In this document: in pieces, positions 1 to 64,000 of the stretch
How the letters are laid out: each line of letters starts with the position of its first letter
Numbering within the stretch: position 1 is the stretch's first letter
Source of the DNA: Streptococcus sp. oral taxon 431
Lineage (GTDB): Bacteria > Bacillota > Bacilli > Lactobacillales > Streptococcaceae
DNA length: 64,000 bases
Assembly: GCF_001553685.1 (NCBI RefSeq)
Contig: NZ_CP014264.1
Coordinates: 1,124,001 to 1,188,000 of the forward strand
Direction: 5' to 3'
Notes under the pieces: generated by a model
Seen by the model: only the letters and a program-made list of their open reading frames with translations
Told to the model about the DNA's origin: nothing
The model's database searches: none
Made by a program: the position numbers and the translations under genes

Positions 1-663
1 CAAGAAATTTTGAGAACTCTTCTTTCTGAGGAGCATGAGGTGATTCAGGCCTTTTCTGGTACTGAAGGAATGATTCGATTTGAACAAGGTGACATTGATC
101 TAATCTTGCTAGATATTATGCTTCCAGGAAAAAATGGCGATCAGGTTCTAAAAGCCATTAGACAAGATAGTTCAGTTCCTGTCATCATGCTAACTGCCCT
201 AAGCGATAAAAAGCTCATCAGCCAATATCTCTTAGATGGTGCTAATGATTATATTGTAAAGCCCTTTGATTTGGATGAAATTTTTGCCAGGGTTACGGTA
301 CAGTTACGTCAAAAAAGTGACAAGCAAGCAGCTGAAATCGAACATCCAGACAAGTTGATTCAACAGTTAAAAAATATTCAATTTGATGCAGATAGTTTTG
401 AAATCAAAAATTGCCAGGAAACTATTCGCCTAGCTAAGAAAGAATGTTTGATTCTACAAACCTTGTTGGGACATCCTAAGAAAATTTTCACGAAAGAAGA
501 ACTGTATGAATTAGTCTGGGAGGATACTTATTTACCAGGCGACAATACTCTCAACACTCATTTAAGCAATCTCCGTAAAAAATTAGGCCAACTAGATCCA
601 GAGCAAGAGTATATTGAAACTATCTGGGGAGTTGGTGTTCGGTTAAAAGGAGATGAGCAATGA
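1..663 (+). CDS. OmpR-family response regulator, 5' end outside window
   Basis: The reading frame is open from base 1, so the gene begins upstream of the window. The visible part has most of a receiver domain: the phospho-acceptor Asp in LLDIML, a conserved Ser/Thr in IMLTA, and the Lys in VKPFD. A C-terminal winged-helix DNA-binding domain of OmpR/PhoB type follows, ending with the usual ETIWGVGVRLK strand. Its stop overlaps the start of the kinase gene (ATGA at 660-663), so the two are co-transcribed and translationally coupled. A BcrA-like ABC transporter faces the pair across a shared terminator. I infer, without proof, that the system senses an antimicrobial peptide or envelope stress and controls that transporter. 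Confidence 0.93.
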   Translation, partial: QEILRTLLSEEHEVIQAFSGTEGMIRFEQGDIDLILLDIMLPGKNGDQVLKAIRQDSSVPVIMLTALSDKKLISQYLLDGANDYIVKPFDLDEIFARVTVQLRQKSDKQAAEIEHPDKLIQQLKNIQFDADSFEIKNCQETIRLAKKECLILQTLLGHPKKIFTKEELYELVWEDTYLPGDNTLNTHLSNLRKKLGQLDPEQEYIETIWGVGVRLKGDEQ

Positions 664-1538
664 TCTATATTTTACTTTCTTTGCTACTGCTGGTTATTAT
701 CCTATTGACGATAGGGTTGATTCGCTATCATCTAGCACTCGTTAACTTGAGCCAACAGATTGAAGATAAGATTCTGACTGGAAGTATGAAGAGAATCGGA
801 GTGTCAACTTTCTCCAAGGATTTTTTACATCTTTACCAGCAAATCAATCATCTCTTTCAAGAAGTTGAGCAGTCACGGTTGATTATGAAGCGTGAAAAAC
901 AGACTTTGGACATGGCTATTAGTAATATTGCACATGATATTCGGACGCCTTTAACGATTGCGTCGGGTTATACTCAGCAATTACTTAAAACAGAAAATCC
1001 TGAGTCTGAGAGTTTGAAAAAAATTTCCCATCATCTCAATCAAGTTTCAAAACGTCTAGAGGCTCTTTTGGACTATCGTCGGTTAATGGAAGGAGCAGTT
1101 AAACCTGACTTATCTGAGTTAGAAGTCTCGACATTTATGACGCAAAAATTGCTAACCTATTATGATTCTTTTCAAACGGCAAAGATTGACCTTGATTTGC
1201 AAGTAGAACCTGGTTTGTATTTACTGACAGATTCGGAGTTATTAGACCGTATGTTACAAAATCTCATTGGCAATGTTTTAAAACATGGTAAGGATGAAGC
1301 GAGATTTTCTTTGAAGGAAGTGGACAATCATATCTGTTTGGAAATTGCTAATCTGGTTAAACAACCGATTCGTAAAATTGAAAATCTCAGTCAACGATTT
1401 TACTCTGAAAACCTTTCAGATACAGAAGAATCCTCTGGTTTAGGCCTTTATATTACTGAAGAACTATCCCATCTCCTTGGTGCAGAACTACAACTAAGTA
1501 CTGATGGTGCTTGGTTTACAGTTAAGATACTCTTTTAA
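660..1538 (+). CDS. Sensor histidine kinase, single N-terminal membrane segment
   Basis: This is a 292-aa HisKA-type kinase. Residues 1-27 form one hydrophobic segment with hardly any extracellular part, so a signal is more likely read in the membrane, from a partner, or in the cytoplasm. The H box is IAHDIRTPL (about residues 90-98). The N box NLIGNVLKHG and the G box GLGLYITEEL mark an HATPase_c domain. It follows the response regulator with a 4-nt overlap. The small-sensor architecture resembles kinases paired with peptide-detoxification ABC transporters, and such a transporter lies next to it on the other strand. The cognate signal is unknown. Confidence 0.92.
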   Translation: MIYILLSLLLLVIILLTIGLIRYHLALVNLSQQIEDKILTGSMKRIGVSTFSKDFLHLYQQINHLFQEVEQSRLIMKREKQTLDMAISNIAHDIRTPLTIASGYTQQLLKTENPESESLKKISHHLNQVSKRLEALLDYRRLMEGAVKPDLSELEVSTFMTQKLLTYYDSFQTAKIDLDLQVEPGLYLLTDSELLDRMLQNLIGNVLKHGKDEARFSLKEVDNHICLEIANLVKQPIRKIENLSQRFYSENLSDTEESSGLGLYITEELSHLLGAELQLSTDGAWFTVKILF

Positions 1539-1546
1539 AACAAGCA

Positions 1547-1578
1547 ACCTCCTCTTTTTGAATAGAGGAGGTCATTTT
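1547..1578. terminator. Bidirectional intrinsic terminator
   Basis: ACCTCCTCT (1547-1555) pairs with AGAGGAGGT (1564-1572). A T-rich run follows on the plus strand and an A-rich run precedes, so it can end transcription from the kinase and from the converging ABC operon. Confidence 0.85.
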
Positions 1579-2336
1579 TATAAGCTTTTCTTTTTGAAAA
1601 CAGCAAGTCCACTTATGGTAAAGAATAGAATAACAGTCACTGTAACGATAATGGTGTATAGAACAGCTTGACTATAGGCAGTCATGGCATAGGCAAAATT
1701 CAAGGACAAATAGCGTAAAATCTCGATATCTGGAAAGATAAGCATTGGTGTTGAAAGCAAGATAGAACTGATTAAATAGCCTATGAAAACAGCCAAATAA
1801 GAATGAGTCACATATAGAATGAAGGAAACAATAGATAGCCAAGCTAGAAGGCAGAGAAATTGCAGAGAAATTGTTAGAAGTAGATTGCCAATAAATCCTT
1901 CTGGCATCGTACCAACCCCGTTTAGGATAGTTGCTGGTACAAAAGCAATAACTAGGCTAACAAAAATTTGCATTAGAGCGATACTGGCTAATACAACAGA
2001 TTTGGCAAAGAAGAATTCTGTACGAGAAACACCCACTGTCAAACTATTTTTATAGAGTTTTCCGATAAGATCAACTCCTAGAACTAAGCAAGCAAGGATA
2101 ATGCAGAGAAAAACGAGGTTTGAACCTTGACTCGATGCGTTAATCAGGGCTTGAATACCATCCCAGCCCTTACTTGGAAGTTCAGTTTCTGGAGGTGTTG
2201 TTTCAACTGACATTAGATGTCCTGTCGCCCCAATAGTGGCTCCCATCAACATGAGTGCAAAGAGAACAATCTCTGTAATCCAAAAGCCTTTGGAACGGAA
2301 AAGACGGTAAAAGTCTGCTTGAATTGTGTGTATCAT
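1578..2336 (-). CDS. ABC transporter permease (BcrB/ABC-2 like)
   Basis: This 252-aa protein has about six hydrophobic segments (residues 17-38, 72-93, 112-135, 148-175, 178-200, 222-245) separated by short loops, as in ABC-2 permeases of bacitracin or lantibiotic resistance systems. It begins 10 nt downstream of the ATPase stop, so the two form an operon. The likely role is export or expulsion of a hydrophobic compound or peptide from the membrane, powered by the ATPase encoded at 2347-3255. The substrate cannot be read from the sequence. Proximity to a two-component system that ends at the same terminator suggests a functional link. Confidence 0.85.
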   Translation of the reverse strand: MIHTIQADFYRLFRSKGFWITEIVLFALMLMGATIGATGHLMSVETTPPETELPSKGWDGIQALINASSQGSNLVFLCIILACLVLGVDLIGKLYKNSLTVGVSRTEFFFAKSVVLASIALMQIFVSLVIAFVPATILNGVGTMPEGFIGNLLLTISLQFLCLLAWLSIVSFILYVTHSYLAVFIGYLISSILLSTPMLIFPDIEILRYLSLNFAYAMTAYSQAVLYTIIVTVTVILFFTISGLAVFKKKSL

Positions 2337-2346
2337 GGTGTTCCTC

Positions 2347-3255
2347 CTATTTTACTAATTGTGTGAAGTATTCTTCAAGATTTTGACGAGCATAGTAAAT
2401 CTCATCCACGGCAACATCTGCTAGAGTAAGTTCTTTGAGAATGCGTTTGATATCTTGTTCATGACTAAAAATATGAATCTCATTGTCTGAATTAACAACT
2501 TTAAATTCAAGATGCACTTTGTCTTTTAAGATTTGACTAGCTTTTTCTTTGTCACTTGTTTTTAGAACAATATAGTCTTCATTAAGTGTCTCAAATTCGG
2601 CCTTACTGATTTCTCGAATGATTTTCCCTTGGTCCAGAATTCCAAAGCGATTGGCAACAAGATAAAGTTCTGACAAGATATGACTAGAGATGAGAATGGT
2701 CATTCCTTTCTCTTGATGCAGACGTTGAATCATTTGACGAAACTCTTTGATACCGATTGGGTCAAGACCATTGATGGGTTCATCAAGGATGAGAAAGTCT
2801 GGTTTTGATAGGAGAGCGATAGCAATGCCTAGACGTTGTTTCATCCCAAGAGAGAAATCTCGAAAAACTTTTCTACCTGTATCTGTTAACCCTACATACT
2901 TTAATGTTTCCTGAATGACTTGATCAGCATTTGGGATATGTCGAATAGTACAATAGTATTTAAGATTTTGATAGGCCGTTAAATGATTGTGAGCTACTGG
3001 GGACTCAATGACTGAACCTACTCGGGATAGGGCTTTTGTGCATTCCTTATAACTTTGACTGGAAAAGAGGGAAATAGTTCCATGGTCAGCAGATAATAAT
3101 TGGGTAATGATTTTAATCAGAGTAGTTTTACCAGCACCATTCTTTCCGATAAGCCCATAGATATCTCCTTCTTTCACTGAGAGATTAAGATCTTGTAGAA
3201 TGGGTTGTTTACCAAATTGTTTGGACAAGCCATGGATTTCGAGGACTGTTTTCAT
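2347..3255 (-). CDS. ABC transporter ATP-binding protein (BcrA-like)
   Basis: This is a 302-aa ABC ATPase. Walker A is GKNGAGKTT, the signature is SLGMKQRLG, and Walker B is FLILDEPINGLDP, followed by a switch His in ISSHIL. The roughly 80 residues after the nucleotide-binding core are typical of bacitracin/lantibiotic-resistance ATPases (BcrA, LanF). The gene heads a two-gene operon with the permease at 1578-2336. A BOX element lies about 20 nt upstream of the start codon and so sits in the mRNA leader or promoter region, where BOX elements are known to affect expression of nearby pneumococcal genes. Confidence 0.9.
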   Translation of the reverse strand: MKTVLEIHGLSKQFGKQPILQDLNLSVKEGDIYGLIGKNGAGKTTLIKIITQLLSADHGTISLFSSQSYKECTKALSRVGSVIESPVAHNHLTAYQNLKYYCTIRHIPNADQVIQETLKYVGLTDTGRKVFRDFSLGMKQRLGIAIALLSKPDFLILDEPINGLDPIGIKEFRQMIQRLHQEKGMTILISSHILSELYLVANRFGILDQGKIIREISKAEFETLNEDYIVLKTSDKEKASQILKDKVHLEFKVVNSDNEIHIFSHEQDIKRILKELTLADVAVDEIYYARQNLEEYFTQLVK

Positions 3256-3276
3256 AGTTTTCTCCTTTAACCTTTA

Positions 3277-3381
3277 ATACTCAATGAAAATCAAAGAGCA
3301 AACTAGAAAGCGAGCCGCAGGCTGTACTTGAGTACGGCAAGGCGAAGCTGACGTGGTTTGAATTTGATTTTCGAAGAGTAT
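3277..3381. repeat. BOX element (boxA-boxC form)
   Basis: The 105-bp segment starts ATACTCAATGAAAATCAAAG and ends GATTTTCGAAGAGTAT. Internally it carries GTACGGCAAGGCGAAGCTGACG-type sequence, one base off the classic BOXA1R primer site. The ends are complementary, so the transcript folds into a long stem. The length fits boxA plus boxC without boxB. BOX elements are characteristic of pneumococcus and close relatives. Confidence 0.93.
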
Positions 3382-3482
3382 AAGATGTTTTATTTTTATA
3401 ATTCTAGTATAAAGCATAGATATCAAAGAATCGTCAAGCATTTCTAAAGTGTTTCTAAAGTTTTTAAGTTTCTAAAAAATAA

Positions 3483-3520
3483 AAAGCCCAATTGGCTAGA
3501 AATACTAGTTGACTGGGCTT
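3483..3520 (-). terminator. Terminator of the HAD phosphatase gene
   Basis: On the minus strand AAGCCCAGTCAACTAG and CTAGCCAATTGGGCTT pair imperfectly around a short loop and are followed by TTTTTATTTTTT. It lies 6 nt past the stop of the gene at 3526-4335. Confidence 0.8.
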
Positions 3521-3525
3521 ATTTT

Positions 3526-4335
3526 CTACAAAATATATTTCTCAATAGCGCGTGCAACACCGTCTTCTTCATTGCTGACAGTTACGGCATCCGCGAGAGA
3601 TTTGACATAGTCGCTAGCATTTCCCATGGCAATCCCAAGACCAGCAAACTCTAGCATCTCAATGTCGTTATTGGCATCACCCATTGCCATGATTTCAGAA
3701 GGTTGGATATCCAAAATCTCAGCCAAACGAGAAAGTGCAGAAGCCTTAGTTGTACCGAGTGGCATTGCTTCATAGATAACTGGTTGTGAACGAACTCCGC
3801 TAAATCTCTGACAAAGTTCATCAGCAAATCGTTGTTCAAAATCATCTGTTTGTTCTTTTGTACCTAAGAACATACCCTGGAACATGCGATATTTACCACT
3901 GGTAGCTTCCTCTAGTGAAATTTCAGTCAGGTCAGAAAAGACGAGTGTCGCATCGTATTTTACGATAGGATTTGGTTCGCCTCCGAGAACGAAGTAGTGT
4001 TCCTCGTCAAAGAGAGTCAATTGAACCTCACTTTTTTCTGCAAGTTCATTCAGGTATTCAATGTCTGATTTGCTAAGTTCTCTCCAGTCAACAAGGCCCC
4101 AATCACTAGTTTGGTGGGTAGAACAACCATTGTTGACAATAACGTATTCATTCTGCAAATCTAGTCCTAGTTTCTTGTAGTAGGGAAGAACCCCAAAGAG
4201 AGGACGACCAGTACAGAGAACCAGTTTGACGCCTTTGTCTATAGCCTTATGAATGGCAGCAATATGAGCCTGAGGAATTTCTTTGGCTTCGTTGAGTAGA
4301 GTTCCGTCCATATCAAGGGCAAGTAGTTTAATCAT
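3526..4335 (-). CDS. Cof-type HAD-IIB sugar-phosphate phosphatase
   Basis: This 269-aa protein matches the usual length of the Cof/YidA/YxeH family. Motif I is LALDMDGTLLN, with both catalytic Asp residues near the N terminus. Motif II is the Thr in CTGRP. Motif IV is GDANNDIEML near the C terminus. The roughly 100-residue insertion between motifs II and III is the C2B cap that selects the substrate. The family dephosphorylates sugar phosphates, FMN or pyridoxal phosphate in the cytosol, and the precise substrate cannot be assigned here. It is monocistronic, with its own terminator. Confidence 0.92.
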   Translation of the reverse strand: MIKLLALDMDGTLLNEAKEIPQAHIAAIHKAIDKGVKLVLCTGRPLFGVLPYYKKLGLDLQNEYVIVNNGCSTHQTSDWGLVDWRELSKSDIEYLNELAEKSEVQLTLFDEEHYFVLGGEPNPIVKYDATLVFSDLTEISLEEATSGKYRMFQGMFLGTKEQTDDFEQRFADELCQRFSGVRSQPVIYEAMPLGTTKASALSRLAEILDIQPSEIMAMGDANNDIEMLEFAGLGIAMGNASDYVKSLADAVTVSNEEDGVARAIEKYIL

Positions 4336-4514
4336 AGTAGTTCCTTTTCACGTGTTTTGTCTATATTATAGCATAATTTAGTGGAAATAAGGATTACTAT
4401 GTCAATTTAGGACGTTTCAATTACAATTCATGATTTGAAGAGGCTTTTTGGCAAATATATGCTATACTAAACTTGCAATATACTGATAATGGATAAAAAA
4501 GCAGAGGACTTCTC

Positions 4515-5186
4515 ATGAAAAAAAGAGCAGTACAGATTTTACTAGCCTTGTTAGTAATTATTTATAGAAAGACATGGTTTTGGTGGATTTTTAATCACTT
4601 TTCAGCTAGGTTTGTGACTGCCAGTCGAGAATTTTTTCAGATTCTTGCTTTTTTAGAGCTTAGTGTAAGTCTTCTAGCTATTCTTTATTTACTAGTATTC
4701 GAAGGTAGAAGAATTCTTGAGTTGAAGTGGAAATGGAGTTATCCAGTTTATTTGCTCCTTGCTTATGGTGTCAATTATCTTTTAGATATTGCATTGTCCT
4801 TTTTAACCCCAGCAACGTCCAATCAAATCGCTTTAAATGAATTGATTGATATGACAGGGCGACAAGAGTTACTATATTTATTGCTTATTACTTGTCTGCT
4901 AGGACCAATTACAGAAGAATTGGTTTATCGAGGAGTTCTCATGAATACATTTTTGAAAGATTCACCTTGGTATGGAGATGTTTTACTATCAGCCTGTGTA
5001 TTTGGCTATGTGCATGTTGCTGATGGTATAACACCACTTGCCTTTTTCACCTATGCAAGTGGAGGAGCGATTGTAGCATTCCTCTACCGAAAAACTCACT
5101 CTCTCTATTATCCTATTTTGCTCCATCTCATGATTAACATTGCTGCATTTTGGGAATTATGGGTAAATCTATTTTCAGGAAGCTAG
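4515..5186 (+). CDS. CPBP-family intramembrane glutamic protease
   Basis: This 223-aa membrane protein has about six hydrophobic segments. The hallmark motif EELVYRG (residues 136-142) supplies the paired Glu and the Arg of the CPBP/Abi (Rce1-like) family. A second motif, FGYVHVADG, supplies the conserved His. In streptococci and lactobacilli such proteins occur in bacteriocin immunity or membrane-protein processing, but no bacteriocin gene is visible here. A purine-rich AGAGGA lies 9 nt before the ATG. It stands alone between the HAD gene (opposite strand) and rexB. Confidence 0.88.
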   Translation: MKKRAVQILLALLVIIYRKTWFWWIFNHFSARFVTASREFFQILAFLELSVSLLAILYLLVFEGRRILELKWKWSYPVYLLLAYGVNYLLDIALSFLTPATSNQIALNELIDMTGRQELLYLLLITCLLGPITEELVYRGVLMNTFLKDSPWYGDVLLSACVFGYVHVADGITPLAFFTYASGGAIVAFLYRKTHSLYYPILLHLMINIAAFWELWVNLFSGS

Positions 5187-5279
5187 TGCTTATCAATCAA
5201 TGCCGGAAATTTCCGGTATTTTACTTTTTATCAGTAGTTTAAGAACTCTCTATTTATAGGATTAGCAGTCAAAAAATGG

Positions 5280-5285
5280 TATAAT
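5280..5285 (+). promoter_or_regulatory. -10 box of the rexBA operon
   Basis: A perfect TATAAT puts the transcript start near 5292. The ATG at 5294 would then be almost leaderless, so this box favours the ATG at 5318. No good -35 hexamer is visible. Confidence 0.6.
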
Positions 5286-5317
5286 GAAAGGTAATGAAAA
5301 AATCAAATGAGGCAGAG

Positions 5318-8300
5318 ATGAAACTACTTTATACCGATACTCGGACTTCTTTGACAGAAATCCTGACCAAGGAGGCTCAAGGACTGGTTGCCCAAGGCAA
5401 ACGAGTCTTTTACATAGCTCCTAACTCTCTTTCTTTTGAAAAGGAACGTGCCGTGCTGGAGTGCTTGAGTCAGCAGGCTTCTTTTGCGATCACAGTCACG
5501 CGCTTTGCTCAAATGGCTCGTTATCTGGTTTTAAACGATATACCCGCGAAGTCAAGTCTCGATGATATTGGTCTGGGTATGGCTTTTTATAAGTGTCTAT
5601 CAGAGATAGATGCTAAGGATTTCCGTGTTTACGGGGCTATTAAGCAAGATCCGCAATTCATCCAGCAACTAATTGAGATTTATCACGAAATGACAACTGC
5701 TAAGATGAGTTTTTTGGACTTGGAAAGTCTAGCTGACGCTGATAAACGCTCTGATTTACTCTTGATTTTTGAAAAGGTAGCAGCTTATCTGAATCAAGGT
5801 CAAGTTTCACAAGGGAGTCAATTATCATATCTGATCAATGCTATCGAAGAAAACAAGGTAAGCAGTGATTTTAGTCAGATTGCCCTAGTTATTGATGGTT
5901 TTACTCGTTTCTCTTCAGAAGAGGAACACCTTGTGAATCTGCTACACCGTAAGGGTGTTGAGATTGTCATTGGTGTGTATGCGACTAAAAAAGCTTATAC
6001 AAGTCCATTTACTGAAGGAAATCTCTATCAAGCCAGTGTTGAGTTTTTGCATCATTTAGCCTTTAAATACCAGACCAAGGCAGAAAATGCTTGTCAAGAC
6101 CATGAGAAACTTGATGTCTTTGCTAAATCTTCAAGATTACTGGAAAGTGCTTATGATTATTCTGAAAGTAGCTTAGAAGTGGATGAAAATGATAGAGAAG
6201 ATTTGCAAATTTGGTCTTGTCTAACCCAAAAAGAAGAGCTGGAGTTAGTTGCTCGTAGTATTCGACAGAAATTGCACCAAGATTCAGAACTTAGTTATAA
6301 GAATTTTCGTATCCTGCTAGGTGATGTAGAGTCTTATAAACTGTCTTTGCAGACAATCTTTAATCAGTATCAGATTCCATTTTATCTGGGCAGGAGTGAG
6401 TCCATGGCTCATCATCCTTTAACGCAATTTGTAGAATCAGTGGGACGTCTCAAACGATACAATTTCCGTCAAGAAGATTTGATTAATCTCTTACGCACTG
6501 GCTTGTATACTGACCTTAACCAAGAGGAAATTGATAGATTTGAACAATATCTTCGTTATCTAGGTATTGATGGTCTTTCTAGTTTTAAACAAGAATTCAC
6601 AAAAAATCATCATGGGAAATTTGATTTAGAAAAATTAAATAAGCTTCGTGTTCGTGTTCTAGATCCATTAGAAACGTTATTAACCAGTCGTAAGCAAAAA
6701 GCTGAGAATCTTCTTTCAAAATGGAACAACTTTTTGAAAGATGCTCATTTGACCAAGCAGTTACAAACCTTATCTGCAACGATGGAAGTAGCAGAGCAAG
6801 AAAGACAAGAGGAGGTCTGGAAAGCATTTTGCCACGTAATGGAGCAATTTGCTACGGTATTTGAAGGTTCTCAGGTCACTTTGGATGATTTCTTGGCTCT
6901 TCTTCATTCAGGTATGAGCTTGTCCAATTATCGTACAATCCCAGCAACAGTAGATACTGTCCTGGTGCAAAGTTATGATTTGATTGCACCTTTGACATCT
7001 GATTACATCTATGCACTTGGCTTAACTCAAGATCACTTGCCAAAAATTGCTCAAAACACCAGTTTGTTGAGCGATGAAGAAAGAGAAGTGCTAAACCAAG
7101 CAACTCAAGAAGGTTCTCAATTACTGATTGCAAGTCAAGAAAACCTCAAGAAGAATCGCTATACCATGCTTTCTTTGGTCAACTCTGCTAGGAAGGAATT
7201 GGTCTTATCAGCACCAAGTTTACTCAATGAAAACGAGAGTAAAGAGTCAGTTTATCTGAAAGAATTGCAGGACTTTGGTTTTAGCAAGATTGAAAAGAGA
7301 ATCGACAGAAAAAATCTATCAACAGAAGATATCGGTTCTTATCACAGTCTTCTGTCTAGTCTTGTTGCTTATCACCAGCAAGGTGAGTCGGAGACAAGTG
7401 AGCAAGACTTAACCTTTATTAAGGTTCTAGCTCGTGTCATGGGGAGAAAATTAGAAGATCAAGGTCTTGATAATCCCGTCCTTCCAACAAGTCCAAAGAG
7501 CAAGACTTTAGATTCTGAAACTTTGAAAGCCTTGTATCCTGTAGATCAAGATTTCTATCTATCTACTTCTGGACTAACGGAGTTTTACCGTAATGAATAC
7601 AGTTATTACCTTCGTTATGTATTAGGCTTGCAAGAAGAATTGCGATTAAAACCTGACGCTAGAAGTCACGGTAATTTCTTGCACCGTATTTTTGAACGTG
7701 CATTGAAACTTCCGAGTGATGAATCCTTTGATCGACGTTTAGAACAAGCAATCTCTGAAACTAGTCAAGAACGTGAGTTTCAAGCCATTTATCAAGAAAG
7801 CCTGGAAGCTAAATTCACCCAGGAAGTTCTTTTGGATGTAGCACGCGCTACTGGGCACATTCTTCGTCACAATTCTGAAATTGAAACCATTCAGGAAGAA
7901 GCCGTCTTCGGTGGCAAGGAACAAGCCTTTATTCAGCTAGATAATGGTCGAAATGTCTATATTCGTGGGAAGGTTGACCGAATTGACCGTTTGAAAACTT
8001 CTGATGCTATCGGTGTTGTAGATTATAAGTCTTCTTTGACTCAGTTCAAGTTCCCTATGTTTTATAATGGTCTTAACTCGCAATTACCAACCTATCTAGC
8101 TGCTCTCAAGCAAGAAGGGAATAGAGACTTCTTTGGTGCTATGTACCTAGAAATGGCTGAACCAATTCAGTCATTGCAAACTGCAAAAACTCTTTCTAAA
8201 GCAGTAGCAGAAACCAATAAGACTATGAAATACCAAGGCCTCTTTCTTGAAAAAGAGATAAAAAACCTTGGAGAGTTTTACAATAAAAATAAGACTTATC

Positions 8301-8569
8301 AGTTGTCAGATGAGGAATTCCAGTTGTTATTGGATTATAATGCCCTTCTCTACAAAAAAGCGGCAGAGAAGATTTTATCTGGTCAATTTGCGATCAACCC
8401 TTATACAGAAAACGGTAGAAGCATTGCCCCCTATGTTCAACAATATCAAGCTATTACAGGTTTTGAAGCTAATTATCATCTAGGTCAGGCTAGATTGTTA
8501 GATAAGGTAGCTAAGAGCAATGACAAGGAAGCATGGTTTAATAAAATCAGAGAGGAGTTGGAGCGATGA
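5318..8569 (+). CDS. rexB: ATP-dependent nuclease-helicase subunit RexB (AddB)
   Basis: This is the second subunit of the AddAB/RexAB complex, which resects double-strand breaks for RecA-dependent repair. From [16 protein letters not shown] onward it has 1083 aa, matching streptococcal RexB. I chose 5318 over the in-frame ATG at 5294 because known RexB proteins start there and the TATAAT at 5280 leaves no room for a leader at 5294. The N terminus is helicase-like but lacks an intact Walker A. The C-terminal quarter carries the PD-(D/E)XK nuclease core, seen as GVVDYKSS around residue 900. The stop overlaps the rexA start by 4 nt (ATGA), which fits stoichiometric co-translation. Confidence 0.96.
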
Positions 8570-11500
8570 AATTTTTATCTCAAGAAGAGATTAAAGAGTT
8601 ACAAATAGCAGAAGCTCAGTCTAACAAGAAACCTAAGAAAACTGCTGAGCAAATTCAAGCAATCTATAGTTCTGGTCAAAATATTCTAGTCTCAGCTTCT
8701 GCTGGTTCGGGGAAAACCTTTGTCATGGCTGAACGTATTCTTGACCAACTAGCGCGTGGTGTAGAAATTCGCCAACTCTTTATCTCTACCTTTACCGTTA
8801 AGGCAGCAACCGAGTTAAAAGAACGCTTGGAAAAGAAAATCAGCCAACAGATCCAAGAAACGCAAGATGTGGAACTAAAAAAACATCTAGGTAGACAATT
8901 AGCTGATTTACCCAATGCTGCGATTGGAACCATGGACTCTTTTACCCAGAAATTTCTGACCAAACACGGTTATCTCCTTGACCTCTCTCCAAATTTTCGT
9001 ATTCTTCAGAATGAAAGTGAGCAACTTCACTTAAAAAATGAGGTCTTTCGTCAAGTTTTTGAAAGTCATTACCAAGGCAAAGAACAAGAACAATTTAGTC
9101 AGTTGGTTAAGAACTTTGCTGGTAGGAGTAAAGATGCGCGTGGATTGCGTAAACAGGTCTATATGATTTATGATTTCTTGCAATCTACCAGCAATCCTCA
9201 GGCTTGGCTAGAAGATTCCTTCTTAAAAGGTTTTGAGGAGGCTGATTTTACAGTTGCTAAAGAAACCCTTGCAGAGGAAATAAAAGAAAAACTCTGGGAT
9301 TTAGAAGACTTTTTCCGTTACCATTTGGAAAATGATGCCAAGGAATTTGGCAAAGCAGCTTACCTAGAATCTGTCCAACAAGTCCTTGACGCGATCGGTT
9401 CTTTAAGCCATGAATCTACTTTTGAGCAATATCTAGAAGTTTTAGACCGAGTTGTTGGTATCTCTAAGGATAAGGGAGGTCGAGCTCTTACAAATGCCAG
9501 TCGCAAGGCTGAACTTCAAGAACTGAAAGAAGCATACAACCAAGAGAGAAAAGTCAAGTTTGAAAAGCTAATTGCACTAAATGACCAAATTACTTTATTG
9601 AAATTCCAGGAAAAATATCATCAAGAGTCTTGGGACTTAGCAAAGACTTTTCAAGTTTTCATGAGGGATTTTGTTGATGCCTATCGACAACGGAAGCGTG
9701 AAGAAAATGCCTTTGAATTTGCTGATATTAGCCACTATACCATTGAGATTTTGGAAAACTTCCCTCAGGTTAGACAAGAATATCAGAAACGCTTCCACGA
9801 AGTTATGGTCGATGAATATCAGGATACCAACCACATCCAGGAGAGAATGCTGGAACTCCTCTCAAACGGTCATAATCGTTTTATGGTAGGAGATATTAAG
9901 CAGTCTATTTATCGTTTTAGACAGGCAGATCCCCAAATCTTCAACGAAAAATTTCATAGATTTGCTCAAGATGGCAAAGAAGGTCAGTTAATTCTGCTTA
10001 AGGAAAATTTCCGTAGTAGTTCAGAGGTTCTAGATGCTACAAATGATGTCTTTAAGCATCTTATGGACGAGGAAGTTGGGGAAATTTCATACGATGGTAT
10101 GCATCAACTTGTTTTTGGGAATACTGATATTCAAGCAAATTCTGAAAACAAGGCAGAAGTTCTCTTATATGATAAGGATGATGATAGTGATTCTGATGAT
10201 GAGGAGGAACTTGCAACTTACAAACTGACTGGTGAGATGCGCATGGTGCTAAAGGAGATAATTCACCTTCATAATGATAAGGGTGTACCTTTCAAGGACA
10301 TGGCTCTCTTAACTGCCAGCAGAAGTCGCAATGACCAGATTCTACTTGCCTTGTCTGAGTATGGTATTCCAGTCAAGACAGACGGCGCCCAATCAAACTA
10401 TTTGCAATCCCTAGAAGTGCAGGTTATGTTGGATACTCTTCGTGTCATTCACAACCCTCTTCAAGATTTCGCTTTAGTGGCTTTAATGAAGTCTCCAATG
10501 TTTAGCTTTAATGAGGATGAATTAGCTCGTCTTGCTCTCCAAAAATCCGAGGATAAGGTCCAAGAAAACTTTTACGAGAAACTAGTCAATGCTCAAGCAC
10601 AAACTAGCCTCCAAAAGGATTTAATTAAGACTGAATTACACAAAAAGTTAGACTTTTTCATGGAAACCGTCCAGGCTTGGCGTTTGTATTCTAAAACGCA
10701 CTCACTTTATGATCTCATTTGGAAAATCTATAGCGACCGCTTTTACTATGACTATGTCGGTGCTTTACCAAATGGACAGGCCAGACAGGCTAACCTCTAT
10801 GCCTTAGCTTTACGAGCTGATCAGTTTGAAAAGAGTAATTTCAAGGGATTATCTCGCTTTATTCGAATGATAGATCAGGTCTTGGAAGCCCAACATGATC
10901 TTGCTAATGTCGCTGTGGCACCACCTAAGGATGCTGTAGAACTCATGAGTATTCATAAAAGTAAGGGCCTTGAGTTTCCTTATGTCTTTATCCTTAACAT
11001 TGATCAGCAATTCAACAAGCAAGATTCTATGTCTGAGGTCATCCTAAGTCGAAGAAATGGCCTTGGTCTCAAGTATGTTGCTAGAGTTGCTACAAATGCC
11101 AAAGAGGAATACGTTCCATCTACGATTAAATTATCTATCCCTAGCTTGACCTATACGCAAAACGAAGAAGAACTTCAGTTAGCAAGTTATTCTGAACTCA
11201 TGCGTTTACTTTATGTAGCCATGACACGTGCTGAGAAAAAATTATATTTAGTTGGAAAAGGTTCTCGTGAAAAGTTAGAATCTAAAGAATATCCGACAAA
11301 TGGGCAAGGTCTTTTGACTCGAGAAACTAGACTAGACGCTACTAATTTCCAAGATTGGATTTGGGCCATTTATCAAGCATTTTCTAAGGAGGATTTGCAT
11401 TTCACTGTGCGCTTTGAAGGTGAAGAAGGCCTAACCAAAGAAGCTATCGGAGAATTGGAAAATAAAAGCCAGCTCCAAGACCAATCCCAAGCAGATAATC

Positions 11501-12213
11501 GCCAGTCAGAAACCATCAAAGATGCGTTGGAAATGCTAAAAGAAGTGGAAGTGTATAATGATATCCACCGTGCAGCAATCAATCTTTCAAGTGTACAAAC
11601 CCCAAGTCAGATTAAGAAGTTTTATGAACCAGTTATGGATATGGAAGGTGTAGTAGTAGCTGGTCAAAGTCAACTAAAAGAAAGTACGGTTCAATTCAAG
11701 TTTCCTGATTTCTCTAAAACTAAGAAAGTTACTGGTGCTGAGATTGGTAGTGCTACCCATGAACTCATGCAGAGAATTAATCTAGCTAAGAAACCCACTT
11801 TAGAGACTTTAACAGAGGCCTTGGAGCAAGTTCAAGTAAGCTCGGATGTCAAATCCAAAATCAATCTAGGAAAAATTTTATCCTTCTTTGATACAGCTCT
11901 CGGTCAAGAGATTCTTGCAAATCAAGATAAACTCTATCGAGAACAACCTTTCTCAATGTTAAAAAGAGACGAGAAGAGCCAAGAAAACTTTGTTGTCCGT
12001 GGAATCTTAGATGGTTATCTCCTCTACGATGATAAGATTGCTCTCTTTGACTACAAGACAGATCATTATGAATATCCAAGTCAACTGATTGAACGTTATA
12101 GAGGTCAATTATCTCTCTATGCAGAAGCCTTATCCCGTTCTTATCAGATAGAAAAGGTTGAAAAATATCTAATCTTTCTTGGTAAAGACCAAGTAGAAGT
12201 CGTTAAACTTTAA
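8566..12213 (+). CDS. rexA: ATP-dependent helicase-nuclease subunit RexA (AddA)
   Basis: This 1215-aa UvrD-type helicase is fused to a C-terminal nuclease. Walker A is [10 protein letters not shown] (about residues 44-53), motif II is VDEYQDTN, motif III is [15 protein letters not shown], motif V includes [12 protein letters not shown], and motif VI is [13 protein letters not shown]. The RecB-family nuclease motif ALFDYKTDH lies about 60 residues from the C terminus. With RexB it forms the Chi-regulated recombination machine that stands in for RecBCD. It is translationally coupled to rexB, and the next ORF follows after only 16 nt, making a three-gene operon. Confidence 0.97.
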
Positions 12214-12229
12214 AAAGAAAGGAGACATC

Positions 12230-13408
12230 ATGTCCATTCCTGTTAGAAAAAACTTATATGATGCAGTTTTAGAGGCTTCTAAAGCCGATACTTGGGAACA
12301 AGCTACCAAAGAATGGAGTGAAGTTTCCTTGATTTTTAATGGAATCGGTCGAAGCAATTGTGTCTGCGGTAATGCTATTAAGTATGCTTATGAACTTTTT
12401 AACGGAGTTACTGGCAAACGACTTTTTCCCATTGGGAGTGACTGTGTGCGTCATTTCCAAAGAATTAGCCTAGATCAACAGCTAGAAGAGGAAGAAAAAC
12501 TTCTCAGAAAGCTTGAAAATCTAACCAGAAAGGCCCAGAAAAAAGAAGTCATTCGAGTTAATAAAACAGATTTTGATGAGCGACTGATCAACTGGCTATG
12601 GGAAAAGGGAGCTTTTAAGTCAAATCGAGGCAATCAATTTTCACCAGAAAAGGATTATCAACTCTTTTTGGAAGTTTTTCAAGGTGGAAGTTGGAGTAAG
12701 GCAGAGCCTTTGAAGAAAGCTCGTATGGAAGAAGTCCTTGAAAAATTTATCAAACCCTTTCTACTTGGAAAATCTGACGATCAACTCTATCTTGTTAAAC
12801 TAGGAAAAGAAAAAATTGACTATGAGCAGGAACTTCGCATCAAGGCTGAAAAGGAGCGAAAGAAGCGAGACAAGATTGCTAAACAATATGCGGATAATCT
12901 AGTTCTAGCAATGGGACCAGCTGAACGTGCCTATCAAGATTACTTTGGACTTAGCGAAACACTGAATCTAGAAGAACGCCAGTGGGAAAAGATTCTCTTC
13001 GGTAAAAATCGGACAGAACGTTCTATAAAATCAAAACAGTACCAAAGAGAACTTGAAAAGGATCAACGCATTGCTAGTCAAGATCCCCTTGAAAGAAAAC
13101 AAAAGCAAATCTGGTTGCTTAACTCGTATTTTAAGGATATACCCGAAGAAAAAGCTCGATTTTCTCGACTTTTAATCATGTATCGAAAAAACGGAGAAAT
13201 TCCATTTTCAACTGACTATCTCTCTAACACTTTGTTTGACTTTTTCTACAAAATGAAGGCTTTTGAATTTGAAATAGCACCTGATCAGGTACGTGATTTT
13301 CTAAAGGAATGTTTAGATGCAGAAAATCTATCGTCCGCTCAAAAATCTTGGATAGAAGGCATTTTAACCAACTGCATCAAACCTTTTTTAGAAAGAATGT
13401 TAGTATAG
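12230..13408 (+). CDS. Uncharacterised protein with N-terminal Cys motif, rexBA operon
   Basis: I do not recognise this 392-aa protein. The first 80 residues contain NCVCGNAIKYAYELFN and, later, GSDCVRHF, a C-x-C...C arrangement that could bind a metal. Two highly charged helical stretches follow (residues 84-105 and 201-222), which could form coiled coils. There is no signal peptide and no membrane segment. A strong AAAGGAG lies 7 nt before the start, 16 nt after the rexA stop, so it should be expressed with the repair nuclease. A DNA-repair or DNA-binding role is guessed from position only. Confidence 0.75.
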   Translation: MSIPVRKNLYDAVLEASKADTWEQATKEWSEVSLIFNGIGRSNCVCGNAIKYAYELFNGVTGKRLFPIGSDCVRHFQRISLDQQLEEEEKLLRKLENLTRKAQKKEVIRVNKTDFDERLINWLWEKGAFKSNRGNQFSPEKDYQLFLEVFQGGSWSKAEPLKKARMEEVLEKFIKPFLLGKSDDQLYLVKLGKEKIDYEQELRIKAEKERKKRDKIAKQYADNLVLAMGPAERAYQDYFGLSETLNLEERQWEKILFGKNRTERSIKSKQYQRELEKDQRIASQDPLERKQKQIWLLNSYFKDIPEEKARFSRLLIMYRKNGEIPFSTDYLSNTLFDFFYKMKAFEFEIAPDQVRDFLKECLDAENLSSAQKSWIEGILTNCIKPFLERMLV

Positions 13409-13516
13409 CAGTAGTTTTCGTCCTGCATGGAGAGAGTCATTATTGTTAAAATTATGTCTCTAAATTATTTTACATAATTTTATTTATGTATCAACATTAA
13501 AAATTAGAAAGAAACT

Positions 13517-14014
13517 ATGTCAAAAGAAATCGATATCGAATATTATCACCAACTAGCCTTGCAAAAACAAAAAGAGCATCGGAAGTTTTTAGGAAATCTG
13601 AAAAAGAAAGCACCTAAAAATTTGGATAAAATTGCCCTTGAAATCCATCAAGAAGTTTTTACTGAAATTGATTGTACAGCCTGCGCTAACTGTTGCAAGA
13701 GTCTTGGTCCAGACTTCAAAGAAGCAGATATCACACGTATCGCAAAATACTTTAAAATGAAATTGCCAGCTTTTGAAGCTGAGTTTTTGCAAGTAGATGA
13801 AGACGGTGATAAAGTCTTTAAGTCAATGCCTTGTCCCTTCTTAGGAGGCGATAATCTTTGTTCCATCTACGACGTCCGTCCAAAAGCCTGTCGTGAATTT
13901 CCACATACTGACCGTAAGAAGATTTACCAAATCAATAATCTTACTATTAAAAATACCTTAACTTGTCCAGCAGCCTATCTCTTTGTTGAAAGATTAAGAG
14001 AGAAGATAGATTAA
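13517..14014 (+). CDS. YkgJ-family cysteine-cluster protein
   Basis: This 165-aa protein has the CxxCxxCC cluster (DCTACANCCKSLG, around residues 54-66) and later CPFLGGDNLCSIYDVRP and ACREFP. This is the conserved eight-Cys pattern of the YkgJ/CxxCxxCC family, thought to bind zinc or an iron-sulphur cluster. The function is not established. It stands alone, with AGAAAG before the ATG and a clear terminator after the stop. Confidence 0.88.
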   Translation: MSKEIDIEYYHQLALQKQKEHRKFLGNLKKKAPKNLDKIALEIHQEVFTEIDCTACANCCKSLGPDFKEADITRIAKYFKMKLPAFEAEFLQVDEDGDKVFKSMPCPFLGGDNLCSIYDVRPKACREFPHTDRKKIYQINNLTIKNTLTCPAAYLFVERLREKID

Positions 14015-14041
14015 GAACTCTCGTTTTGTGATAAGATTCAT

Positions 14042-14073
14042 CCTCAAATACAGTTACTATTTGAGGTTTTTTG
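14042..14073 (+). terminator. Intrinsic terminator
   Basis: CCTCAAATA (14042-14050) pairs with TATTTGAGG (14058-14066), followed by TTTTTTG. It ends the YkgJ-family transcript. Confidence 0.88.
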
Positions 14074-14176
14074 TATATTTATTTTTATCTGAAAATTCAA
14101 ACCATATTTCTTATTAAGCGATATGTCTTTTCTTTAAGCTTAAAGTTTTTTTAAACCTAATCTTAAAGAAAACTGA

Positions 14177-14209
14177 TATAAGGTATCTTTAAGCGATGTT
14201 CTGTATAGT
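14177..14209 (+). promoter_or_regulatory. Promoter with CiaR-like operator
   Basis: TATAAG (14177-14182), 5 bp, TTTAAG (14188-14193), 10 bp, then -10 TATAGT (14204-14209). This is the spacing of CiaR-activated pneumococcal promoters (NTTAAG-N5-WTTAAG, 10 bp before the -10), with one mismatch in the first half. It drives the glycosyltransferase operon at 14240. CiaR control is inferred from the motif alone. Confidence 0.55.
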
Positions 14210-14239
14210 TATACCATCATCAAAGAAAGAGGTATCGAT

Positions 14240-15283
14240 ATGAACTACATAGTCATTCCAGCTTATCAACCAGATAATAAACTTATCAAACTCATCGAAA
14301 AAATTCACGAAAAGAGTGATTTTCATATCTTAGTCATAGACGACGGCAGTTCATCAGAGTGCCAAAAAATCTTTGATAAAGCAAAACAATTTGCTACTGT
14401 CATTCGTCACCAAGTGAATCAAGGTAAAGGGCAGGCTCTAAAAACAGCCTTTACTTATATCCAAGAACAAAATATTTATGGTACGGTTGTCACAGCAGAT
14501 GCGGATGGACAGCACAAGGTATGGGATATTTTCCGCACGGCTAATAAAGCTTCCGAAAATCCAAACAAGCTAATCTTGGGTGTACGTGCCTTTTCTGGAA
14601 AAGTTCCCCTTCGTAGCCGTTTTGGTAACAGCTTAACCAAAGCTCTCTTTAAGCTTCAAACAGGAGTAGGAGTAACAGATACGCAGACAGGTCTTCGTGC
14701 ATTTACGACAAACTTGATACCGTTTATGCTTAAGATTGAAGGTCAACGTTATGAATATGAGATGAATATGTTGCTCGAAGCAACGAAAGAATACGAGATT
14801 CTAGAAGTGCCTATTGAAACTGTCTATATCAACGATAATGAGGCTTCACACTTCCGTCCAATACAAGACGGGCTCATGATTTATAAAAATATTTTTAAAT
14901 TTGCCTTATCATCTCTCAGTAGCTTTGTTGTAGACTATGTCGTTTACGCCCTAGCAATCTTGATTTCGCCGACAGTTCCGACGAGTCTACGAATCTTTCT
15001 AGCAAACGGAGTAGCTCGTGTGACTAGCTCTATTTTCAACTATTCTACAAATAAGAAACTAGTCTTTAAAAATGACGATAGCCTTGTGAAAACAGGGATG
15101 GGATACTTTGGTCTAGCAGTCGGACTCTTTATCTTAGACACGCTACTGATTCGTCTTTTCTTTACAGTCTTTGGTATCAACCTTCTGATTGCTAAAGTTA
15201 TCGTCGGCATCCTTCTCTTCGCTGTTTCTTGGACAGTTCAGAAGAAATTCATCTTTAAGGAAAGGACATCAACTGTATTATGA
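14240..15283 (+). CDS. Family 2 glycosyltransferase fused to GtrA-like membrane domain
   Basis: This 347-aa protein has two domains. The first 215 residues form a GT-A fold of DPM1 type: IPAYQPDN, LVIDDGSS and the metal-binding DADGQH. The rest has four hydrophobic segments typical of GtrA flippase-like proteins. Such enzymes move a sugar onto a lipid carrier and assist its transfer across the membrane. The next gene starts 4 nt inside its stop and encodes an exported NAGPA-like protein, so the operon probably modifies a cell-surface glycan. The acceptor is unknown. Confidence 0.9.
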   Translation: MNYIVIPAYQPDNKLIKLIEKIHEKSDFHILVIDDGSSSECQKIFDKAKQFATVIRHQVNQGKGQALKTAFTYIQEQNIYGTVVTADADGQHKVWDIFRTANKASENPNKLILGVRAFSGKVPLRSRFGNSLTKALFKLQTGVGVTDTQTGLRAFTTNLIPFMLKIEGQRYEYEMNMLLEATKEYEILEVPIETVYINDNEASHFRPIQDGLMIYKNIFKFALSSLSSFVVDYVVYALAILISPTVPTSLRIFLANGVARVTSSIFNYSTNKKLVFKNDDSLVKTGMGYFGLAVGLFILDTLLIRLFFTVFGINLLIAKVIVGILLFAVSWTVQKKFIFKERTSTVL

Positions 15284-16191
15284 AATTTTTAAAGAAACGC
15301 TATGCTTACGCCTCTGTTCTTGGCCTACTCTTGACAGGATCCTTTAGTTACTCAATGCTAAAGACCTTTGTCCTCGCTGAAACTATCTCGACAGTTGCCA
15401 CAACTAGCACAAGTTCCAATGCTGCAGCAGCAAGTCAAGCTGCTAAAACAGCTACTGTCACTGACTCTAGTTATAAAGATGACAATATTACTGTCAATTT
15501 GTCTGAAACGACGGTCAATAATACCCAAGTCTACGTTGCTGATATTACTCTGAGCTCATCAGATTATCTGAAAACTGCCTTTGCTCAAAATGCCTACGGA
15601 ACTAACGTAACTGCAAAAACCTCTGTAACCGCAGCTAACAACAATGCCATTTTAGCGGTAAACGGGGACTACTATGGTGCTAACTCTACAGGTTATGTTA
15701 TCCGTAATGGAGTAGTTTATCGTGATACTGTTCGTGAAGATTCTAGTAATGGTGACTTAGCTATTTATAAAGACGGCTCTTTCAAGGTCATTTACGAAGA
15801 TCAGATCTCAGCTGAGCAACTAGTTAATGACGGTGTCGTCAATCTCTTGGCATTTGGACCAGCCTTGGTCGAAAATGGTGAAATTGCAGTTGATACCAAT
15901 ACAGAAGTAGGACAAGCAATGGCTTCAAATCCTCGTACAGCTATTGGTATTATCGATGAAAACCACTATATCATCGTTGTTTCAGATGGACGTACATCAG
16001 AAAGTGAAGGTCTCTCTCTTTATCAGCTTGCTGAGGTCATGAAATCTTATGGAGCAAAAACAGCCTACAACCTTGATGGTGGTGGATCATCTACACTTTA
16101 CTTCAACGGTCAGGTTATCAATAAACCAACGACTGGTGGAAACAAAATTTCAGAAAGGGCGGTGAGTGACATTGTCTACATTGGTTACTAA
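15280..16191 (+). CDS. Exported phosphodiester glycosidase (NAGPA domain) protein
   Basis: This 303-aa protein has an N-terminal hydrophobic segment (residues 9-30) that serves as signal or anchor, then a Ser/Thr/Ala-rich linker. The domain matches NAGPA/phosphodiester glycosidase proteins: ILAVNGDYYGAN, NPRTAIG and the C-terminal YNLDGGGSSTLYF. The family cleaves GlcNAc-1-phosphodiesters or related bonds in exopolysaccharide and teichoic metabolism. It is overlapped by the GT2 gene upstream and by the small membrane protein downstream, forming a tight three-gene unit likely to act outside the cell on a surface polymer. Confidence 0.87.
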   Translation: MKFLKKRYAYASVLGLLLTGSFSYSMLKTFVLAETISTVATTSTSSNAAAASQAAKTATVTDSSYKDDNITVNLSETTVNNTQVYVADITLSSSDYLKTAFAQNAYGTNVTAKTSVTAANNNAILAVNGDYYGANSTGYVIRNGVVYRDTVREDSSNGDLAIYKDGSFKVIYEDQISAEQLVNDGVVNLLAFGPALVENGEIAVDTNTEVGQAMASNPRTAIGIIDENHYIIVVSDGRTSESEGLSLYQLAEVMKSYGAKTAYNLDGGGSSTLYFNGQVINKPTTGGNKISERAVSDIVYIGY

Positions 16192-16618
16192 TTTTGGAAA
16201 AAAACGATTTAAAAAAACGGTCATTTCTTATACACTAATCACTATTTTCTTCTTTGCATTTTCTAGAATTTATGAAGCTTTTAGTTTTGGAGAAACTTCT
16301 GTTCATATGCACTATTTATTTGCAGCACCTCTTGTAGGGGGGATTCTACTAGCAATCTTTCTCAAGGTTCTCCCTCATTTCTCTCGTATTAGTCTGAATC
16401 TATGGAATTCGGCAGTAGCGATTATTACAGCGGGTACACTTTTCCGAGGAATTGTCAATCTCTCAGGGCGTTCTACAACTCTGGATACACCCTACTGGTA
16501 TGTTGGGATTGGTTTTGCAATACTAGCGATCGTCACTATTTTCATCAATCCAAACCTTTGGAAGAATTCTACTAAAGCAACCAAAACAAATCGCAAAGAA
16601 GTCTATGGTCAGGCATAA
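16166..16618 (+). CDS. Small integral membrane protein of the glycosylation operon
   Basis: This 150-aa protein starts at a GTG inside the end of the NAGPA-like gene (26-nt overlap), preceded by the purine-rich AAAGGGCGGTG. It has four hydrophobic helices: about residues 18-36, 49-66, 80-98 and 109-128. Both ends are basic. No enzymatic motif is visible. Overlap with the preceding gene, and a terminator right after it, make it the last gene of the GT2-NAGPA operon; a transport or scaffold role is a guess. Confidence 0.78.
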   Translation: MTLSTLVTNFGKKRFKKTVISYTLITIFFFAFSRIYEAFSFGETSVHMHYLFAAPLVGGILLAIFLKVLPHFSRISLNLWNSAVAIITAGTLFRGIVNLSGRSTTLDTPYWYVGIGFAILAIVTIFINPNLWKNSTKATKTNRKEVYGQA

Positions 16619-16626
16619 TGTTATAA

Positions 16627-16663
16627 AAAAGTAGTCGTTCAGCTGATGTTCGACTACTTTTTA
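16627..16663 (+). terminator. Intrinsic terminator
   Basis: AAAAGTAGTCG (16627-16637) pairs with CGACTACTTTT (16651-16661), followed by T residues. It ends the glycosylation operon. Confidence 0.88.
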
Positions 16664-16832
16664 TTGACTTTTATTTCTAAAATATTTTAAAAATATTACA
16701 AGTTCTTTTCTTCTGAAAGATACTACTTTTATATTTAACAGAATATTGTATAATATAGTGGATAATTACTGTTTTTTACACTATATATAGAAACATCAAA
16801 TCCCCTATTTAGGTATTTGCAAGGAGAAAAGA

Positions 16833-18845
16833 ATGAAAAAAATATTGCTGGCAAGTACAGTTGCCCTCTCTATGGCAGGTTTTGCAAAAACGACAGTCTA
16901 TGCCGAGGATTCTCAAGCTACCAATAATGTTCAATCATCAGAAAAGATTGCTACGAATACAGTAAGCAATGAAAAGAAAAATCAAAGCGAAGCTGAAAAA
17001 GCAACTTCTCAAACTCCAGAGACCAAAGAACAACCTTCAAAAGAAACAGTAGTAGAGGTAGTTAACAAAGAGGGTTGGCAAAAAGAAAATAACCAATGGC
17101 GTTATTATGAGGATAATCAGCCCGTTTCAAATTGGAAAAAAATAGCGGGTGTTTGGTACTATTTTAATCAAGATGGCATCATGCTTAGTAATACTATCTT
17201 TAATGACTACCTATTGAATAATAGCGGTGCTTTGGCAGAATCTTCTTGGGTAAAAATTGACAACCAATGGTATTATGCCACTGAGGACGGGAAAGTTACT
17301 CGTAATAATTGGAAAAAGATAGCTGGTGTTTGGTATCGATTCGATGAAAATGGTATCATGATCAGCAATGCAGTTTACGATGATTATCTGTTCAAAGCAA
17401 GTGGTGTCTTAGCTGAAAATAGCTGGGTAAAAATTGGTGATAAATGGTACTACGGCGATCAAGAAGGAAAAATCAATCGTGACAAGTGGGCAAAGATTGA
17501 TGGACAATGGTATCGATTTGATGAATCTGGTGTCATGCTAAGTGCTACTATTTATAAAGACTATCTTCTCAAGACTAGTGGAGCTATGGCAGAAAATGCC
17601 TGGGCAAAACTCGAAGATAAGTGGTATTATGCTACAGCATCAGGAAAAATTATTCGCGATAAGTGGGAGAAAATCAGCGGTTCATGGTACTATTTTAATA
17701 AAGACGGTGTCATGTTAAGTAGCCAATGGAAAGAGAAATACTATCTAAAAGATAGTGGCGCCATGGCTAAAAGCGAATGGATTTTCGATGAAAAATACAA
17801 GAGTTGGTTCTACCTCAAGTCGGACGGTACCTATGCTGAAAATCAATGGGTAGGTTCTTACTATCTCAAATCTTTTGGTTATATGGCCAAAAATGAATGG
17901 ATTTTCGATAAGGACTACAACGCTTGGTATTATCTAAAAGAAGATGGAGTCTATGTAACTGGTAACTTCACCATTAATGGGAAAGACTATACTTTCCAAA
18001 GCAACGGAAAATGGATTACTGATTCAGCCTCATATTATAAAGTAAAACCTATTACAGCAAATGTATATAGCGCTTCTGGTGAGAAACTTAGCTATATTTC
18101 GCAAGGAAGTATTGTAGCGATTGATGGAGCTGAAGCCAAAGACGGTCGACTTCCGGTCAAAATTTCAGGCCTTTCAGGCTATATGAACAAGAGTGATCTA
18201 GTAGCAGTCAGCTCAGATAGTGACTTCATTCCTCACTATGCCACTGACGGTAATTATCTTTACCATGAGTTATCACCTTACGCAAGTATTCGTGTAGCAC
18301 CTCATAGCTCATCAATGGCAATTGGTAAAAAATACTATTCAACTGATGGTATTAATTTTGAAAACTTTACAGTTGAAAATCCTTTCTTATTTAGAGATTT
18401 AAGAAAACCAAGCAATTACACAGCTGAAGAATTAGATAAAGTCTATTCTCTTATGAATATCAAGGGAAGTCGTCTGGCAGGTAAGGGTGCAATCTTTAAA
18501 GAAGCTGAAGAACGCTATCAGATCAACGCTCTCTATCTAATCGCCCATAGTGCCCTTGAAAGTTCATGGGGACGTAGCCAAATCGCTAAGGATAAAAACA
18601 ACTTCTTTGGTATCGCTGCTTATGATACAACACCATATGATTCAGCTAAAAGCTTCGACGATGTTGACAAGGGCATCTTAGGTGCAGCCAAGTGGATTCG
18701 CGAAAATTACATTGATAATGGCAGAACTTACCTAGGAAATAAATCATCAGGTATGAACGTCCTCTATGCTTCAGATCCATACTGGGGAGAAAAAATTGCA
18801 AGCATCATGATGTCAATTAACAGCAAGCTTGGTGAAAAAGACTAA
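16833..18845 (+). CDS. lytB: Choline-binding endo-beta-N-acetylglucosaminidase LytB
   Basis: This 670-aa secreted protein carries out daughter-cell separation by cutting the glycan strand at the septum. It has a signal peptide (residues 1-24, cut near VYAED), a Lys/Glu/Gln/Thr-rich linker, and a long run of choline-binding repeats (about residues 85-395; pattern W-x-K-x8-WYY-x5-G) that attach to phosphocholine on teichoic acids. An SH3b-like segment follows, then the LytB catalytic module. The GH73 acid is Glu576 in SALESSWG. Pneumococcal LytB is slightly longer with more repeats, so repeat number differs here. An A/T-rich promoter region with TATAAT at 16749 and a palindrome after it lies upstream. 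Confidence 0.95.
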   Translation: MKKILLASTVALSMAGFAKTTVYAEDSQATNNVQSSEKIATNTVSNEKKNQSEAEKATSQTPETKEQPSKETVVEVVNKEGWQKENNQWRYYEDNQPVSNWKKIAGVWYYFNQDGIMLSNTIFNDYLLNNSGALAESSWVKIDNQWYYATEDGKVTRNNWKKIAGVWYRFDENGIMISNAVYDDYLFKASGVLAENSWVKIGDKWYYGDQEGKINRDKWAKIDGQWYRFDESGVMLSATIYKDYLLKTSGAMAENAWAKLEDKWYYATASGKIIRDKWEKISGSWYYFNKDGVMLSSQWKEKYYLKDSGAMAKSEWIFDEKYKSWFYLKSDGTYAENQWVGSYYLKSFGYMAKNEWIFDKDYNAWYYLKEDGVYVTGNFTINGKDYTFQSNGKWITDSASYYKVKPITANVYSASGEKLSYISQGSIVAIDGAEAKDGRLPVKISGLSGYMNKSDLVAVSSDSDFIPHYATDGNYLYHELSPYASIRVAPHSSSMAIGKKYYSTDGINFENFTVENPFLFRDLRKPSNYTAEELDKVYSLMNIKGSRLAGKGAIFKEAEERYQINALYLIAHSALESSWGRSQIAKDKNNFFGIAAYDTTPYDSAKSFDDVDKGILGAAKWIRENYIDNGRTYLGNKSSGMNVLYASDPYWGEKIASIMMSINSKLGEKD

Positions 18846-18853
18846 AAATTATT

Positions 18854-18892
18854 AAAATCGATAACGACTGTATAGTGGTTATCGATTTTGCT
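18854..18892 (+). terminator. Terminator after lytB
   Basis: AAAATCGATAAC (18854-18865) and GTTATCGATTTT (18878-18889) form a perfect 12-bp stem. Confidence 0.85.
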
Positions 18893-18912
18893 TATCAAGA
18901 GAAACTTGAAAA

Positions 18913-19239
18913 ATGAACTTTATGAAACAGTATTTCGAGAATACAAATAAAAGAGGAATCGATCAACGTGACTTAGGGATTGATGCATATGCTTATGATT
19001 ATTCAGTAATCCCAGACTTACTTGATAATCTCAAAGCCAATAATCAAATTATACTAGGTGGGGATGTTTTTTGCTACAAGAATGGCCAATTGACACATAC
19101 TTATGATAATTGGTATTACGAAAAACAAGATCCAACTATTGATAGCAGGAAATCCATTTTCCAAACAGAAAAGTATATCAGCAACTATGTAAAAAATCAT
19201 GGTGAACACTATTATTTTTCAATCGTTTTAGACAATTAG
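18913..19239 (+). CDS. Small immunity-like protein (possibly Imm40 type)
   Basis: This 108-aa soluble acidic protein, with the core LLDNLKANNQIILGGDVF followed by DNWYYE, resembles polymorphic-toxin immunity proteins of the Imm40 kind, judged from memory of the family. It follows the lytB terminator, and no toxin gene is adjacent, so it would be an orphan immunity gene. No strong ribosome site is seen, only GAAACTTGAAAA before the ATG. The family assignment is tentative. Confidence 0.6.
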   Translation: MNFMKQYFENTNKRGIDQRDLGIDAYAYDYSVIPDLLDNLKANNQIILGGDVFCYKNGQLTHTYDNWYYEKQDPTIDSRKSIFQTEKYISNYVKNHGEHYYFSIVLDN

Positions 19240-19422
19240 AAATTTCATTTGTGACTGATTTACTTAGAAAACATTTTACAATCGGCATTGAATCAAGCGT
19301 CAAATACGAGAAATCATGTTATAATAAAAGATAGTGATTTATTTTAGAAAAAGGATTTGTATTTAATTTTTGAAACTGGAAAAATAGATACAAATCCAAT
19401 AAGAGAAAGGAATTATACTCTC

Positions 19423-20274
19423 ATGGCAACTATTCAATGGTTTCCTGGACATATGTCCAAGGCGCGTCGTCAGGTTCAGGAAAATTTAAAATTCGTTGAT
19501 TTTGTGACAGTTTTAGTAGATGCACGTTTGCCCTTGTCAAGTCAAAATCCGATGCTGACGAAAATCATCGGAGATAAACCAAGACTATTGATTTTGAACA
19601 AGGCAGACCTAGCAGACCCAGCATTAACAAAAGAATGGCGTCAGCATTTTGAATCACAAGGCATTCAAACACTGGCAATCAATTCTAAAGAGCAAATTAC
19701 GGTAAAAGTCGTAACGGACGCTGCTAAGAAACTCATGGCAGATAAGATAGCTCGTCAAAAGGAACGTGGGATTCAAATCGAAACCTTACGTACCATGATA
19801 ATCGGGATTCCAAACGCTGGTAAATCGACGCTAATGAACCGTTTGGCTGGTAAGAAAATTGCTGTAGTTGGTAACAAGCCAGGTGTGACCAAAGGCCAAC
19901 AATGGCTCAAAACAAATAAGGATTTGGAAATCTTGGATACTCCAGGGATTCTCTGGCCAAAATTTGAAGATGAAACTGTTGCTCTTAAACTTGCTCTTAC
20001 AGGAGCGATCAAGGATCAGTTGCTTCCAATGGATGAAGTGACGATTTTCGGACTCAATTACTTTAAAACACATTACCCTGAAAAGCTTCAAGAACGTTTT
20101 AAACAAATGAATCTGGACGATGAAGCTCCTGAAATTATCATGGACATGACTCGTATCCTTGGTTTCCGTGATGATTATGATCGCTTTTACAATCTCTTCG
20201 TCAAAGAAGTTCGTGATGGAAAACTAGGCAATTATACATTAGATACATTGGAAGACCTCAATGGCAACGATTAA
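19423..20274 (+). CDS. rbgA: Ribosome biogenesis GTPase RbgA (YlqF)
   Basis: This 283-aa circularly permuted GTPase has G4 (NKADLAD) before G1 (GIPNAGKST) and G3 (DTPGILWP). It is needed for late assembly of the 50S subunit. I start it at [11 protein letters not shown] because family members begin there and AGAAAGGA lies upstream; an in-frame ATG at 19357 would add 22 residues not found in the family. A TATAAT lies at 19320. Its 3' end overlaps rnhB by 14 nt, as in other streptococci. Confidence 0.95.
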
Positions 20275-21040
20275 AGAAATAAAAGAAGAATTAGCAAATA
20301 TAACCGAACTTAATAGTCCTCTGTTTAAGGAATTTGAAACAGATTCTCGTTCAGGTGTCCAAAAAGAAATTGAAAAGCGCAAAAAAGCTATTCAAGCTGA
20401 AATTGATGAAAATCTGCGCTTAGAAGGCATGTTATCTTATGAAAAAGAGCTTTACGAGAATGGAATAAGCTTCATTGCAGGTGTAGATGAGGTTGGACGT
20501 GGTCCGCTAGCTGGTCCAGTGGTGGCTGCTGCAGTGATTTTACCTCAAAATTGTAAAATTAAAGGTTTAAATGACAGTAAAAAAATTCCTAAGAAAAAAC
20601 ACGAGGAGATTTTTCAGGCTGTCAAAGAGAATGCCCTAGCAATCGGTATTGGGATTATGGACAATCATGTCATTGACCAAGTCAATATCTACGAAGCGAC
20701 GAAACTAGCCATGAGGGAAGCTATTTATCAGCTTGAGCCTCAACCAGAGCACCTCTTGATTGATGCTATGAAGTTGGACTTGCCGATTTCTCAGACATCC
20801 ATCATAAGAGGGGATGCGAACTCCTTATCTATTGCAGCAGCATCGATTATAGCTAAAGTTACCAGAGATAAGATCATGGCTAACTATGACGAAGAATTTC
20901 CAGGCTATGATTTTGCTCAAAATGCTGGCTATGGAACTGCTAAGCATCTAGAAGGAATTGAAAAGCACGGTGTCACACCTATTCATCGCACCAGTTTTGA
21001 ACCGATTAAAACGATCGTTTCAGAAACTAGTAAAAAATAA
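20261..21040 (+). CDS. rnhB: Ribonuclease HII
   Basis: This 259-aa enzyme removes ribonucleotides from DNA-RNA hybrids. The catalytic site is visible as [15 protein letters not shown] (Asp-Glu pair, about residues 75-89), with Asp in LLIDAMKL, and SIIAKVTRD further on. The N-terminal 70-residue helical extension is normal for the Gram-positive RNase HII. It starts within the rbgA gene, and the ClC gene follows after 15 nt, which indicates one transcript. Confidence 0.96.
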
Positions 21041-21055
21041 TTAAAGGAGAGAATT

Positions 21056-22606
21056 ATGGAGGAACAATCGGAAATACTTAGTTCCAAGAAAGAATTTGCC
21101 TTCGCGTCCAGTACGATCTTAGCTCAAGTAGGGCGAGGTATTATTGTCGGATTAGTCGTAGGACTTATTGTAGGATCATTTCGATTTTTGATCGAAAAAG
21201 GCTTTCATATCGTTCAAGGATTTTATCAAGACCAAGAGAATCTGATACGGAATCTATTGATCATTTTATTGTTTTATATCCTCATTTGCTTACTTAGTGC
21301 CAAATTAACACGTTCAGAAAAAGATATCAAAGGTTCTGGTATTCCTCAAGTTGAAGCGGAGTTAAAAGGTCTCATGTCTCTCAACTGGTGGAGTGTCCTC
21401 TGGAAGAAATACATTCTAGGTATCTTGGCCATTGCGAGTGGGCTCATGCTCGGTCGTGAAGGTCCCAGTATTCAGCTAGGTGCCGCTGGAGGAAAAGGAA
21501 TTGCTAAATGGCTCAAGTCTAGCCCTGTTGAGGAGCGTTCTTTGATTGCTAGCGGAGCTGCTGCTGGACTTGCTGCAGCTTTTAATGCACCTATTGCAGG
21601 ACTCCTATTTGTAGTAGAAGAAGTCTACCATCATTTTTCACGATTTTTCTGGGTTTCTACCTTGGCTGCTAGTCTAGTAGCAAACTTCATTTCTCTTCTT
21701 ATCTTTGGCTTAACACCTGTACTTGATATGCCGGACAATATCCCTCTCATGAACTTGAGCCAATATTGGATTTATCTGGTGATGGGAATTTTTCTAGGAC
21801 TCTCAGGTTTTCTCTATGAAAAAGCCGTTCTGAATGTCGGAAAAGTATATGATTGGATTGGGAAAAAGGTTCACATTGACAAAGCTTATCATCCAATTTT
21901 TGCTTTTATCCTGATTATTCCTGTGGGAATATTCCTACCTCAAATACTTGGTGGGGGCAATCAGGTTGTCTTATCCTTAACAGAACAAGATCATAGTTTC
22001 CAAATTCTCTTAGTTTACTTCATCATTCGTTTTATCTGGAGTATGATTAGTTACGGAAGTGGACTACCAGGTGGTATTTTCTTACCAATTTTAGCTTTAG
22101 GATCCTTACTTGGAGCTCTGGTCGGTGTTATTTGTGTCAATCTTGGCCTTGTTACCCAGCAGCAATTTCCTATCTTTGTGATTCTTGGAATGAGTGGGTA
22201 TTTTGGGGCCATCTCAAAAGCACCTTTGACAGCTATGATTCTTGTGACTGAGATGGTCGGTGATATCCGCAATCTCATGCCTTTAGGGATGGTGACCCTA
22301 GTTGCCTATATTGTTATGGATCTGCTTAAAGGGGCGCCAGTCTATGAAGCCATGCTGGAGAAAATGTTACCAGAAACCGCAAGTGACGATGGTGAAGTCA
22401 CTCTTATTGAAATCCCAGTTTCTGATAAGATAGCTGGTAAGCAAGTACATGAACTCAATTTACCTCATAACGTACTCATCACAACCCAAGTACATAATGG
22501 GAAAAGTAAGACAGTTAATGGATCTACAAGGATGTATCTAGGTGATATGATTCATCTCGTAATTCCAAAAAGTGAAATTGGAAAAGTGAAAGATTTGTTG
22601 TTGTAG
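21056..22606 (+). CDS. ClC-family chloride channel/antiporter with RCK_C-like tail
   Basis: This 516-aa protein has about ten membrane helices. All three ClC selectivity motifs are present: GSGIPQVE, GREGPSIQLGA (with the gating Glu) and GLPGGIFLPILALG. The retained gating Glu is typical of H+/Cl- exchangers. Residues 440-516 form a soluble TrkA-C-like domain. It is the last gene of rbgA-rnhB-clc, with AAAGGAGAG before the start. A small hairpin follows the stop by 13 nt, and the accessory island begins about 220 bp downstream. Confidence 0.93.
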   Translation: MEEQSEILSSKKEFAFASSTILAQVGRGIIVGLVVGLIVGSFRFLIEKGFHIVQGFYQDQENLIRNLLIILLFYILICLLSAKLTRSEKDIKGSGIPQVEAELKGLMSLNWWSVLWKKYILGILAIASGLMLGREGPSIQLGAAGGKGIAKWLKSSPVEERSLIASGAAAGLAAAFNAPIAGLLFVVEEVYHHFSRFFWVSTLAASLVANFISLLIFGLTPVLDMPDNIPLMNLSQYWIYLVMGIFLGLSGFLYEKAVLNVGKVYDWIGKKVHIDKAYHPIFAFILIIPVGIFLPQILGGGNQVVLSLTEQDHSFQILLVYFIIRFIWSMISYGSGLPGGIFLPILALGSLLGALVGVICVNLGLVTQQQFPIFVILGMSGYFGAISKAPLTAMILVTEMVGDIRNLMPLGMVTLVAYIVMDLLKGAPVYEAMLEKMLPETASDDGEVTLIEIPVSDKIAGKQVHELNLPHNVLITTQVHNGKSKTVNGSTRMYLGDMIHLVIPKSEIGKVKDLLL

Positions 22607-22619
22607 GATTGTTTTTTTT

Positions 22620-22637
22620 ACATAACTTATGTTATGT
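22620..22637. repeat. ACATAAY-N4-RTTATGT hairpin, copy 1
   Basis: ACATAAC-TTAT-GTTATGT starts 13 nt after the ClC stop. Two more copies lie 1-4 nt after the stops of xerS (49213) and acoB (54077). Confidence 0.6.
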
Positions 22638-22695
22638 CTCGTATATAGTTTGTCTAAAATTAGTAATTAAAAAGATAGACCGTGTCATATGAATC

Positions 22696-22732
22696 AAAAC
22701 TCGATTCCTAAATAATGGTATCGAGTTTTTAT
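22696..22732 (+). terminator. Terminator of the rbgA-rnhB-clc operon
   Basis: AAAACTCGAT (22696-22705) pairs with ATCGAGTTTT (22720-22729), then T-rich sequence. The remaining bases up to 22826 hold nothing recognisable. Confidence 0.85.
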
Positions 22733-22826
22733 ATTTTATTCTAATGAACTGTAGAAGCTTTAGAAATTTTTTAAGTCAATAAATTAATGATCAATAATTC
22801 ACTTAGCGAATCTAGTCGTTTTTTAG

Positions 22827-23061
22827 AAAACTAAAAGTTTATGTACAATTGACTTAACGTGAGCTAAACTATTGATACAACTGAATTAGAAGCATAAAGT
22901 ACATTCTTTAAGGAGTGTACTTTATTTTTATTTTGTACATTATTTTGAAGTGTTATTTTGTATTTTTTCTAGTTCATAACATCATCTGATTTAAGGAATT
23001 GATTTGTACATTTTTACTCTAATAGGTGCAGAAGAAGTAGTGGTTCAATTGTACATTTTTT
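22827..23061 (+). repeat. Left-end repeat L1
   Basis: It begins AAAACTAAAAGTTTATGTAC and carries six GTACA/TGTAC motifs spaced along about 230 bp. It is near-identical to L2 at 25897-26132 (about a dozen mismatches and one indel by eye). The GTACA repeats could be arm-binding sites for the island recombinases. Confidence 0.8.
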
Positions 23062-23114
23062 GCTACTCATTTAAGGTCTTATTGATAGTAAGATATAGAT
23101 TTTTACTCGTGGTG

Positions 23115-23760
23115 CTAGTTAATCTCAAAGTATCTCAGATTATAAGTCAGTACAATTTGCTCCATTCTCAACTGCAATCCTGTTAAGCCTCTAGCTAGTG
23201 TTTGTTCGACATCAAAAAAAGCACAAAGTTCTGAAAATCGAGTTTCAATAGTCCGTCTCATAGCCATTAGTTTCCAATGATTATGTTGTTTAGCTCTTGC
23301 CATATTTTGACGTAAAGGCGTCCAAAGATGAGATGGTAACCTTTCTGTTTCAACTGTTCTCTGAGTTCATAGCTAAGATAAGCTAAATCAGCTAAAACAT
23401 AGGGTTGAGAACAATTTTCTAGTAAGTCATCAATTGCCCTAATATCATGTACTGAGGCAGGCGTTACAACATAATTCAGAATATAGCCTGATAGGGTGAC
23501 CAGCATATGTACTTTGAATCCATAGACCCAAAGGTGCTTAGAGGAATTGTAACCAATGTCGGCTAGTTCATTAAAAACATGTGCACTATGGTTACGGACT
23601 GGTTGACAAAGTGATAAGGGGAAACTATCTATGATGACAATGTTATTGGGAGAAATTTGAGTATTTATGGCTTGCCGAATAATTTGGACTAACCAAATCA
23701 ACTGCCTTGACCATCGATTAAACCGACTTCTTTTAAGGAGACACCCACAAGGATTCTTGT
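23115..23760 (-). pseudogene. IS982-family transposase relic
   Basis: Residues matching an IS982-type DDE transposase are readable on the minus strand: LLKRSRFNRW, IIDSFPLSLCQPVRNH (first Asp), PYVLADLAYLS (second Asp), then in another frame RRTIETRFSELCAFFDVEQ (the Glu) to the natural C terminus. The frame breaks at a 5-bp tandem duplication, AGATG-AGATG at 23326-23335. The N-terminal third is missing; beyond about 23760 the sequence is unrelated. The copy is dead. No terminal inverted repeats were identified. Confidence 0.85.
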
Positions 23761-23779
23761 TTAGAAGCACCGAATCAAT

Positions 23780-23855
23780 CAAGAAGGAGCATCCTGAGGT
23801 TCCGGCATTTGAAGAATATGATGAGCTGCTTGCAGAAATTAAAAAAAACCTATAA
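23780..23855 (+). pseudogene. C-terminal tail of an unidentified gene
   Basis: A short open frame on the plus strand ends KKEHPEVPAFEEYDELLAEIKK, NL, stop. It is followed by a good terminator at 23890, which suggests a real gene whose body was replaced by the IS982 relic. The family is not recognised. Confidence 0.35.
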
Positions 23856-23889
23856 TAAGGCATGAGATGACCCTCAAAGTCAGACTTTT

Positions 23890-23918
23890 ATCCCAGTGTT
23901 TTTCGCTGGGATTTTTTA
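23890..23918 (+). terminator. Intrinsic terminator of a lost plus-strand gene
   Basis: ATCCCAG (23890-23896) and CTGGGAT (23906-23912), then TTTTT. Confidence 0.7.
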
Positions 23919-23922
23919 ATTG

Positions 23923-24249
23923 CTATAATACCTTGTGCAAAATAGTCGTATATATCAAAATCAGAGTCACGTTACCTACTATTAGGCCGAAAGTCGCAAG
24001 TATTGTCTTTGATGTACCTGGCTTAAAATCTGCGCTAATTGAATATGGCCAAAAGCATATCATTGGGAAAACGGCTATTAACACGCATACATAGGTAGGA
24101 AAGTTTGTCCAAAGAAAGCGTGTCGTCTCTAACCAGTGCCCCCATGAAGGTATCATTATTTTGGTTATAGTGAAAAGTATGCATATAAGGTGGATCACTA
24201 GAAGATAAATAGCATACTTTGGCTTACTTAGTACTTTTTTCTTTTTCAT
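23923..24249 (-). CDS. Small membrane protein, unknown
   Basis: This 108-aa protein has three hydrophobic segments (residues 12-33, 50-70, 84-106) and a strongly basic N terminus (MKKKKVLSKPK). There is no recognisable family. It lies 27 nt downstream of the 337-aa membrane protein on the same strand, so the pair is likely co-transcribed. Confidence 0.6.
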   Translation of the reverse strand: MKKKKVLSKPKYAIYLLVIHLICILFTITKIMIPSWGHWLETTRFLWTNFPTYVCVLIAVFPMICFWPYSISADFKPGTSKTILATFGLIVGNVTLILIYTTILHKVL

Positions 24250-24276
24250 TTTGCCTAATTATCCCTGCAAATTCTT

Positions 24277-25290
24277 CTATCGCTCTGCTGCAATATTAGA
24301 ACTAAAATTAAAATTAACTATATCATTATTCGAATCAAGGTCTAAATTCATAAAATAATGATTCCAAAAGATTTCATTGTTACCTGCTCCCCACTGCACG
24401 CCATAATGACCCAAATATTCATCTCTTGGCTCGCTTGGAGTCAGCCATATTTTTTTCCCAAATACTTTCGTGAACTCGTTTTCGTCAAGCTTCTTTAGCA
24501 AATCTATACCATCTATATTATATGAAATTCCATATTTTGTGGCAACAGCTGTGCACTCAGAATCGAAGCAAACCTGCGTAACTACACAGTCCTTCAGCTC
24601 CGTACTCTTCCTCTTATCTCCGTAAATACCTATACATCCGAGAACTACATTCTTCTTTACAAGAAGATAGGTAGATCGCGTAATTGCTGAGTCATATGAC
24701 TTAAAGCCGTTTGGTATGCTAACCCCAGCTCCTTGGTATTTAGTATAGCTTCCCGTTGTCAAAAGCTCGTTATAATTAGGATAATCATGTCTACCATTTG
24801 ACACATAAATTTCAAACCCCTTGTCTATCAAATCCGAAATCTTAGTCTCTGTAAGATGAATTTCAGTTTCGTCAATTTTAAGTGGAGGTGCGTTATCAGG
24901 TAGACCTATAATTATATATACAAACATCAAAAACACGAATACCATAAGCACTGCAACGATACCTATCCAAGATTTCCCGGTTCTCCTTCGTGCATTGAAA
25001 AGCGACATTATAGAAGGCGTGATAATAGCAGCACCAATTGGTGCCGCCCCATGACGGAACATGCTCATGACCCTAAAGGCAATTACAGCGCTAATTAGTA
25101 TTAAAACTATGTGCACTGCATACTCTCCTACGCTTAGCTTACTCGTCCTAGTCTGATTATTGGCTGGGGCATCGTACACTGGAACACCGTTCTCAAAGGT
25201 GTTCTTCATTCTAAAACGCAGCCAAATCAATATTCCAATAAACACAATTGCCAAGAACACTAGCATTCCGATAAAAACTAATTTTTCCAT
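24277..25290 (-). CDS. Membrane protein with large C-terminal soluble domain, unknown
   Basis: This 337-aa protein has an N-terminal helix (residues 4-25), two more around 56-95, and a fourth at about 112-132. A roughly 200-residue soluble domain follows with no motif I know. Its base use is richer in C and in varied codons than the A/T-heavy neighbours, which suggests separate acquisition. It pairs with the 108-aa membrane protein downstream. The two are the only intact genes of island unit 1; a defence or surface role is possible but unsupported. Confidence 0.65.
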   Translation of the reverse strand: MEKLVFIGMLVFLAIVFIGILIWLRFRMKNTFENGVPVYDAPANNQTRTSKLSVGEYAVHIVLILISAVIAFRVMSMFRHGAAPIGAAIITPSIMSLFNARRRTGKSWIGIVAVLMVFVFLMFVYIIIGLPDNAPPLKIDETEIHLTETKISDLIDKGFEIYVSNGRHDYPNYNELLTTGSYTKYQGAGVSIPNGFKSYDSAITRSTYLLVKKNVVLGCIGIYGDKRKSTELKDCVVTQVCFDSECTAVATKYGISYNIDGIDLLKKLDENEFTKVFGKKIWLTPSEPRDEYLGHYGVQWGAGNNEIFWNHYFMNLDLDSNNDIVNFNFSSNIAAER

Positions 25291-25765
25291 CTGTAACCTT
25301 TTCTCAGACCTAATTATCGTCCATCAAAATTCATATCTAGTCTACCACATTTTGAAATTGTTTTACAATATTTACATACTTGTGCACGAATCAAAAATGT
25401 ATACAAGCTTTTCAGAGTATTTATTCTTTACACCTCTTTTCCGCTATGTTAAAATTGTATTAAGTTTAATACTTGTTTTATTCTAAACGTGCGCATCATT
25501 TTAGCGCAAAAAACAAATTTAATTCCGTTGTTTGAGTGGGATTATTTAAATAACCTTCTAATAGCAAGTCCAACTGAAATCACAGAGTTGAGTAATATGT
25601 CTGTCTGTATAGTGGATATGCTAGGAAAAACCAGATCATCGTTATAAAATTTAAGTTAAAGAAAGACTGACATACAGAAAGCGAAATGAAAAGGCATGTT
25701 CGATTTGCAAAGGTTTAAGAAGAAAACAGGAGCATTTTGTTAGATTAAAGATGTAATAGAATATT
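25291..25765. other. Gene-free stretch
   Basis: No convincing ORF, RNA gene or terminator. The segment is very A/T-rich and ends where repeat R1 begins. It may hold the divergent promoter for the 337-aa protein gene. Confidence 0.5.
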
Positions 25766-25864
25766 AAAATCAAACAAGCTAAAAACACTCTAAAGATCAT
25801 TAAATTTATATTAAAGTGTTTTTTATTGTCAAAATGTACATTTGAAAAATTTTTAGTTTTTTTT
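25766..25864 (+). repeat. Right-end repeat R1
   Basis: It starts AAAATCAAACAAGCTAAAAA and ends AAAATTTTTAGTTTTTTTTG. The same roughly 98 bp recur as R4 at 40036-40133. Its outer tip (TTTTTAGTTTT) is the inverted form of the L-end tip (AAAACTAAAA). L2 begins about 32 bp further on. Confidence 0.75.
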
Positions 25865-25896
25865 GGTTATATTTATAGTTAGTTAGGCAAGCCCAA

Positions 25897-26132
25897 AAAA
25901 CTAAAAGTTTATGTACAATTGACTTAACTAGAGCTAAACCATTGATACAACTGAATTAGAAGCATAAAGTACATTCTTTAAAAAGTGTACTTTATTTTTA
26001 TTTTGTACATTATTCTGGAGTGGTATTTTGTATGTTTTCTAGTTCATAACATCATCTGATTTAAGGGATTATTTTGTACATTTTTTACTCTAATAAGTGC
26101 AGAAGAAGTGGTGGTTCAATTGTACATTTTTT
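25897..26132 (+). repeat. Left-end repeat L2
   Basis: This is the near-identical copy of L1, starting AAAACTAAAAGTTTATGTAC and containing the same series of GTACA motifs. Similarity continues weakly to about 26180 (AAGATATAGATTTTTA). Confidence 0.8.
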
Positions 26133-26186
26133 TAAAACTTATTTATGTTCCTACTTAACACAAGATATAGATTTTTATTTTGTTGA

Positions 26187-26195
26187 TGGTATAAT
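26187..26195 (+). promoter_or_regulatory. Extended -10 promoter for the DUF5677 gene
   Basis: TGG-TATAAT matches an extended -10 (TGnTATAAT). It lies right after the L2 repeat, 123 bp before the start codon, so part of this unit's left end may double as promoter DNA. Confidence 0.5.
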
Positions 26196-26318
26196 TAATG
26201 ATAGATGATGCGCTATTTCTAAACGTAAAATACAAGATTTTCTAATTTATTTTCTTTTAGACTAGAAGATTATTGCAATAAATACTATGTATAAACTATT
26301 AAAAAGGTAGGAGCTATA

Positions 26319-27326
26319 ATGGCCGATAAATTTGGACAGTTTTTTAAAGATACACTAAAAGAAATTCTCGTAGAACATGTAAAAGAATTAAAAAATCAAT
26401 CTGAAATTGATAAATTTTATGAAAAATATGAAAAGGCTGATTTTTCAGGATTATATCTAGAAATGATTAATGACACTTCAAATCAAATGGTAAGAGATGC
26501 TAAGATGATAATGCATGAGAATACGTTACTGTTTAGAGGAGAGGAAACAGAAATAATTGCAAGAATAGAGCAAAAGTGGTCTAATGCGTTTGCTACATCT
26601 GAGACCATGTATATGATGGTTCTTGAATCTGTAAAAGATTATTCTGATTATGTAAATAAAATTGATAACAAGGAGAGAGAAAAATCTATTCATAAATACA
26701 CAGCCTTAAAATACATACACGGAAGAGGTCTACAACAATTTTTAGAGATAATCACTTTAATGAAAAATGGATTTGCTGATGGTGCGTATTCTAGATGGCG
26801 TTCACTTTACGAATTAAATATTATTGCGTCGTTTATTTCAGAATATGGAGAGGAAGTTGCTGAAGCTTATATTTCATCACATAATACAGAAGATCGTTAT
26901 GAATGGGCAAGAGCTTGTGGTGAATTTAGTCCTAAAAAGAGATATATAAGTTTTGACGATATCAGAAAAAAATCCAATTTCCCATCAGAATTATGGCAAC
27001 AACCATATCGAATCTCTAATGAAGTCACACATGCATCATCACAAGGCACATTTAATCGATTAGGTCTAATGGACGGGGAAGAGAAAATAAGTGTAGGGCA
27101 TACTGATTATGGACTAACAATACCTGGTGAACACTCTGCTATAACAATAGCGCAACTTACGGGGTTGCTTTTGATGGTATATCCATCTGGTGATTCTATA
27201 ATAGCTGCAAAAATGCTAAATAAGTGGATTGATGTGGTAAGAGAGCAATATTTTAAAACACATGACTATATTTTTCCTGATGAACCCAAATTATGGAATA
27301 ATGAAAAAAATTTAAGTCTAAGATAG
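26319..27326 (+). CDS. DUF5677-like protein, possible HEPN-type helical domain
   Basis: This 335-aa soluble, mostly helical protein contains GFADGAYSRWRSLYELNIIA (residues about 150-169), characteristic of DUF5677, and then RISNEVTH, an R-x6-H spacing of the kind seen in HEPN ribonucleases. The N-terminal 90 residues are charged helices. A/T-rich codon use fits the island. GGTAGGAG lies before the ATG. HEPN proteins are frequent toxin or anti-phage effectors, so a defence role is plausible, but the catalytic reading of R/H is inference. Confidence 0.72.
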   Translation: MADKFGQFFKDTLKEILVEHVKELKNQSEIDKFYEKYEKADFSGLYLEMINDTSNQMVRDAKMIMHENTLLFRGEETEIIARIEQKWSNAFATSETMYMMVLESVKDYSDYVNKIDNKEREKSIHKYTALKYIHGRGLQQFLEIITLMKNGFADGAYSRWRSLYELNIIASFISEYGEEVAEAYISSHNTEDRYEWARACGEFSPKKRYISFDDIRKKSNFPSELWQQPYRISNEVTHASSQGTFNRLGLMDGEEKISVGHTDYGLTIPGEHSAITIAQLTGLLLMVYPSGDSIIAAKMLNKWIDVVREQYFKTHDYIFPDEPKLWNNEKNLSLR

Positions 27327-27449
27327 ATATTTGATAGAATAAAAAAGTACAAAAAATTAAAATTATTTTTATTAAAGACTCAGCAAAACACAATATATTG
27401 TTTTTTTTATTTGTATACATAAAGTTTTCATTGAAAATTACTACATGTT

Positions 27450-27556
27450 AAAACTAAAAAATTTTGTACTTTTCCCGAGACAGTGGATAAACCCTTGATA
27501 CAACTGAGTTTAAGGAGTAATGTAGACTATTTGAAAAATGTACTTTATTTTATTAT
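27450..27556 (+). repeat. Diverged left-end repeat L3
   Basis: AAAACTAAAAAATTTTGTAC starts a roughly 105-bp stretch alignable with L2 (shared TTGATACAACTGA and AATGTACTTTATTTT) but with many changes. It sits between the DUF5677 and DUF3800 genes and is read as an older element end. Confidence 0.5.
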
Positions 27557-27809
27557 GTAAAATTGAAAAAGCTAGAATAACGTTCATCGTGGTATCTATA
27601 TTGTAGTCCATTAGGAGATTTTTTAATGTATATTTTAGAAGAAAGTTTGGTGAAGTTGATGAAGAGCAAAAGTACATTTTTAGGTATAGAAAAACAGACA
27701 CCGAAGTAAGATGTCTGTTCTCCAATCTATTTTAGATTATTGTTCTTAAAAATACATACTAATTCTTGAAGAATAATCCTTTGTAAGTCTTAGTTTTACT
27801 GGGGGTTCG

Positions 27810-27818
27810 TGGTATAAT
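27810..27818 (+). promoter_or_regulatory. Extended -10 promoter of the DUF3800 operon
   Basis: TGG-TATAAT, 34 bp before the ATG at 27853. Transcription would begin near 27825. Confidence 0.6.
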
Positions 27819-27852
27819 AGAATTATTACTACAAAAATTAGGAGTTATTAAG

Positions 27853-28539
27853 ATGCTCAACTTATATTGTGATGAGTCTTGTCATTTGGAAAATGATGGT
27901 GAGAGTGTAATGTTAATAGGAGGGATTTCTTGTCCAGACTATGTAAGGAATATTGTCTATAAGGAGATAAAAGAAATAAAAAGAAAACACGGTATTTCTT
28001 CACGTTCTGAAATAAAGTGGAGGAAAGTTTCAAATTCTAAAATTACCTTTTATGAAGATCTTGTAAATTATTTTTTTGATAATGAGCATCTTAATTTTAG
28101 AGTAGTTATAATAGACAAAAATAAATTAAACCATAAGAAATATAATCAAACCCACGATGATTTTTACTATAAGCAGTACTTTTATTTAGTAAGAAAATTT
28201 CTCTTTGAGGATGATGTTAACGTTTTTATAGATATAAAAGACACAAATAGTATTTTAAAAGTTAACAAGTTAAAGAATATTCTTGAAAACTGGAAGCAGT
28301 CACCCAAACATATCAAAAATATTCAACAAATTCGCTCTCATGAAAACTCAATAATGCAATTAGCTGACCTATTGATAGGGGCAGTAGCTTATAAAAATAG
28401 GAGCTTTGAAAGTAGTTTAGCTAGAATCAGGCTAAGTAATTTAATCTCTAATAGAGCTAAGCATGAGTTAACAACGAATACAAAGTATAACGCAATAAAA
28501 TTCAATATTTTTAAAATGGAGTTAAGTGATGAGCAGTAA
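27853..28539 (+). CDS. DUF3800 protein (RNase H-fold, defence-associated)
   Basis: This 228-aa protein shows the DUF3800 pattern: LYCDES at the start, EIKWRKVS in the middle, FIDIKDT, and QLADLLIGAVAYK near the C terminus. The acidic residues at these places are those expected to bind metal in the RNase H-like fold. DUF3800 proteins are frequent in mobile elements and defence islands; their biochemical activity is mostly unproven. The next gene begins inside its last codons, so the two proteins are probably made together. It has its own extended -10 promoter and an AGGAG site 7 nt before the ATG. Confidence 0.85.
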   Translation: MLNLYCDESCHLENDGESVMLIGGISCPDYVRNIVYKEIKEIKRKHGISSRSEIKWRKVSNSKITFYEDLVNYFFDNEHLNFRVVIIDKNKLNHKKYNQTHDDFYYKQYFYLVRKFLFEDDVNVFIDIKDTNSILKVNKLKNILENWKQSPKHIKNIQQIRSHENSIMQLADLLIGAVAYKNRSFESSLARIRLSNLISNRAKHELTTNTKYNAIKFNIFKMELSDEQ

Positions 28540-29050
28540 CGTAACAGATTTTTGTCCTATCCTTCCTCCGAAGATAACACTTGATCAATTTAATGGTGAC
28601 TATGCTCTTTATGATGATTTTTTATATGAGAATGTATTTTTAGAGCAATTGTTCAACTTCAAGATAACTTTTAGAGGGAAATTTGTCGAGTTAAAGTCGT
28701 ATCCGTATTTTGAAGGTAAAGAAGATAGTTATTTTCATCTTACCTGTAAAAATTTTGATATAGATTCAGAAGAACGAGAACCTGATTTAAGAAGGAGCGA
28801 AAGATTATGTTGGTTAAGACCTGCAATAGAAACGGATCATAACAAGATTTGCAAACAAGATTGTTTCTTAATATATGAACGACCGTATAAAAAATCTAAT
28901 AGAATATTTTTATTAGATCCAGTAGATCGCTATTTTATTGTACTTGAAGAAAGACCTAGTTACTATTTATTGATAACAGCATTTTACATACACTATGATA
29001 ATGTACTTCGAAAGAAACTGAAAGAATACGATAAATATAAAACTAACTGA
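28529..29050 (+). CDS. Companion of DUF3800, possible barnase/RelE-like nuclease (PBECR type)
   Basis: This 173-aa protein starts at ATG 28529, with GGAG 7 nt upstream; a GTG at 28526 is less likely. It overlaps the DUF3800 gene by 11 nt. The C-terminal part, with RPYKKSNRIFLLDPVDRY followed by ERPSYYLLITAFYIHY, recalls the core of the phage barnase-EndoU-colicin E5/RelE-like nuclease families (PBECR), but I cannot confirm the catalytic residues. A toxin with DUF3800 as partner is one reading. No membrane segment or signal peptide. Confidence 0.65.
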   Translation: MSSNVTDFCPILPPKITLDQFNGDYALYDDFLYENVFLEQLFNFKITFRGKFVELKSYPYFEGKEDSYFHLTCKNFDIDSEEREPDLRRSERLCWLRPAIETDHNKICKQDCFLIYERPYKKSNRIFLLDPVDRYFIVLEERPSYYLLITAFYIHYDNVLRKKLKEYDKYKTN

Positions 29051-29121
29051 GAAAAACAGAAAACGTCCCTATGATTAGGGACGTAATCGCAATCTCCTTC
29101 AACAACTTGGTCGATGAGTTA
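29050..29121 (-). ncRNA. Candidate small RNA convergent to the DUF3800 operon
   Basis: On the minus strand a promoter (TTGCAA at 29149-29154, 16 bp, TATAAT at 29127-29132) is followed by about 70 nt that end in a strong hairpin (ACGTCCCTA 29063-29071 with TAGGGACGT 29076-29084, TGAT loop) and a U-rich tail (TTTTCTGTTTTT). The hairpin has a T run on the minus strand only, so it serves this RNA and not the plus-strand operon. The RNA has no ORF of note. It ends immediately at the stop of the possible nuclease gene, in the convergent layout of type I antitoxin RNAs. Confidence 0.62.
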
Positions 29122-29126
29122 ACTAT

Positions 29127-29154
29127 ATTATACCAAAACTATAAAATATTGCAA
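29127..29154 (-). promoter_or_regulatory. Promoter of the candidate small RNA
   Basis: -35 TTGCAA (29154-29149) and -10 TATAAT (29132-29127) on the minus strand, with 16-bp spacing. Confidence 0.65.
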
Positions 29155-29254
29155 GTATTTAATTAACAGACAGCAATAATTTCAGAGATATTCTCCCAAA
29201 TGTCCAAATGGATATCTCTATTCCCGCATGAAATTTATTTACAAAGAGTACATT

Positions 29255-29551
29255 ATGGACTTACAAGAACTTTACGACAACCTATCAACTGAGTTAAACA
29301 CTCTTGGTATTCGGTTAGATAAAAATATTTACCAAGGAATGCAAAAAGAATCGCTAAAAGGATTTCTTAGTGACTTTGAGAAGCCGGTGTATTAGGCACA
29401 CCTTTGAAGTCAACTCAAGGATGTAGAATCTTTGGATAGCTATCAGAGATTGTTAGATGGGACTGATGACCGCCAATCTGATTATGTTAAGCAATCCATT
29501 CAGCGCTTTTACACGGAGTTTGTTGAATCAATCAGGGATGAATTATATTAA
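29255..29551 (+). pseudogene. Broken hypothetical gene
   Basis: ATG 29255 opens MDLQELYDNLSTELNTLG and runs 46 codons to a TAG at 29393. Coding resumes after a frame change as QLKDVESLDSYQRLLDG and runs to TAA 29551. Both parts have the same acidic helical character and read as one roughly 95-aa protein interrupted by a stop and a shift. The family is not recognised. GTACATT lies directly before the ATG. Confidence 0.6.
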
Positions 29552-29567
29552 AGAACACTGATGACAA

Positions 29568-29596
29568 AAAGTCTGGCAAATTCCTTGTCAGACTTT
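29568..29596 (+). terminator. Terminator-like hairpin
   Basis: AAAGTCTGGCAA (29568-29579) pairs with TTGTCAGACTTT (29585-29596) with one mismatch. The T run is short. Confidence 0.6.
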
Positions 29597-29642
29597 AACT
29601 ATATGATTTTAGTAAAGTATATTCTCACTAAAATTCAGGTTT

Positions 29643-29662
29643 AATAAATTTCCAGTTTTCAC
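29643..29662 (+). repeat. Right-end tip R3
   Basis: AATAAATTTCCAGTTTTCAC resembles the tips of R4 (AAATTTCCAGTTTT) and R5 (TTTTTTCCAGTT). L4 starts 40 bp further on, so this would be the right boundary of unit 2. Confidence 0.5.
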
Positions 29663-29701
29663 TTTGATAGGGTAGACTTTAGGATATTTTTGTTCCAAAA
29701 A

Positions 29702-29820
29702 AAAACTAAAAGTTTATGTACAATTGATTTAACTAGAGCTAAACCATTGATAAAACTGAATTAGAAGAATAAAGTGCACTCATTAAGTAGTGTACTTTAT
29801 TTTTGTTTTGTACATTTTTT
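29702..29820 (+). repeat. Left-end repeat L4 (short form)
   Basis: AAAACTAAAAGTTTATGTAC opens a copy of the first roughly 120 bp of L1/L2. It ends at a GTACATTTTTT and then joins GTTGATGGC, similar to the far end of L2, as if the middle 150 bp were deleted. Confidence 0.75.
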
Positions 29821-29890
29821 GTTGATGGCTTAATCAATACTACATCTCTATCAGGCAATTCAGACTCCATTTAGTCCTCTAAAACCCATG

Positions 29891-29973
29891 TTGAGTGTGT
29901 ATCTTTGCTGGTAAAAGCTTAGAAACCTTGTAGCGAAGTAATAATGAAAAGCCTTTATTATAAAGGTTTTTCA
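29891..29973 (+). repeat. Direct repeat DR1 flanking the exporter cassette
   Basis: It contains GAGTGTGT, then GTAAAAGCTTAGAAACCTT, then a hairpin AAAAGCCTTTATTATAAAGG with T run. The same order of blocks recurs at 34470-34550 (DR2), on the other side of the TetR-ABC cassette. Confidence 0.7.
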
Positions 29974-29989
29974 TATTCCAATAAAGAAC

Positions 29990-30040
29990 TTGACATTATT
30001 AGTTACTTCCACTACAATAGAATTACATACCATTGGTATG
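29990..30040 (+). promoter_or_regulatory. tetR promoter with operator O1
   Basis: TTGACA (29990-29995), 17 bp, TACAAT (30013-30018). The perfect palindrome CATACCATTGGTATG (30026-30040) lies just after the start site, 16 bp before the ATG, where repressor binding would block the gene's own transcription. Confidence 0.8.
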
Positions 30041-30056
30041 ATAGAAAGGGACTGGA

Positions 30057-30686
30057 ATGGCAAGAAATAGAAACTCACATGAAACTAGACAAAAAATACT
30101 AGAGGTCTCTAAAAATTTATTTTTAGAAAAAGGATTTGATAATACGTCAATACAAGATATCATAGATGGGTTAGGTGGATTAACAAAAGGTGTTATCTAT
30201 CATCATTTTGAGTCTAAATACGATATACTGCAAACAATCATTAGCGAAAATAATCAAGAAATTTTAAATTATAATTGGAGAGGAAATACTGGGTTAGAAA
30301 AGATACAAAATTCTTTGATGGACTCTTTCTCTAATTTTGAACACCAAAGGCTCGTTTACTCTGCCTCAATCATGCTTAGAAGTCCACGTTTGTTAGGAGA
30401 GCAGTATCTAGGTCTATTTTCTGATTTTTTACCCGAAATTAGAGAAAAAGTTTACGAAGGAGTTGAAGATGGGTCTATTAAAACAGAATATCCAGAAGAG
30501 CTAGCAGATTTAATTGTTTTAACTCTAAATATTTGGATTGGTTTTCAAATTTCCGTTTTTTCATTAGTAGAATTAAAGCGCAAAATGAATTTCATTAAAC
30601 TTACTTTTGAAGGTCTAGGGGTACAGTTAATTTCTGATGAAATGATGGAGGTGATTTTCAACTTATTTGATCACTTAAAAAAATAG
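30057..30686 (+). CDS. TetR-family repressor of the ABC exporter cassette
   Basis: This 209-aa protein has the TetR helix-turn-helix near the N terminus (TSIQDIIDGLGGLTKGVIYHHF, split as TSIQDIIDGLG and GLTKGVIYHHF, residues 30-51) and a ligand-binding all-helical C domain. The start is an ATG after AAAGGGACTGG. Three copies of a CATACC...GGTATG-like palindrome occur, one over its own promoter and two ahead of the ABC operon at 30965, so it very likely represses both itself and the transporters until an inducer binds. The inducer is probably a transported substrate. Confidence 0.9.
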   Translation: MARNRNSHETRQKILEVSKNLFLEKGFDNTSIQDIIDGLGGLTKGVIYHHFESKYDILQTIISENNQEILNYNWRGNTGLEKIQNSLMDSFSNFEHQRLVYSASIMLRSPRLLGEQYLGLFSDFLPEIREKVYEGVEDGSIKTEYPEELADLIVLTLNIWIGFQISVFSLVELKRKMNFIKLTFEGLGVQLISDEMMEVIFNLFDHLKK

Positions 30687-30779
30687 TAAATAAGTAGTCG
30701 CATGACATTCTTGTTAATACTAATTTCTATTTATGTATTATCAATTGAATAAACTATATTACATAATTTATAATTTAAA

Positions 30780-30804
30780 AATAACACACTTAAAGTGTGT
30801 TATT
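30780..30804. terminator. Palindrome after tetR, likely terminator
   Basis: AATAACACACTT-A-AAGTGTGTTATT is a perfect inverted repeat flanked by A and T runs. It could end the tetR transcript. Confidence 0.5.
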
Positions 30805-30814
30805 AAAAATCCAC

Positions 30815-30866
30815 TATACATACCGTAGGTATGTTTATTTTTCAGTGTAGCCATACCGATAGTATG
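30815..30866 (+). promoter_or_regulatory. ABC operon operators O2 and O3 with possible -10
   Basis: CATACCGTAGGTATG (30819-30833) and CATACCGATAGTATG (30852-30866) match O1. Their centres are 33 bp apart, three helical turns. TATACA (30815-30820) overlaps O2 and may be the -10. Confidence 0.75.
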
Positions 30867-30964
30867 TATGGTGTAATTGTCTGAAAAATAAGCTAATTTT
30901 TAAATATTTGTTGAGATTAGTTTGAATAGTTTACTCTTTATTTACACTTTGGAGGAAAGAATCT

Positions 30965-31705
30965 ATGTTATCGCTTATTAAAATTGAATTAAATAAAATT
31001 TCTAAACCTAAATTATTTTTAGCCTGGTTGTGTACTATTTTTATAGTGTTAGGCATTACAGCAATCATTATTATGGGTTTAGGTACTGACAATAAACTAG
31101 GAGAATTCGCTGGTCAGGATTCTAATGTTATTAGAGTTACTGGTAAATGGGAAGGCTGGGCAATTGTAGCTTCATTGTTTTCATCTTTATTTACAAAAGC
31201 AGCATTTTTGATTTTCGAATCTTATTTATTATCTACGATTATCATTGATGAATTTAAACGAAGAACAATTTTTCAGTTGTTTTCTTACCCTATTTCTAAA
31301 ATAAAGTTACTATGGGGAAAAATTCTTTTAGTCATCCTAATATCATTTATTGCCCATTTTTCTGCACATTTAGTTATTCAAATATTCATTAGATTCATGG
31401 CTGTTGTAACTGAATCTAGTTGTATCCCTGTAGCTAATCAATTAATTAACTTAGCTGGAATTACGTTTGGAACAGTACTAATAGGGTTATTACCATTTGT
31501 TTTAGGTATGATTAAGCATTCAACAGCTATAACAATGCTTACAGGACTTGGTTTAGCAGCATTACTTTCGAATGCCAGTCCAGGAAGTTTATCTAATAAT
31601 ATTGCTGATAACTTATTCTTTTTGATATTTGCAAGTTTCATAAGTTTAATGATTACTTCATTTTCAATTTATAATATTTCAAGACAAGATATTAGTATCA
31701 AGTAG
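30965..31705 (+). CDS. ABC-2 type permease
   Basis: This 246-aa protein has six hydrophobic segments: about residues 17-38, 74-96, 114-135, 155-182, 188-205 and 217-236. It resembles permeases of lantibiotic-immunity and BcrB type. It is preceded by GGAGGAAAG. The ATPase at 31841 lies 136 bp downstream on the same strand, followed 2 bp later by an exporter, so the three form a TetR-regulated operon. Likely role: removing a membrane-active compound. The substrate is not readable. Confidence 0.82.
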   Translation: MLSLIKIELNKISKPKLFLAWLCTIFIVLGITAIIIMGLGTDNKLGEFAGQDSNVIRVTGKWEGWAIVASLFSSLFTKAAFLIFESYLLSTIIIDEFKRRTIFQLFSYPISKIKLLWGKILLVILISFIAHFSAHLVIQIFIRFMAVVTESSCIPVANQLINLAGITFGTVLIGLLPFVLGMIKHSTAITMLTGLGLAALLSNASPGSLSNNIADNLFFLIFASFISLMITSFSIYNISRQDISIK

Positions 31706-31840
31706 CATAGCTGAATTTAATTGAAGGAATGTGATAATTCCTTGATGATTTCTATAAAAAAAGAGGCTGTATAAGTTGGTATTTATGCTCCAGGAGAAAA
31801 ATTCTTTCATTTAAAGCTGGATATAGAAAGAGAGATAGAA

Positions 31841-32578
31841 ATGAGAAATATTGTTGAAATAAAAGAAGTTTTTAAAACAATTGATAAAGAAGAAATTTTA
31901 AGTGGTATCAACCTTCAAATTGCTGAAGGAGAAATCTATGGTTTTTTAGGACCGAACGGTGCTGGAAAAACAACGTTAATGAAATGTATGTTAACCTTAT
32001 CAACAATTACATCAGGTAGTATTGAAATTTTTGGGAAAAATCTACAAGAACACAGAGAAGAAATCCTAAGTCAGATTGGAAGTATTATTGAATCACCAAT
32101 TTTTTATGATAATTGCACTGCAAAAGAAATTTTGGAAATTCACGCTCAATATATGGGGAAAAATATTATTGAATCAGATATAAAAAAAGCCTTAAGAATG
32201 GTCGGCTTAAAAAATACGACTAAAAAAGTAAAAGATTTTTCGTTAGGAATGAGGCAAAGGCTTGGTTTAGCTCGTGCCTTTCTAACAAAACCTAAATTGT
32301 TAATTTTAGATGAGCCAATCAATGGTTTAGATCCAATAGGGATTCAAGAAATTCGAAATCTTTTGTTGTCGCTTTCTAAGGAGCATGGAATTACTATTCT
32401 AATATCGAGTCATATATTATCGGAAATTTCACAGATAGCAGATAAAATTGGCTTTATCAAAAATGGAGAAATTGTAGAACAGGTTTCTATGAAAGAGATT
32501 AGGAGAGAGAATATTGACTTAGAAGAATATTTTATGTCACATTTTCTAAATGAAATTAAGAATTATGAGGTAGATTAA
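31841..32578 (+). CDS. ABC transporter ATPase (BcrA/LanF-like)
   Basis: This 245-aa ABC ATPase has Walker A GPNGAGKTT, signature SLGMRQRLG, Walker B LLILDEPINGLDP and switch His ISSHIL. It lacks the long C-terminal extension of the ATPase encoded at 2347-3255 but shares its overall pattern. It should energise the permease at 30965. The stop is 2 nt before the start of the next gene. Confidence 0.9.
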   Translation: MRNIVEIKEVFKTIDKEEILSGINLQIAEGEIYGFLGPNGAGKTTLMKCMLTLSTITSGSIEIFGKNLQEHREEILSQIGSIIESPIFYDNCTAKEILEIHAQYMGKNIIESDIKKALRMVGLKNTTKKVKDFSLGMRQRLGLARAFLTKPKLLILDEPINGLDPIGIQEIRNLLLSLSKEHGITILISSHILSEISQIADKIGFIKNGEIVEQVSMKEIRRENIDLEEYFMSHFLNEIKNYEVD

Positions 32579-32580
32579 GG

Positions 32581-34263
32581 ATGAAACAATTGATAAAGAA
32601 CCATCAGAAGGCTTTTTATGCTTTCATGATATTTAATATACTGGTCCCTTTAACTAATATTGCTTTTGCTTATTCTATTAAAGGTATTATTGATAGTGGC
32701 ATGTCCCAAAATAAAGAAGCCTTAACTCAAGCGGTACTAGTAGGAGCTACTGTTATTTTCATCTATGCAGCACTCAACTTTATATCTCTTCGATTGAGAA
32801 ATAAACTTGTTAGGCAAATCATGTCAAGATACAAAAACAAGGTGTTCCAATCTATTTTAGATAGGGATTATAGAGACTTTTCTAAAGAAAAATCAGGGAA
32901 ATTTATTTCCGTATTAACCGAAAATATGAAGAAAATTGAGCAAGATTATCTATACCAGTATTTTAATATTTCAAAAAACCTTTCCTTAATGATTTTTTCA
33001 CTTCTAACTATGTTTATAGGTAATTGGTTTTTGACCTTATTAGTTATCATTGCTAGCATCATTCCGATGATGATTTCAGGATTTATTGGACAAAAATCAG
33101 CCTCTTTACAAAATAGAGCTATGGTTGCCGATCAGAAGTATTTAGCTAAGGTTAAAGATATTTTAGCAGGATTTCTTGTTATTAAAAGTTTTAATGTGAA
33201 AGATGCTATCTGTGAGGATTATAGTCATGAAAGTGAAAAATTTGATGAAATAAATTTTATAAAAGGGAAATTTGACGTTTTAACTAATGTTACTTCACAG
33301 CTTTCAGGGATGATTGTTTTTTTGGTAGCCTTTGGTGGAGGGATGTATCTCGTATTTAATAGCTCTACCACAATTGGGAGTGTAACAGCTATTGTTCAAC
33401 TGGTCAATTTTGTAGTAATGCCACTGAATGAAGTTGGAATGGGAATAAGTAAATTTCGTGAAGGTCAGGCAACACTAGATGCATTTGAGGTAAAAGATGT
33501 AACTGAGCTTCAGACTGGTGAAACAAAAGAATATTTCGATGATGTTATTTCTTTTTCAAATATAGACTTTTCTTACCCTAATACTAAAGAAAAAATTTTT
33601 AACCATTTATCTTTGAAGATTCAAAAAGGAGAAAAAATTGCAATTGTTGGAATGTCAGGGAGTGGGAAATCAACTTTGCTCAATCTATTACTGCGTTTTT
33701 ACGATGTAACAAGTGGGCACATCTCCATTGATAATATAGATTTGCAAGCTATTTCAGCAGAGAGCCTTTATAACTTAATGACAATTGTTCAACAAGACGT
33801 TTATATCTTTGATGATACTTTAAGAGCAAATATTACTCTTAATCAATCCTTCACTGATGAGGAAATAAAGCAAGCTGTACAGCAGTCGGGTTTAGAAAGT
33901 TATGTTTTAGAAAATGAATCTGGTCTACAAACTTTATGTGGAGAGAATGGCTCAAATCTATCTGGCGGACAAAAACAAAGAGTTAGTATTGCGCGTGCCT
34001 TGATTCGAAAAACACCAATCTTATTATTGGATGAGGCTACTTCATCTTTGGATAATCAAGTAACTACTGAAATTGAAAGTTCAATCTTGGATATTCAAAA
34101 TTTGACTGCACTTGTAGTAACCCACAAGTTGAATGAGAACATTTTGAAAAAATACGATAGAATTCTCTTTATGAAAGATGGCGTTATTGTTGAAGATGGT
34201 TCTTTCAGTGATTTGATGGATAGGAGAGGTGAGTTTTATAAGTTGTTTGAGTTGAGTGTGTAA
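32581..34263 (+). CDS. ABC exporter, fused membrane and ATPase domains
   Basis: This 560-aa half-transporter has six membrane helices in residues 1-290 and an ABC domain in 325-560: Walker A GMSGSGKST, signature LSGGQKQR, Walker B ILLLDEATSSLD, H loop VVTHKL. It dimerises to export drugs, peptides or lipids. There is no peptidase or extra N-terminal domain, so it is not a classic bacteriocin processor. It is the last gene of the TetR-controlled operon. Pairing of an ABC-2 system with a type IV exporter under one TetR repressor suggests a broad resistance cassette. Confidence 0.9.
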   Translation: MKQLIKNHQKAFYAFMIFNILVPLTNIAFAYSIKGIIDSGMSQNKEALTQAVLVGATVIFIYAALNFISLRLRNKLVRQIMSRYKNKVFQSILDRDYRDFSKEKSGKFISVLTENMKKIEQDYLYQYFNISKNLSLMIFSLLTMFIGNWFLTLLVIIASIIPMMISGFIGQKSASLQNRAMVADQKYLAKVKDILAGFLVIKSFNVKDAICEDYSHESEKFDEINFIKGKFDVLTNVTSQLSGMIVFLVAFGGGMYLVFNSSTTIGSVTAIVQLVNFVVMPLNEVGMGISKFREGQATLDAFEVKDVTELQTGETKEYFDDVISFSNIDFSYPNTKEKIFNHLSLKIQKGEKIAIVGMSGSGKSTLLNLLLRFYDVTSGHISIDNIDLQAISAESLYNLMTIVQQDVYIFDDTLRANITLNQSFTDEEIKQAVQQSGLESYVLENESGLQTLCGENGSNLSGGQKQRVSIARALIRKTPILLLDEATSSLDNQVTTEIESSILDIQNLTALVVTHKLNENILKKYDRILFMKDGVIVEDGSFSDLMDRRGEFYKLFELSV

Positions 34264-34834
34264 TTCTCTTTCATTTTATAGTATAATTTTATAAAACACT
34301 CTATCCTTTTCGTTCTATAATATATAAGCTTGCTAGCACCACATGTTGAGGCGGTAAGTTTGCTAGTCAAGGAGTAAAACGACGAAGATTAGCATTTACT
34401 TCCGCCCATGCGATAGCTGTCCGTGATTGACAAGTGCTAGCACGCAGACAGAACGGAGATAGCGAACCGCTGAGTGTGTCGCTCTGCTCGTAAAAGCTTA
34501 GAAACCTTTGAACGAAAGGGATAATGAAAGCCTTGATTGCAAGGCTTTTTGCTTTATGGTGGGTAAGTATCAGAGTGAGAAAATTTTTGGAATGAGTAGA
34601 AGTGATAGCTAGAAATTATCAGTTTCTATTTCCATTTACCCTGTGGGTACGTGTTTGTTTCCATTGACAAGGAGTTTGTGGGAATAGAAATGTACCCACC
34701 TTGTTTGAATCAAGTGAAGTGTAGTTGAAGGAAATCTGTTGAAAGCAATACTTCATTTTACCGAATAAGTAATAATTTAGGCAACTTCAAATCGATTAAA
34801 AAAAACTATTTTAAAGGTTAAGAGTAGACAAAAA
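34264..34834. other. Intergenic debris with repeats
   Basis: No gene. Higher GC than the neighbours around 34330-34500. It holds a GCTAGCAC inverted repeat, direct repeat DR2, a terminator hairpin (AAAGCCTTG 34527-34535 with CAAGGCTTT 34540-34548) and a palindromic zone at 34623-34699 (GTGGGTAC...GTACCCAC and TTTCTATTTCC...GGAATAGAAA). It reads like leftovers of an older conjugative or transposable element. Confidence 0.5.
34470..34550 (+). repeat. Direct repeat DR2 flanking the exporter cassette
   Basis: GAGTGTGT, GTAAAAGCTTAGAAACCTT and a hairpin with T run in the same order as DR1 at 29891. DR1 and DR2 bracket about 4.5 kb containing exactly the tetR and three ABC genes. Confidence 0.7.
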
Positions 34835-34891
34835 TTGTCCACTCTTTTTTGCAAACTCAATTTATCAATAAATGAAATGAGGGAATGTAAA

Positions 34892-35062
34892 ATGAAATAT
34901 TTTGAGGTTGAGTTAGAAAATCCTGATGAATTTTTAAAACTACAAACAGAAGATTTTGTGAAAGCTAATCGCTTGCTACTAAGGAAGATAATCCAGAGCG
35001 TTACAGTCTATGAAGAAAACTTCGTCATATCCTTTAAATCTGGCATCGAATTGGAAGTATGA
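34892..35062 (+). pseudogene. Possible serine-recombinase C-terminal remnant
   Basis: MKYFEVELENPDEF opens a 56-aa frame that ends LLLRKIIQSVTVYEENFV and ISFKSGIELEV. The strand pattern resembles the last residues of large serine recombinases, which would make it the stump of a deleted integrase at the MEGA left end. An in-frame ATG at 34835 gives 19 more residues without a ribosome site. The assignment is tentative. Confidence 0.4.
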
Positions 35063-35084
35063 GTCTCATTCCATAACTTTTATA

Positions 35085-35113
35085 TTGAACATATCATCTT
35101 GTTGTGTTATACT
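35085..35113 (+). promoter_or_regulatory. Promoter of the mef(E)-msr(D) operon
   Basis: -35 TTGAAC (35085-35090), 17 bp, -10 TATACT (35108-35113). It gives a leader of about 325 nt before mef(E), fitting the long attenuated leader known for MEGA. Confidence 0.85.
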
Positions 35114-35153
35114 ATAAATTGATATAAACAAAGATGTAGGAGGAACCGAAACT

Positions 35154-35180
35154 ATGACAGCCTCAATGCGTTTAAGATAA
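35154..35180 (+). CDS. mefL: mef leader peptide MTASMRLR
   Basis: Eight codons (Met-Thr-Ala-Ser-Met-Arg-Leu-Arg) and TAA, preceded by AGGAGGA 9 nt upstream. This is the published leader peptide of the mef/mel operon, whose macrolide-stalled translation allows read-through into mef(E). The sequence is identical to the form I know. The downstream RNA contains a weaker stem at about 35193-35230 and a strong terminator at 35342. Confidence 0.93.
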   Translation: MTASMRLR

Positions 35181-35341
35181 GCTGGCAATAAAAAAAGCAG
35201 AATCTATACCCGATGATAGGCTTTTTTGTTGTGCTTATTTATACGATATTGAGCATTCATTAGTTACGGTGAGGATATTGGTTATTTAACTATACCTTTA
35301 TTTAACTATGTCTTTAATATGAATGTTTCCAAATTGTATGT

Positions 35342-35385
35342 ATGCAGACCAAAAGCCACATTGTGGGGTTTGGCCTGCATTTTTT
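35342..35385 (+). terminator. Attenuator terminator upstream of mef(E)
   Basis: ATGCAGACCAAAAGCCACA pairs with TTGTGGGGTTTGGCCTGCAT across 35342-35380, followed by TTTTTATT. It should stop transcription before mef(E) unless a ribosome stalls on mefL. Confidence 0.9.
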
Positions 35386-35447
35386 ATTGCCTAGAATGCT
35401 ATTCAAAATAGAAATTCAAGCAAAATAATATGCAGGAGATAATATAA

Positions 35448-36665
35448 ATGGAAAAATACAACAATTGGAAACGAAAATTTTATGCAATATGGGCAGGGCA
35501 AGCAGTATCATTAATCACTAGTGCCATCCTGCAAATGGCGATTATTTTTTACCTTACAGAAAAAACAGGATCTGCGATGGTCTTGTCTATGGCTTCATTA
35601 GTAGGTTTTTTACCCTATGCGATTTTGGGACCTGCCATTGGTGTGCTAGTGGATCGTCATGATAGGAAGAAGATAATGATTGGTGCCGATTTAATTATCG
35701 CAGCAGCTGGTGCAGTGCTTGCTATTGTTGCATTCTGTATGGAGCTACCTGTCTGGATGATTATGATAGTATTGTTTATCCGTAGCATTGGAACAGCTTT
35801 TCATACCCCAGCACTCAATGCGGTTACACCACTTTTAGTACCAGAAGAACAGCTAACGAAATGCGCAGGCTATAGTCAGTCTTTGCAGTCTATAAGCTAT
35901 ATTGTTAGTCCGGCAGTTGCAGCACTCTTATACTCCGTTTGGGATTTAAATGCTATTATTGCCATCGACGTATTGGGTGCTGTGATTGCATCTATTACGG
36001 TAGCAATTGTACGTATACCTAAGCTGGGTAATCAAGTGCAAAGTTTAGAACCAAATTTCATAAGGGAGATGAAAGAAGGAGTTGTGGTTCTGAGACAAAA
36101 CAAAGGATTGTTTGCCTTATTACTCTTAGGAACACTATATACTTTTGTTTATATGCCAATCAATGCACTATTTCCTTTAATAAGCATGGAACACTTTAAT
36201 GGAACGCCTGTGCATATTTCTATTACGGAAATTTCCTTTGCATTTGGGATGCTAGCAGGAGGCTTATTATTAGGAAGATTAGGGGGCTTCGAAAAGCATG
36301 TATTACTAATAACAAGTTCATTTTTTATAATGGGGACCAGTTTAGCCGTTTCGGGAATACTTCCTCCAAATGGATTTGTAATATTCGTAGTTTGCTGTGC
36401 AATAATGGGGCTTTCGGTGCCATTTTATAGCGGTGTGCAAACAGCTCTTTTTCAGGAGAAAATTAAGCCTGAATATTTAGGACGTGTATTTTCTTTGATC
36501 GGAAGTATCATGTCACTTGCTATGCCAATTGGGTTAATTCTTTCTGGATTCTTTGCTGATAAAATCGGTGTAAATCATTGGTTTTTACTATCAGGTATTT
36601 TAATTATTGGCATTGCTATAGTTTGCCAAATGATAACTGAGGTTAGAAAATTAGATTTAAAATAA
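35448..36665 (+). CDS. mef(E): Macrolide efflux MFS pump Mef(E)
   Basis: This 405-aa major-facilitator protein has 12 predicted helices and the MFS loop motif VDRHDRKK between helices 2 and 3. The N terminus MEKYNNWKRKFYAIWAGQAV and the region GGLLLGRLGGFEKHVLLI match Mef(E) and not the Mef(A) variant, as I remember both sequences. It exports 14- and 15-membered macrolides, working with Msr(D). Full length, with a GGAG ribosome site. Expression is controlled by the mefL attenuator. Confidence 0.95.
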   Translation: MEKYNNWKRKFYAIWAGQAVSLITSAILQMAIIFYLTEKTGSAMVLSMASLVGFLPYAILGPAIGVLVDRHDRKKIMIGADLIIAAAGAVLAIVAFCMELPVWMIMIVLFIRSIGTAFHTPALNAVTPLLVPEEQLTKCAGYSQSLQSISYIVSPAVAALLYSVWDLNAIIAIDVLGAVIASITVAIVRIPKLGNQVQSLEPNFIREMKEGVVVLRQNKGLFALLLLGTLYTFVYMPINALFPLISMEHFNGTPVHISITEISFAFGMLAGGLLLGRLGGFEKHVLLITSSFFIMGTSLAVSGILPPNGFVIFVVCCAIMGLSVPFYSGVQTALFQEKIKPEYLGRVFSLIGSIMSLAMPIGLILSGFFADKIGVNHWFLLSGILIIGIAIVCQMITEVRKLDLK

Positions 36666-36685
36666 ACAATATTGGAGGAATATTT

Positions 36686-36706
36686 ATGTATCTTATTTTC
36701 ATGTAA
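36686..36706 (+). CDS. msrDL: msr(D) leader peptide MYLIFM
   Basis: Six codons (Met-Tyr-Leu-Ile-Phe-Met) and TAA, with TTGGAGGA just upstream. It matches the known leader peptide that controls msr(D) by drug-dependent ribosome stalling. A hairpin follows at 36724. Confidence 0.92.
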   Translation: MYLIFM

Positions 36707-36723
36707 CTCTTCCTGCTAAAATC

Positions 36724-36739
36724 GCAGGGTTTTCCCTGC
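36724..36739 (+). terminator. msr(D) leader hairpin
   Basis: GCAGGG-TTTT-CCCTGC, with a further GCAT...ATGC pair beyond it. It lies between msrDL and msr(D) and is the probable attenuator structure. There is no strong T run right after this stem. Confidence 0.6.
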
Positions 36740-36784
36740 ATACAAGCAAATGAAAGCATGCGATTATAGACAGGAGGAAATGTT

Positions 36785-38248
36785 ATGGAATTAATATTAA
36801 AAGCAAAAGACATTCGTGTGGAATTCAAAGGACGCGATGTTTTAGATATAAATGAATTAGAAGTATATGATTATGACCGTATTGGTTTAGTAGGAGCAAA
36901 TGGTGCTGGAAAAAGCACTTTACTCAGGGTACTTTTAGGAGAATTAACTCCCCCAGGATGTAAAATGAATCGTCTGGGTGAACTTGCCTATATTCCCCAG
37001 TTGGACGAAGTAACTCTGCAGGAGGAAAAAGATTTTGCACTTGTAGGCAAGCTAGGTGTTGAGCAATTAAATATACAGACTATGAGCGGTGGTGAAGAAA
37101 CAAGGCTTAAAATAGCACAGGCCTTATCGGCACAGGTTCATGGTATTTTAGCGGATGAACCTACGAGCCATTTAGACCGTGAAGGAATTGATTTTCTAAT
37201 AGGACAGCTAAAATATTTTACAGGTGCACTGTTAGTTATTAGCCATGACCGCTATTTTCTTGATGAAATAGTAGATAAAATATGGGAACTGAAAGATGGC
37301 AAAATCACTGAGTATTGGGGAAACTATTCTGATTATCTTCGTCAGAAAGAGGAAGAACGTAAGAGCCAAGCTGCAGAATACGAACAATTTATTGCGGAAC
37401 GTGCCCGATTGGAAAGGGCTGCGGAGGAAAAGCGAAAACAGGCTCGTAAAATAGAACAGAAGGCAAAAGGTTCTTCAAAGAAAAAAAGTACTGAAGACGG
37501 AGGGCGTTTAGCTCATCAAAAATCAATAGGAAGTAAGGAAAAAAAGATGTATAATGCTGCTAAAACCCTAGAGCACAGGATTGCGGCCTTAGGAAAAGTA
37601 GAAGCTCCGGAAGGCATTCGCAGAATTCGTTTCAGGCAAAGTAAAGCATTGGAGCTCCATAATCCATACCCTATAGTCGGTGCAGAAATTAATAAAGTAT
37701 TTGGGGATAAGGCTCTGTTTGAAAATGCATCTTTTCAAATTCCGTTAGGAGCAAAAGTGGCGTTAACTGGTGGTAATGGAATCGGAAAAACAACTTTAAT
37801 CCAAATGATCTTAAACCATGAAGAAGGAATTTCTATTTCGCCTAAGGCAAAAATAGGTTACTTTGCACAGAATGGTTACAAGTACAACAGTAATCAGAAT
37901 GTTATGGAGTTTATGCAGAAGGATTGTGACTACAATATATCAGAAATTCGTTCAGTGCTAGCATCTATGGGGTTCAAACAGAACGATATTGGAAAAAGTT
38001 TATCTGTTTTAAGCGGTGGAGAAATTATAAAATTGTTGCTTGCTAAAATGCTCATGGGTAGATATAACATCCTAATAATGGATGAACCCAGTAACTTCCT
38101 TGACATACCAAGTTTAGAGGCTTTGGAAATACTAATGAAGGAGTACACCGGAACTATCGTGTTTATCACCCACGATAAACGATTACTCGAAAATGTAGCA
38201 GATGTAGTTTATGAAATTAGAGATAAGAAAATAAATCTGAAACATTAA
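36785..38248 (+). CDS. msr(D): ABC-F ribosomal protection protein Msr(D) (Mel)
   Basis: This 487-aa protein has two ABC domains and no membrane part. First: [28 protein letters not shown]. Second: [29 protein letters not shown] charged linker of roughly residues 195-250 separates them and would reach into the ribosome. Members of this group dislodge macrolides and ketolides from the exit tunnel. The length equals that of known Msr(D). It is preceded by GGAGGAAA and the msrDL leader and is co-transcribed with mef(E). Confidence 0.96.
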
Positions 38249-38365
38249 ATTTAAGGTAGTCGCTGGTCAGTATAGTCTGTTCTGGTTGGCGACTCCATTG
38301 TTAAAGAGTATAAAGACTTTAGATTTTATGAATATTAAAAATAGGAACAGTCAATTGAACTGCTC

Positions 38366-38665
38366 CTATTTTTCTGCTAAATATATTGTAGTTTTCTTAT
38401 ATGTATAATGATAGATTAGCGGATTCTCATCTACGGTACTTACTTCAAATATGAAGAAGTGATCGCGGTTATCTCTGGACTTTTCCTTATTGAGGACAAA
38501 GTAATTCTTACGTGAAGTCGCCATTGTTTTTAGGATATCATCAGTTAGGAAGGTCAATGGAATATTCATGTTAGAGTAGCGGTAGAAGTCACGTTCAAAA
38601 TCTTGGTAGCTCTCGCTATAATAGTCCATTTGTAGGTGATTACGCTGAAACTCAAGCTGATTCAT
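38366..38665 (-). CDS. DUF5960-like protein of the MEGA tail
   Basis: This 99-aa soluble protein starts at ATG 38665, which has an excellent GAGGAGGT 7 nt upstream; an ATG eight codons earlier has none. It overlaps the end of the YolD-like gene by 14 nt. Proteins like this accompany UmuC-type polymerases in streptococcal elements, but the role is unknown. It is the last gene of the minus-strand block, ending about 120 bp from msr(D). Confidence 0.75.
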   Translation of the reverse strand: MNQLEFQRNHLQMDYYSESYQDFERDFYRYSNMNIPLTFLTDDILKTMATSRKNYFVLNKEKSRDNRDHFFIFEVSTVDENPLIYHYTYKKTTIYLAEK

Positions 38666-39020
38666 AGAGCACCTCCTCGACAAGTTCAATACTAATAATG
38701 TCTTTTAATTTCAAATTGATGTGACCTGTTGTAGTTTTTATCAAAATGAAATCTTTGGTCAGACTTGGTATTGTTCCAGTGTAGGAAACACGCTTGTTTT
38801 TTTCAATCACTTGAATGCGTGTGCGTAGCTGCCCGGCGTATACTTGACTGAGGAGTAATAATTTCTTCTCTAGTGATAAGTCAGACATGTACGTTACTTT
38901 GTTTGTATCATCAGAGAGTGCTGATGCATGTTCAGATAGGAAAAAGCCCATCCATTTTTGCATCTTTGTATCCTGGTACTCTCTTGCTGATTGAAATGGT
39001 AAATATGAACGGTCAATCAT
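38652..39020 (-). CDS. YolD-like protein
   Basis: This 122-aa protein begins MIDRSYLPFQSAREYQDTKM, as the YolD-like proteins that travel with Y-family polymerases in Tn5252-like elements do. The C-terminal half is a small beta domain (VSYTGTIPSLTKDFILIK). The function is unknown; a helper in SOS-type repair is suggested by its constant neighbours. In this copy the polymerase it would serve is broken. It overlaps the DUF5960 gene. Confidence 0.72.
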   Translation of the reverse strand: MIDRSYLPFQSAREYQDTKMQKWMGFFLSEHASALSDDTNKVTYMSDLSLEKKLLLLSQVYAGQLRTRIQVIEKNKRVSYTGTIPSLTKDFILIKTTTGHINLKLKDIISIELVEEVLYESA

Positions 39021-39032
39021 ATCAAATCCTTT

Positions 39033-39368
39033 CTATGCAGAGGCAAGGGTATTTTTATCAAATTGAATCGTAAAACCTTGAATTCCCCCACCTGTGTAAC
39101 ATTCTTTAAAGCGATTGATTACCTCAGTATAGATTATCACAGATGAGCTTGTTGGCTTAATGCTAAATGTAAATTCCAATGGTAATCGGTTTTCAGATTT
39201 AGCATGTACTAGTCGTATCGATATTTCAGTTGTTTTGAGTTTTCTCTGACGAAGTTTTGAAGTTGCTGTTTCAACGATTCCATGTAAAAATCTTTCAAGC
39301 ATTTCAATATCATTACATCCTTTGCTACGGATTTCTGAAAATTGTACTGTATTTTTTTCTTGTTTCAT
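39033..39368 (-). CDS. Conserved MEGA-tail protein, unknown
   Basis: This 111-aa soluble, basic protein shares ATGA with the stop of the umuC relic (39365-39368), so it was translationally coupled to the polymerase. No motif known to me. A beta-rich middle (EISIRLVHAKSENRLPLE) is the clearest feature. It may no longer be well translated, since its upstream partner is decayed. Confidence 0.6.
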   Translation of the reverse strand: MKQEKNTVQFSEIRSKGCNDIEMLERFLHGIVETATSKLRQRKLKTTEISIRLVHAKSENRLPLEFTFSIKPTSSSVIIYTEVINRFKECYTGGGIQGFTIQFDKNTLASA

Positions 39369-39795
39369 TTTAATCCCTCCAATCCACCCGCGGAATGACC
39401 ACCGATAAGTTTACTGCGTTCAATATTTCTGGAACCTTCAGTTAGGACGGTTCCTTTTTGTATGGCTAAAAAACCAAACTGTTCTCTGACAACATCAATA
39501 GCTGTCTGAAGTCTATTATCTTTTTCAATTTGTTCTACATCATCAAAGAGTGATAGTAGAGTATAGCTTTCATCTACGAAGCCACTATAAGATACACCAA
39601 TTTGTCTCACTGCACCAGAGGTGTATTTTTTCGGAATAATACAAGTACATGACTCACCATTGTTTTGGGGAGATTTGCGGGTTCAATTTTATTCTGAGCA
39701 TTTATAGATTTTTTCATCTCAGTCCTAGAATAGCCAATATGAATAGAAACGACAGTAGTCAATACTAGGGCTACTGTTCCGTTCCACAGTATCAT
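39365..39795 (-). pseudogene. UmuC-like Y-family polymerase fragment, frameshifted
   Basis: Two minus-strand frames read as the last roughly 145 residues of a UmuC-type polymerase. The first has HIGYSRTEMKKSINAQNKIE. After a frameshift in an A run near 39628 (CGAAAAAATAC), the second has VRQIGVSYSGFVDES and ends GGHSAGGLEGLK. The N-terminal two thirds, including the catalytic palm, are gone. A dead copy of the SOS-polymerase gene often carried by MEGA. Confidence 0.82.
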
Positions 39796-39825
39796 TTAAA
39801 AATCATTTTCACACCCTTTCGTCTA

Positions 39826-40035
39826 TTAGTATAGAAGAAAGCTCTCAGCACATGAGGAGAAATCATGAGGGATATTCTCAGTTGAATAAGTAAGAGTATA
39901 ATCTACATCTCCAAAGTAGGAGTGGCCAGTTCCAGCAGAAAGACCTTCATAGGTTTTATAACTGAATAGATCGACTACTTTGTTGTCGAATTTTTCCTGT
40001 TCTTCAAGTAATCCTGAGGAATAGACGACAACTTT
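39826..40035 (-). pseudogene. C-terminal fragment of an unknown gene
   Basis: A minus-strand frame without a start codon reads SSGLLEEQEKFDNKVVD and then YEGLSAGTGHSYFGDVDY, ending at TAA 39826. Its composition looks like real protein. It runs up to the R4 repeat, so the gene was cut by the element boundary. Confidence 0.4.
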
Positions 40036-40133
40036 AAAATCAAATAAGCTAAAAACGCTCTAAAATCATTAAATTGATATAAAAATGTTTTTTATTGTCA
40101 AAATATACAATTAAAAAAATTTCCAGTTTTTTT
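40036..40133 (+). repeat. Right-end repeat R4
   Basis: AAAATCAAATAAGCTAAAAA to AAATTTCCAGTTTTTTT. It is homologous along its length to R1 (25766-25864). It closes the unit that starts at L4 and holds both resistance cassettes. Confidence 0.75.
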
Positions 40134-40149
40134 AAAATCACTATCTCAG

Positions 40150-40178
40150 ATGACAATTTAATCAAAATATGATATAAT
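40150..40178 (+). promoter_or_regulatory. Promoter of the recombinase operon leader
   Basis: ATGACA (40150-40155), 17 bp, TATAAT (40173-40178). Transcription would start near 40185, just before the structured leader. Confidence 0.75.
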
Positions 40179-40192
40179 ACAGAAAAAGTAAA

Positions 40193-40452
40193 AATAACAA
40201 AAGTAACTTACAAAAGTAAAAGAAAAAAAGTAAATAGATAGCCACGGCGGATATTCCTTTCATTGTTTAGAAGGAGTTGCTGTGGTTATCGTTGTTGCTG
40301 AGCTAATTAATTGCTCTTATTACTTAGATGAAGTTACTTTTGTTATTGAATTAATTCAAATAATAATAACGATCAATGAAAGTACTCATCGATATTCCCT
40401 TTATGCAGTTTAGAGCACAAAGGAAAATGGTACTGATTTGATCGTTTTTTTG
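40193..40452 (+). ncRNA. Structured leader RNA with tandem related hairpins and terminator
   Basis: AATAACAAAAGTAACTT (40193-40209) is perfectly complementary to AAGTTACTTTTGTTATT (40331-40347) and closes a domain. Inside, GATAGCCACGGC (40237-40248) pairs with GCTGTGGTTATC (40279-40290). A second long hairpin has AACGATCAA (40368-40376) pairing with TTGATCGTT (40438-40446) and AGTAC with GTACT, followed by T7: a terminator. Both apical regions share GATATTCC(C)TTT...TTTAGA...AAGGA. The terminator lies about 60 nt before the first recombinase gene, so the RNA could control the operon by attenuation. Confidence 0.68.
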
Positions 40453-40510
40453 TGTATTGACATCCTAAAACCCAGTCAGAACCTTCAGTCATATTAAACA
40501 AGGAGATAAC

Positions 40511-41779
40511 ATGAGATTTGTTGTATATAAACATTCACTAGTTTTAGGTGATAACAACATCGTGACAAAGCAATTTATCGTTCTGAAGCACGATGACGGC
40601 AACTTACAATTTACTGATTTTCATCGTTATGTTAAATCTACTTCAAGAATCAAGTCTATTTCAGATGATGGGAATAAACGCTTTTCTTACGTTGTTAAGT
40701 TTCTAAATTTTATATTTGGTACTTCTGGACTTAAAAGTATAGATCAACTTACACTTGAAATGGTTAGAGAATTTTTTACGCTTTATGGATTATCTCAGTT
40801 ACCAGGAGATAGAGAAAAAAGAAAGAAAAGCACCGTTGAAAAATGCGTAAATGCAGTTCTTGACTTCTTAACTCTTTATTTAAGTGAGCGAGAGGGAAAG
40901 GCTAAGTTAAAAGCAGAAGAATTGTATTCTACGACAACTTTTACGAATAGTAGAGGACGGGTTATAAAGCGTAAAGAACCAAATTTTGAAATATACGTAA
41001 ATGATAGCAACACTGAGAAAGCTATTTTTCGTGATATGCCAAATAGTGCTTTTGAGATGTTATTTTCTCACATAGCACACTATCATAAAGATCTACTCAT
41101 GGTTGTGGCCTTGGGAGCCTTTGTTGGCTTAAGACCATCAGAAGCATGCAATGTAAGACGTGAAGATAGTCCTCTAGGGCCAGGTATTTTGTTTCACCAA
41201 AGTGATGGGCAAGTATTTAAGATTGAGATCGATCTACGAAAAGAAATACCTCTCCGAAGCGATTTAAAGCCAACTGGACGGATTAAAAAGGAAAGACTTC
41301 AAGCAGTACCTTATATCTTTCTGGAGGTCTTTTTAGACACTTATAATGACTATATGACTTATCTGGAAGGTAAGAAGTATGAGAAGGATTATGGACCTTT
41401 AAATCTTAACAGACGAGGAAAAGCATTATCATACGATGTATACTATCAACGATTTCGTAAGATTATTCGCGACGAAATGATCCCAATCTTCTTAAAATCT
41501 GATGATGCAGAGGTTGTCTTTTTTGGGCAGCTTTTGCAGGAGCATAATATTTCCCCACATATTTTCAGACACTGGTACACGACACAGTTAGTATTATCTG
41601 GGGTTTCTGAAATAAGTGAGCTTATGTCAGCAAGAGGTGATAAATCGCCTGAGAGTGCTTGGGTTTATCTACAAAACAAAGGAGAAATCGCAAAACAATA
41701 TGGTCAAGTTAATAATGGTGTTTTTGACTATATGAATTGGCGAGCAAATGAACTTTTTGGTGATAAGTTAGAAAGGTAA
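40511..41779 (+). CDS. Tyrosine recombinase, IntA/TnpA-like
   Basis: This 422-aa recombinase has an N-terminal SAM-like core-binding domain (residues 40-125) and a catalytic domain. Visible catalytic residues: Arg208 (FVGLRPSEA), His350-x-x-Arg353 (HIFRHW) and the nucleophile Tyr386 (AWVYLQNKG). The place of the usual second His/Trp reads ARGDKSPESA, so it is Asp here. AAGGAGA lies 8 nt before the ATG. It is first of five tightly packed genes, in the order seen in Tn554-like and intA-cds2-intB-cds4 elements. It should cut and join the element ends. Confidence 0.88.
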   Translation: MRFVVYKHSLVLGDNNIVTKQFIVLKHDDGNLQFTDFHRYVKSTSRIKSISDDGNKRFSYVVKFLNFIFGTSGLKSIDQLTLEMVREFFTLYGLSQLPGDREKRKKSTVEKCVNAVLDFLTLYLSEREGKAKLKAEELYSTTTFTNSRGRVIKRKEPNFEIYVNDSNTEKAIFRDMPNSAFEMLFSHIAHYHKDLLMVVALGAFVGLRPSEACNVRREDSPLGPGILFHQSDGQVFKIEIDLRKEIPLRSDLKPTGRIKKERLQAVPYIFLEVFLDTYNDYMTYLEGKKYEKDYGPLNLNRRGKALSYDVYYQRFRKIIRDEMIPIFLKSDDAEVVFFGQLLQEHNISPHIFRHWYTTQLVLSGVSEISELMSARGDKSPESAWVYLQNKGEIAKQYGQVNNGVFDYMNWRANELFGDKLER

Positions 41780-41782
41780 TGT

Positions 41783-43633
41783 ATGACTTATTCAATTAAA
41801 TCTTTGATCGAAAATCTGTTAAGTGAACTCGGAAAAAACGATATACAGTATAAAGGCAAAATTAGTAAGTTTTTAGTTGATAACAATTGGTTTAATATTG
41901 AGATTGATTTGGATAACTATTCTATCTCAGATAAAGATGCTCAATTATTAATAGAAAAAATAACCAATTATCTTCTTGGACCAACTGGTTTAGCAGGAAT
42001 TCAGCCTATATTTAAACAAAAATTCCCATTAACTTACAAATATTTTCAGCAATACTCAGAAGATAGCAACTTATCTAAGGAAAACATGTTTTATGTTCAA
42101 GATTTTCTTGCTTTTTATCTTAAAAGAGATTTATTTCTCTGTAATGATAATGAGATTGAATTGTTGGTTGAAGAAGCAGTATATGCACTTGAAAAGCAAA
42201 AAGGCGAAGTTTTTATTGATTTTTTAAAGTGGTTAATGAATAAAATGAGATGTAACTATCACAAAAGATATGAATTTACACCTCGATACACATTAGAACA
42301 GGAGACTAACGCTTATGAGTTAGACGAATATTTAGAATTACTGTATTTTCTTTTTAATGACAATTACATTAGAAAAGAAGATATGCTTTATAAAGCAGCA
42401 ATCTCAAAAGACTACGCAGATACCTGGCTATTTCTAGCACTTCATTTTATATGTGCGCTACGTGGAACAGATTTAGAACAACTTGGACATCCACAACTTC
42501 CTAGAACACCGAAAGAAGTTCTAAAATCAGTTAGAAGTGGTAATTGGAGTAGCAGTGAGGCAAGAAGAACTCTTTTAAGTATTACAACTCGTTTAACTTA
42601 TTTAAATATTACTCCAAACAAAACAAAGCGAACTAAAAATATTAGTCAGATTAAATTTCAGGTCCCTGAGAGTTGTCAGGTATTGATTGGAACGTTGTTG
42701 GCTATCTGTGAAGCTCATTATCAGTTGAATAAAGATAATAATGATGAACCTTTAATTCGACAAATAAAAGAATATAAACGAATTAATCGATATATGGGGA
42801 AAGAAATTGGAGACTTATTTCTTGAAAGGAATTTTAGTTCTAGATCTGCAAATAAATCCTATCTTCAAACTGTTGCCATGTTAGCAGATGATGTTTTGCA
42901 AGAAAAATCTGAGTTAAATATTAAAGGCTATTTTTTAGCCGCATTAGCCCGTAGCCATAAAGGTTCATTCGATGAATTTGCACAAACTACAACAACGTAC
43001 CTAAAAGATGCCCAACTAAGCCAGCTTAAACCAGAAATGGTTGCGAGAGAACTATTTGAACGAGGTGTTTTATCTATGATTCCATCAATGATCCTGACGA
43101 TTGTAACTAGAGGAAAGTATAAAGAATTAAGTCCTAGTCAACAGACTCAGATGATTAAACAGTTAGATTTGACACCAAATGAGATTGAAAAAACATTGGC
43201 TTTAAGCATTCAGGCAGAAGTGAAATCGCAAAAGGCATTAAAGATTTTGGTAGAAGAAGAAGCAGAGCCTAATCAACTTCTTACTATTTGTCATCGTATA
43301 GGAAACGGTGAAGCCTTCTCAAAACAAGGTGAAAGCATGTGTCTTTTATCTGCGCTTGGAAAGATTTGTCCATATGACGATAGGCAACATTGCATCGGTT
43401 GTCATTATGAATTACAAACGAAATCTACTTTATTGTTATTAGTAGGAGAATTCAATCGTTTGAACAAACAATACTCTAGAGTTCGAACTGATTTAGAAAA
43501 AGGTAAAATTCGGAGTATTTTAGAAGAACAAATAAAACCTTGTTTAACTGAAATGTTGCAAGCTTTATGCGAGCAATATGGAGATGACGTGTTACATGAT
43601 TACGAAGAAATAATAAAGGAGTTAATAAATTGA
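41783..43633 (+). CDS. Recombinase-associated partner protein (CDS2-like)
   Basis: This 616-aa protein starts 3 nt after the IntA-like gene and its stop overlaps the next gene. It is mostly helical. A stretch LALHFICALRGTDLEQLG resembles the first catalytic Arg region of tyrosine recombinases, but no HxxR or Tyr block is clear, so it may be an inactive derivative. Near the C terminus CPYDDRQHCIGCHYE forms a Cys/His cluster that could bind zinc. Similar-sized partners sit between paired recombinases in related elements. Its job, perhaps synapsis or strand choice, is unknown. Confidence 0.75.
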   Translation: MTYSIKSLIENLLSELGKNDIQYKGKISKFLVDNNWFNIEIDLDNYSISDKDAQLLIEKITNYLLGPTGLAGIQPIFKQKFPLTYKYFQQYSEDSNLSKENMFYVQDFLAFYLKRDLFLCNDNEIELLVEEAVYALEKQKGEVFIDFLKWLMNKMRCNYHKRYEFTPRYTLEQETNAYELDEYLELLYFLFNDNYIRKEDMLYKAAISKDYADTWLFLALHFICALRGTDLEQLGHPQLPRTPKEVLKSVRSGNWSSSEARRTLLSITTRLTYLNITPNKTKRTKNISQIKFQVPESCQVLIGTLLAICEAHYQLNKDNNDEPLIRQIKEYKRINRYMGKEIGDLFLERNFSSRSANKSYLQTVAMLADDVLQEKSELNIKGYFLAALARSHKGSFDEFAQTTTTYLKDAQLSQLKPEMVARELFERGVLSMIPSMILTIVTRGKYKELSPSQQTQMIKQLDLTPNEIEKTLALSIQAEVKSQKALKILVEEEAEPNQLLTICHRIGNGEAFSKQGESMCLLSALGKICPYDDRQHCIGCHYELQTKSTLLLLVGEFNRLNKQYSRVRTDLEKGKIRSILEEQIKPCLTEMLQALCEQYGDDVLHDYEEIIKELIN

Positions 43634-45300
43634 ACAATCAAGCTAAACTTTTTAAAATTGAAAATTATTTTGAAACTTTTGACCGTGATTGTGTTCTGCG
43701 AGCAAAAGAAGTTTTCGATGACTATTTTGATAAAGGAATTATTCTAAGTTACGATTTTGATCATAAGAAATGGGAAACTACAAATGAATATGCCAATATT
43801 AGCCTGTTTTTTAACATTTCTGAATTTCAATATAGGAGATTTTATCAATCATTTTTTCAGTTGTCTTATAAGGAATTTATCAATTACTTAAAAAGTTTTA
43901 TTGTTTTCTCAATGAAACAACATGTTTTAAAAACTTTACAGCTATTTCTAATGGATATTAAACAAATTATTAAAAATACAACCAAAGATACGTTTTTAGA
44001 TTTAGAAAATATTTCTGTAAAATTTCCTGGTTTATGTATTGACTTTTTCTCAAATCTTCCCTGTTCAGATGATAGTCAACTAAATCAACTATTGGAGCAA
44101 TTAGATAATAAATTAACTATCAACCTTCAAAAAAAGCAGAGGTCAAAACAGCAAAGACAATTAGCGCAATTTCAATCCTATTTTACTTTTAATGACATTT
44201 TAAATGATTATTGGTCTCAAACATTATCTAAGAAAGAACGTCTATTTTATTATCCATTGTATCTCTGGTGGCAGATTACAGCAATTTTACCTTTAAGGCC
44301 AAGAGAATTTCTTTTAATACAAAGAAACTGTTTAACCGAGAAAGATGGAAAATATTTTCTTACATTAAGGAGAAATATAATCAAAGGAAGGGATCGACTT
44401 GTTGCACATAAAATTTCTGAAGATTATACTTTGAATACTTATGAAATTACTAATTCATTAGCTTCTGAAATAAAGACTTACCTCAAACTTACGGAAAATA
44501 ATAATTCTACTAAATTAGATACATTATTTGTGACTGATCCTCATTATAACCGTTGGGGTCGTCGAACAGGTGTTAATAACCGATTTTTAACTTACACTAA
44601 TCTCAATACTATTTTGAGGTATTTTTTTAATGAGATTATTTCTCAAAAATACGGTTATCAAGTTAATTATTTTAGTTTTCCAGCTAGATTAGATGAAAAC
44701 GAGATTAATTTGATTCATATTGGGGATACGAGACACATTGCAATGATCAATTTAATTGCAGAAGGGGCTAGTCCTGTTACAGCTATGCTTTTAGCTGGTC
44801 ATGAAGATGTGACAACTTCATCTCACTATTTTTCAAATTTAAGCCAATTTATTGAATGTCGTAGTTATCAAATGTATCGTAAACTAACGAGTAAGAATAC
44901 GAATTACACCATAAGTAAGAGACAGCCATTTTATACAGCACAAGGACAATACATCACTTTAGAAAATAAAGGACGGTGTTACTCACCCCGCTTTGCGAAA
45001 GGTGATTATTCAGATTGTCTGAAAGTTATTAGTGAGCATGCAGAACTAGGTGCTTGTACGAGCTGCCCTTTTTACCGTAAAGCAGGTAAAGATTATTTTT
45101 CAATGGATAAAACATTTAAAAAGTCAGTTGATGAAAAAGCTATGGTTGTAGATGAAGCGATTAGAAAAGTTAGGCAAGGGAAAGGTCATATTGAAGATAT
45201 TGGAGAAGCTTTGTTGAAATTAAAAACAGTTAGCAATACCTATCAAGATTACTTAAATGCTAAACAACTATCTTTAGAGGAGAATAAGTCTAATGGCTAG
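43630..45300 (+). CDS. Tyrosine recombinase, IntB/TnpB-like
   Basis: This 556-aa protein is coupled to the preceding gene by a 4-nt overlap. Catalytic domain: Arg223 (LPLRPREF), Arg368 in HIGDTRHIA, His391 in LAGHEDVTTSS, and Tyr400 (HYFSN). The first His of the normal HxxR box is replaced (Gly365 three residues before Arg368). The C-terminal 120 residues carry CYSPRF...GDYSDC...GACTSCPFYRK, a Cys cluster also seen in Tn554 TnpB-like enzymes. Together with the IntA-like protein it likely handles the two ends of the element. Confidence 0.87.
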   Translation: MNNQAKLFKIENYFETFDRDCVLRAKEVFDDYFDKGIILSYDFDHKKWETTNEYANISLFFNISEFQYRRFYQSFFQLSYKEFINYLKSFIVFSMKQHVLKTLQLFLMDIKQIIKNTTKDTFLDLENISVKFPGLCIDFFSNLPCSDDSQLNQLLEQLDNKLTINLQKKQRSKQQRQLAQFQSYFTFNDILNDYWSQTLSKKERLFYYPLYLWWQITAILPLRPREFLLIQRNCLTEKDGKYFLTLRRNIIKGRDRLVAHKISEDYTLNTYEITNSLASEIKTYLKLTENNNSTKLDTLFVTDPHYNRWGRRTGVNNRFLTYTNLNTILRYFFNEIISQKYGYQVNYFSFPARLDENEINLIHIGDTRHIAMINLIAEGASPVTAMLLAGHEDVTTSSHYFSNLSQFIECRSYQMYRKLTSKNTNYTISKRQPFYTAQGQYITLENKGRCYSPRFAKGDYSDCLKVISEHAELGACTSCPFYRKAGKDYFSMDKTFKKSVDEKAMVVDEAIRKVRQGKGHIEDIGEALLKLKTVSNTYQDYLNAKQLSLEENKSNG

Positions 45301-46006
45301 AAAGAAATCAATTTCTGATGATGAATTGATTCATTTGTTTGAACAGTATTTAATTTCCCAGTGTTCCTGTGATTTAAGCTTGGTAAAAATCCCTCGGTTT
45401 GGTGACTATGTTAGGAATAATGGCTATCAAAATGTTGCGGATACAACCATTAGACGTAATAAAAGATTCAGGGATTTTTTAAAAGAAAGTGAAATTAAAT
45501 ACCAAGATGAAAATTATGAAGCTGTAATTACTTATAAGACCATAGATCCTGACAATTTTATGGCAAAAAATCGTGCTCCAGGTGCTATGAAAAGAGCATT
45601 GGTGGAAATTAGCCAATACTACAAGAAAATAGCAAACATTGCGGCCAGCTATAAACAAGAAGCAGATAAGTTACGTAGTTTAAATTCTGAACTACAGTCA
45701 ACTAATGAAGATTTAAAACAGAAGCTACAAAGAGAAAATGAGTTAAGTGATGAGAATCAAAAACTATTACAAATAATCAAAACAAGTGTCTATCCAGAAA
45801 TTGCGAATGAGCTTTTAAAAGAAGAAGGATTGTTAAAATATTCTCAAAAGGTTATCAGTGAGGATTTCCTAGCAGACAATATCATCACCGCTGATTCAGA
45901 AATAGATTTTCATTCTGGTGGTCTTATTGAACAAGAAAATCCTCAAAAATCAACTAAAGTGGTTTCTATTAAAAACTTACTAGACAGCAAAACTAATTAT
46001 AAATGA
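45293..46006 (+). CDS. TnpC/CDS4-like coiled-coil protein
   Basis: This 237-aa protein overlaps the IntB-like gene by 8 nt. The N terminus looks like a small DNA-binding helical domain (PRFGDYVRNNGYQNVADTTI, about 34-53). Residues 100-165 form a coiled coil (EISQYYKKIANIAASYKQEA and on). The C terminus is disordered and polar. Size, position and architecture match TnpC of Tn554 or the fourth gene of SE-type elements, which affects orientation or efficiency of transposition. Assigned by context and shape. Confidence 0.72.
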   Translation: MARKKSISDDELIHLFEQYLISQCSCDLSLVKIPRFGDYVRNNGYQNVADTTIRRNKRFRDFLKESEIKYQDENYEAVITYKTIDPDNFMAKNRAPGAMKRALVEISQYYKKIANIAASYKQEADKLRSLNSELQSTNEDLKQKLQRENELSDENQKLLQIIKTSVYPEIANELLKEEGLLKYSQKVISEDFLADNIITADSEIDFHSGGLIEQENPQKSTKVVSIKNLLDSKTNYK

Positions 46007-46014
46007 GGAAAGAA

Positions 46015-47862
46015 ATGAACAAGAAAGTTAAAGATAATCCAGCTATTTACATGTACTGGGATCAAAAACGAAATGTTCTTGACCCCAAAAAATTATCGTC
46101 AAATAGTTTAAAATATGCCTATTGGTCTTGCCCTTATTGTCAACACCATTGGGAAGCGAAAATCATTGATGTGCAGCTTGACAGTTATGAATATCTTAGG
46201 TGTTGCCCCCATTGTGGATTAGGTGAACGTTCCATTGATGAAAATGAGAGCGTCCTTCAGGTTTATCCCGATTTCAGAAATTATATAAACTACAGCATTG
46301 AGCGAGATGAAGAATTAGATGAGAAACTTCTTACCTTGCCGTTCAATAGTAAAAGAAAATTCAATTTTAAATGTCCGACGTGTCAATTAAGTTGGAAAGA
46401 TTCTGCGACAAATAAGAGGTTATTTCAACTAACAAGTGGGGATTTATTTCATTTTGGCTGCAATGAAACTTCCTATCATTGCGATTACAAATCAATTTAT
46501 CCAAATTTAGCTAAAATCTATAGCGAACATTTAAACAAATTTAAATTTAACGAACTGAAGCTGAGTTACAATATAACAGTACCTATCCATTGGGAATGTG
46601 ATAAGTGTCATTGCAAATTTGAATTATCTATTGATAGATTATTGAACCGAATTAAAAGAAGTGGTCATTACTGTTTGGAGTGTCATTCTTCATTTGAAGA
46701 GTTATTGGATAAAGATTTTGATGTTTCTCCTCTATCTTTTTTAAATTCTTCCATGCTCAAGGAGTGGTCTAAAAGGAACAATAATACACCTAATCAAGTT
46801 GATGTATTATCTAATGTTCATGTGTTATGGGAATGTACGAATTGTCACGGAGAGTATTCATGCTCACTATTTGAAAAAACAGATAGGTCTTGTCCATTTT
46901 GTTCAAATAGAGAAAAACTTCAGGATTTTAATACACTAAATGAAACACATCCCTATTTGAGGGAATTTTGGGACCTCAGTAATGAAAGGGATTTTTCCGA
47001 ATATTGGTTTAAGTCAAATAATGTAGTTAGTTGGGTTTGTCCTTGTTGTAAAATCAACTTTCAATGTAGCCCAGCCGAAATGATCAGTCGAACCGATTTA
47101 GAAAATCAAAACTTTCAAACATGTCCCAATCAATGTGACTGGAGGACTGAGGTATTTAAAAATAATATTTTCCTTAAAGAACCAAAACTCATCAAAGAAT
47201 GGAGCGATAAAAATAAAATTCCTATTCATTTATCTCAGACAACAATAGAAACGAAAAAATATTGGTGGGATTGTTCAAAGTGTCATGGGACATATTTATG
47301 TTCTATCCCAATTCGAAGAGAAGTTTCTCAGTGTTGTCCTTTCTGTAACAACGATAAGCCTCTGAATGGGTATAATACATTTGATTATTTGTACCCTGAA
47401 CTAGCAAAATTGTGGGCACCAAATAATAAAGTCTCAATAGATAGTTTTGTTCCATTATTAACTGAAAAAAGGTTTTATTTATGGCGCTGCAAAGAATGTA
47501 ACTTCGAATTTCATGAGCGCTTCAGCATTATATTAAATAAGTATTTAAATTCCGAGACAAAAGATCTTAAAGAAATGTGTCCATTTTGTGCAGAATTAAA
47601 AGAAAGACAAGATAATATCTCATTTGAAGATTTGATGAACGAGTGGGACTATCTTAACAATCTTATTCTAGGGGATCCAGAAAGAATCCCAAATAATACG
47701 CAATTAAGATTTTGGTGGATTTGTAAGAATAATCCAGAGCATCGTTATAGAATGGCTATTGTAGATAAGATTGCAAATGTAAAACGATCTATCGAGCCAT
47801 GCATATTTTGTAAAGGGCGTAGACGAAAAAGAGAACATTTTGTTCCTTATAGGAAAATTTAA
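46015..47862 (+). CDS. Multi zinc-ribbon protein (DUF4379-like repeats)
   Basis: I start this 615-aa protein at ATG 46015, which has GAGGAAAG upstream; ATG 46003 overlaps the previous stop but lacks a ribosome site. It is built of repeated modules with the pattern W-x-C-x2-C...C-P-x-C: YWSCPYCQHHWEA, NFKCPTCQLSWKD, HWECDKCHCKFEL, LWECTNCHGEYSC, SWVCPCCKINFQC, WWDCSKCHGTYLC, LWRCKECNFEFHE. Each resembles the probable zinc-ribbon domain DUF4379. No nuclease domain follows, unlike many relatives. It may bind element ends or target DNA. It is the last gene of the recombinase operon. Confidence 0.8.
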   Translation: MNKKVKDNPAIYMYWDQKRNVLDPKKLSSNSLKYAYWSCPYCQHHWEAKIIDVQLDSYEYLRCCPHCGLGERSIDENESVLQVYPDFRNYINYSIERDEELDEKLLTLPFNSKRKFNFKCPTCQLSWKDSATNKRLFQLTSGDLFHFGCNETSYHCDYKSIYPNLAKIYSEHLNKFKFNELKLSYNITVPIHWECDKCHCKFELSIDRLLNRIKRSGHYCLECHSSFEELLDKDFDVSPLSFLNSSMLKEWSKRNNNTPNQVDVLSNVHVLWECTNCHGEYSCSLFEKTDRSCPFCSNREKLQDFNTLNETHPYLREFWDLSNERDFSEYWFKSNNVVSWVCPCCKINFQCSPAEMISRTDLENQNFQTCPNQCDWRTEVFKNNIFLKEPKLIKEWSDKNKIPIHLSQTTIETKKYWWDCSKCHGTYLCSIPIRREVSQCCPFCNNDKPLNGYNTFDYLYPELAKLWAPNNKVSIDSFVPLLTEKRFYLWRCKECNFEFHERFSIILNKYLNSETKDLKEMCPFCAELKERQDNISFEDLMNEWDYLNNLILGDPERIPNNTQLRFWWICKNNPEHRYRMAIVDKIANVKRSIEPCIFCKGRRRKREHFVPYRKI

Positions 47863-47892
47863 AAAACAGGTTCAAATTTGAACTTGTTTTTT
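47861..47892 (+). terminator. Terminator of the recombinase operon
   Basis: AAAAAACAGGTTCAAA and TTTGAACTTGTTTTTT are complementary, directly after the stop codon. Confidence 0.88.
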
Positions 47893-47906
47893 ATCATAGA
47901 TTTTTA

Positions 47907-48034
47907 TAAAGTACATTATTTTAAAAGATTGTATTTTTAGTTTTCAAGTAGATAGTGTACAGAATTTTAGTATGCGAAAGATTTAGTTTTCACGGGAATA
48001 AAGTACATTATTTCGAGAAAAATTTTTTCCAGTT
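47907..48034 (+). repeat. Right-end region R5 of the island
   Basis: Three GTACA-type motifs (47911, 47956, 48003), including GTACATTATTTT, which also occurs in L1. It ends AAATTTTTTCCAGTT, like R3 and R4. The dif site starts about 24 bp beyond. Confidence 0.65.
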
Positions 48035-48057
48035 AATTGTTAATATCTCCTATATCA

Positions 48058-48088
48058 TCTTTCCGAAAAACTATAATTTTCTTGAAAA
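48058..48088 (+). other. dif: Chromosome dimer resolution site dif(SL)
   Basis: The 31 bp read TCTTTCCGAAAAACTATAAT then TTTCTTGAAAA. They match the streptococcal/lactococcal dif(SL) consensus, with half-sites TTCCGAAAAAC and TTTTCTTGAAAA around a short core. Its place just upstream of xerS is the known arrangement and marks the replication terminus. Confidence 0.93.
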
Positions 48089-48110
48089 ATATATCTAGCT
48101 ATGCTATACT
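48082..48110 (+). promoter_or_regulatory. xerS promoter overlapping dif
   Basis: -35 TTGAAA (48082-48087) lies inside the right arm of dif; -10 TATACT (48105-48110) with 17-bp spacing. XerS bound at dif would cover its own -35. Confidence 0.75.
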
Positions 48111-48138
48111 ACTAGTATAGAAAGATTTGGAGAAAAAC

Positions 48139-49209
48139 ATGAAACGCGAGATCTTATTAGAACGTATTGATAAGCTCAAACAAGTTATGCCCTGGTATGT
48201 TCTTGAATACTATCAATCGAAACTGGCTGTACCATACAGTTTTACGACCTTGTACGAATACTTAAAGGAATACGATCGATTTTTCATCTGGGTTTTGGAA
48301 TCTGGTATATCAGATGCTGACACCATAGCAAATATTCCTTTAGATGTTCTTGAGAACATGACAAAGAAAGACATGGAATCTTTTATTCTTTACTTACGTG
48401 AACGTCCACTACTCAATGCCAATACGACGAAAAACGGGGTATCTCAAACAACCATTAACCGTACCCTTTCGGCACTTTCTAGTCTTTATAAGTATTTGAC
48501 TGAGGAGGTTGAAAATGAACAAGGTGAACCTTATTTCTATCGCAATGTTATGAAGAAGGTTGCTACCAAGAAAAAGAAAGAAACTTTAGCTGCACGGGCT
48601 GAGAATATCAAGCAAAAACTCTTTTTAGGCGATGAAACAGAGGGATTTTTGAATTATATAGATGAGATATACCCTAAAACTCTCTCAAATCGAGCCTTAT
48701 CGTCCTTTAACAAGAATAAGGAGCGAGATTTAGCCATCATTGCACTCCTTCTTGCCTCTGGTGTCCGTCTCTCCGAAGCAGTTAACCTTGATCTTCGAGA
48801 TCTAAACCTTAAAATGATGGTGATTGACGTCACTCGAAAGGGTGGAAAAAGAGACTCAGTCAATGTTGCTGCCTTTGCTAAACCCTATTTAGAGCAATAT
48901 CTCGCTATTCGAGACAAACGTTATAAGACAGAGAAGACCGATATAGCCCTATTCTTAACCTTGTATCGAGGCGTTCCGAATCGGATTGATGCTTCTAGTG
49001 TTGAAAAAATGGTCGCCAAGTATTCGGAAGACTTCAAAGTTCGGGTAACTCCCCACAAACTACGCCATACTCTTGCAACCCGTCTATATGATGCGACCAA
49101 ATCCCAAGTTTTGGTAAGTCATCAACTAGGACATGCTAGCACACAGGTAACGGACTTGTATACGCATATCGTTAATGACGAACAGAAAAATGCCTTGGAT
49201 AGTTTGTGA
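48139..49209 (+). CDS. xerS: Tyrosine recombinase XerS
   Basis: This 356-aa protein, with FtsK, resolves chromosome dimers at dif in streptococci, which have one Xer protein and not two. Catalytic residues: Arg in SGVRLSEAV, His-x-x-Arg in [10 protein letters not shown], His in LGHAST and Tyr in TDLYTHI. I start at ATG 48139 ([10 protein letters not shown]), with TTTGGAGAA 8 nt upstream; an in-frame TTG at 48127 overlaps that ribosome site. The length equals that of known XerS proteins. It is monocistronic, with a terminator at 49248. Confidence 0.96.
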
Positions 49210-49212
49210 GAT

Positions 49213-49230
49213 ACATAATATAAATTATGT
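49213..49230. repeat. ACATAAY-N4-RTTATGT hairpin, copy 2
   Basis: ACATAAT-ATAA-ATTATGT begins 3 nt after the xerS stop. Confidence 0.6.
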
Positions 49231-49247
49231 AACGTTTTCGTATTAAA

Positions 49248-49290
49248 AAAAGAGCGTAGGCTTTTTTATGGAATCTTACGCTCTTTTATT
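49248..49290. terminator. Bidirectional terminator
   Basis: AAAAGAGCGTA (49248-49258) pairs with TACGCTCTTTT (49277-49287). It ends xerS and the opposing minus-strand relic. Confidence 0.88.
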
Positions 49291-49294
49291 CTTT

Positions 49295-50002
49295 CTATAA
49301 AAATTCGATCCAATAATTACGGTGTGGCTCAATAATGACTGGTTTTCCCCAGAATGATTTTAGATAGGCCAAGTTTGCAGGGGTGACTGGTCTTTTTTCA
49401 CCATTGTACTTCTCTGCACTCTCTTCCGTTAGAAAGCATTTAACTGCTTCATATGGTGTACCATCGCTCGCTATTCGATCAATTCCTAAATAAGCAATTT
49501 CATCACCGTCTTTTGGAAAATCTGTAAATAGTTTACCAATAAAATAAACCATTTTATCTTTCATTAATTCATAAGCCTTACTATTTTCCAGTCTGTTATT
49601 CGCTGTAGCGTACATAATACAAAAACTATCCACAATATCTTTCAAAGGCATTAATTCTTCTTTGCTGACTATAATTTCGTCGGGAGCAAGCCCACCAATG
49701 ATTTAGTTTTTATAATGAGGTTGCTGAATGATATTATCTAAAGCCATTCCCAATGCTAGTTGGACAGCTTGATAACCTAATGGTTCTAGCTCTTGCTTTT
49801 TCTGGTCAAGGTGTTCTTGTGTAATACTGATATTCAAATCATATGGACTTGAAGGTTGTTGCTTGCTAAAAAAAGCCACTACTATACGATCTAACTGTTC
49901 AAATAGACCAAGTTTTTCACTGAAATTTTTATCATCGAATATAATCCCCTTTTTTTGTTCAGATTTCCTCTTTATTCTACTCTCATTATTTTTGAATATC
50001 AA
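49295..50002 (-). pseudogene. Decayed SseB-like gene with in-frame stop
   Basis: One minus-strand frame runs from about 50002 to 49295, interrupted by TAA at 49705-49703. Upstream part: KLGLFEQLDRIVVAFFSKQQ and LGYQAVQLALGMALDN. Downstream part: IIGGLAPDEIIVSKEELMPL to FWGKPVIIEPHRNYWIEFL, which resembles SseB-family C termini. The second part has no start codon before Met at 49651. The apparent N terminus overlaps the lplA terminator, so the true start is missing as well. Read as a dead gene. Confidence 0.6.
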
Positions 50003-50011
50003 GTCTAAGAT

Positions 50012-50042
50012 AAAAGATATCCATGTTAAATGGATATCTTTT
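50012..50042 (-). terminator. Terminator of the aco-lplA operon
   Basis: AAAAGATATCCAT (50012-50024) and ATGGATATCTTTT (50030-50042) form a perfect 13-bp stem, right after the lplA stop. Confidence 0.88.
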
Positions 50043-50045
50043 ACT

Positions 50046-51035
50046 TTATTCCACCACAGCCTCAGCAATTTCTTCTGCAGTGATTCCTGCGAAGTAACGA
50101 CCTAGGTTAATGGTTTGAAGGGCTTTGAGGACATCTTCACGTTCGTATTTGACGCTACGAAGGACATCTTCTACTGCTGCAACATCTTCGATACCAAAGA
50201 AGTCTCCATAAATCTTGATGTCTTGGATTTTGGATTCAATGACGTTAGCGAAGATTTCAACCTTACCGCTTGGGAATTTAGTTCCTCGACGGACGTTGTA
50301 TTCAGGTGATTTCCCATAGTTCCAGTCCCAAGTTCCAAACTTAGTATCTTTGATACGATTAATTTCAGCTAATTCTTCGTCTGAGAATACATACTCAGTC
50401 ATCTCAGGGTATTCTTTTTTCATATACTCCAAAAGTAAGTCACGGAATTCTTCGACAGTGATTTTTTCTGGCAATTCATCGATGATGTTGGTCACTCGAG
50501 CACGGACTGATTTAACCCCTTTTGATTCAAACTTATCTTTAGACACTTTAAGTGCGTTAGCTAGGACTGACAAATCCACGTCAAAGAGAAGACAACCATG
50601 GTGCATGATACGGCCATTGATATAGGCTTGTGCATTTCCACAGAATTTCTTACCGTCAATTTCCAAGTCGTTACGGCCTGTAAATTCAGCTTTAACACCA
50701 AGTTCAGTCAAGGTATTGATAACCGGAGTAGAGAAGCTCTTGAAGTCAAAAGCCTTGTTTTCATCTTCTTTTGAAATGATTGTATAGTTAAGGTTGTTCA
50801 AATCATGGTAAACAGCTCCACCACCACTGATTCGTCGGACTACTTCAATTCCATTTTCACGAACATAGTCACGGTTAATTTCTTCGATGGTATTTTGGTG
50901 ACGACCTACAATGATAGATGGTTTGTTGATCCAAAGAAGGAAGATTTGATCTTCATCAAGAAGATGTTTAAAAGCGTACTCCTCTAAAGCAATATTAAAG
51001 GCAGTGTCGTTTGAATGATTGATAATGTATTTCAT
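50046..51035 (-). CDS. lplA: Lipoate-protein ligase A
   Basis: This 329-aa enzyme activates lipoate with ATP and attaches it to lipoyl domains. The family motif RRISGGGAVYHD lies at about residues 67-78, and RVTNIIDELPEKIT leads into the C-terminal domain, so both domains are present. It is last in the acoABCL-lplA operon, where it can load the single lipoyl domain carried by AcoL. Streptococci cannot make lipoate and depend on salvage, which fits this location. Confidence 0.95.
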   Translation of the reverse strand: MKYIINHSNDTAFNIALEEYAFKHLLDEDQIFLLWINKPSIIVGRHQNTIEEINRDYVRENGIEVVRRISGGGAVYHDLNNLNYTIISKEDENKAFDFKSFSTPVINTLTELGVKAEFTGRNDLEIDGKKFCGNAQAYINGRIMHHGCLLFDVDLSVLANALKVSKDKFESKGVKSVRARVTNIIDELPEKITVEEFRDLLLEYMKKEYPEMTEYVFSDEELAEINRIKDTKFGTWDWNYGKSPEYNVRRGTKFPSGKVEIFANVIESKIQDIKIYGDFFGIEDVAAVEDVLRSVKYEREDVLKALQTINLGRYFAGITAEEIAEAVVE

Positions 51036-51093
51036 AAGATACCTTCTAATACGATAGAGACTGGAAAATAATTCCAGTCTAGTCTATCTATTT

Positions 51094-52797
51094 TTATTTT
51101 TTCTTAGGTGAATGGATAGCCATTCCAAGAACATCCGCAAATGCTTCGTACATAACTTCAGAGTATGTTGGGTGACCGTGGATTGTCTTAAGCATTTCTT
51201 CAACAGTGATTTCCATTTCGATGATACTTGACGCTTCGTTGATCAACTCTGCAGCAGCAGGACCAATGATATGAACACCAAGGATTTCACCATATTTCTT
51301 GTCTGCAATGACTTTAACAAATCCTTGAGCTGCATCAGATGCAATGGCACGTCCGTTTGCGGCAAAGTTGAATTTACCGATTTGGACATCGTATTTCTCA
51401 CGAGCTTGTTCTTCAGTCAAACCAACTGCTGCTACTTCTGGAAGTGTGTAGATAGCTGCAGGAGTCAAGTTCAATTTAGCAACATGGTGATTTCCTTTAA
51501 GGGCATTTTCAGCAGCAACTTCACCCATACGGAAGGCAGCGTGAGCCAACATCTTAGTACCGTTGATATCACCTGGTGCATAGATACCTGGAACAGAAGT
51601 TTCCATGTACTCGTTAACCTTGATACGACCACGGTCTAACTCAAACTCAACATCTCCGATACCTTCAAGGTCTGGAACACGACCGATTGAAAGAAGAGCT
51701 TTATTTGCGATGATATCATCTTTTCCTTCAACTTTGATACGGAGTTTGCCATCTTCTTCAATGATTTCTTGCAGTTTAGTACCTGTTAAGATAGTCATAC
51801 CTTTGCGCTCAAGAATCAAGCGAAGGTTCTTAGATACTTCCGCATCCATTGCTGGTACAATACGGTCCATCATTTCGATAACAGTAACTTTTGAACCGAA
51901 TGTCATGAAGGCTTGTCCAAGTTCGATACCAACGACACCACCACCGATAATAACGAGGCTCTCTGGAACTTCGTTCATTTCAAGGATGTCATCACTAGTC
52001 ATCACAAGTGATGATTCCATACCAGGAACGTTGATTTTGCTTACTTTTGAACCACCAGCAAGGATGATCTTCTTAGTTTCAAGTAATTCAGAACCGTTTA
52101 CCAAAACATTCTTATCTTTAGTGATAGTACCGATACCCTTATGAACATCAACTCCGTAGCTACGAAGAAGTCCTGCAACACCACCAACAAGAGTATTCAC
52201 AACTTTAGATTTAGTTTCTAAAAGTTTTTCCATATCAACAGTGAAGTTAGGGTTTTCAATCACGATACCACGATTTGCTGCATGACCGATATTTTCAATG
52301 ATTTCAGCGTTGTGAAGGTAAGTCTTGGTTGGGATACATCCACGGTTCAAGCAGGTTCCACCAAGTTCTGATTTCTCAACAAGAGCAACCTTACCACCTA
52401 ATTGAGCTGCTTTAATGGCAGAAACATAACCAGCAGGTCCACCACCAATAACAACGATATCATAAGCATCATCGCTCTTATCATCATCGTTCGAAGCACT
52501 TGCTACAGGTGCTGGGCTAGCTTCTGGTGCAGCTGCTCCAGCTGTTGGGATATTTTCCCCTTCTTCACCAAGATAACCGATAACTTCAGTAACAGGAACA
52601 GTCTCGCCGTCCCCTTTTAGGATAGCGATCAAGTAACCGTCTTCTTCTGCTTCCAATTCCATGCTGACTTTGTCAGTCATGATTTCTAAAAGGATTTCTC
52701 CTTCTTTTACAAATTCTCCGACTTTTTTATTCCATTGGACGATTTGTCCTTCTGTCATATCCACGCCGGCTTTTGGCATAATTACTTCTAAGGCCAT
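51094..52797 (-). CDS. acoL: Dihydrolipoyl dehydrogenase (E3) with N-terminal lipoyl domain
   Basis: This 567-aa protein is E3 of the acetoin/pyruvate-type dehydrogenase complex. Residues 1-80 are a lipoyl domain with the lipoylated Lys in TDKVSME (about residue 43), followed by a Pro/Ala-rich linker (85-105). The flavoprotein follows: FAD motif VIGGGPAGYVSAIKA, redox pair GGTCLNRGCIPTK, NAD motif IGGGVVGIELG, and His-Glu in GHPTYSEVMYEA. A lipoyl domain on E3 is found in streptococci and a few others. Coupled closely with E2. Confidence 0.95.
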   Translation of the reverse strand: MALEVIMPKAGVDMTEGQIVQWNKKVGEFVKEGEILLEIMTDKVSMELEAEEDGYLIAILKGDGETVPVTEVIGYLGEEGENIPTAGAAAPEASPAPVASASNDDDKSDDAYDIVVIGGGPAGYVSAIKAAQLGGKVALVEKSELGGTCLNRGCIPTKTYLHNAEIIENIGHAANRGIVIENPNFTVDMEKLLETKSKVVNTLVGGVAGLLRSYGVDVHKGIGTITKDKNVLVNGSELLETKKIILAGGSKVSKINVPGMESSLVMTSDDILEMNEVPESLVIIGGGVVGIELGQAFMTFGSKVTVIEMMDRIVPAMDAEVSKNLRLILERKGMTILTGTKLQEIIEEDGKLRIKVEGKDDIIANKALLSIGRVPDLEGIGDVEFELDRGRIKVNEYMETSVPGIYAPGDINGTKMLAHAAFRMGEVAAENALKGNHHVAKLNLTPAAIYTLPEVAAVGLTEEQAREKYDVQIGKFNFAANGRAIASDAAQGFVKVIADKKYGEILGVHIIGPAAAELINEASSIIEMEITVEEMLKTIHGHPTYSEVMYEAFADVLGMAIHSPKKK

Positions 52798-52836
52798 ATC
52801 TTACTTCCTTTATCTATATTTCTAAAAATAAACTCT

Positions 52837-53880
52837 TTAAACCAACATTGAGATTGGGTTTTCAATCAAAGCTTTCAAGTCTTTCATAAACTTAGCACCA
52901 GCCATTCCATCGACGACACGGTGGTCAATTGTTAAACCAAGACTCATAATTGGACGAATCACAATTTCACCATTGACTACAACAGGTTTCTCAATTGTTG
53001 AGCTAACCCCAAGGATTGCTGAGTTCGGTTGGTTAATGATTGGACCAAACGATTGAACACCAAACATTCCCAAGTTACTGATGGTGAAGGTTGAATTTTG
53101 CAATTCGCTAGGAGCTAGTTTACCATCCAAAGTACGTCCGATAACATCTTTGAAGGCAACTACCAACTCAGACAAACTCAATTTTTCAGCATTATAAACA
53201 ACTGGCGTCATCAAACCATTATCCATTCCTACAGCCATCGCAAGGTTGACATAGTTGTGAGTGATAATTGTCTTACCATCTTCAGTTAATGACGCATTGA
53301 TGTATGGGTGTTTCATAAGAGTCTTAACAACCGCAAGTGAAAGCAAGTCTGTAACAGTAATTTTCTTACCAGTTGCTTCCATGATTGGATCAAGGACTTT
53401 CTTACGAAGGGCAAGCATTTCAGACATATCGACATCATAGTTAAGCGTGAAGGTTGGTGCAGTCAAGTATGACTCAACCATACGTTGAGCAATAACCTTA
53501 CGCATAGGAGTCATCGGAATGCGTTCGATTTCCCCATAAGGAGTTACGTTATCTGGAACTTCTTCCACTTTCTCGATTTGAGCAGGTGATTTAATCATAT
53601 CGTTTTCAATATTTTCCGGAAGGAAAGCTAAAACATCCTTCTTCATAATCTTGCCACGATGACCAGTTCCTTGGATTTCTTGCCAAGCAATATTATGCTC
53701 TAGTGCAATTCGTTTTGCGAGTGGTGAAATGCGAACCACATTAGTGTCTTTAAATGTTTCCACGTCTTCTTTGTGGACACGACCGTTTGCGCCTGAGCCA
53801 GAAATATCGTAGAGATTAATTCCTAAATCATCTGCTAATTTTCTAGCCGCAGGAGTCGCTCTTAGCTTATCATCAGCCAT
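52837..53880 (-). CDS. acoC: Dihydrolipoamide acyltransferase (E2), no lipoyl domain
   Basis: This 347-aa protein starts at MADDKLRATP (ATG 53880, AGGAGAGG upstream); the longer frame from 53964 adds residues absent from relatives. It has two peripheral-subunit-binding domains (ATPAARKLADDLGINL; ISPLAKRIALEHNI), then the catalytic domain with DHRVVDG near the C terminus. There is no N-terminal lipoyl domain; in this operon that domain is on AcoL. It forms the core of the complex and transfers the acyl group to CoA. Confidence 0.93.
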   Translation of the reverse strand: MADDKLRATPAARKLADDLGINLYDISGSGANGRVHKEDVETFKDTNVVRISPLAKRIALEHNIAWQEIQGTGHRGKIMKKDVLAFLPENIENDMIKSPAQIEKVEEVPDNVTPYGEIERIPMTPMRKVIAQRMVESYLTAPTFTLNYDVDMSEMLALRKKVLDPIMEATGKKITVTDLLSLAVVKTLMKHPYINASLTEDGKTIITHNYVNLAMAVGMDNGLMTPVVYNAEKLSLSELVVAFKDVIGRTLDGKLAPSELQNSTFTISNLGMFGVQSFGPIINQPNSAILGVSSTIEKPVVVNGEIVIRPIMSLGLTIDHRVVDGMAGAKFMKDLKALIENPISMLV

Positions 53881-54076
53881 GACCTCTCCTATTCTATTTA
53901 TGATACAAAGGGCGTTAAAAGCGACTGAAAAATAGGAAATCGACGATGGCTTCGATGAAGCCAAGGAGATTTATCTTTTTTCCGAGCTTTTAGCCCGTGT
54001 TCGAATATAAGATATTAAGGACGTAGAGAACTTTGCATCTAATAGATACAAAGCTTCTCGTCTGATTAATTTATTT

Positions 54077-54094
54077 ACATAATTTATGTTATGT
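54077..54094. repeat. ACATAAY-N4-RTTATGT hairpin, copy 3
   Basis: ACATAAT-TTAT-GTTATGT lies 1 nt past the acoB stop (minus strand). The rest of 53881-54076 holds a second stem near 54024-54060 but no gene. Confidence 0.6.
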
Positions 54095-54095
54095 A

Positions 54096-55088
54096 TTATT
54101 GTTTGTTGTGAGTTTTACGGATTGCATCTTTGATGCTTTCAACTGTTGGAATCATTGCATTTTCAAGATTTTGTGCATAAGGCATCGGTACATCCTCACC
54201 TGCACAACGGCGAATAGGTGCATCCAAGTAGTCAAATGCTTCAGATTCTGAAATAATAGCTGAGATTTCACCGATAAATCCACTAGTCTTATGAGCATCA
54301 TTGACGAGAACTACTTTTCCTGTTTTCTTGACAGAGTTAATAATAATCTCTTTATCAAGTGGGACCAAAGTACGTGGGTCTACTACCTCTACTGAAATGC
54401 CTTCTTCAGCCAATTCTTCAGCTGCTTGCATGACACGACGAAGCATTTTACCGTATGTTACTACAGTTACATCAGTTCCTTCGCGTTTGATTTCTCCGAC
54501 GCCAAGTGGGATAGTATAGTCTGGATCAACAGGAACTTCACCTTTTTGGTTAAATTCTGATTTGTATTCAAGAATGATAACAGGGTTGTTGTCACGGATA
54601 GAAGACTTAAGAAGTCCCTTCATATCAGCTGGTGTACCTGGAGCTACAACCTTCAATCCTGGGATATGAGTGAACCAAGATTCCAATGATTGTGAGTGTT
54701 GTGCTGCAGAACCTACTCCGTTACCAGCGGCACAGCGGATTGTAATAGGCACTTGACCTTTACCACCAAACATATAACGAGTTTTAGCTGCTTGGTTGAC
54801 GATATTATCCATGGCAATAACAGAAAAGTCCATAAAAGTCATGTCAACGATTGGACGAAGTCCTGTCATAGCTGCACCAGCAGCTGCACCTGAGATAGCA
54901 GCTTCGGAAATCGGACAGTCACGAACACGTTCTGGTCCAAATTCTTCAAGCATACCTACAGATGTACCAAAATCTCCACCGAAGACACCGACATCTTCAC
55001 CCATCAAAAGCACATTTTCATCGCGACGCATTTCCTCAGACATTGCAAGGATAATGGTATCGCGGAAAGACATTAATTTAGTTTCCAT
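54096..55088 (-). CDS. acoB: Dehydrogenase E1 component, beta subunit
   Basis: This 330-aa transketolase-like subunit pairs with AcoA to bind thiamine diphosphate. Features: MGEDVGVFGGDFG near the N terminus, FGPERVRDCPISEAAI (with the Glu that activates the cofactor), and the C-terminal transketolase domain (VEVVDPRTLVPLD). It begins 17 nt after the acoA stop. The complex oxidatively decarboxylates acetoin or a 2-oxo acid, giving acetyl-CoA; the substrate is not settled from sequence. Confidence 0.94.
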   Translation of the reverse strand: METKLMSFRDTIILAMSEEMRRDENVLLMGEDVGVFGGDFGTSVGMLEEFGPERVRDCPISEAAISGAAAGAAMTGLRPIVDMTFMDFSVIAMDNIVNQAAKTRYMFGGKGQVPITIRCAAGNGVGSAAQHSQSLESWFTHIPGLKVVAPGTPADMKGLLKSSIRDNNPVIILEYKSEFNQKGEVPVDPDYTIPLGVGEIKREGTDVTVVTYGKMLRRVMQAAEELAEEGISVEVVDPRTLVPLDKEIIINSVKKTGKVVLVNDAHKTSGFIGEISAIISESEAFDYLDAPIRRCAGEDVPMPYAQNLENAMIPTVESIKDAIRKTHNKQ

Positions 55089-55105
55089 ATTTTCTCTACT
55101 TCTCC

Positions 55106-56074
55106 TTAGTCTGCGTATATATCTTCAAATGCTGATTCTAGTGGAGGGAATGGACTCTCTTCAGCAAATTTAACAGATGCTTCCACTGCTTCCTTGACTT
55201 GCGCTTGAATTTCTTCGAGTTCTTCTGCACTAGCAATTTTATTTTCAACAAGGTACTTGCGAAGGTTTTCGATTGGATCTTTTTCTTTCCACTCATCGAC
55301 TTCTTCACGTGTTCGATATTTACCAGGGTCTGATGATGAGTGACCAAGCCAACGGTAAGTTACACTTTCGATCAAGACAGGACCTTTACCAGAACGAACA
55401 TGGTCGACTGCTTTCTTAAATCCTTCGTAGACATCGATAACATTGTTACCGTCTTCGATAAACATTCCAGGAATACCGTAAGCAGCACTACGCTCATGGA
55501 TATGCTTGACATTTGTCATTTTCTTAATATCAGCAGAGATTCCATAACCGTTATTGATACAGTAGAAAATTACCGGAAGATTCCAAACTGAAGCCATATT
55601 AACAGCTTCGTGGAAAACACCTTCGTTTGTTGCACCGTCACCAAAGAAGCAGACAACGATTTTACCAGTGTTTTTCATTTGTTGAGTAAGGGCTGCACCT
55701 ACTGCAATCCCCATACCACCACCTACGATACCATTGGCACCAAGGTTACCAGCATCTAGGTCTGCGATATGCATAGATCCACCTTTACCTTTACAAGTTC
55801 CAGTGTATTTACCAAGAATTTCAGCCATCATCCCATTGAGGTCGATTCCTTTAGCAATGGCTTGCCCGTGACCACGGTGATTTGAGGTGATGAGGTCATC
55901 CTCGTTTAGAGCCAACATAGCCCCAACGTTAGCAGCTTCCTCACCAACAGAAAAGTGCGTCATTCCTGGCACTTTTCCTTTTTTTACTAATTGAGCAATT
56001 TTTAAGTCCATACGACGAATTTCTTCCATCTTACGGAACATCTCAAGCAAAAGATTTTTATCTAAAGTTGACAT
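55106..56074 (-). CDS. acoA: Dehydrogenase E1 component, alpha subunit
   Basis: This 322-aa subunit carries the thiamine diphosphate motif GDGATNEGVFHEAVN...N (about residues 144-172), with NNGYGIS downstream. RYRTREEVDEW near the C terminus is the usual phosphorylation-loop region. It is first in the acoA-acoB-acoC-acoL-lplA operon and is preceded by a good promoter at 56139-56111. Confidence 0.94.
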   Translation of the reverse strand: MSTLDKNLLLEMFRKMEEIRRMDLKIAQLVKKGKVPGMTHFSVGEEAANVGAMLALNEDDLITSNHRGHGQAIAKGIDLNGMMAEILGKYTGTCKGKGGSMHIADLDAGNLGANGIVGGGMGIAVGAALTQQMKNTGKIVVCFFGDGATNEGVFHEAVNMASVWNLPVIFYCINNGYGISADIKKMTNVKHIHERSAAYGIPGMFIEDGNNVIDVYEGFKKAVDHVRSGKGPVLIESVTYRWLGHSSSDPGKYRTREEVDEWKEKDPIENLRKYLVENKIASAEELEEIQAQVKEAVEASVKFAEESPFPPLESAFEDIYAD

Positions 56075-56110
56075 AATCTTGCCTTTCTAAGTTTAAATTC
56101 TTATAGTTCT

Positions 56111-56139
56111 ATTTTACTGTATAGGTTAATTTGTGTCAA
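56111..56139 (-). promoter_or_regulatory. Promoter of the aco operon
   Basis: Minus strand: TTGACA (56139-56134), 17 bp, TAAAAT (56116-56111). The leader before acoA is about 30 nt. Confidence 0.8.
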
Positions 56140-56171
56140 AAAATATGCCTGCAATTTTTCACAATATAAAA

Positions 56172-56204
56172 AAAGAAAAGTCAGTAAAATCAAGACTTTT
56201 CTTT
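56172..56204 (-). terminator. Terminator of the ung-mutX-pyrC-MATE operon
   Basis: AAAGAAAAGTC (56172-56182) pairs with GACTTTTCTTT (56194-56204), 50 nt past the MATE stop. Confidence 0.8.
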
Positions 56205-56253
56205 ATATAAAATACAAATTTCACAAGTTATTTTTTCATCATTTTTCAACAAA

Positions 56254-57594
56254 TTATTTGAATCTTTTCATAATAACTTGTAAACGCCACTGATAAAGAA
56301 TTCCACTTACCATTAAACTAATGATGAGAGCAATCCAATAGGAGTACGCACCTAAACTAGTCGAATAATCAAGATATAAGCCAAGCGGAATCCCAACACC
56401 CCAGTATCCAAGAAGACCAAGGCAAAAAGGAACAATCGTATCCTTGTAACCTCGTAAAATCCCTTGTAATGGTGCCGCAAATGTATCAGCTAACTGGAAG
56501 AATAAGCTATAGGTCATAAAAGAAGCTGTTAGTTGGATAAATTCTGGATCATGACCATAGAGACTGGCAACATTTTCTCTAAAAACATACAGAAAAGAAA
56601 GTGTTAAAACTGCAAACACCATAGCTGTTAAACGACCAATATGGATATACTGTTTAGCATCGTCTAACCGTTTAGCTCCTACCTCATAAGAAATCACAAT
56701 GGCCATTGCTGTTGAAATGCTCATAGGAAAAGCGTACATGAGAGATGAAAAGTTCATGGCAGACTGATGACTAGCTATTATCAATGATGAAAACTTCGCC
56801 ATAATCAATCCTACTGCTGAAAAAATAGCAACCTCTGCAAATACAGTTCCACCAATAGGTAACCCCAGTTTTATCGCTTCTTTTATTTTATTCTTGTCTA
56901 AAGGTAATCGGTTCTCTAGATGAAGTTCTTTTAGTTTTTCTTGTTTGAAAAGAACGAATATAGAAATTAGCAACAAAGCCCAGTACGCAAGGGAAGTCCC
57001 CAGACCTGCTCCTGCACCTCCTAACTCAGGAAAACCAAAAGCTCCATATATTAGTAAATAGTTAAATCCACTATTTAAAGGAAGTAAAAGAAGCATAAGA
57101 TACATAGACAACTTTGTCAGTCCTAGCGTATCAAGTAGCGATCGAATAACACTAAAAAGCAAAAGTGGAATAATACCGATGGCTAGGAGCCACAGATAAC
57201 GTATGGCAACACTGGATACAGCCACTTCCAGCCCCATGAATTGTAAGACAATTGGTGCTAAAAAGAAAACCAAGCCAAAAAGTACGATAGATAAGGCTAA
57301 AGCCAAATAAAGAAATTGATAAAAATCCGAAGAAACTTCTTTCTTTTTTCCTTGTCCCAAATGGTGACCAATAATAGGGACCAAGGCTGAGACAATCCCT
57401 GTCAAAAAGGTAAAGAAAGGATTCCATAAACTAGTTGCAATGGAAACACCCGCTAGATCCAGTGTATTATATTGTCCCGTCATCGTGGTATCTACAAAAG
57501 ATGCGGAAAAATTAGCGAATTGATAAATTAAAATAGGAAAGAAAATTTTTAAAAATAAGATGATTTTGTCTTTAATAGTTTCTGTTGTATGCAT
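56254..57594 (-). CDS. MATE-family multidrug efflux transporter
   Basis: This 446-aa membrane protein has 12 helices in two matching halves. The N-terminal TTMTGQYNTLDLAGVSIA and PIIGHHLGQGKK and the repeat half FAEVAIFSAVGLIM are typical of NorM/DinF-type transporters, which exchange cationic drugs for Na+ or H+. It lies 11 nt after the small 88-aa ORF in a packed minus-strand operon with pyrC, mutX and ung. Substrates unknown. Confidence 0.92.
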   Translation of the reverse strand: MHTTETIKDKIILFLKIFFPILIYQFANFSASFVDTTMTGQYNTLDLAGVSIATSLWNPFFTFLTGIVSALVPIIGHHLGQGKKKEVSSDFYQFLYLALALSIVLFGLVFFLAPIVLQFMGLEVAVSSVAIRYLWLLAIGIIPLLLFSVIRSLLDTLGLTKLSMYLMLLLLPLNSGFNYLLIYGAFGFPELGGAGAGLGTSLAYWALLLISIFVLFKQEKLKELHLENRLPLDKNKIKEAIKLGLPIGGTVFAEVAIFSAVGLIMAKFSSLIIASHQSAMNFSSLMYAFPMSISTAMAIVISYEVGAKRLDDAKQYIHIGRLTAMVFAVLTLSFLYVFRENVASLYGHDPEFIQLTASFMTYSLFFQLADTFAAPLQGILRGYKDTIVPFCLGLLGYWGVGIPLGLYLDYSTSLGAYSYWIALIISLMVSGILYQWRLQVIMKRFK

Positions 57595-57605
57595 ACCTAC
57601 TCTTT

Positions 57606-57872
57606 CTACTCCTTTTCATCCAAGCCAAAAAGCTTTAAGCCATATTTTCTCAAGCTCAAAGGTGGATTACTAGCTTTTGATGTCGTGTGCCAACAATTAC
57701 ATGAGGCGCAATAATAGCTTCTAACCAAGCCACCATTATCATAGTCTACGGCGTGATCAGCTTTTTCCTTGGTTTCATACTGAATTTTAGCACGGTTAGC
57801 GGCTGGACAATATACTCCATGGCAAGCATTTCGTTTTCGACTTCTAAGTTTACGAAAATAATTCATCCACAA
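57606..57872 (-). CDS. Small Cys-containing basic protein, unknown
   Basis: This 88-aa protein is Arg/Lys-rich at the start (FRKLRSRKRNACHGVYCP), then SYYCASCNCWHTTSK: a C...C...CxxCxC-W-H pattern of a possible small zinc ribbon. It sits between pyrC and the MATE gene with 4- and 11-nt gaps. No known function. Confidence 0.7.
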   Translation of the reverse strand: MWMNYFRKLRSRKRNACHGVYCPAANRAKIQYETKEKADHAVDYDNGGLVRSYYCASCNCWHTTSKASNPPLSLRKYGLKLFGLDEKE

Positions 57873-57876
57873 GCTC

Positions 57877-59148
57877 CTAATCTGCTTGATAAACGATATG
57901 TCCCTTACAGATAGTATATTTAACCTGCCCTTTTAATTGTTCACCAATGAATGGTGAATTAGCTGCTTTAGAAGCAAAATGCGTGTCTACGATTCGGTCA
58001 GCTTTATCATCGAAAATCGTAATATCAGCTGGCCCGTTTTCAGCTAAATAACCTGCTTCAAAATTATAAAGTTTTGCTGGATTGTAGGTCATTTTTTCTA
58101 GCAATTGCATTAAACTCAACTCGCCAGCTTCAACCAAGTAGGTTAAACCTAGTGACAAAGAAGTTTCCAAACCTGTCATACCTGATGGAGCTTTGGTAAT
58201 ATCCTCAACATTTTTTTCGTCAGCATGGTGAGGCGCGTGGTCAGTAGCAATGACAGAAATGACTCCAGATTTTAAACCTTCAATGACGGCGCGACGATCA
58301 GTCTCCAAACGAAGAGGTGGATTCATCTTAGCGTTACTTCCTTTAGTCAAAAGCAGAGCTTCAGTCCTAGAAAAATGCTGGGGTGCTACTTCTGCAGTTA
58401 CGTTTGCTCCCATATTTTGAGCAAACTCCACAACTTTTACACTTTCTTCTTTTGACAAATGCTGAATATGAACATGAGCCTTAGTTGCATAGGCAATCAT
58501 GACATCACGAGCAATCATAGCGTACTCTGCAACTCCTGTTGCACCGCAGATATGGAAATGTTCTTTAGCGATATTTTCGTTAAAACCTAGAGTACCATTT
58601 AAACCAGGATCTTCTTCGTGCAGACTGATAAAGGTGTTTAACTTTTTAGCCTCTTCCATGGCTTCCTTGACAACTTTACTACTTTCAAGAGGAATCCCGT
58701 CATCAGAAAAACCAACTGCCCCTGCTTCTAAAAGCGCCTTAAAGTCTGTCAAGTCTTGGCCATTAAAGTTCTTGGTAATAGTCGCAACCGTTTTGACGTT
58801 AATTTTTTCCTTGCCAGCAGACTGGAGAACTTCTTGCAAAGTTTCTACGTCCGAAATGGTTGGACTGGTATTAGCCATCATGACAACCGTTGTAAAACCA
58901 CCTGCGGCAGCCGCTAGTGCCCCAGTATGGATGTCCTCCTTGTGTGTTTGGCCAGGTTCACGGAAATGAACATGGATATCCACCAAACCAGGCGCAACTA
59001 CAAGACCAGTAGCATCTATTACTTGAGCACCTTCTTCCTGGATTTCAGGAGCGATTTGAACAATTTTCCCTTCATCAACCAAAACATCACAAACTTGATC
59101 CAAACCAGACTTTGGATCCATCACACGGCCGTTTTTGATTACTAACAT
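57877..59148 (-). CDS. pyrC: Dihydroorotase
   Basis: This 423-aa amidohydrolase makes dihydroorotate in pyrimidine synthesis. The metal-binding [10 protein letters not shown] lies at about residues 58-67, metal His residues are in HIQHLS, and ATDHAPHH holds the catalytic Asp. The length fits type I bacterial dihydroorotase. It is downstream of mutX with a 15-nt gap. The rest of the pyr genes are elsewhere. Confidence 0.96.
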
Positions 59149-59163
59149 AACTTTATTACTCCT

Positions 59164-59628
59164 TTATTCGTAGAAATCCACTTGGGTATCCAATAACTTA
59201 TCACCATCATAAACAAATTTGGCTGAAAAGAAAGGCTTCCCCTCTAAGAGCCACTCGACAAAGGTGTGGTCTCCTTCCCAGGTTGGTTTGCTTAAAACTT
59301 CATCGTATGGAACCCATTCTAAGGTCCCTTCGTTACAGTCAATCAAATCACCCTCAAACTCTGTCACCTTAAATACATAGGTATACCAGTCTAGGTTCGG
59401 AGTGAATTCAGGAAAGGTGATCACTCCTTTTAATACTGGTTTTGCTTTTAGACCAGTTTCTTCTAAAATCTCACGAGCAGCACATTCTTGTGGAGTTTCT
59501 CCACGCTCTAACTTTCCACCTACACCGATCCATTTTCCTTCATGGACATCATTAGGCTTTTTATTGCGATGAAGCATGAGCAATTCTTTTCCATTATCAA
59601 TGTAGCAAATTGTCGCTAGCTGAGGCAT
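59164..59628 (-). CDS. mutX: NUDIX hydrolase, 8-oxo-dGTPase type
   Basis: This 154-aa protein has a complete Nudix box: GKLERGETPQECAAREILEE followed by TGL. Pneumococcal MutX, the anti-mutator that clears oxidised dGTP, has the same size and the same neighbours (ung before, pyrC after). Association with uracil-DNA glycosylase in one operon joins two nucleotide-damage functions. Confidence 0.92.
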   Translation of the reverse strand: MPQLATICYIDNGKELLMLHRNKKPNDVHEGKWIGVGGKLERGETPQECAAREILEETGLKAKPVLKGVITFPEFTPNLDWYTYVFKVTEFEGDLIDCNEGTLEWVPYDEVLSKPTWEGDHTFVEWLLEGKPFFSAKFVYDGDKLLDTQVDFYE

Positions 59629-59637
59629 ATTCTCTCC

Positions 59638-60291
59638 TTATCTAAGCCAATCGATTGGCTCTTGTCCTGTTTCTTTTAAGAATGCATTGACCTTAGAAAA
59701 AGGCTTAGAACCCCAAAATCCTCTGTAAACAGAAAGAGGACTTGGGTGGGCTGATTCGATAATCAAGTGCTGAGGATTTGTAACCAAGGACTTCTTCTTA
59801 CGTGCATAAGCTCCCCAAAGTACAAAAACTACGGGTCTATCAATATTATTGACAACCTTGATCACAGCATCTGTAAAAGGTTCCCATATCTGCCCAGCAT
59901 GACCATTTGCTTGACCAGCAGGAACCGTCAAGCAAGCATTGAGAAGCAAGACCCCCTGCTCGGCCCAAGTAGTCAAATCATGTGAATTCTTAACTCCAAT
60001 ATCATCTGCAAGTTCTTTCAAGATATTTTGCAAAGAAGGAGGTGCTGGAATAGAATCTGGAACTGAAAAACTCAAGCCCTGAGCTTGACCAGTCCCATGA
60101 TAGGGATCTTGGCCTAGAATCACCACCTTAACCTCTTCCAGAGGAGTTGTTATAAGAGCCTGAAAAACCTTTTCTTTAGGAGGATATACAGTTCCTTGGG
60201 CATAAACCTGCTCCATAAAGTGATTGATTTTCCCAAAATAACCCTCAGGTAATTGCTCTTTAATCAAAGCATGCCAAGACGAGTGTTCCAT
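59638..60291 (-). CDS. ung: Uracil-DNA glycosylase
   Basis: This 217-aa family 1 enzyme removes uracil from DNA. Motifs: GQDPYHG with catalytic Asp, LLLNACLTV and HPSPLS with catalytic His. I start at MEHSSWHAL (ATG 60291) and not at the TTG two codons before, because AGGAG is well placed for this ATG and relatives begin here. First gene of the ung-mutX-pyrC-orf-MATE operon; a TATAAT lies near 60320 on the minus strand. Confidence 0.96.
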
Positions 60292-60328
60292 AGTCAACTC
60301 CTTCGTTTATACTGCCTCTATTATAGCA

Positions 60329-60353
60329 AAAAGTGGCTATCTAAACCACTTTT
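60329..60353 (-). terminator. Terminator of the DUF4259 gene
   Basis: AAAAGTGG (60329-60336) and CCACTTTT (60346-60353), T-rich on the minus strand. Confidence 0.7.
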
Positions 60354-60408
60354 AAAAGTATCTATTGAGATTTGAGAAGTTTTATAGAGAATTTATACTA
60401 AAGAGCCT

Positions 60409-61320
60409 TTATTCACCACCTTTTCTCGTGTTAGAAAGGATAAATTCTTTGTCGATTTCATCAATAATCAATTCTGTTCGAGTATTTAGTTTTTCATCAA
60501 ATTTTTTATTCAATTCCTTTACAACGCTTATCTTAAACTCATCACTTGATTTTTGTTTATAGTAATCAAATCCTCCAGAAGCCGCGCTACAGCAACTCCC
60601 CCAATCTGAAAGATAGCCTATAATTTCAAAAACACTATCATTGTATTTTTCAAATTTTTTAGTTGCTGTACTTTTTAGATATCCTGAAATACAATTTACA
60701 AAAGAGTAGTAATACTTAGAGTCACGAAATGAATTGTATTCTGCACTATGAAAACTTGGATCGAGAATTCGTGCTGATCGCACATCTTTCATGGTGGGTT
60801 TTGTGGGCATTTTAATATCAGTCTGCAGATAAGCATAATAGGTTTCCTTATCAAAGAAAGCTCCATCTACTGCTATCAAAGCACCGTACATGCCATCTTC
60901 ATACTGAAAAACCATCACAGCACCGTTCCTATATTTGCTTTCTACAGGAACAGGCGGAGCAATTCTCTTTTTGGGATTTTCTTTTTTTACACTAATTTTT
61001 TCTAAGAACTTTTCTAGATTTTCACTTCTTTGTTCTAAAAATTCACTATCTGCTCCCAATTCTTGGGCAAGTTCTAAATCCTCTTTGTTGAGAATGATTT
61101 TTTTAATTTCAAGCAAGAATTCGTCATCTAATTGCCCAACTTCCCATAAACAGTGTGCTAAGGCGAACAAGACATCATACATATCGTCATCGTATAAATC
61201 CGACGTCAAGTCATTTTTAATTGTATTTGCATCTTCACTTCGATTGTATCTTTCAAAAAATTCTTCTTTAATATCTAAGGAGGTGTCATTTCCAAAAATC
61301 GTTGCATCCCATGTTCCCAT
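60409..61320 (-). CDS. DUF4259-domain protein
   Basis: This 303-aa soluble acidic protein begins MGTWDATIFGNDTSLDIKEE, the signature of DUF4259. That domain covers about residues 1-110, followed by a Lys-rich linker and a second region (residues 125-290) with no family I know. DUF4259 proteins often appear near polymorphic toxin or immunity genes, though none is seen here. Single gene with its own terminator. Confidence 0.78.
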   Translation of the reverse strand: MGTWDATIFGNDTSLDIKEEFFERYNRSEDANTIKNDLTSDLYDDDMYDVLFALAHCLWEVGQLDDEFLLEIKKIILNKEDLELAQELGADSEFLEQRSENLEKFLEKISVKKENPKKRIAPPVPVESKYRNGAVMVFQYEDGMYGALIAVDGAFFDKETYYAYLQTDIKMPTKPTMKDVRSARILDPSFHSAEYNSFRDSKYYYSFVNCISGYLKSTATKKFEKYNDSVFEIIGYLSDWGSCCSAASGGFDYYKQKSSDEFKISVVKELNKKFDEKLNTRTELIIDEIDKEFILSNTRKGGE

Positions 61321-61494
61321 AATTCGAGACTCCTATCTACTTTTAAACAATTCTAAATATTTTGTAAAGTTATGCTGACAACAAACTAGATTAAATCTCC
61401 CCTTATCCAGAGATAAGGAGAGATTACTAAAACTATACTTAAGCACATCTTAAAGATTAATTTTCTATTATTTGACTTTCACCCAATAAATAAA

Positions 61495-62586
61495 CTATTT
61501 AACAATCAAATAATGTGCGTCTTTTATCTTATATTTTTCTAGATTGATAATGGTTTGTTTCTTATCAACAATATCATATTTAACCAGAGAATCATTAAAT
61601 AAAAAATAATAGATGTTGTTTTTAAATGTAAAATAAGGTGCAATATATTGCTCTGTACTAAAGCCGTCCAGATGAATAATATCTTTTTCTAAATTGTCTA
61701 GATTGACTGTAGTAAAGGAAAATTCACCATTATACATTCCCTCATTCTCTATAATCAATTGGTTATTTTTAGCATCATAGTGAATATTTGTTGGATACTT
61801 ATCAGGAATATCGATATAATTCTTGTTTTGACTCTTTAAATCAAAAACCAATAATTTATTTCCTGACTTATATTCCCCATTAGAATTACGTCCATCAAGT
61901 GATTCCACAATATACAAGACATCACCTACATTAACCATTCTCATATATGCTGATGTTTCGTTTAGATTATATTTTTCCACGATGTTGAACTCTTTATCCA
62001 TTTTCCAAATTTCGACATTAGGAACTTGAGTAGATAAATCCAATGTGCTTACAAGTAAGTATAAATAATTATCTATAATAACAAACTGTTGACTGGCATT
62101 TAGTTGACCATCATTTTTCATGGTAACATTAGTGACAACCTCTAAATTGTTATCATATTTATAAAATTCAATTCTATCTGTAAAGACAGCAGTTGCATAT
62201 AAATAATCCCCATCTGTTATGGATGCGTAAGCATCATTTCCTTCTGCTAATTTAAATGTTTCACTTAAATTTTCCTTATTAATTCTAGATACATATCTTT
62301 TTAGACCTGAGGTATCTTTTGTTTTTGCAGTTGAATAGGATCCTGCTTCCGAAAAACTTTCTGCCCAATAGATATATTTTTCTTTTCTGGCTATATTACC
62401 CTTGAACTCATTTAAATCATAATCATCAAATACAGCTATTTTATCGCTATCCCAGATAGCCATTTTATAATCATCTACCGAATTTACCTTATTTGACTGA
62501 CAGGCACTTAGAGAAATAAGGCAGCAACAAGCACTTATAATCATCAACATGAAGTTCATGGCTCTTTTATTTCTTTTCAATATCAT
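61495..62586 (-). CDS. Lipoprotein with beta-propeller-like body
   Basis: This 363-aa protein has a basic start (MILKRNKR), a hydrophobic stretch and the lipobox SLSAC (Cys about residue 29), so it is lipid-anchored outside the membrane. The body is rich in short beta strands with repeated Tyr-rich blocks (YIYWAESF, YLYATAVF, YLYLLVST, VLYIVESL, NIYYFLFN) spaced as in propeller blades. No catalytic motif. Possibly binds a ligand or partner at the cell surface. A/T-rich and apparently monocistronic. Confidence 0.75.
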   Translation of the reverse strand: MILKRNKRAMNFMLMIISACCCLISLSACQSNKVNSVDDYKMAIWDSDKIAVFDDYDLNEFKGNIARKEKYIYWAESFSEAGSYSTAKTKDTSGLKRYVSRINKENLSETFKLAEGNDAYASITDGDYLYATAVFTDRIEFYKYDNNLEVVTNVTMKNDGQLNASQQFVIIDNYLYLLVSTLDLSTQVPNVEIWKMDKEFNIVEKYNLNETSAYMRMVNVGDVLYIVESLDGRNSNGEYKSGNKLLVFDLKSQNKNYIDIPDKYPTNIHYDAKNNQLIIENEGMYNGEFSFTTVNLDNLEKDIIHLDGFSTEQYIAPYFTFKNNIYYFLFNDSLVKYDIVDKKQTIINLEKYKIKDAHYLIVK

Positions 62587-62873
62587 ACTGATTTGCTCCT
62601 ATATCGTTTGTTTCTACCAATTAAGACGTTCAAACAGATGAATAGAGAATTTATTGACTAGTTTAGATGCTTCTTTTTAATACCTGCTTGATTAACTGTA
62701 CTACCAATTTGATATCCATATACAACTTAACGGTAGATGACAATCACAATATTCTTATCATTATATCCTAGTATGATTTATTATATCAAAAAAATAAAAC
62801 GTTTTCAAAAAATACCAAAATTTCTTGCACTCCATGCTCCAAGTTTTCTAGAATCTTTTATATTTTGTGATTT

Positions 62874-63566
62874 TTAAAGGAGCCCCAAGCAATCAAGCAG
62901 CGCCTGATAAGAGTCGACTTCATAAGTTGGCTGAGCTTGTGTCTTATTTTCCAGATGTTGAGGATTGTACCAGATGGTATCGATGCCAGCATTATTTCCA
63001 CCTTGAATATCAGCTGACAAAGAATCACCAATCATAAGGGTCTGATTTTTATCAAAATTAGGGATACGAGTTCCAATTTTTTCATAAAATTCAGCATCTG
63101 GTTTTTGGGTATGGAGTTGCTCAGAAATGAAGATTTCCTTGAAAAATGGCGCAATACCAGATTGTTCCAAACGACCTGTCTGAATATAGGTGATTCCATT
63201 TGTTGCAGCATAGAGCTCATAACCCTGACTTATCAATTTTCTTAATAAATCTTCGACACCTGGGAAAGTCTGTCCCTGTTTTGATAGGAAAAACTGGTAG
63301 CGCTCTGCTAAGTAAGCCCCATCTTTTTCAATACCAAAGTGAGCAAATAATTTTGCAAAACGTGTGTTAATTAACTCAGCCTTTGTAATTTTTTTCTGTT
63401 CCAAATCCTTCCAAAGAGCCTTGTTCATTGGTACATAGTAATCTTTATAGGCTTGTATATCCTCTACTCCTTCTTCTTTTAGGAGTTGCGATAAGGCAAT
63501 ATCTTCTGCAGCATCAAAATCGAGTAAGGTGTGGTCGAGGTCGAAGAGTAAATACTTATATTTCAA
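62874..63566 (-). CDS. YjjG-type pyrimidine 5'-nucleotidase (HAD)
   Basis: From the TTG at 63566 (LKYKYLLFDLDHTLLDF) the protein has 230 aa, the usual size. AAAGGAG lies 8 nt upstream of this TTG, and the catalytic motif then starts at residue 7, as in relatives. ATGs further upstream (63620, 63590) would add a tail absent from the family. HAD motifs: DLDHT, ATNGI and GDSLSADIQGG. Family members hydrolyse non-canonical pyrimidine nucleotides, a housecleaning function. Confidence 0.87.
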   Translation of the reverse strand: MKYKYLLFDLDHTLLDFDAAEDIALSQLLKEEGVEDIQAYKDYYVPMNKALWKDLEQKKITKAELINTRFAKLFAHFGIEKDGAYLAERYQFFLSKQGQTFPGVEDLLRKLISQGYELYAATNGITYIQTGRLEQSGIAPFFKEIFISEQLHTQKPDAEFYEKIGTRIPNFDKNQTLMIGDSLSADIQGGNNAGIDTIWYNPQHLENKTQAQPTYEVDSYQALLDCLGLL

Positions 63567-63783
63567 ATCTAAATGCTCCTTTCTGAACATTAAGTGAGTA
63601 AAAAATAAATAGTCATTCAAAAGATTGCAGGAGCTAATTTCTATTGAACTGGCAGTATTGACTATGGTCTCAACTAGGTCTTTGGGTATCTATAGGTTTG
63701 ATCTATAAACTTCACCGAGTATTAACAAAAGCCGATATTCCTATCACCTTTTAATAACCAGTTTGAATTCTTCCTACTTGAAA

Positions 63784-63810
63784 AGCTCCTTTAACAGAAA
63801 AGGAGCTATC
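63784..63810 (-). terminator. Terminator of pta
   Basis: AGCTCCTTT (63784-63792) pairs with AAAGGAGCT (63799-63807), followed on the minus strand by TTTTC. Bases 63567-63783 contain no gene I can support. Confidence 0.75.
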
Positions 63811-63817
63811 TTGTATT

Positions 63818-64000
63818 TTATTGGTGTACAGCTTGTGCTGCTGTGATTAGAGTAAGTTTGAAGACGTCATCTGAATTACATCCACGAGAAAGGTCATTAA
63901 CTGGTTTGTTCAAACCTTGCAATACTGGACCAACCGCTGCAAAGCCACCGAGACGTTCTGCCATCTTGTAGCCAATATTTCCTGCTTCGATACCTGGGAA
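63818..64000 (-). CDS. pta: Phosphate acetyltransferase, 3' end only
   Basis: The last 60 codons of a minus-strand gene entering from beyond the window. The frame reads FPGIEAGNIGYKMAERLGG, then GPVLQGLNKPVNDLSRGC and ends with TAA at 63820-63818. This is the conserved C terminus of Pta, which converts acetyl-CoA to acetyl phosphate. Confidence 0.93.
   Translation of the reverse strand, partial: FPGIEAGNIGYKMAERLGGFAAVGPVLQGLNKPVNDLSRGCNSDDVFKLTLITAAQAVHQ

Follow-up and report, generated by a model that had tools for sequence, protein, structure and literature searches.

Genomic islands with three integrases (GInts), encoded as ginABCD, were described by Bardaji in 2017, and examples from Firmicutes are reported there (PMC5385486). 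Strand-biased circularizing integrative elements (SEs) carry the genes intA-tfp-intB-srap and were reported in Gammaproteobacteria only (PMC10214605). The same source describes Tn554 as an element with large tyrosine recombinases, imperfect inverted ends, a 6-bp footprint and no evident mobilisation system (PMC10214605). Elements using the host Xer recombinases at dif are known as IMEX (PMC5357621). The region described here lies beside dif in the window, the whole stretch of 64,000 nucleotides from Streptococcus sp. oral taxon 431 that was analysed. In streptococci, dif is the site where joined chromosomes are separated. Tandem accretion of ICE and CIME in S. thermophilus was reportedly described by Pavlovic in 2004.

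With a probability of about 0.75, the region consists of tandemly arrayed elements from a streptococcal lineage similar to GInts and SEs, with dif-positioned insertion and arrays of deletion-derived passengers. This lineage is best read as new, its likeness to GInts and SEs being one of architecture rather than of direct comparison to the published proteins.

Units of the array and the recombination module

The array comprises positions 22827-48035 and adjoins dif (48057-48087) and xerS (Table 1). Four left ends start at 22827, 25897, 27450 (a divergent subtype) and 29702, and three right ends are recognisable, R1 (tip end at 25869), R3 (29695, with a degenerate tip) and R5 (48035). L1 and L2 are 94% identical over 189 nt, and L4 matches these copies at 68% over all 189 nt and at 90% over the first 119. 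The tips are imperfect inverted repeats (AAAACTAAAAGTTT against ...AATTTTTGGTTA and AATTTCCAGTTA), and within the array the recombinase genes (40511-46006) are present in the last unit only. Repeated ends along 25 kb beside dif and xerS, inverted tips and recombinases confined to the last unit had been proposed in an earlier note on this DNA, and all three were located in the window. From its division into four units, L1-R1 was retained, while L2-R3 and L4-R4 were given up as units.

Table 1. Features of the array and of the adjoining dif region, with positions in the window.
Feature	Position	Strand	Basis or remark
L1, left end of unit 1	22827..23015	+	repeat comparison
DDE transposase (IS) gene inside unit 1, probably a remnant	23267..23863	-	PF13612, PF01609
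Unit 1 cargo: small protein (108 aa) and 337-aa protein without assigned function	23923..25290	-	
Decayed C-terminus of zinc-ribbon gene	25613..25741	+	46% over 43 aa, E 4e-8
R1, right end of unit 1	25793..25869	+	inner box and tip ...TTTTGGTTA
L2, left end of unit 2	25897..26085	+	repeat comparison
DUF5677 protein, unit 2 cargo	26319..27326	+	domain scan
L3, left end of unit 3, second end subtype	27450..27560	+	72% match at 1151450; end type as L079
Unit 3 cargo: DUF3800 protein and partner	27853..29050	+	PADLOC candidate defence pair PDC-M04A/B
R3, right end of unit 3	29609..29695	+	degenerate tip ATATTTTTGTTC
L4, left end of recombinase-bearing element	29702..29820	+	repeat comparison
TetR regulator and three ABC transporter genes, cargo of L4-R5	30057..34263	+	
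mef(A) and msr(D), macrolide efflux pair, cargo of L4-R5	35448..38248	+	
DUF5960 protein and short genes, one with UmuC-like (IMS_C) C-terminus	38366..39610	-	cargo
R4, right-end relic upstream of ginA	40062..40133	+	inner box only; internal
ginA-like tyrosine recombinase, 422 aa	40511..41779	+	XerA 1e-8; phage integrase family 1.7e-9
ginB/tfp-like protein, 616 aa	41783..43633	+	motif and synteny
ginC/intB-like large tyrosine recombinase, 556 aa	43630..45300	+	R223, R368-H369, H391, Y400 conserved
ginD/srap-like small protein, 237 aa	45293..46006	+	position and size only
Treble-clef zinc-ribbon protein, 619 aa	46003..47862	+	domain scan
R5, right end of L4-R5	47906..48035	+	repeat boxes with AAAGTACAT, tip ...TTTTTTCCAGTTA; 21 bp from dif
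dif_SL	48057..48087	+	single copy in whole genome at <=3 mismatches
xerS	48139..49209	+	356-aa product as query; match in 197/197 genomes

In relatives with an empty site, the left junction of L1 maps to -43 from dif (L098 and L101, one mismatch in 22 flanking bases; L and G with three digits stand for loci and genomes). Ten other genomes have relatives of the unit 1 cargo beside dif, and gin genes are absent from nine of these. The intact zinc-ribbon gene is the neighbour of the recombination module, and a remnant of its C-terminus adjoins R1; because this remnant lies inside unit 1, the unit looks like a deletion derivative. Between L2 and L3 no right end is recognisable, and in another genome a short element with L3/R3-type ends only stands alone at dif (L079). 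The stretch L2-R3 was therefore split into L2 with its DUF5677 gene, lacking a right end, and L3-R3. DUF5677 relatives are located beside dif in L181, L195 and L212, and left of L2 in G182.

R4 is present at a nearly constant distance before ginA in 8 of the 12 recombinase loci inspected upstream of this gene; in L105, L107 and L119 an apparent divergent regulator gene takes its place, and L106 has neither. After this comparison R4 was rejected as a unit boundary. Since it recurs before ginA in most of these loci, the supposed unit L4-R4 and the separate recombinase unit of the earlier note are really one element, L4-R5. In G090 (L103), relatives of its tetR-ABC cargo occupy the interval from L to dif, with no recombinase genes there. 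The mef(A)/msr(D) pair of the element is MEGA-like. Among 20 array proteins scanned with Pfam, no relaxase or mating-pair family was detected at E 0.001.

The ginB-like protein of the module is read from its sequence as a tyrosine-recombinase fold with an incomplete active-site motif. The ginC-like protein has a conserved RH..GH..Y motif and is homologous to annotated integrases, and the ginD-like protein gave weak coiled-coil-type matches only. A zinc-ribbon relative follows ginD in the other gin loci whose sequence reaches that far. Homologues of A, B and C are encoded in the same order in a Paenibacillus plasmid module (E 7e-10, 1e-20 and 6e-26). Of the 197 genomes searched, 14 are ginB-positive, and in all 14 ginB is a neighbour of xerS, although in G182 a contig break separates the two and G011 retains only a fragment; no ginB was found in the phage records searched. 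No NCBIfam model matches B or C up to E 10, a PDB sequence search with profiles of A, B and C gave no matches, and the profile-profile comparison of B and C with A, made on alignments that were too shallow, gave no signal. The predicted structures of B and C are poor (mean pLDDT 46 and 52). Both proteins are mostly named hypothetical among the named matches listed (120 of 1740 and 426), so that routine annotation would miss the family. A relation to the gamma-mobile-trio (GMT) was considered and set aside: a weak GmtY match was obtained with ginA only, and the literature matches listed for Gmt names are unrelated by title.

Occurrence of the family in Streptococcus

The 25-base L tip, allowing up to 3 mismatches, was identified in 47 of 197 Streptococcus genomes with 67 copies in all, and a reversed control pattern in 0 of 197. 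A right tip within 80 nt of dif is present at 50 of the 127 dif loci examined, a lower bound, as the search expression misses degenerate tips (for example, in L092, L106 and L201). Eight of these loci (L205-L212) were chosen for their L matches; without them the right tip is present in 44 of 119 loci, which are mostly from genomes with the closest XerS and not a random sample. Left out of the counts were L109, L124, L213 and the off-dif loci L125-L144. No recombinase gene was found at 38 of the 50 right-tip loci in the stretch examined, many stretches being short (0.85-9.9 kb), so that an absent L or gin gene may lie outside; none of the genomes of these 38 loci is among the 14 with ginB.

The tandem accretion beside dif of units with shared ends, which the earlier note had put forward, is supported by the presence of this L...R family at dif in dozens of other genomes, usually without recombinase genes (38 of the 50 right-tip loci). 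The empty site that the note expected between the ClC gene and xerS was found in L073, L097, L098 and L101, with the ClC stop 263-285 bp from dif. Arrays of the L-R-L type were seen in at least five further genomes (G097/L131, G103/L066, G188/L082, G050/L083 and G028/L227). Not every copy of the family is at dif: 8 of the 67 L copies lie away from it, and a further 3 could not be placed. Five of the 8 have both ends in the stretch, with no dif-like sequence near.

Distances from dif and the junctions

The main regularity, absent from the earlier note, is that of set distances from dif. In 51 of 54 cases the right tip lies 20-23, 37-41, 48-51 or 56-59 bp from dif, in four bins picked after seeing the data, and tips at these distances occur on flanks of many kinds. 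The tips occupy 20 distinct positions against a minimum of 26 in 20,000 uniform draws, and the largest pile holds 15 against at most 8; both statistics count related loci singly and overstate independence. A Rayleigh test was strongest at 9.5-10 bp among five periods tried. Because four occupied bins can mimic a period, the distances are claimed as set positions, and a helical pitch is not claimed as proven.

Left junctions mapped on relatives fall at -13 (L066, L079, L115), -33 (L095, L100, L190) and -43 (L1 of the window, L071). Several lie about 7 bp inside right-tip positions, which indicates an exchange of 6-7 bp. In the window, R1 is followed by L2 after 27 nt, equal to 40 minus 13, and R3 by L4 after 6 nt, compared to 7 for 20 minus 13. 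In G028, a mini-unit has its left junction at the native -33 (by eye against L097) and is followed by L2; in G182, ACTATA flanks L2...R5 on both sides; and in G053, dif has a right tip 22 bp to its left and a reversed one 32 bp to its right. At five loci (L100, L190, L181, L103, L212) the distance from left junction to dif falls short of the right-tip distance minus 7 bp, so that about 10-19 bp of flank are duplicated (by eye for L103 and L212). For these duplications recombination between arrays or some further step is the only account offered. Outside the main classes are the left junctions of L181 (-22) and L119 (-30 or -41). Tandem spacers that do not fit are those of L082 and L083 (about 0 nt), and those of L131 (17 nt) and L137 (18 nt) require a mixed class pair.

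The strongest rival, though an unlikely one, is that the distances reflect inherited sequence-specific attachment sites near dif, finished arrays being spread by homologous recombination in natural transformation. The region within 16 bp of dif is indeed fairly conserved (CCCTATAAC). Among the 22 loci with tips in the class around 40 bp, 8 of 40 columns (-10, -12, -16, -20, -22, -25, -27 and -40) are extra conserved, as scored against 1000 random sets of unoccupied sites with at most 10 sets as conserved, and the tip is immediately followed by C or T in all 22; these figures are inflated by near relatives, which make up 7 of the 22. The statement that there is no motif at all near the crossover was dropped, as occupied sites show higher conservation at some of the columns that separate dif from the crossover. 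This conservation led to a slightly lower weight for the main reading and for a ruler function of dif, and to a higher one for attachment sites. Blocks do spread, the shared array stretches of three genomes (the window, G028 and G182) being 96.7-99.98% identical. However, the flanks that carry tips at 37-41 bp form 9 groups when cut at 60% identity, and the extra conserved columns do not include -33 to -39, where the crossover lies. Moreover, the three shared arrays have unrelated left flanks and do not agree in the 7 bp to the right of R5, a pattern that separate site-specific insertions would produce.

Proposed explanation and comparison with known systems

Less probable still is a single compound island of 25 kb, the internal L and R copies being duplications or decayed leftovers. 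The stretch L2-R5 is common to the three genomes, R3 and R4 are decayed, and R2 is missing. Against this, relatives of the unit 1 genes (ten genomes), of the unit 2 gene (three) and of the unit 3 ends (L079) occur at dif apart from the array, as do those of the tetR-ABC cargo, without gin, in L103. Left of L2 the DNA differs: the stretch in common with G182 begins at L2, and so does the one in common with G028 except for a neighbouring right tip; L2 is preceded by a different 389-bp unit in G028 and by another unit in G182. Entry of the whole 25 kb as one piece, named in the earlier note as a refutation of accretion, is thereby refuted for unit 1 and may hold from L2 onward. That XerS itself moves the units like IMEX, their ends mimicking dif, is very improbable and was rejected as the main reading on the single intact dif: the L tip and dif are alike at 13 of 17 positions (marginal, 17 of 2000 shuffles reaching the local score in the best of six comparisons) and right-tip loci are mostly without gin genes (38 of 50), but the window's genome contains no hybrid dif, crossovers lie 13-60 bp outside dif, and the module stands beside xerS in all 14 ginB genomes.

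In the preferred reading, a GInt/SE-like tandem array, L4-R5 would be the autonomous element, with a module of two tyrosine recombinases, a recombinase-fold partner and a small protein, and with ends of inverted-repeat core tips and GTACAT-type repeat boxes further in. Its machinery would insert a circular element beside dif, exchanging a 6-7-bp spacer at few set distances, mainly -20/-13 and -40/-33, in many flank sequences, with dif, bare or XerS-bound, as positioning mark. Each later insertion would occur between the last right tip and dif, placing the newest unit nearest dif, and units without the module but with both ends would persist and probably move in trans; natural transformation may also have a part in their transfer. 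More tentatively, at somewhat less than even odds, dif might act as a molecular ruler, the recombinase complex docking on dif or XerS-dif and cutting, to the left or right of it, at distances in phase with the DNA helix and largely regardless of the local sequence. In this role dif could serve the whole genus as a landing platform, much as attI does in integrons, and receive autonomous elements and passengers in succession.

If the preferred reading is true, dif is a place where streptococci gain accessory genes; among the cargo are ABC transporters, a macrolide-efflux pair, a candidate defence pair and many genes without assigned function. Tyrosine recombinases normally read a core sequence; here, one such system would pick its target largely by distance from a landmark. 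The reading would also account for recombinase-less units repeatedly landing at one place.

Like a GInt, the element of the array has a putative operon for three recombinase-type proteins and a small protein, variable cargo, a strong site preference and possibly a staggered exchange of about 6 nt. Excised GInts take a circular form, as is postulated for the elements here. In GInts, the operon is located at the 5' end with the cargo after ginD, whereas here it is at the right end with the cargo between L and ginA, and only the zinc-ribbon gene comes after ginD. Unlike in GInts, the target is a position relative to dif, and arrays of operon-less units are formed. GInts are recognised by flanking imperfect direct repeats of 10-17 nt and an exchange with a stagger of about 6 nt; here, a 6-7-bp coupling was found in several junctions and 10-19-bp duplications in five.

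With SEs, the order of recombinase, fold partner with incomplete motif, large recombinase and small protein is shared, as are overlapping or abutting reading frames, imperfect inverted tips (13-19 bp in SEs) and the 6-bp footprint, which is seen here as 6-7 bp in several but not all junctions. Targeting of dif or a distance ladder, present here, is not described in the available part of that source (PMC10214605). Large tyrosine recombinases, imperfect inverted ends and a 6-bp footprint are also common to Tn554 (TnpA, TnpB, TnpC), as characterized in the same source. Tn554 consists of tnpABC without the second protein (PMC10214605), whereas four genes including an extra 616-aa protein are present here. 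The target site of Tn554 is a different one. With IMEX, the landing at the chromosome dimer resolution region is shared; unlike there, the crossover lies outside dif, no hybrid dif is seen and the element has its own recombination module. The ICE and CIME of S. thermophilus, relatives of conjugative elements at a gene end, resemble the array in their site-specific tandem build-up of autonomous and deleted elements. Here, in contrast, the elements that accumulate are recombinase-trio elements at set distances from dif.

Ends and units of the array

The genome containing the window is a single Streptococcus contig of 2.18 Mb, and the features of the array are collected in the table. Right ends in many other genomes consist of boxes of the AATTTTTAGTTTTCAC kind followed by AATAAAGTACAT, and their tip is made up of A's, T's and GTTA. 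With up to three mismatches allowed, the left tip, AAAACTAAAAGTTTATGTACAATTG, gave 67 matches (counted from rows), distributed over 47 of 197 Streptococcus genomes; its reversed control was present in none of the 197.

Features of the array, in window coordinates
Feature	Position or limits	Description
ClC gene	21056-22606	left border; array stands between this gene and xerS
Left ends (n = 4)	starts 22827, 25897, 27450, 29702	
Right ends R1, R3, R5	tips end 25869, 29695, 48035	
dif_SL	48057-48087	sole copy genome-wide at up to 3 mismatches
Unit 1	L1-R1	IS gene, two genes of unknown function, decayed zinc-ribbon C-terminus
Unit 2	L2 and DUF5677 gene	right end lost
Unit 3	L3-R3	PDC-M04A/B (27853-29050), two-gene PADLOC candidate defence system
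Unit 4	L4-R5, 18.3 kb	TetR/ABC genes, mef(A)/msr(D), UmuC-like remnant, recombination module, zinc-ribbon gene

The earlier note had treated L2-R3 as a single unit and had separated an L4-R4 unit from a recombinase unit, and both divisions had to be redrawn. L2 with the DUF5677 gene and L3-R3 are two units. R4 is present at a near-constant distance before ginA, a gene of the recombination module gin, in 8 of the 12 loci compared (the window's own locus, L065, L066, L075, L077, L085, L091 and L093); L4-R4 and the recombinase unit are therefore one element, L4-R5. R4 is a relic of a right end. Its place is taken by a divergent gene, read as a regulator, in L105, L107 and L119, while L106 contains neither. 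Within the gin element, mef(A)/msr(D) (35448-38248) adjoins the UmuC-like remnant and is 99.98% identical in the S. sanguinis genome G182.

Insertion at set distances from dif

The DNA upstream of xerS, which encodes the host recombinase, was taken from 127 genomes, 8 of them chosen for their left-end hits. Of the 127 loci, 50 have a right tip no more than 80 nt from dif; without the selected ones the figure is 44 of 119. Distances were taken between dif and the final base of the right-tip motif, with bins drawn post hoc. The 54 tips at 50 loci lie at 20-23 (n = 17), 37-41 (n = 22), 48-51 (n = 6) and 56-59 bp (n = 6), with one each at 31, 66 and 71. Only 20 distinct positions were occupied, compared to a minimum of 26 in 20,000 uniform draws over 15-75, and the largest pile at one position was 15, compared to at most 8; the draws assume independence, which holds only in part for these loci. 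Restriction to distinct 14-nt downstream sequences (52 tips) left the pattern unchanged.

With a cut-off of 60% identity over 20 nt, the flanks of the 22 tips at 37-41 bp sort into 9 groups of up to 7 members, and the last 13 bases before dif differ in all 17 loci of the 20-23 class. When the former flanks were compared to unoccupied sites, 8 of 40 columns were more conserved (-10, -12, -16, -20, -22, -25, -27 and -40, negative positions being bp left of dif), at a level that was reached in at most 10 of 1000 random draws from these sites; none of the crossover columns -33 to -39 was among them. The first base past the tip is C or T for 22 of 22 tips of this class and 6 of 6 at 48-51 bp. Both the column conservation and the C/T base are inflated by relatedness of the loci, but insertion may still favour certain sequences weakly. 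In genome G053, whose locus lies outside the 127, one right tip is located 22 bp left of dif and a second, reversed, 32 bp right of it, between dif and xerS, so that in at least one case the mark at dif operates to its left as well as to its right.

Left junctions were positioned by matching the left flank of L to relatives without the element. They were located at -13 in L066, L079 and L115, at about -33 in L095, L100 and L190, at -32 in L086 and L107, and at -43 for L071 and L1 of the window. For L066, L079, L115 and L095, whose right tips lie at 20 or 40, the remaining distance is 7 bp, as long as a coupling sequence. Direct repeats of 6 and 7 bp are present in L067 and L072, and ACTATA flanks L2...R5 on either side in G182. 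For L147, a right tip at 66 and a left junction at -59 to -62 agree roughly with a 6-7-bp exchange; L074 (right tip 58, left junction -57 on L084) fits only when a 6-nt length difference between two lineages is allowed. Evidence against a 6-7-bp exchange comes from L100, L190, L181, L103 and L212, the last two judged by eye, where about 10-19 bp of flank are duplicated instead of the usual 6-7 bp.

Most likely, a circle carrying R-spacer-L would be exchanged into the DNA beside dif, whereby the target's 6-7 bp would come to lie left of L and the donor's 6-7 bp would stay right of R. The position would be set mainly from dif, and each new unit would enter closest to dif, so that the leftmost unit would be the oldest. 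The gaps in the window are 27 nt for R1-L2 (40 minus 13) and 6 nt for R3-L4 (20 minus 13 is 7). We further infer a synaptic complex, a role of XerS and action in trans.

By our own assignment, 8 of the 67 left-tip matches lie away from dif, four of them (in G094, G097, G169 and G170) at one common site; thus, other sites are usable. In L127, L130, L133 and L135, from four genomes, one such site has an identical left flank and no dif-like sequence nearby, and the right flank is also identical in the three whose stretch includes the right end. The insertion in L135 precedes a gene which, read from its translation, resembles HMG-CoA synthase.

Passenger units and a probable block in three genomes

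ginB was identified in 14 of the 197 Streptococcus genomes searched. In 12 of the 14 it shares a contig with xerS and lies upstream of that gene at a distance of up to about 9 kb (in G169, its first part is on another contig); in G182 the array is split over contigs, and G011 has a mere fragment beside xerS. A search with ginC in 395 genomes of the order gave matches in 12, namely 11 Streptococcus genomes and one other. Gin genes are present in 12 of the 50 right-tip loci and absent from 38; the 14 genomes containing ginB include none of these 38.

For each unit of the array, cargo or ends are found elsewhere without the rest of it. Relatives of the unit 1 genes were identified in ten other genomes, nine without gin (loci L067, L069, L071, L072, L080, L082, L083, L087, L093 and L099), and DUF5677, the cargo of unit 2, in L181, L195 and L212. 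L079 has the ends of unit 3 over about 340 bp without evident cargo, and L103 contains TetR/ABC genes without gin. Remnants of the zinc-ribbon gene near R in gin-less units (for example, L067, L071, L072, L080, L082, L083 and L087) suggest that passengers arise by internal deletion. In L088, where an older right tip 20 bp from dif has been left behind as a scar, L and R enclose a long zinc-ribbon gene but no gin genes; a separate function of the zinc-ribbon protein is possible.

L2-R5 is probably present as a block in the genome of the window and in two others, G028 and G182. G028 is 98.5% identical to the window over 19.7 kb (28539-48200) and also matches at L2; its L2-L4 distance is that of the window, 3805 bp, with 2.4 kb between the matched pieces outside the comparison. 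For G182, identity is 99.98% across 16.4 kb (27512-43865), drops to 96.7% in the final 4.1 kb and is 100% for 217 bp from L2 on; these matches are on three contigs whose linkage we infer. On the left, similarity to the window ends at L2 in G182, and in G028 the alignment extends about 38 nt further, into a neighbour other than that of the window, a 389-bp unit whose right tip is covered by the alignment and whose left flank corresponds by eye to the native -33 of L097. The neighbouring contig of G182 (C24; L137:24-1165) contains, in the unit immediately left of L2, a second DUF5677 gene, 91% identical to that of the window, with an intact right tip; a tandem of two DUF5677 units thus seems to be present at this point. 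Right of R5, each of the three genomes has a different 7-bp sequence. The block could stem from a site-specific insertion for which L2 and R5 served as ends, or else from recombination at these two ends.

The recombination module and known elements

The module consists of four genes, overlapping or almost abutting, with products of 422, 616, 556 and 237 amino acids. GinA matches XerA (1e-8) and phage integrases. GinC gave a sub-threshold integrase match (E 0.023, residues 361-403), is homologous to annotated integrases on Bacillota plasmids, and has R223, R368-H369, H391 and Y400 kept among six relatives. GinB was recognized by neither Pfam nor NCBIfam. A Paenibacillus plasmid, however, carries a module with homologues of A, B and C in identical order, and GinB aligns with the second gene of that module; the ginD-like product resembles its counterpart in position and size only. 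Structure models of GinB and GinC were too poor for use. On a Cytobacillus plasmid (L224:2606-11000), the B-C-D part of a related module adjoins mercury-resistance genes; this module type is therefore not confined to streptococci.

Among the matches listed, with subscription journals thinly covered, no report of recombinase-trio elements beside dif in streptococci was identified, and the accessible portions of PMC5357621, PMC9765430, PMC4701971 and PMC9345347 describe none at streptococcal dif. The main text of the GInt paper (PMC5385486) names no streptococcus, its lone 'strepto' being streptomycin; its Firmicutes examples are placed in Table S3. The module architecture is that of GInts (PMC5385486) and of SEs (PMC10214605), and for SEs the spacer bases of target and donor are described as having the fate proposed here. 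The element type is already known, and insertion measured from dif, together with the passenger arrays, is apparently new to us.
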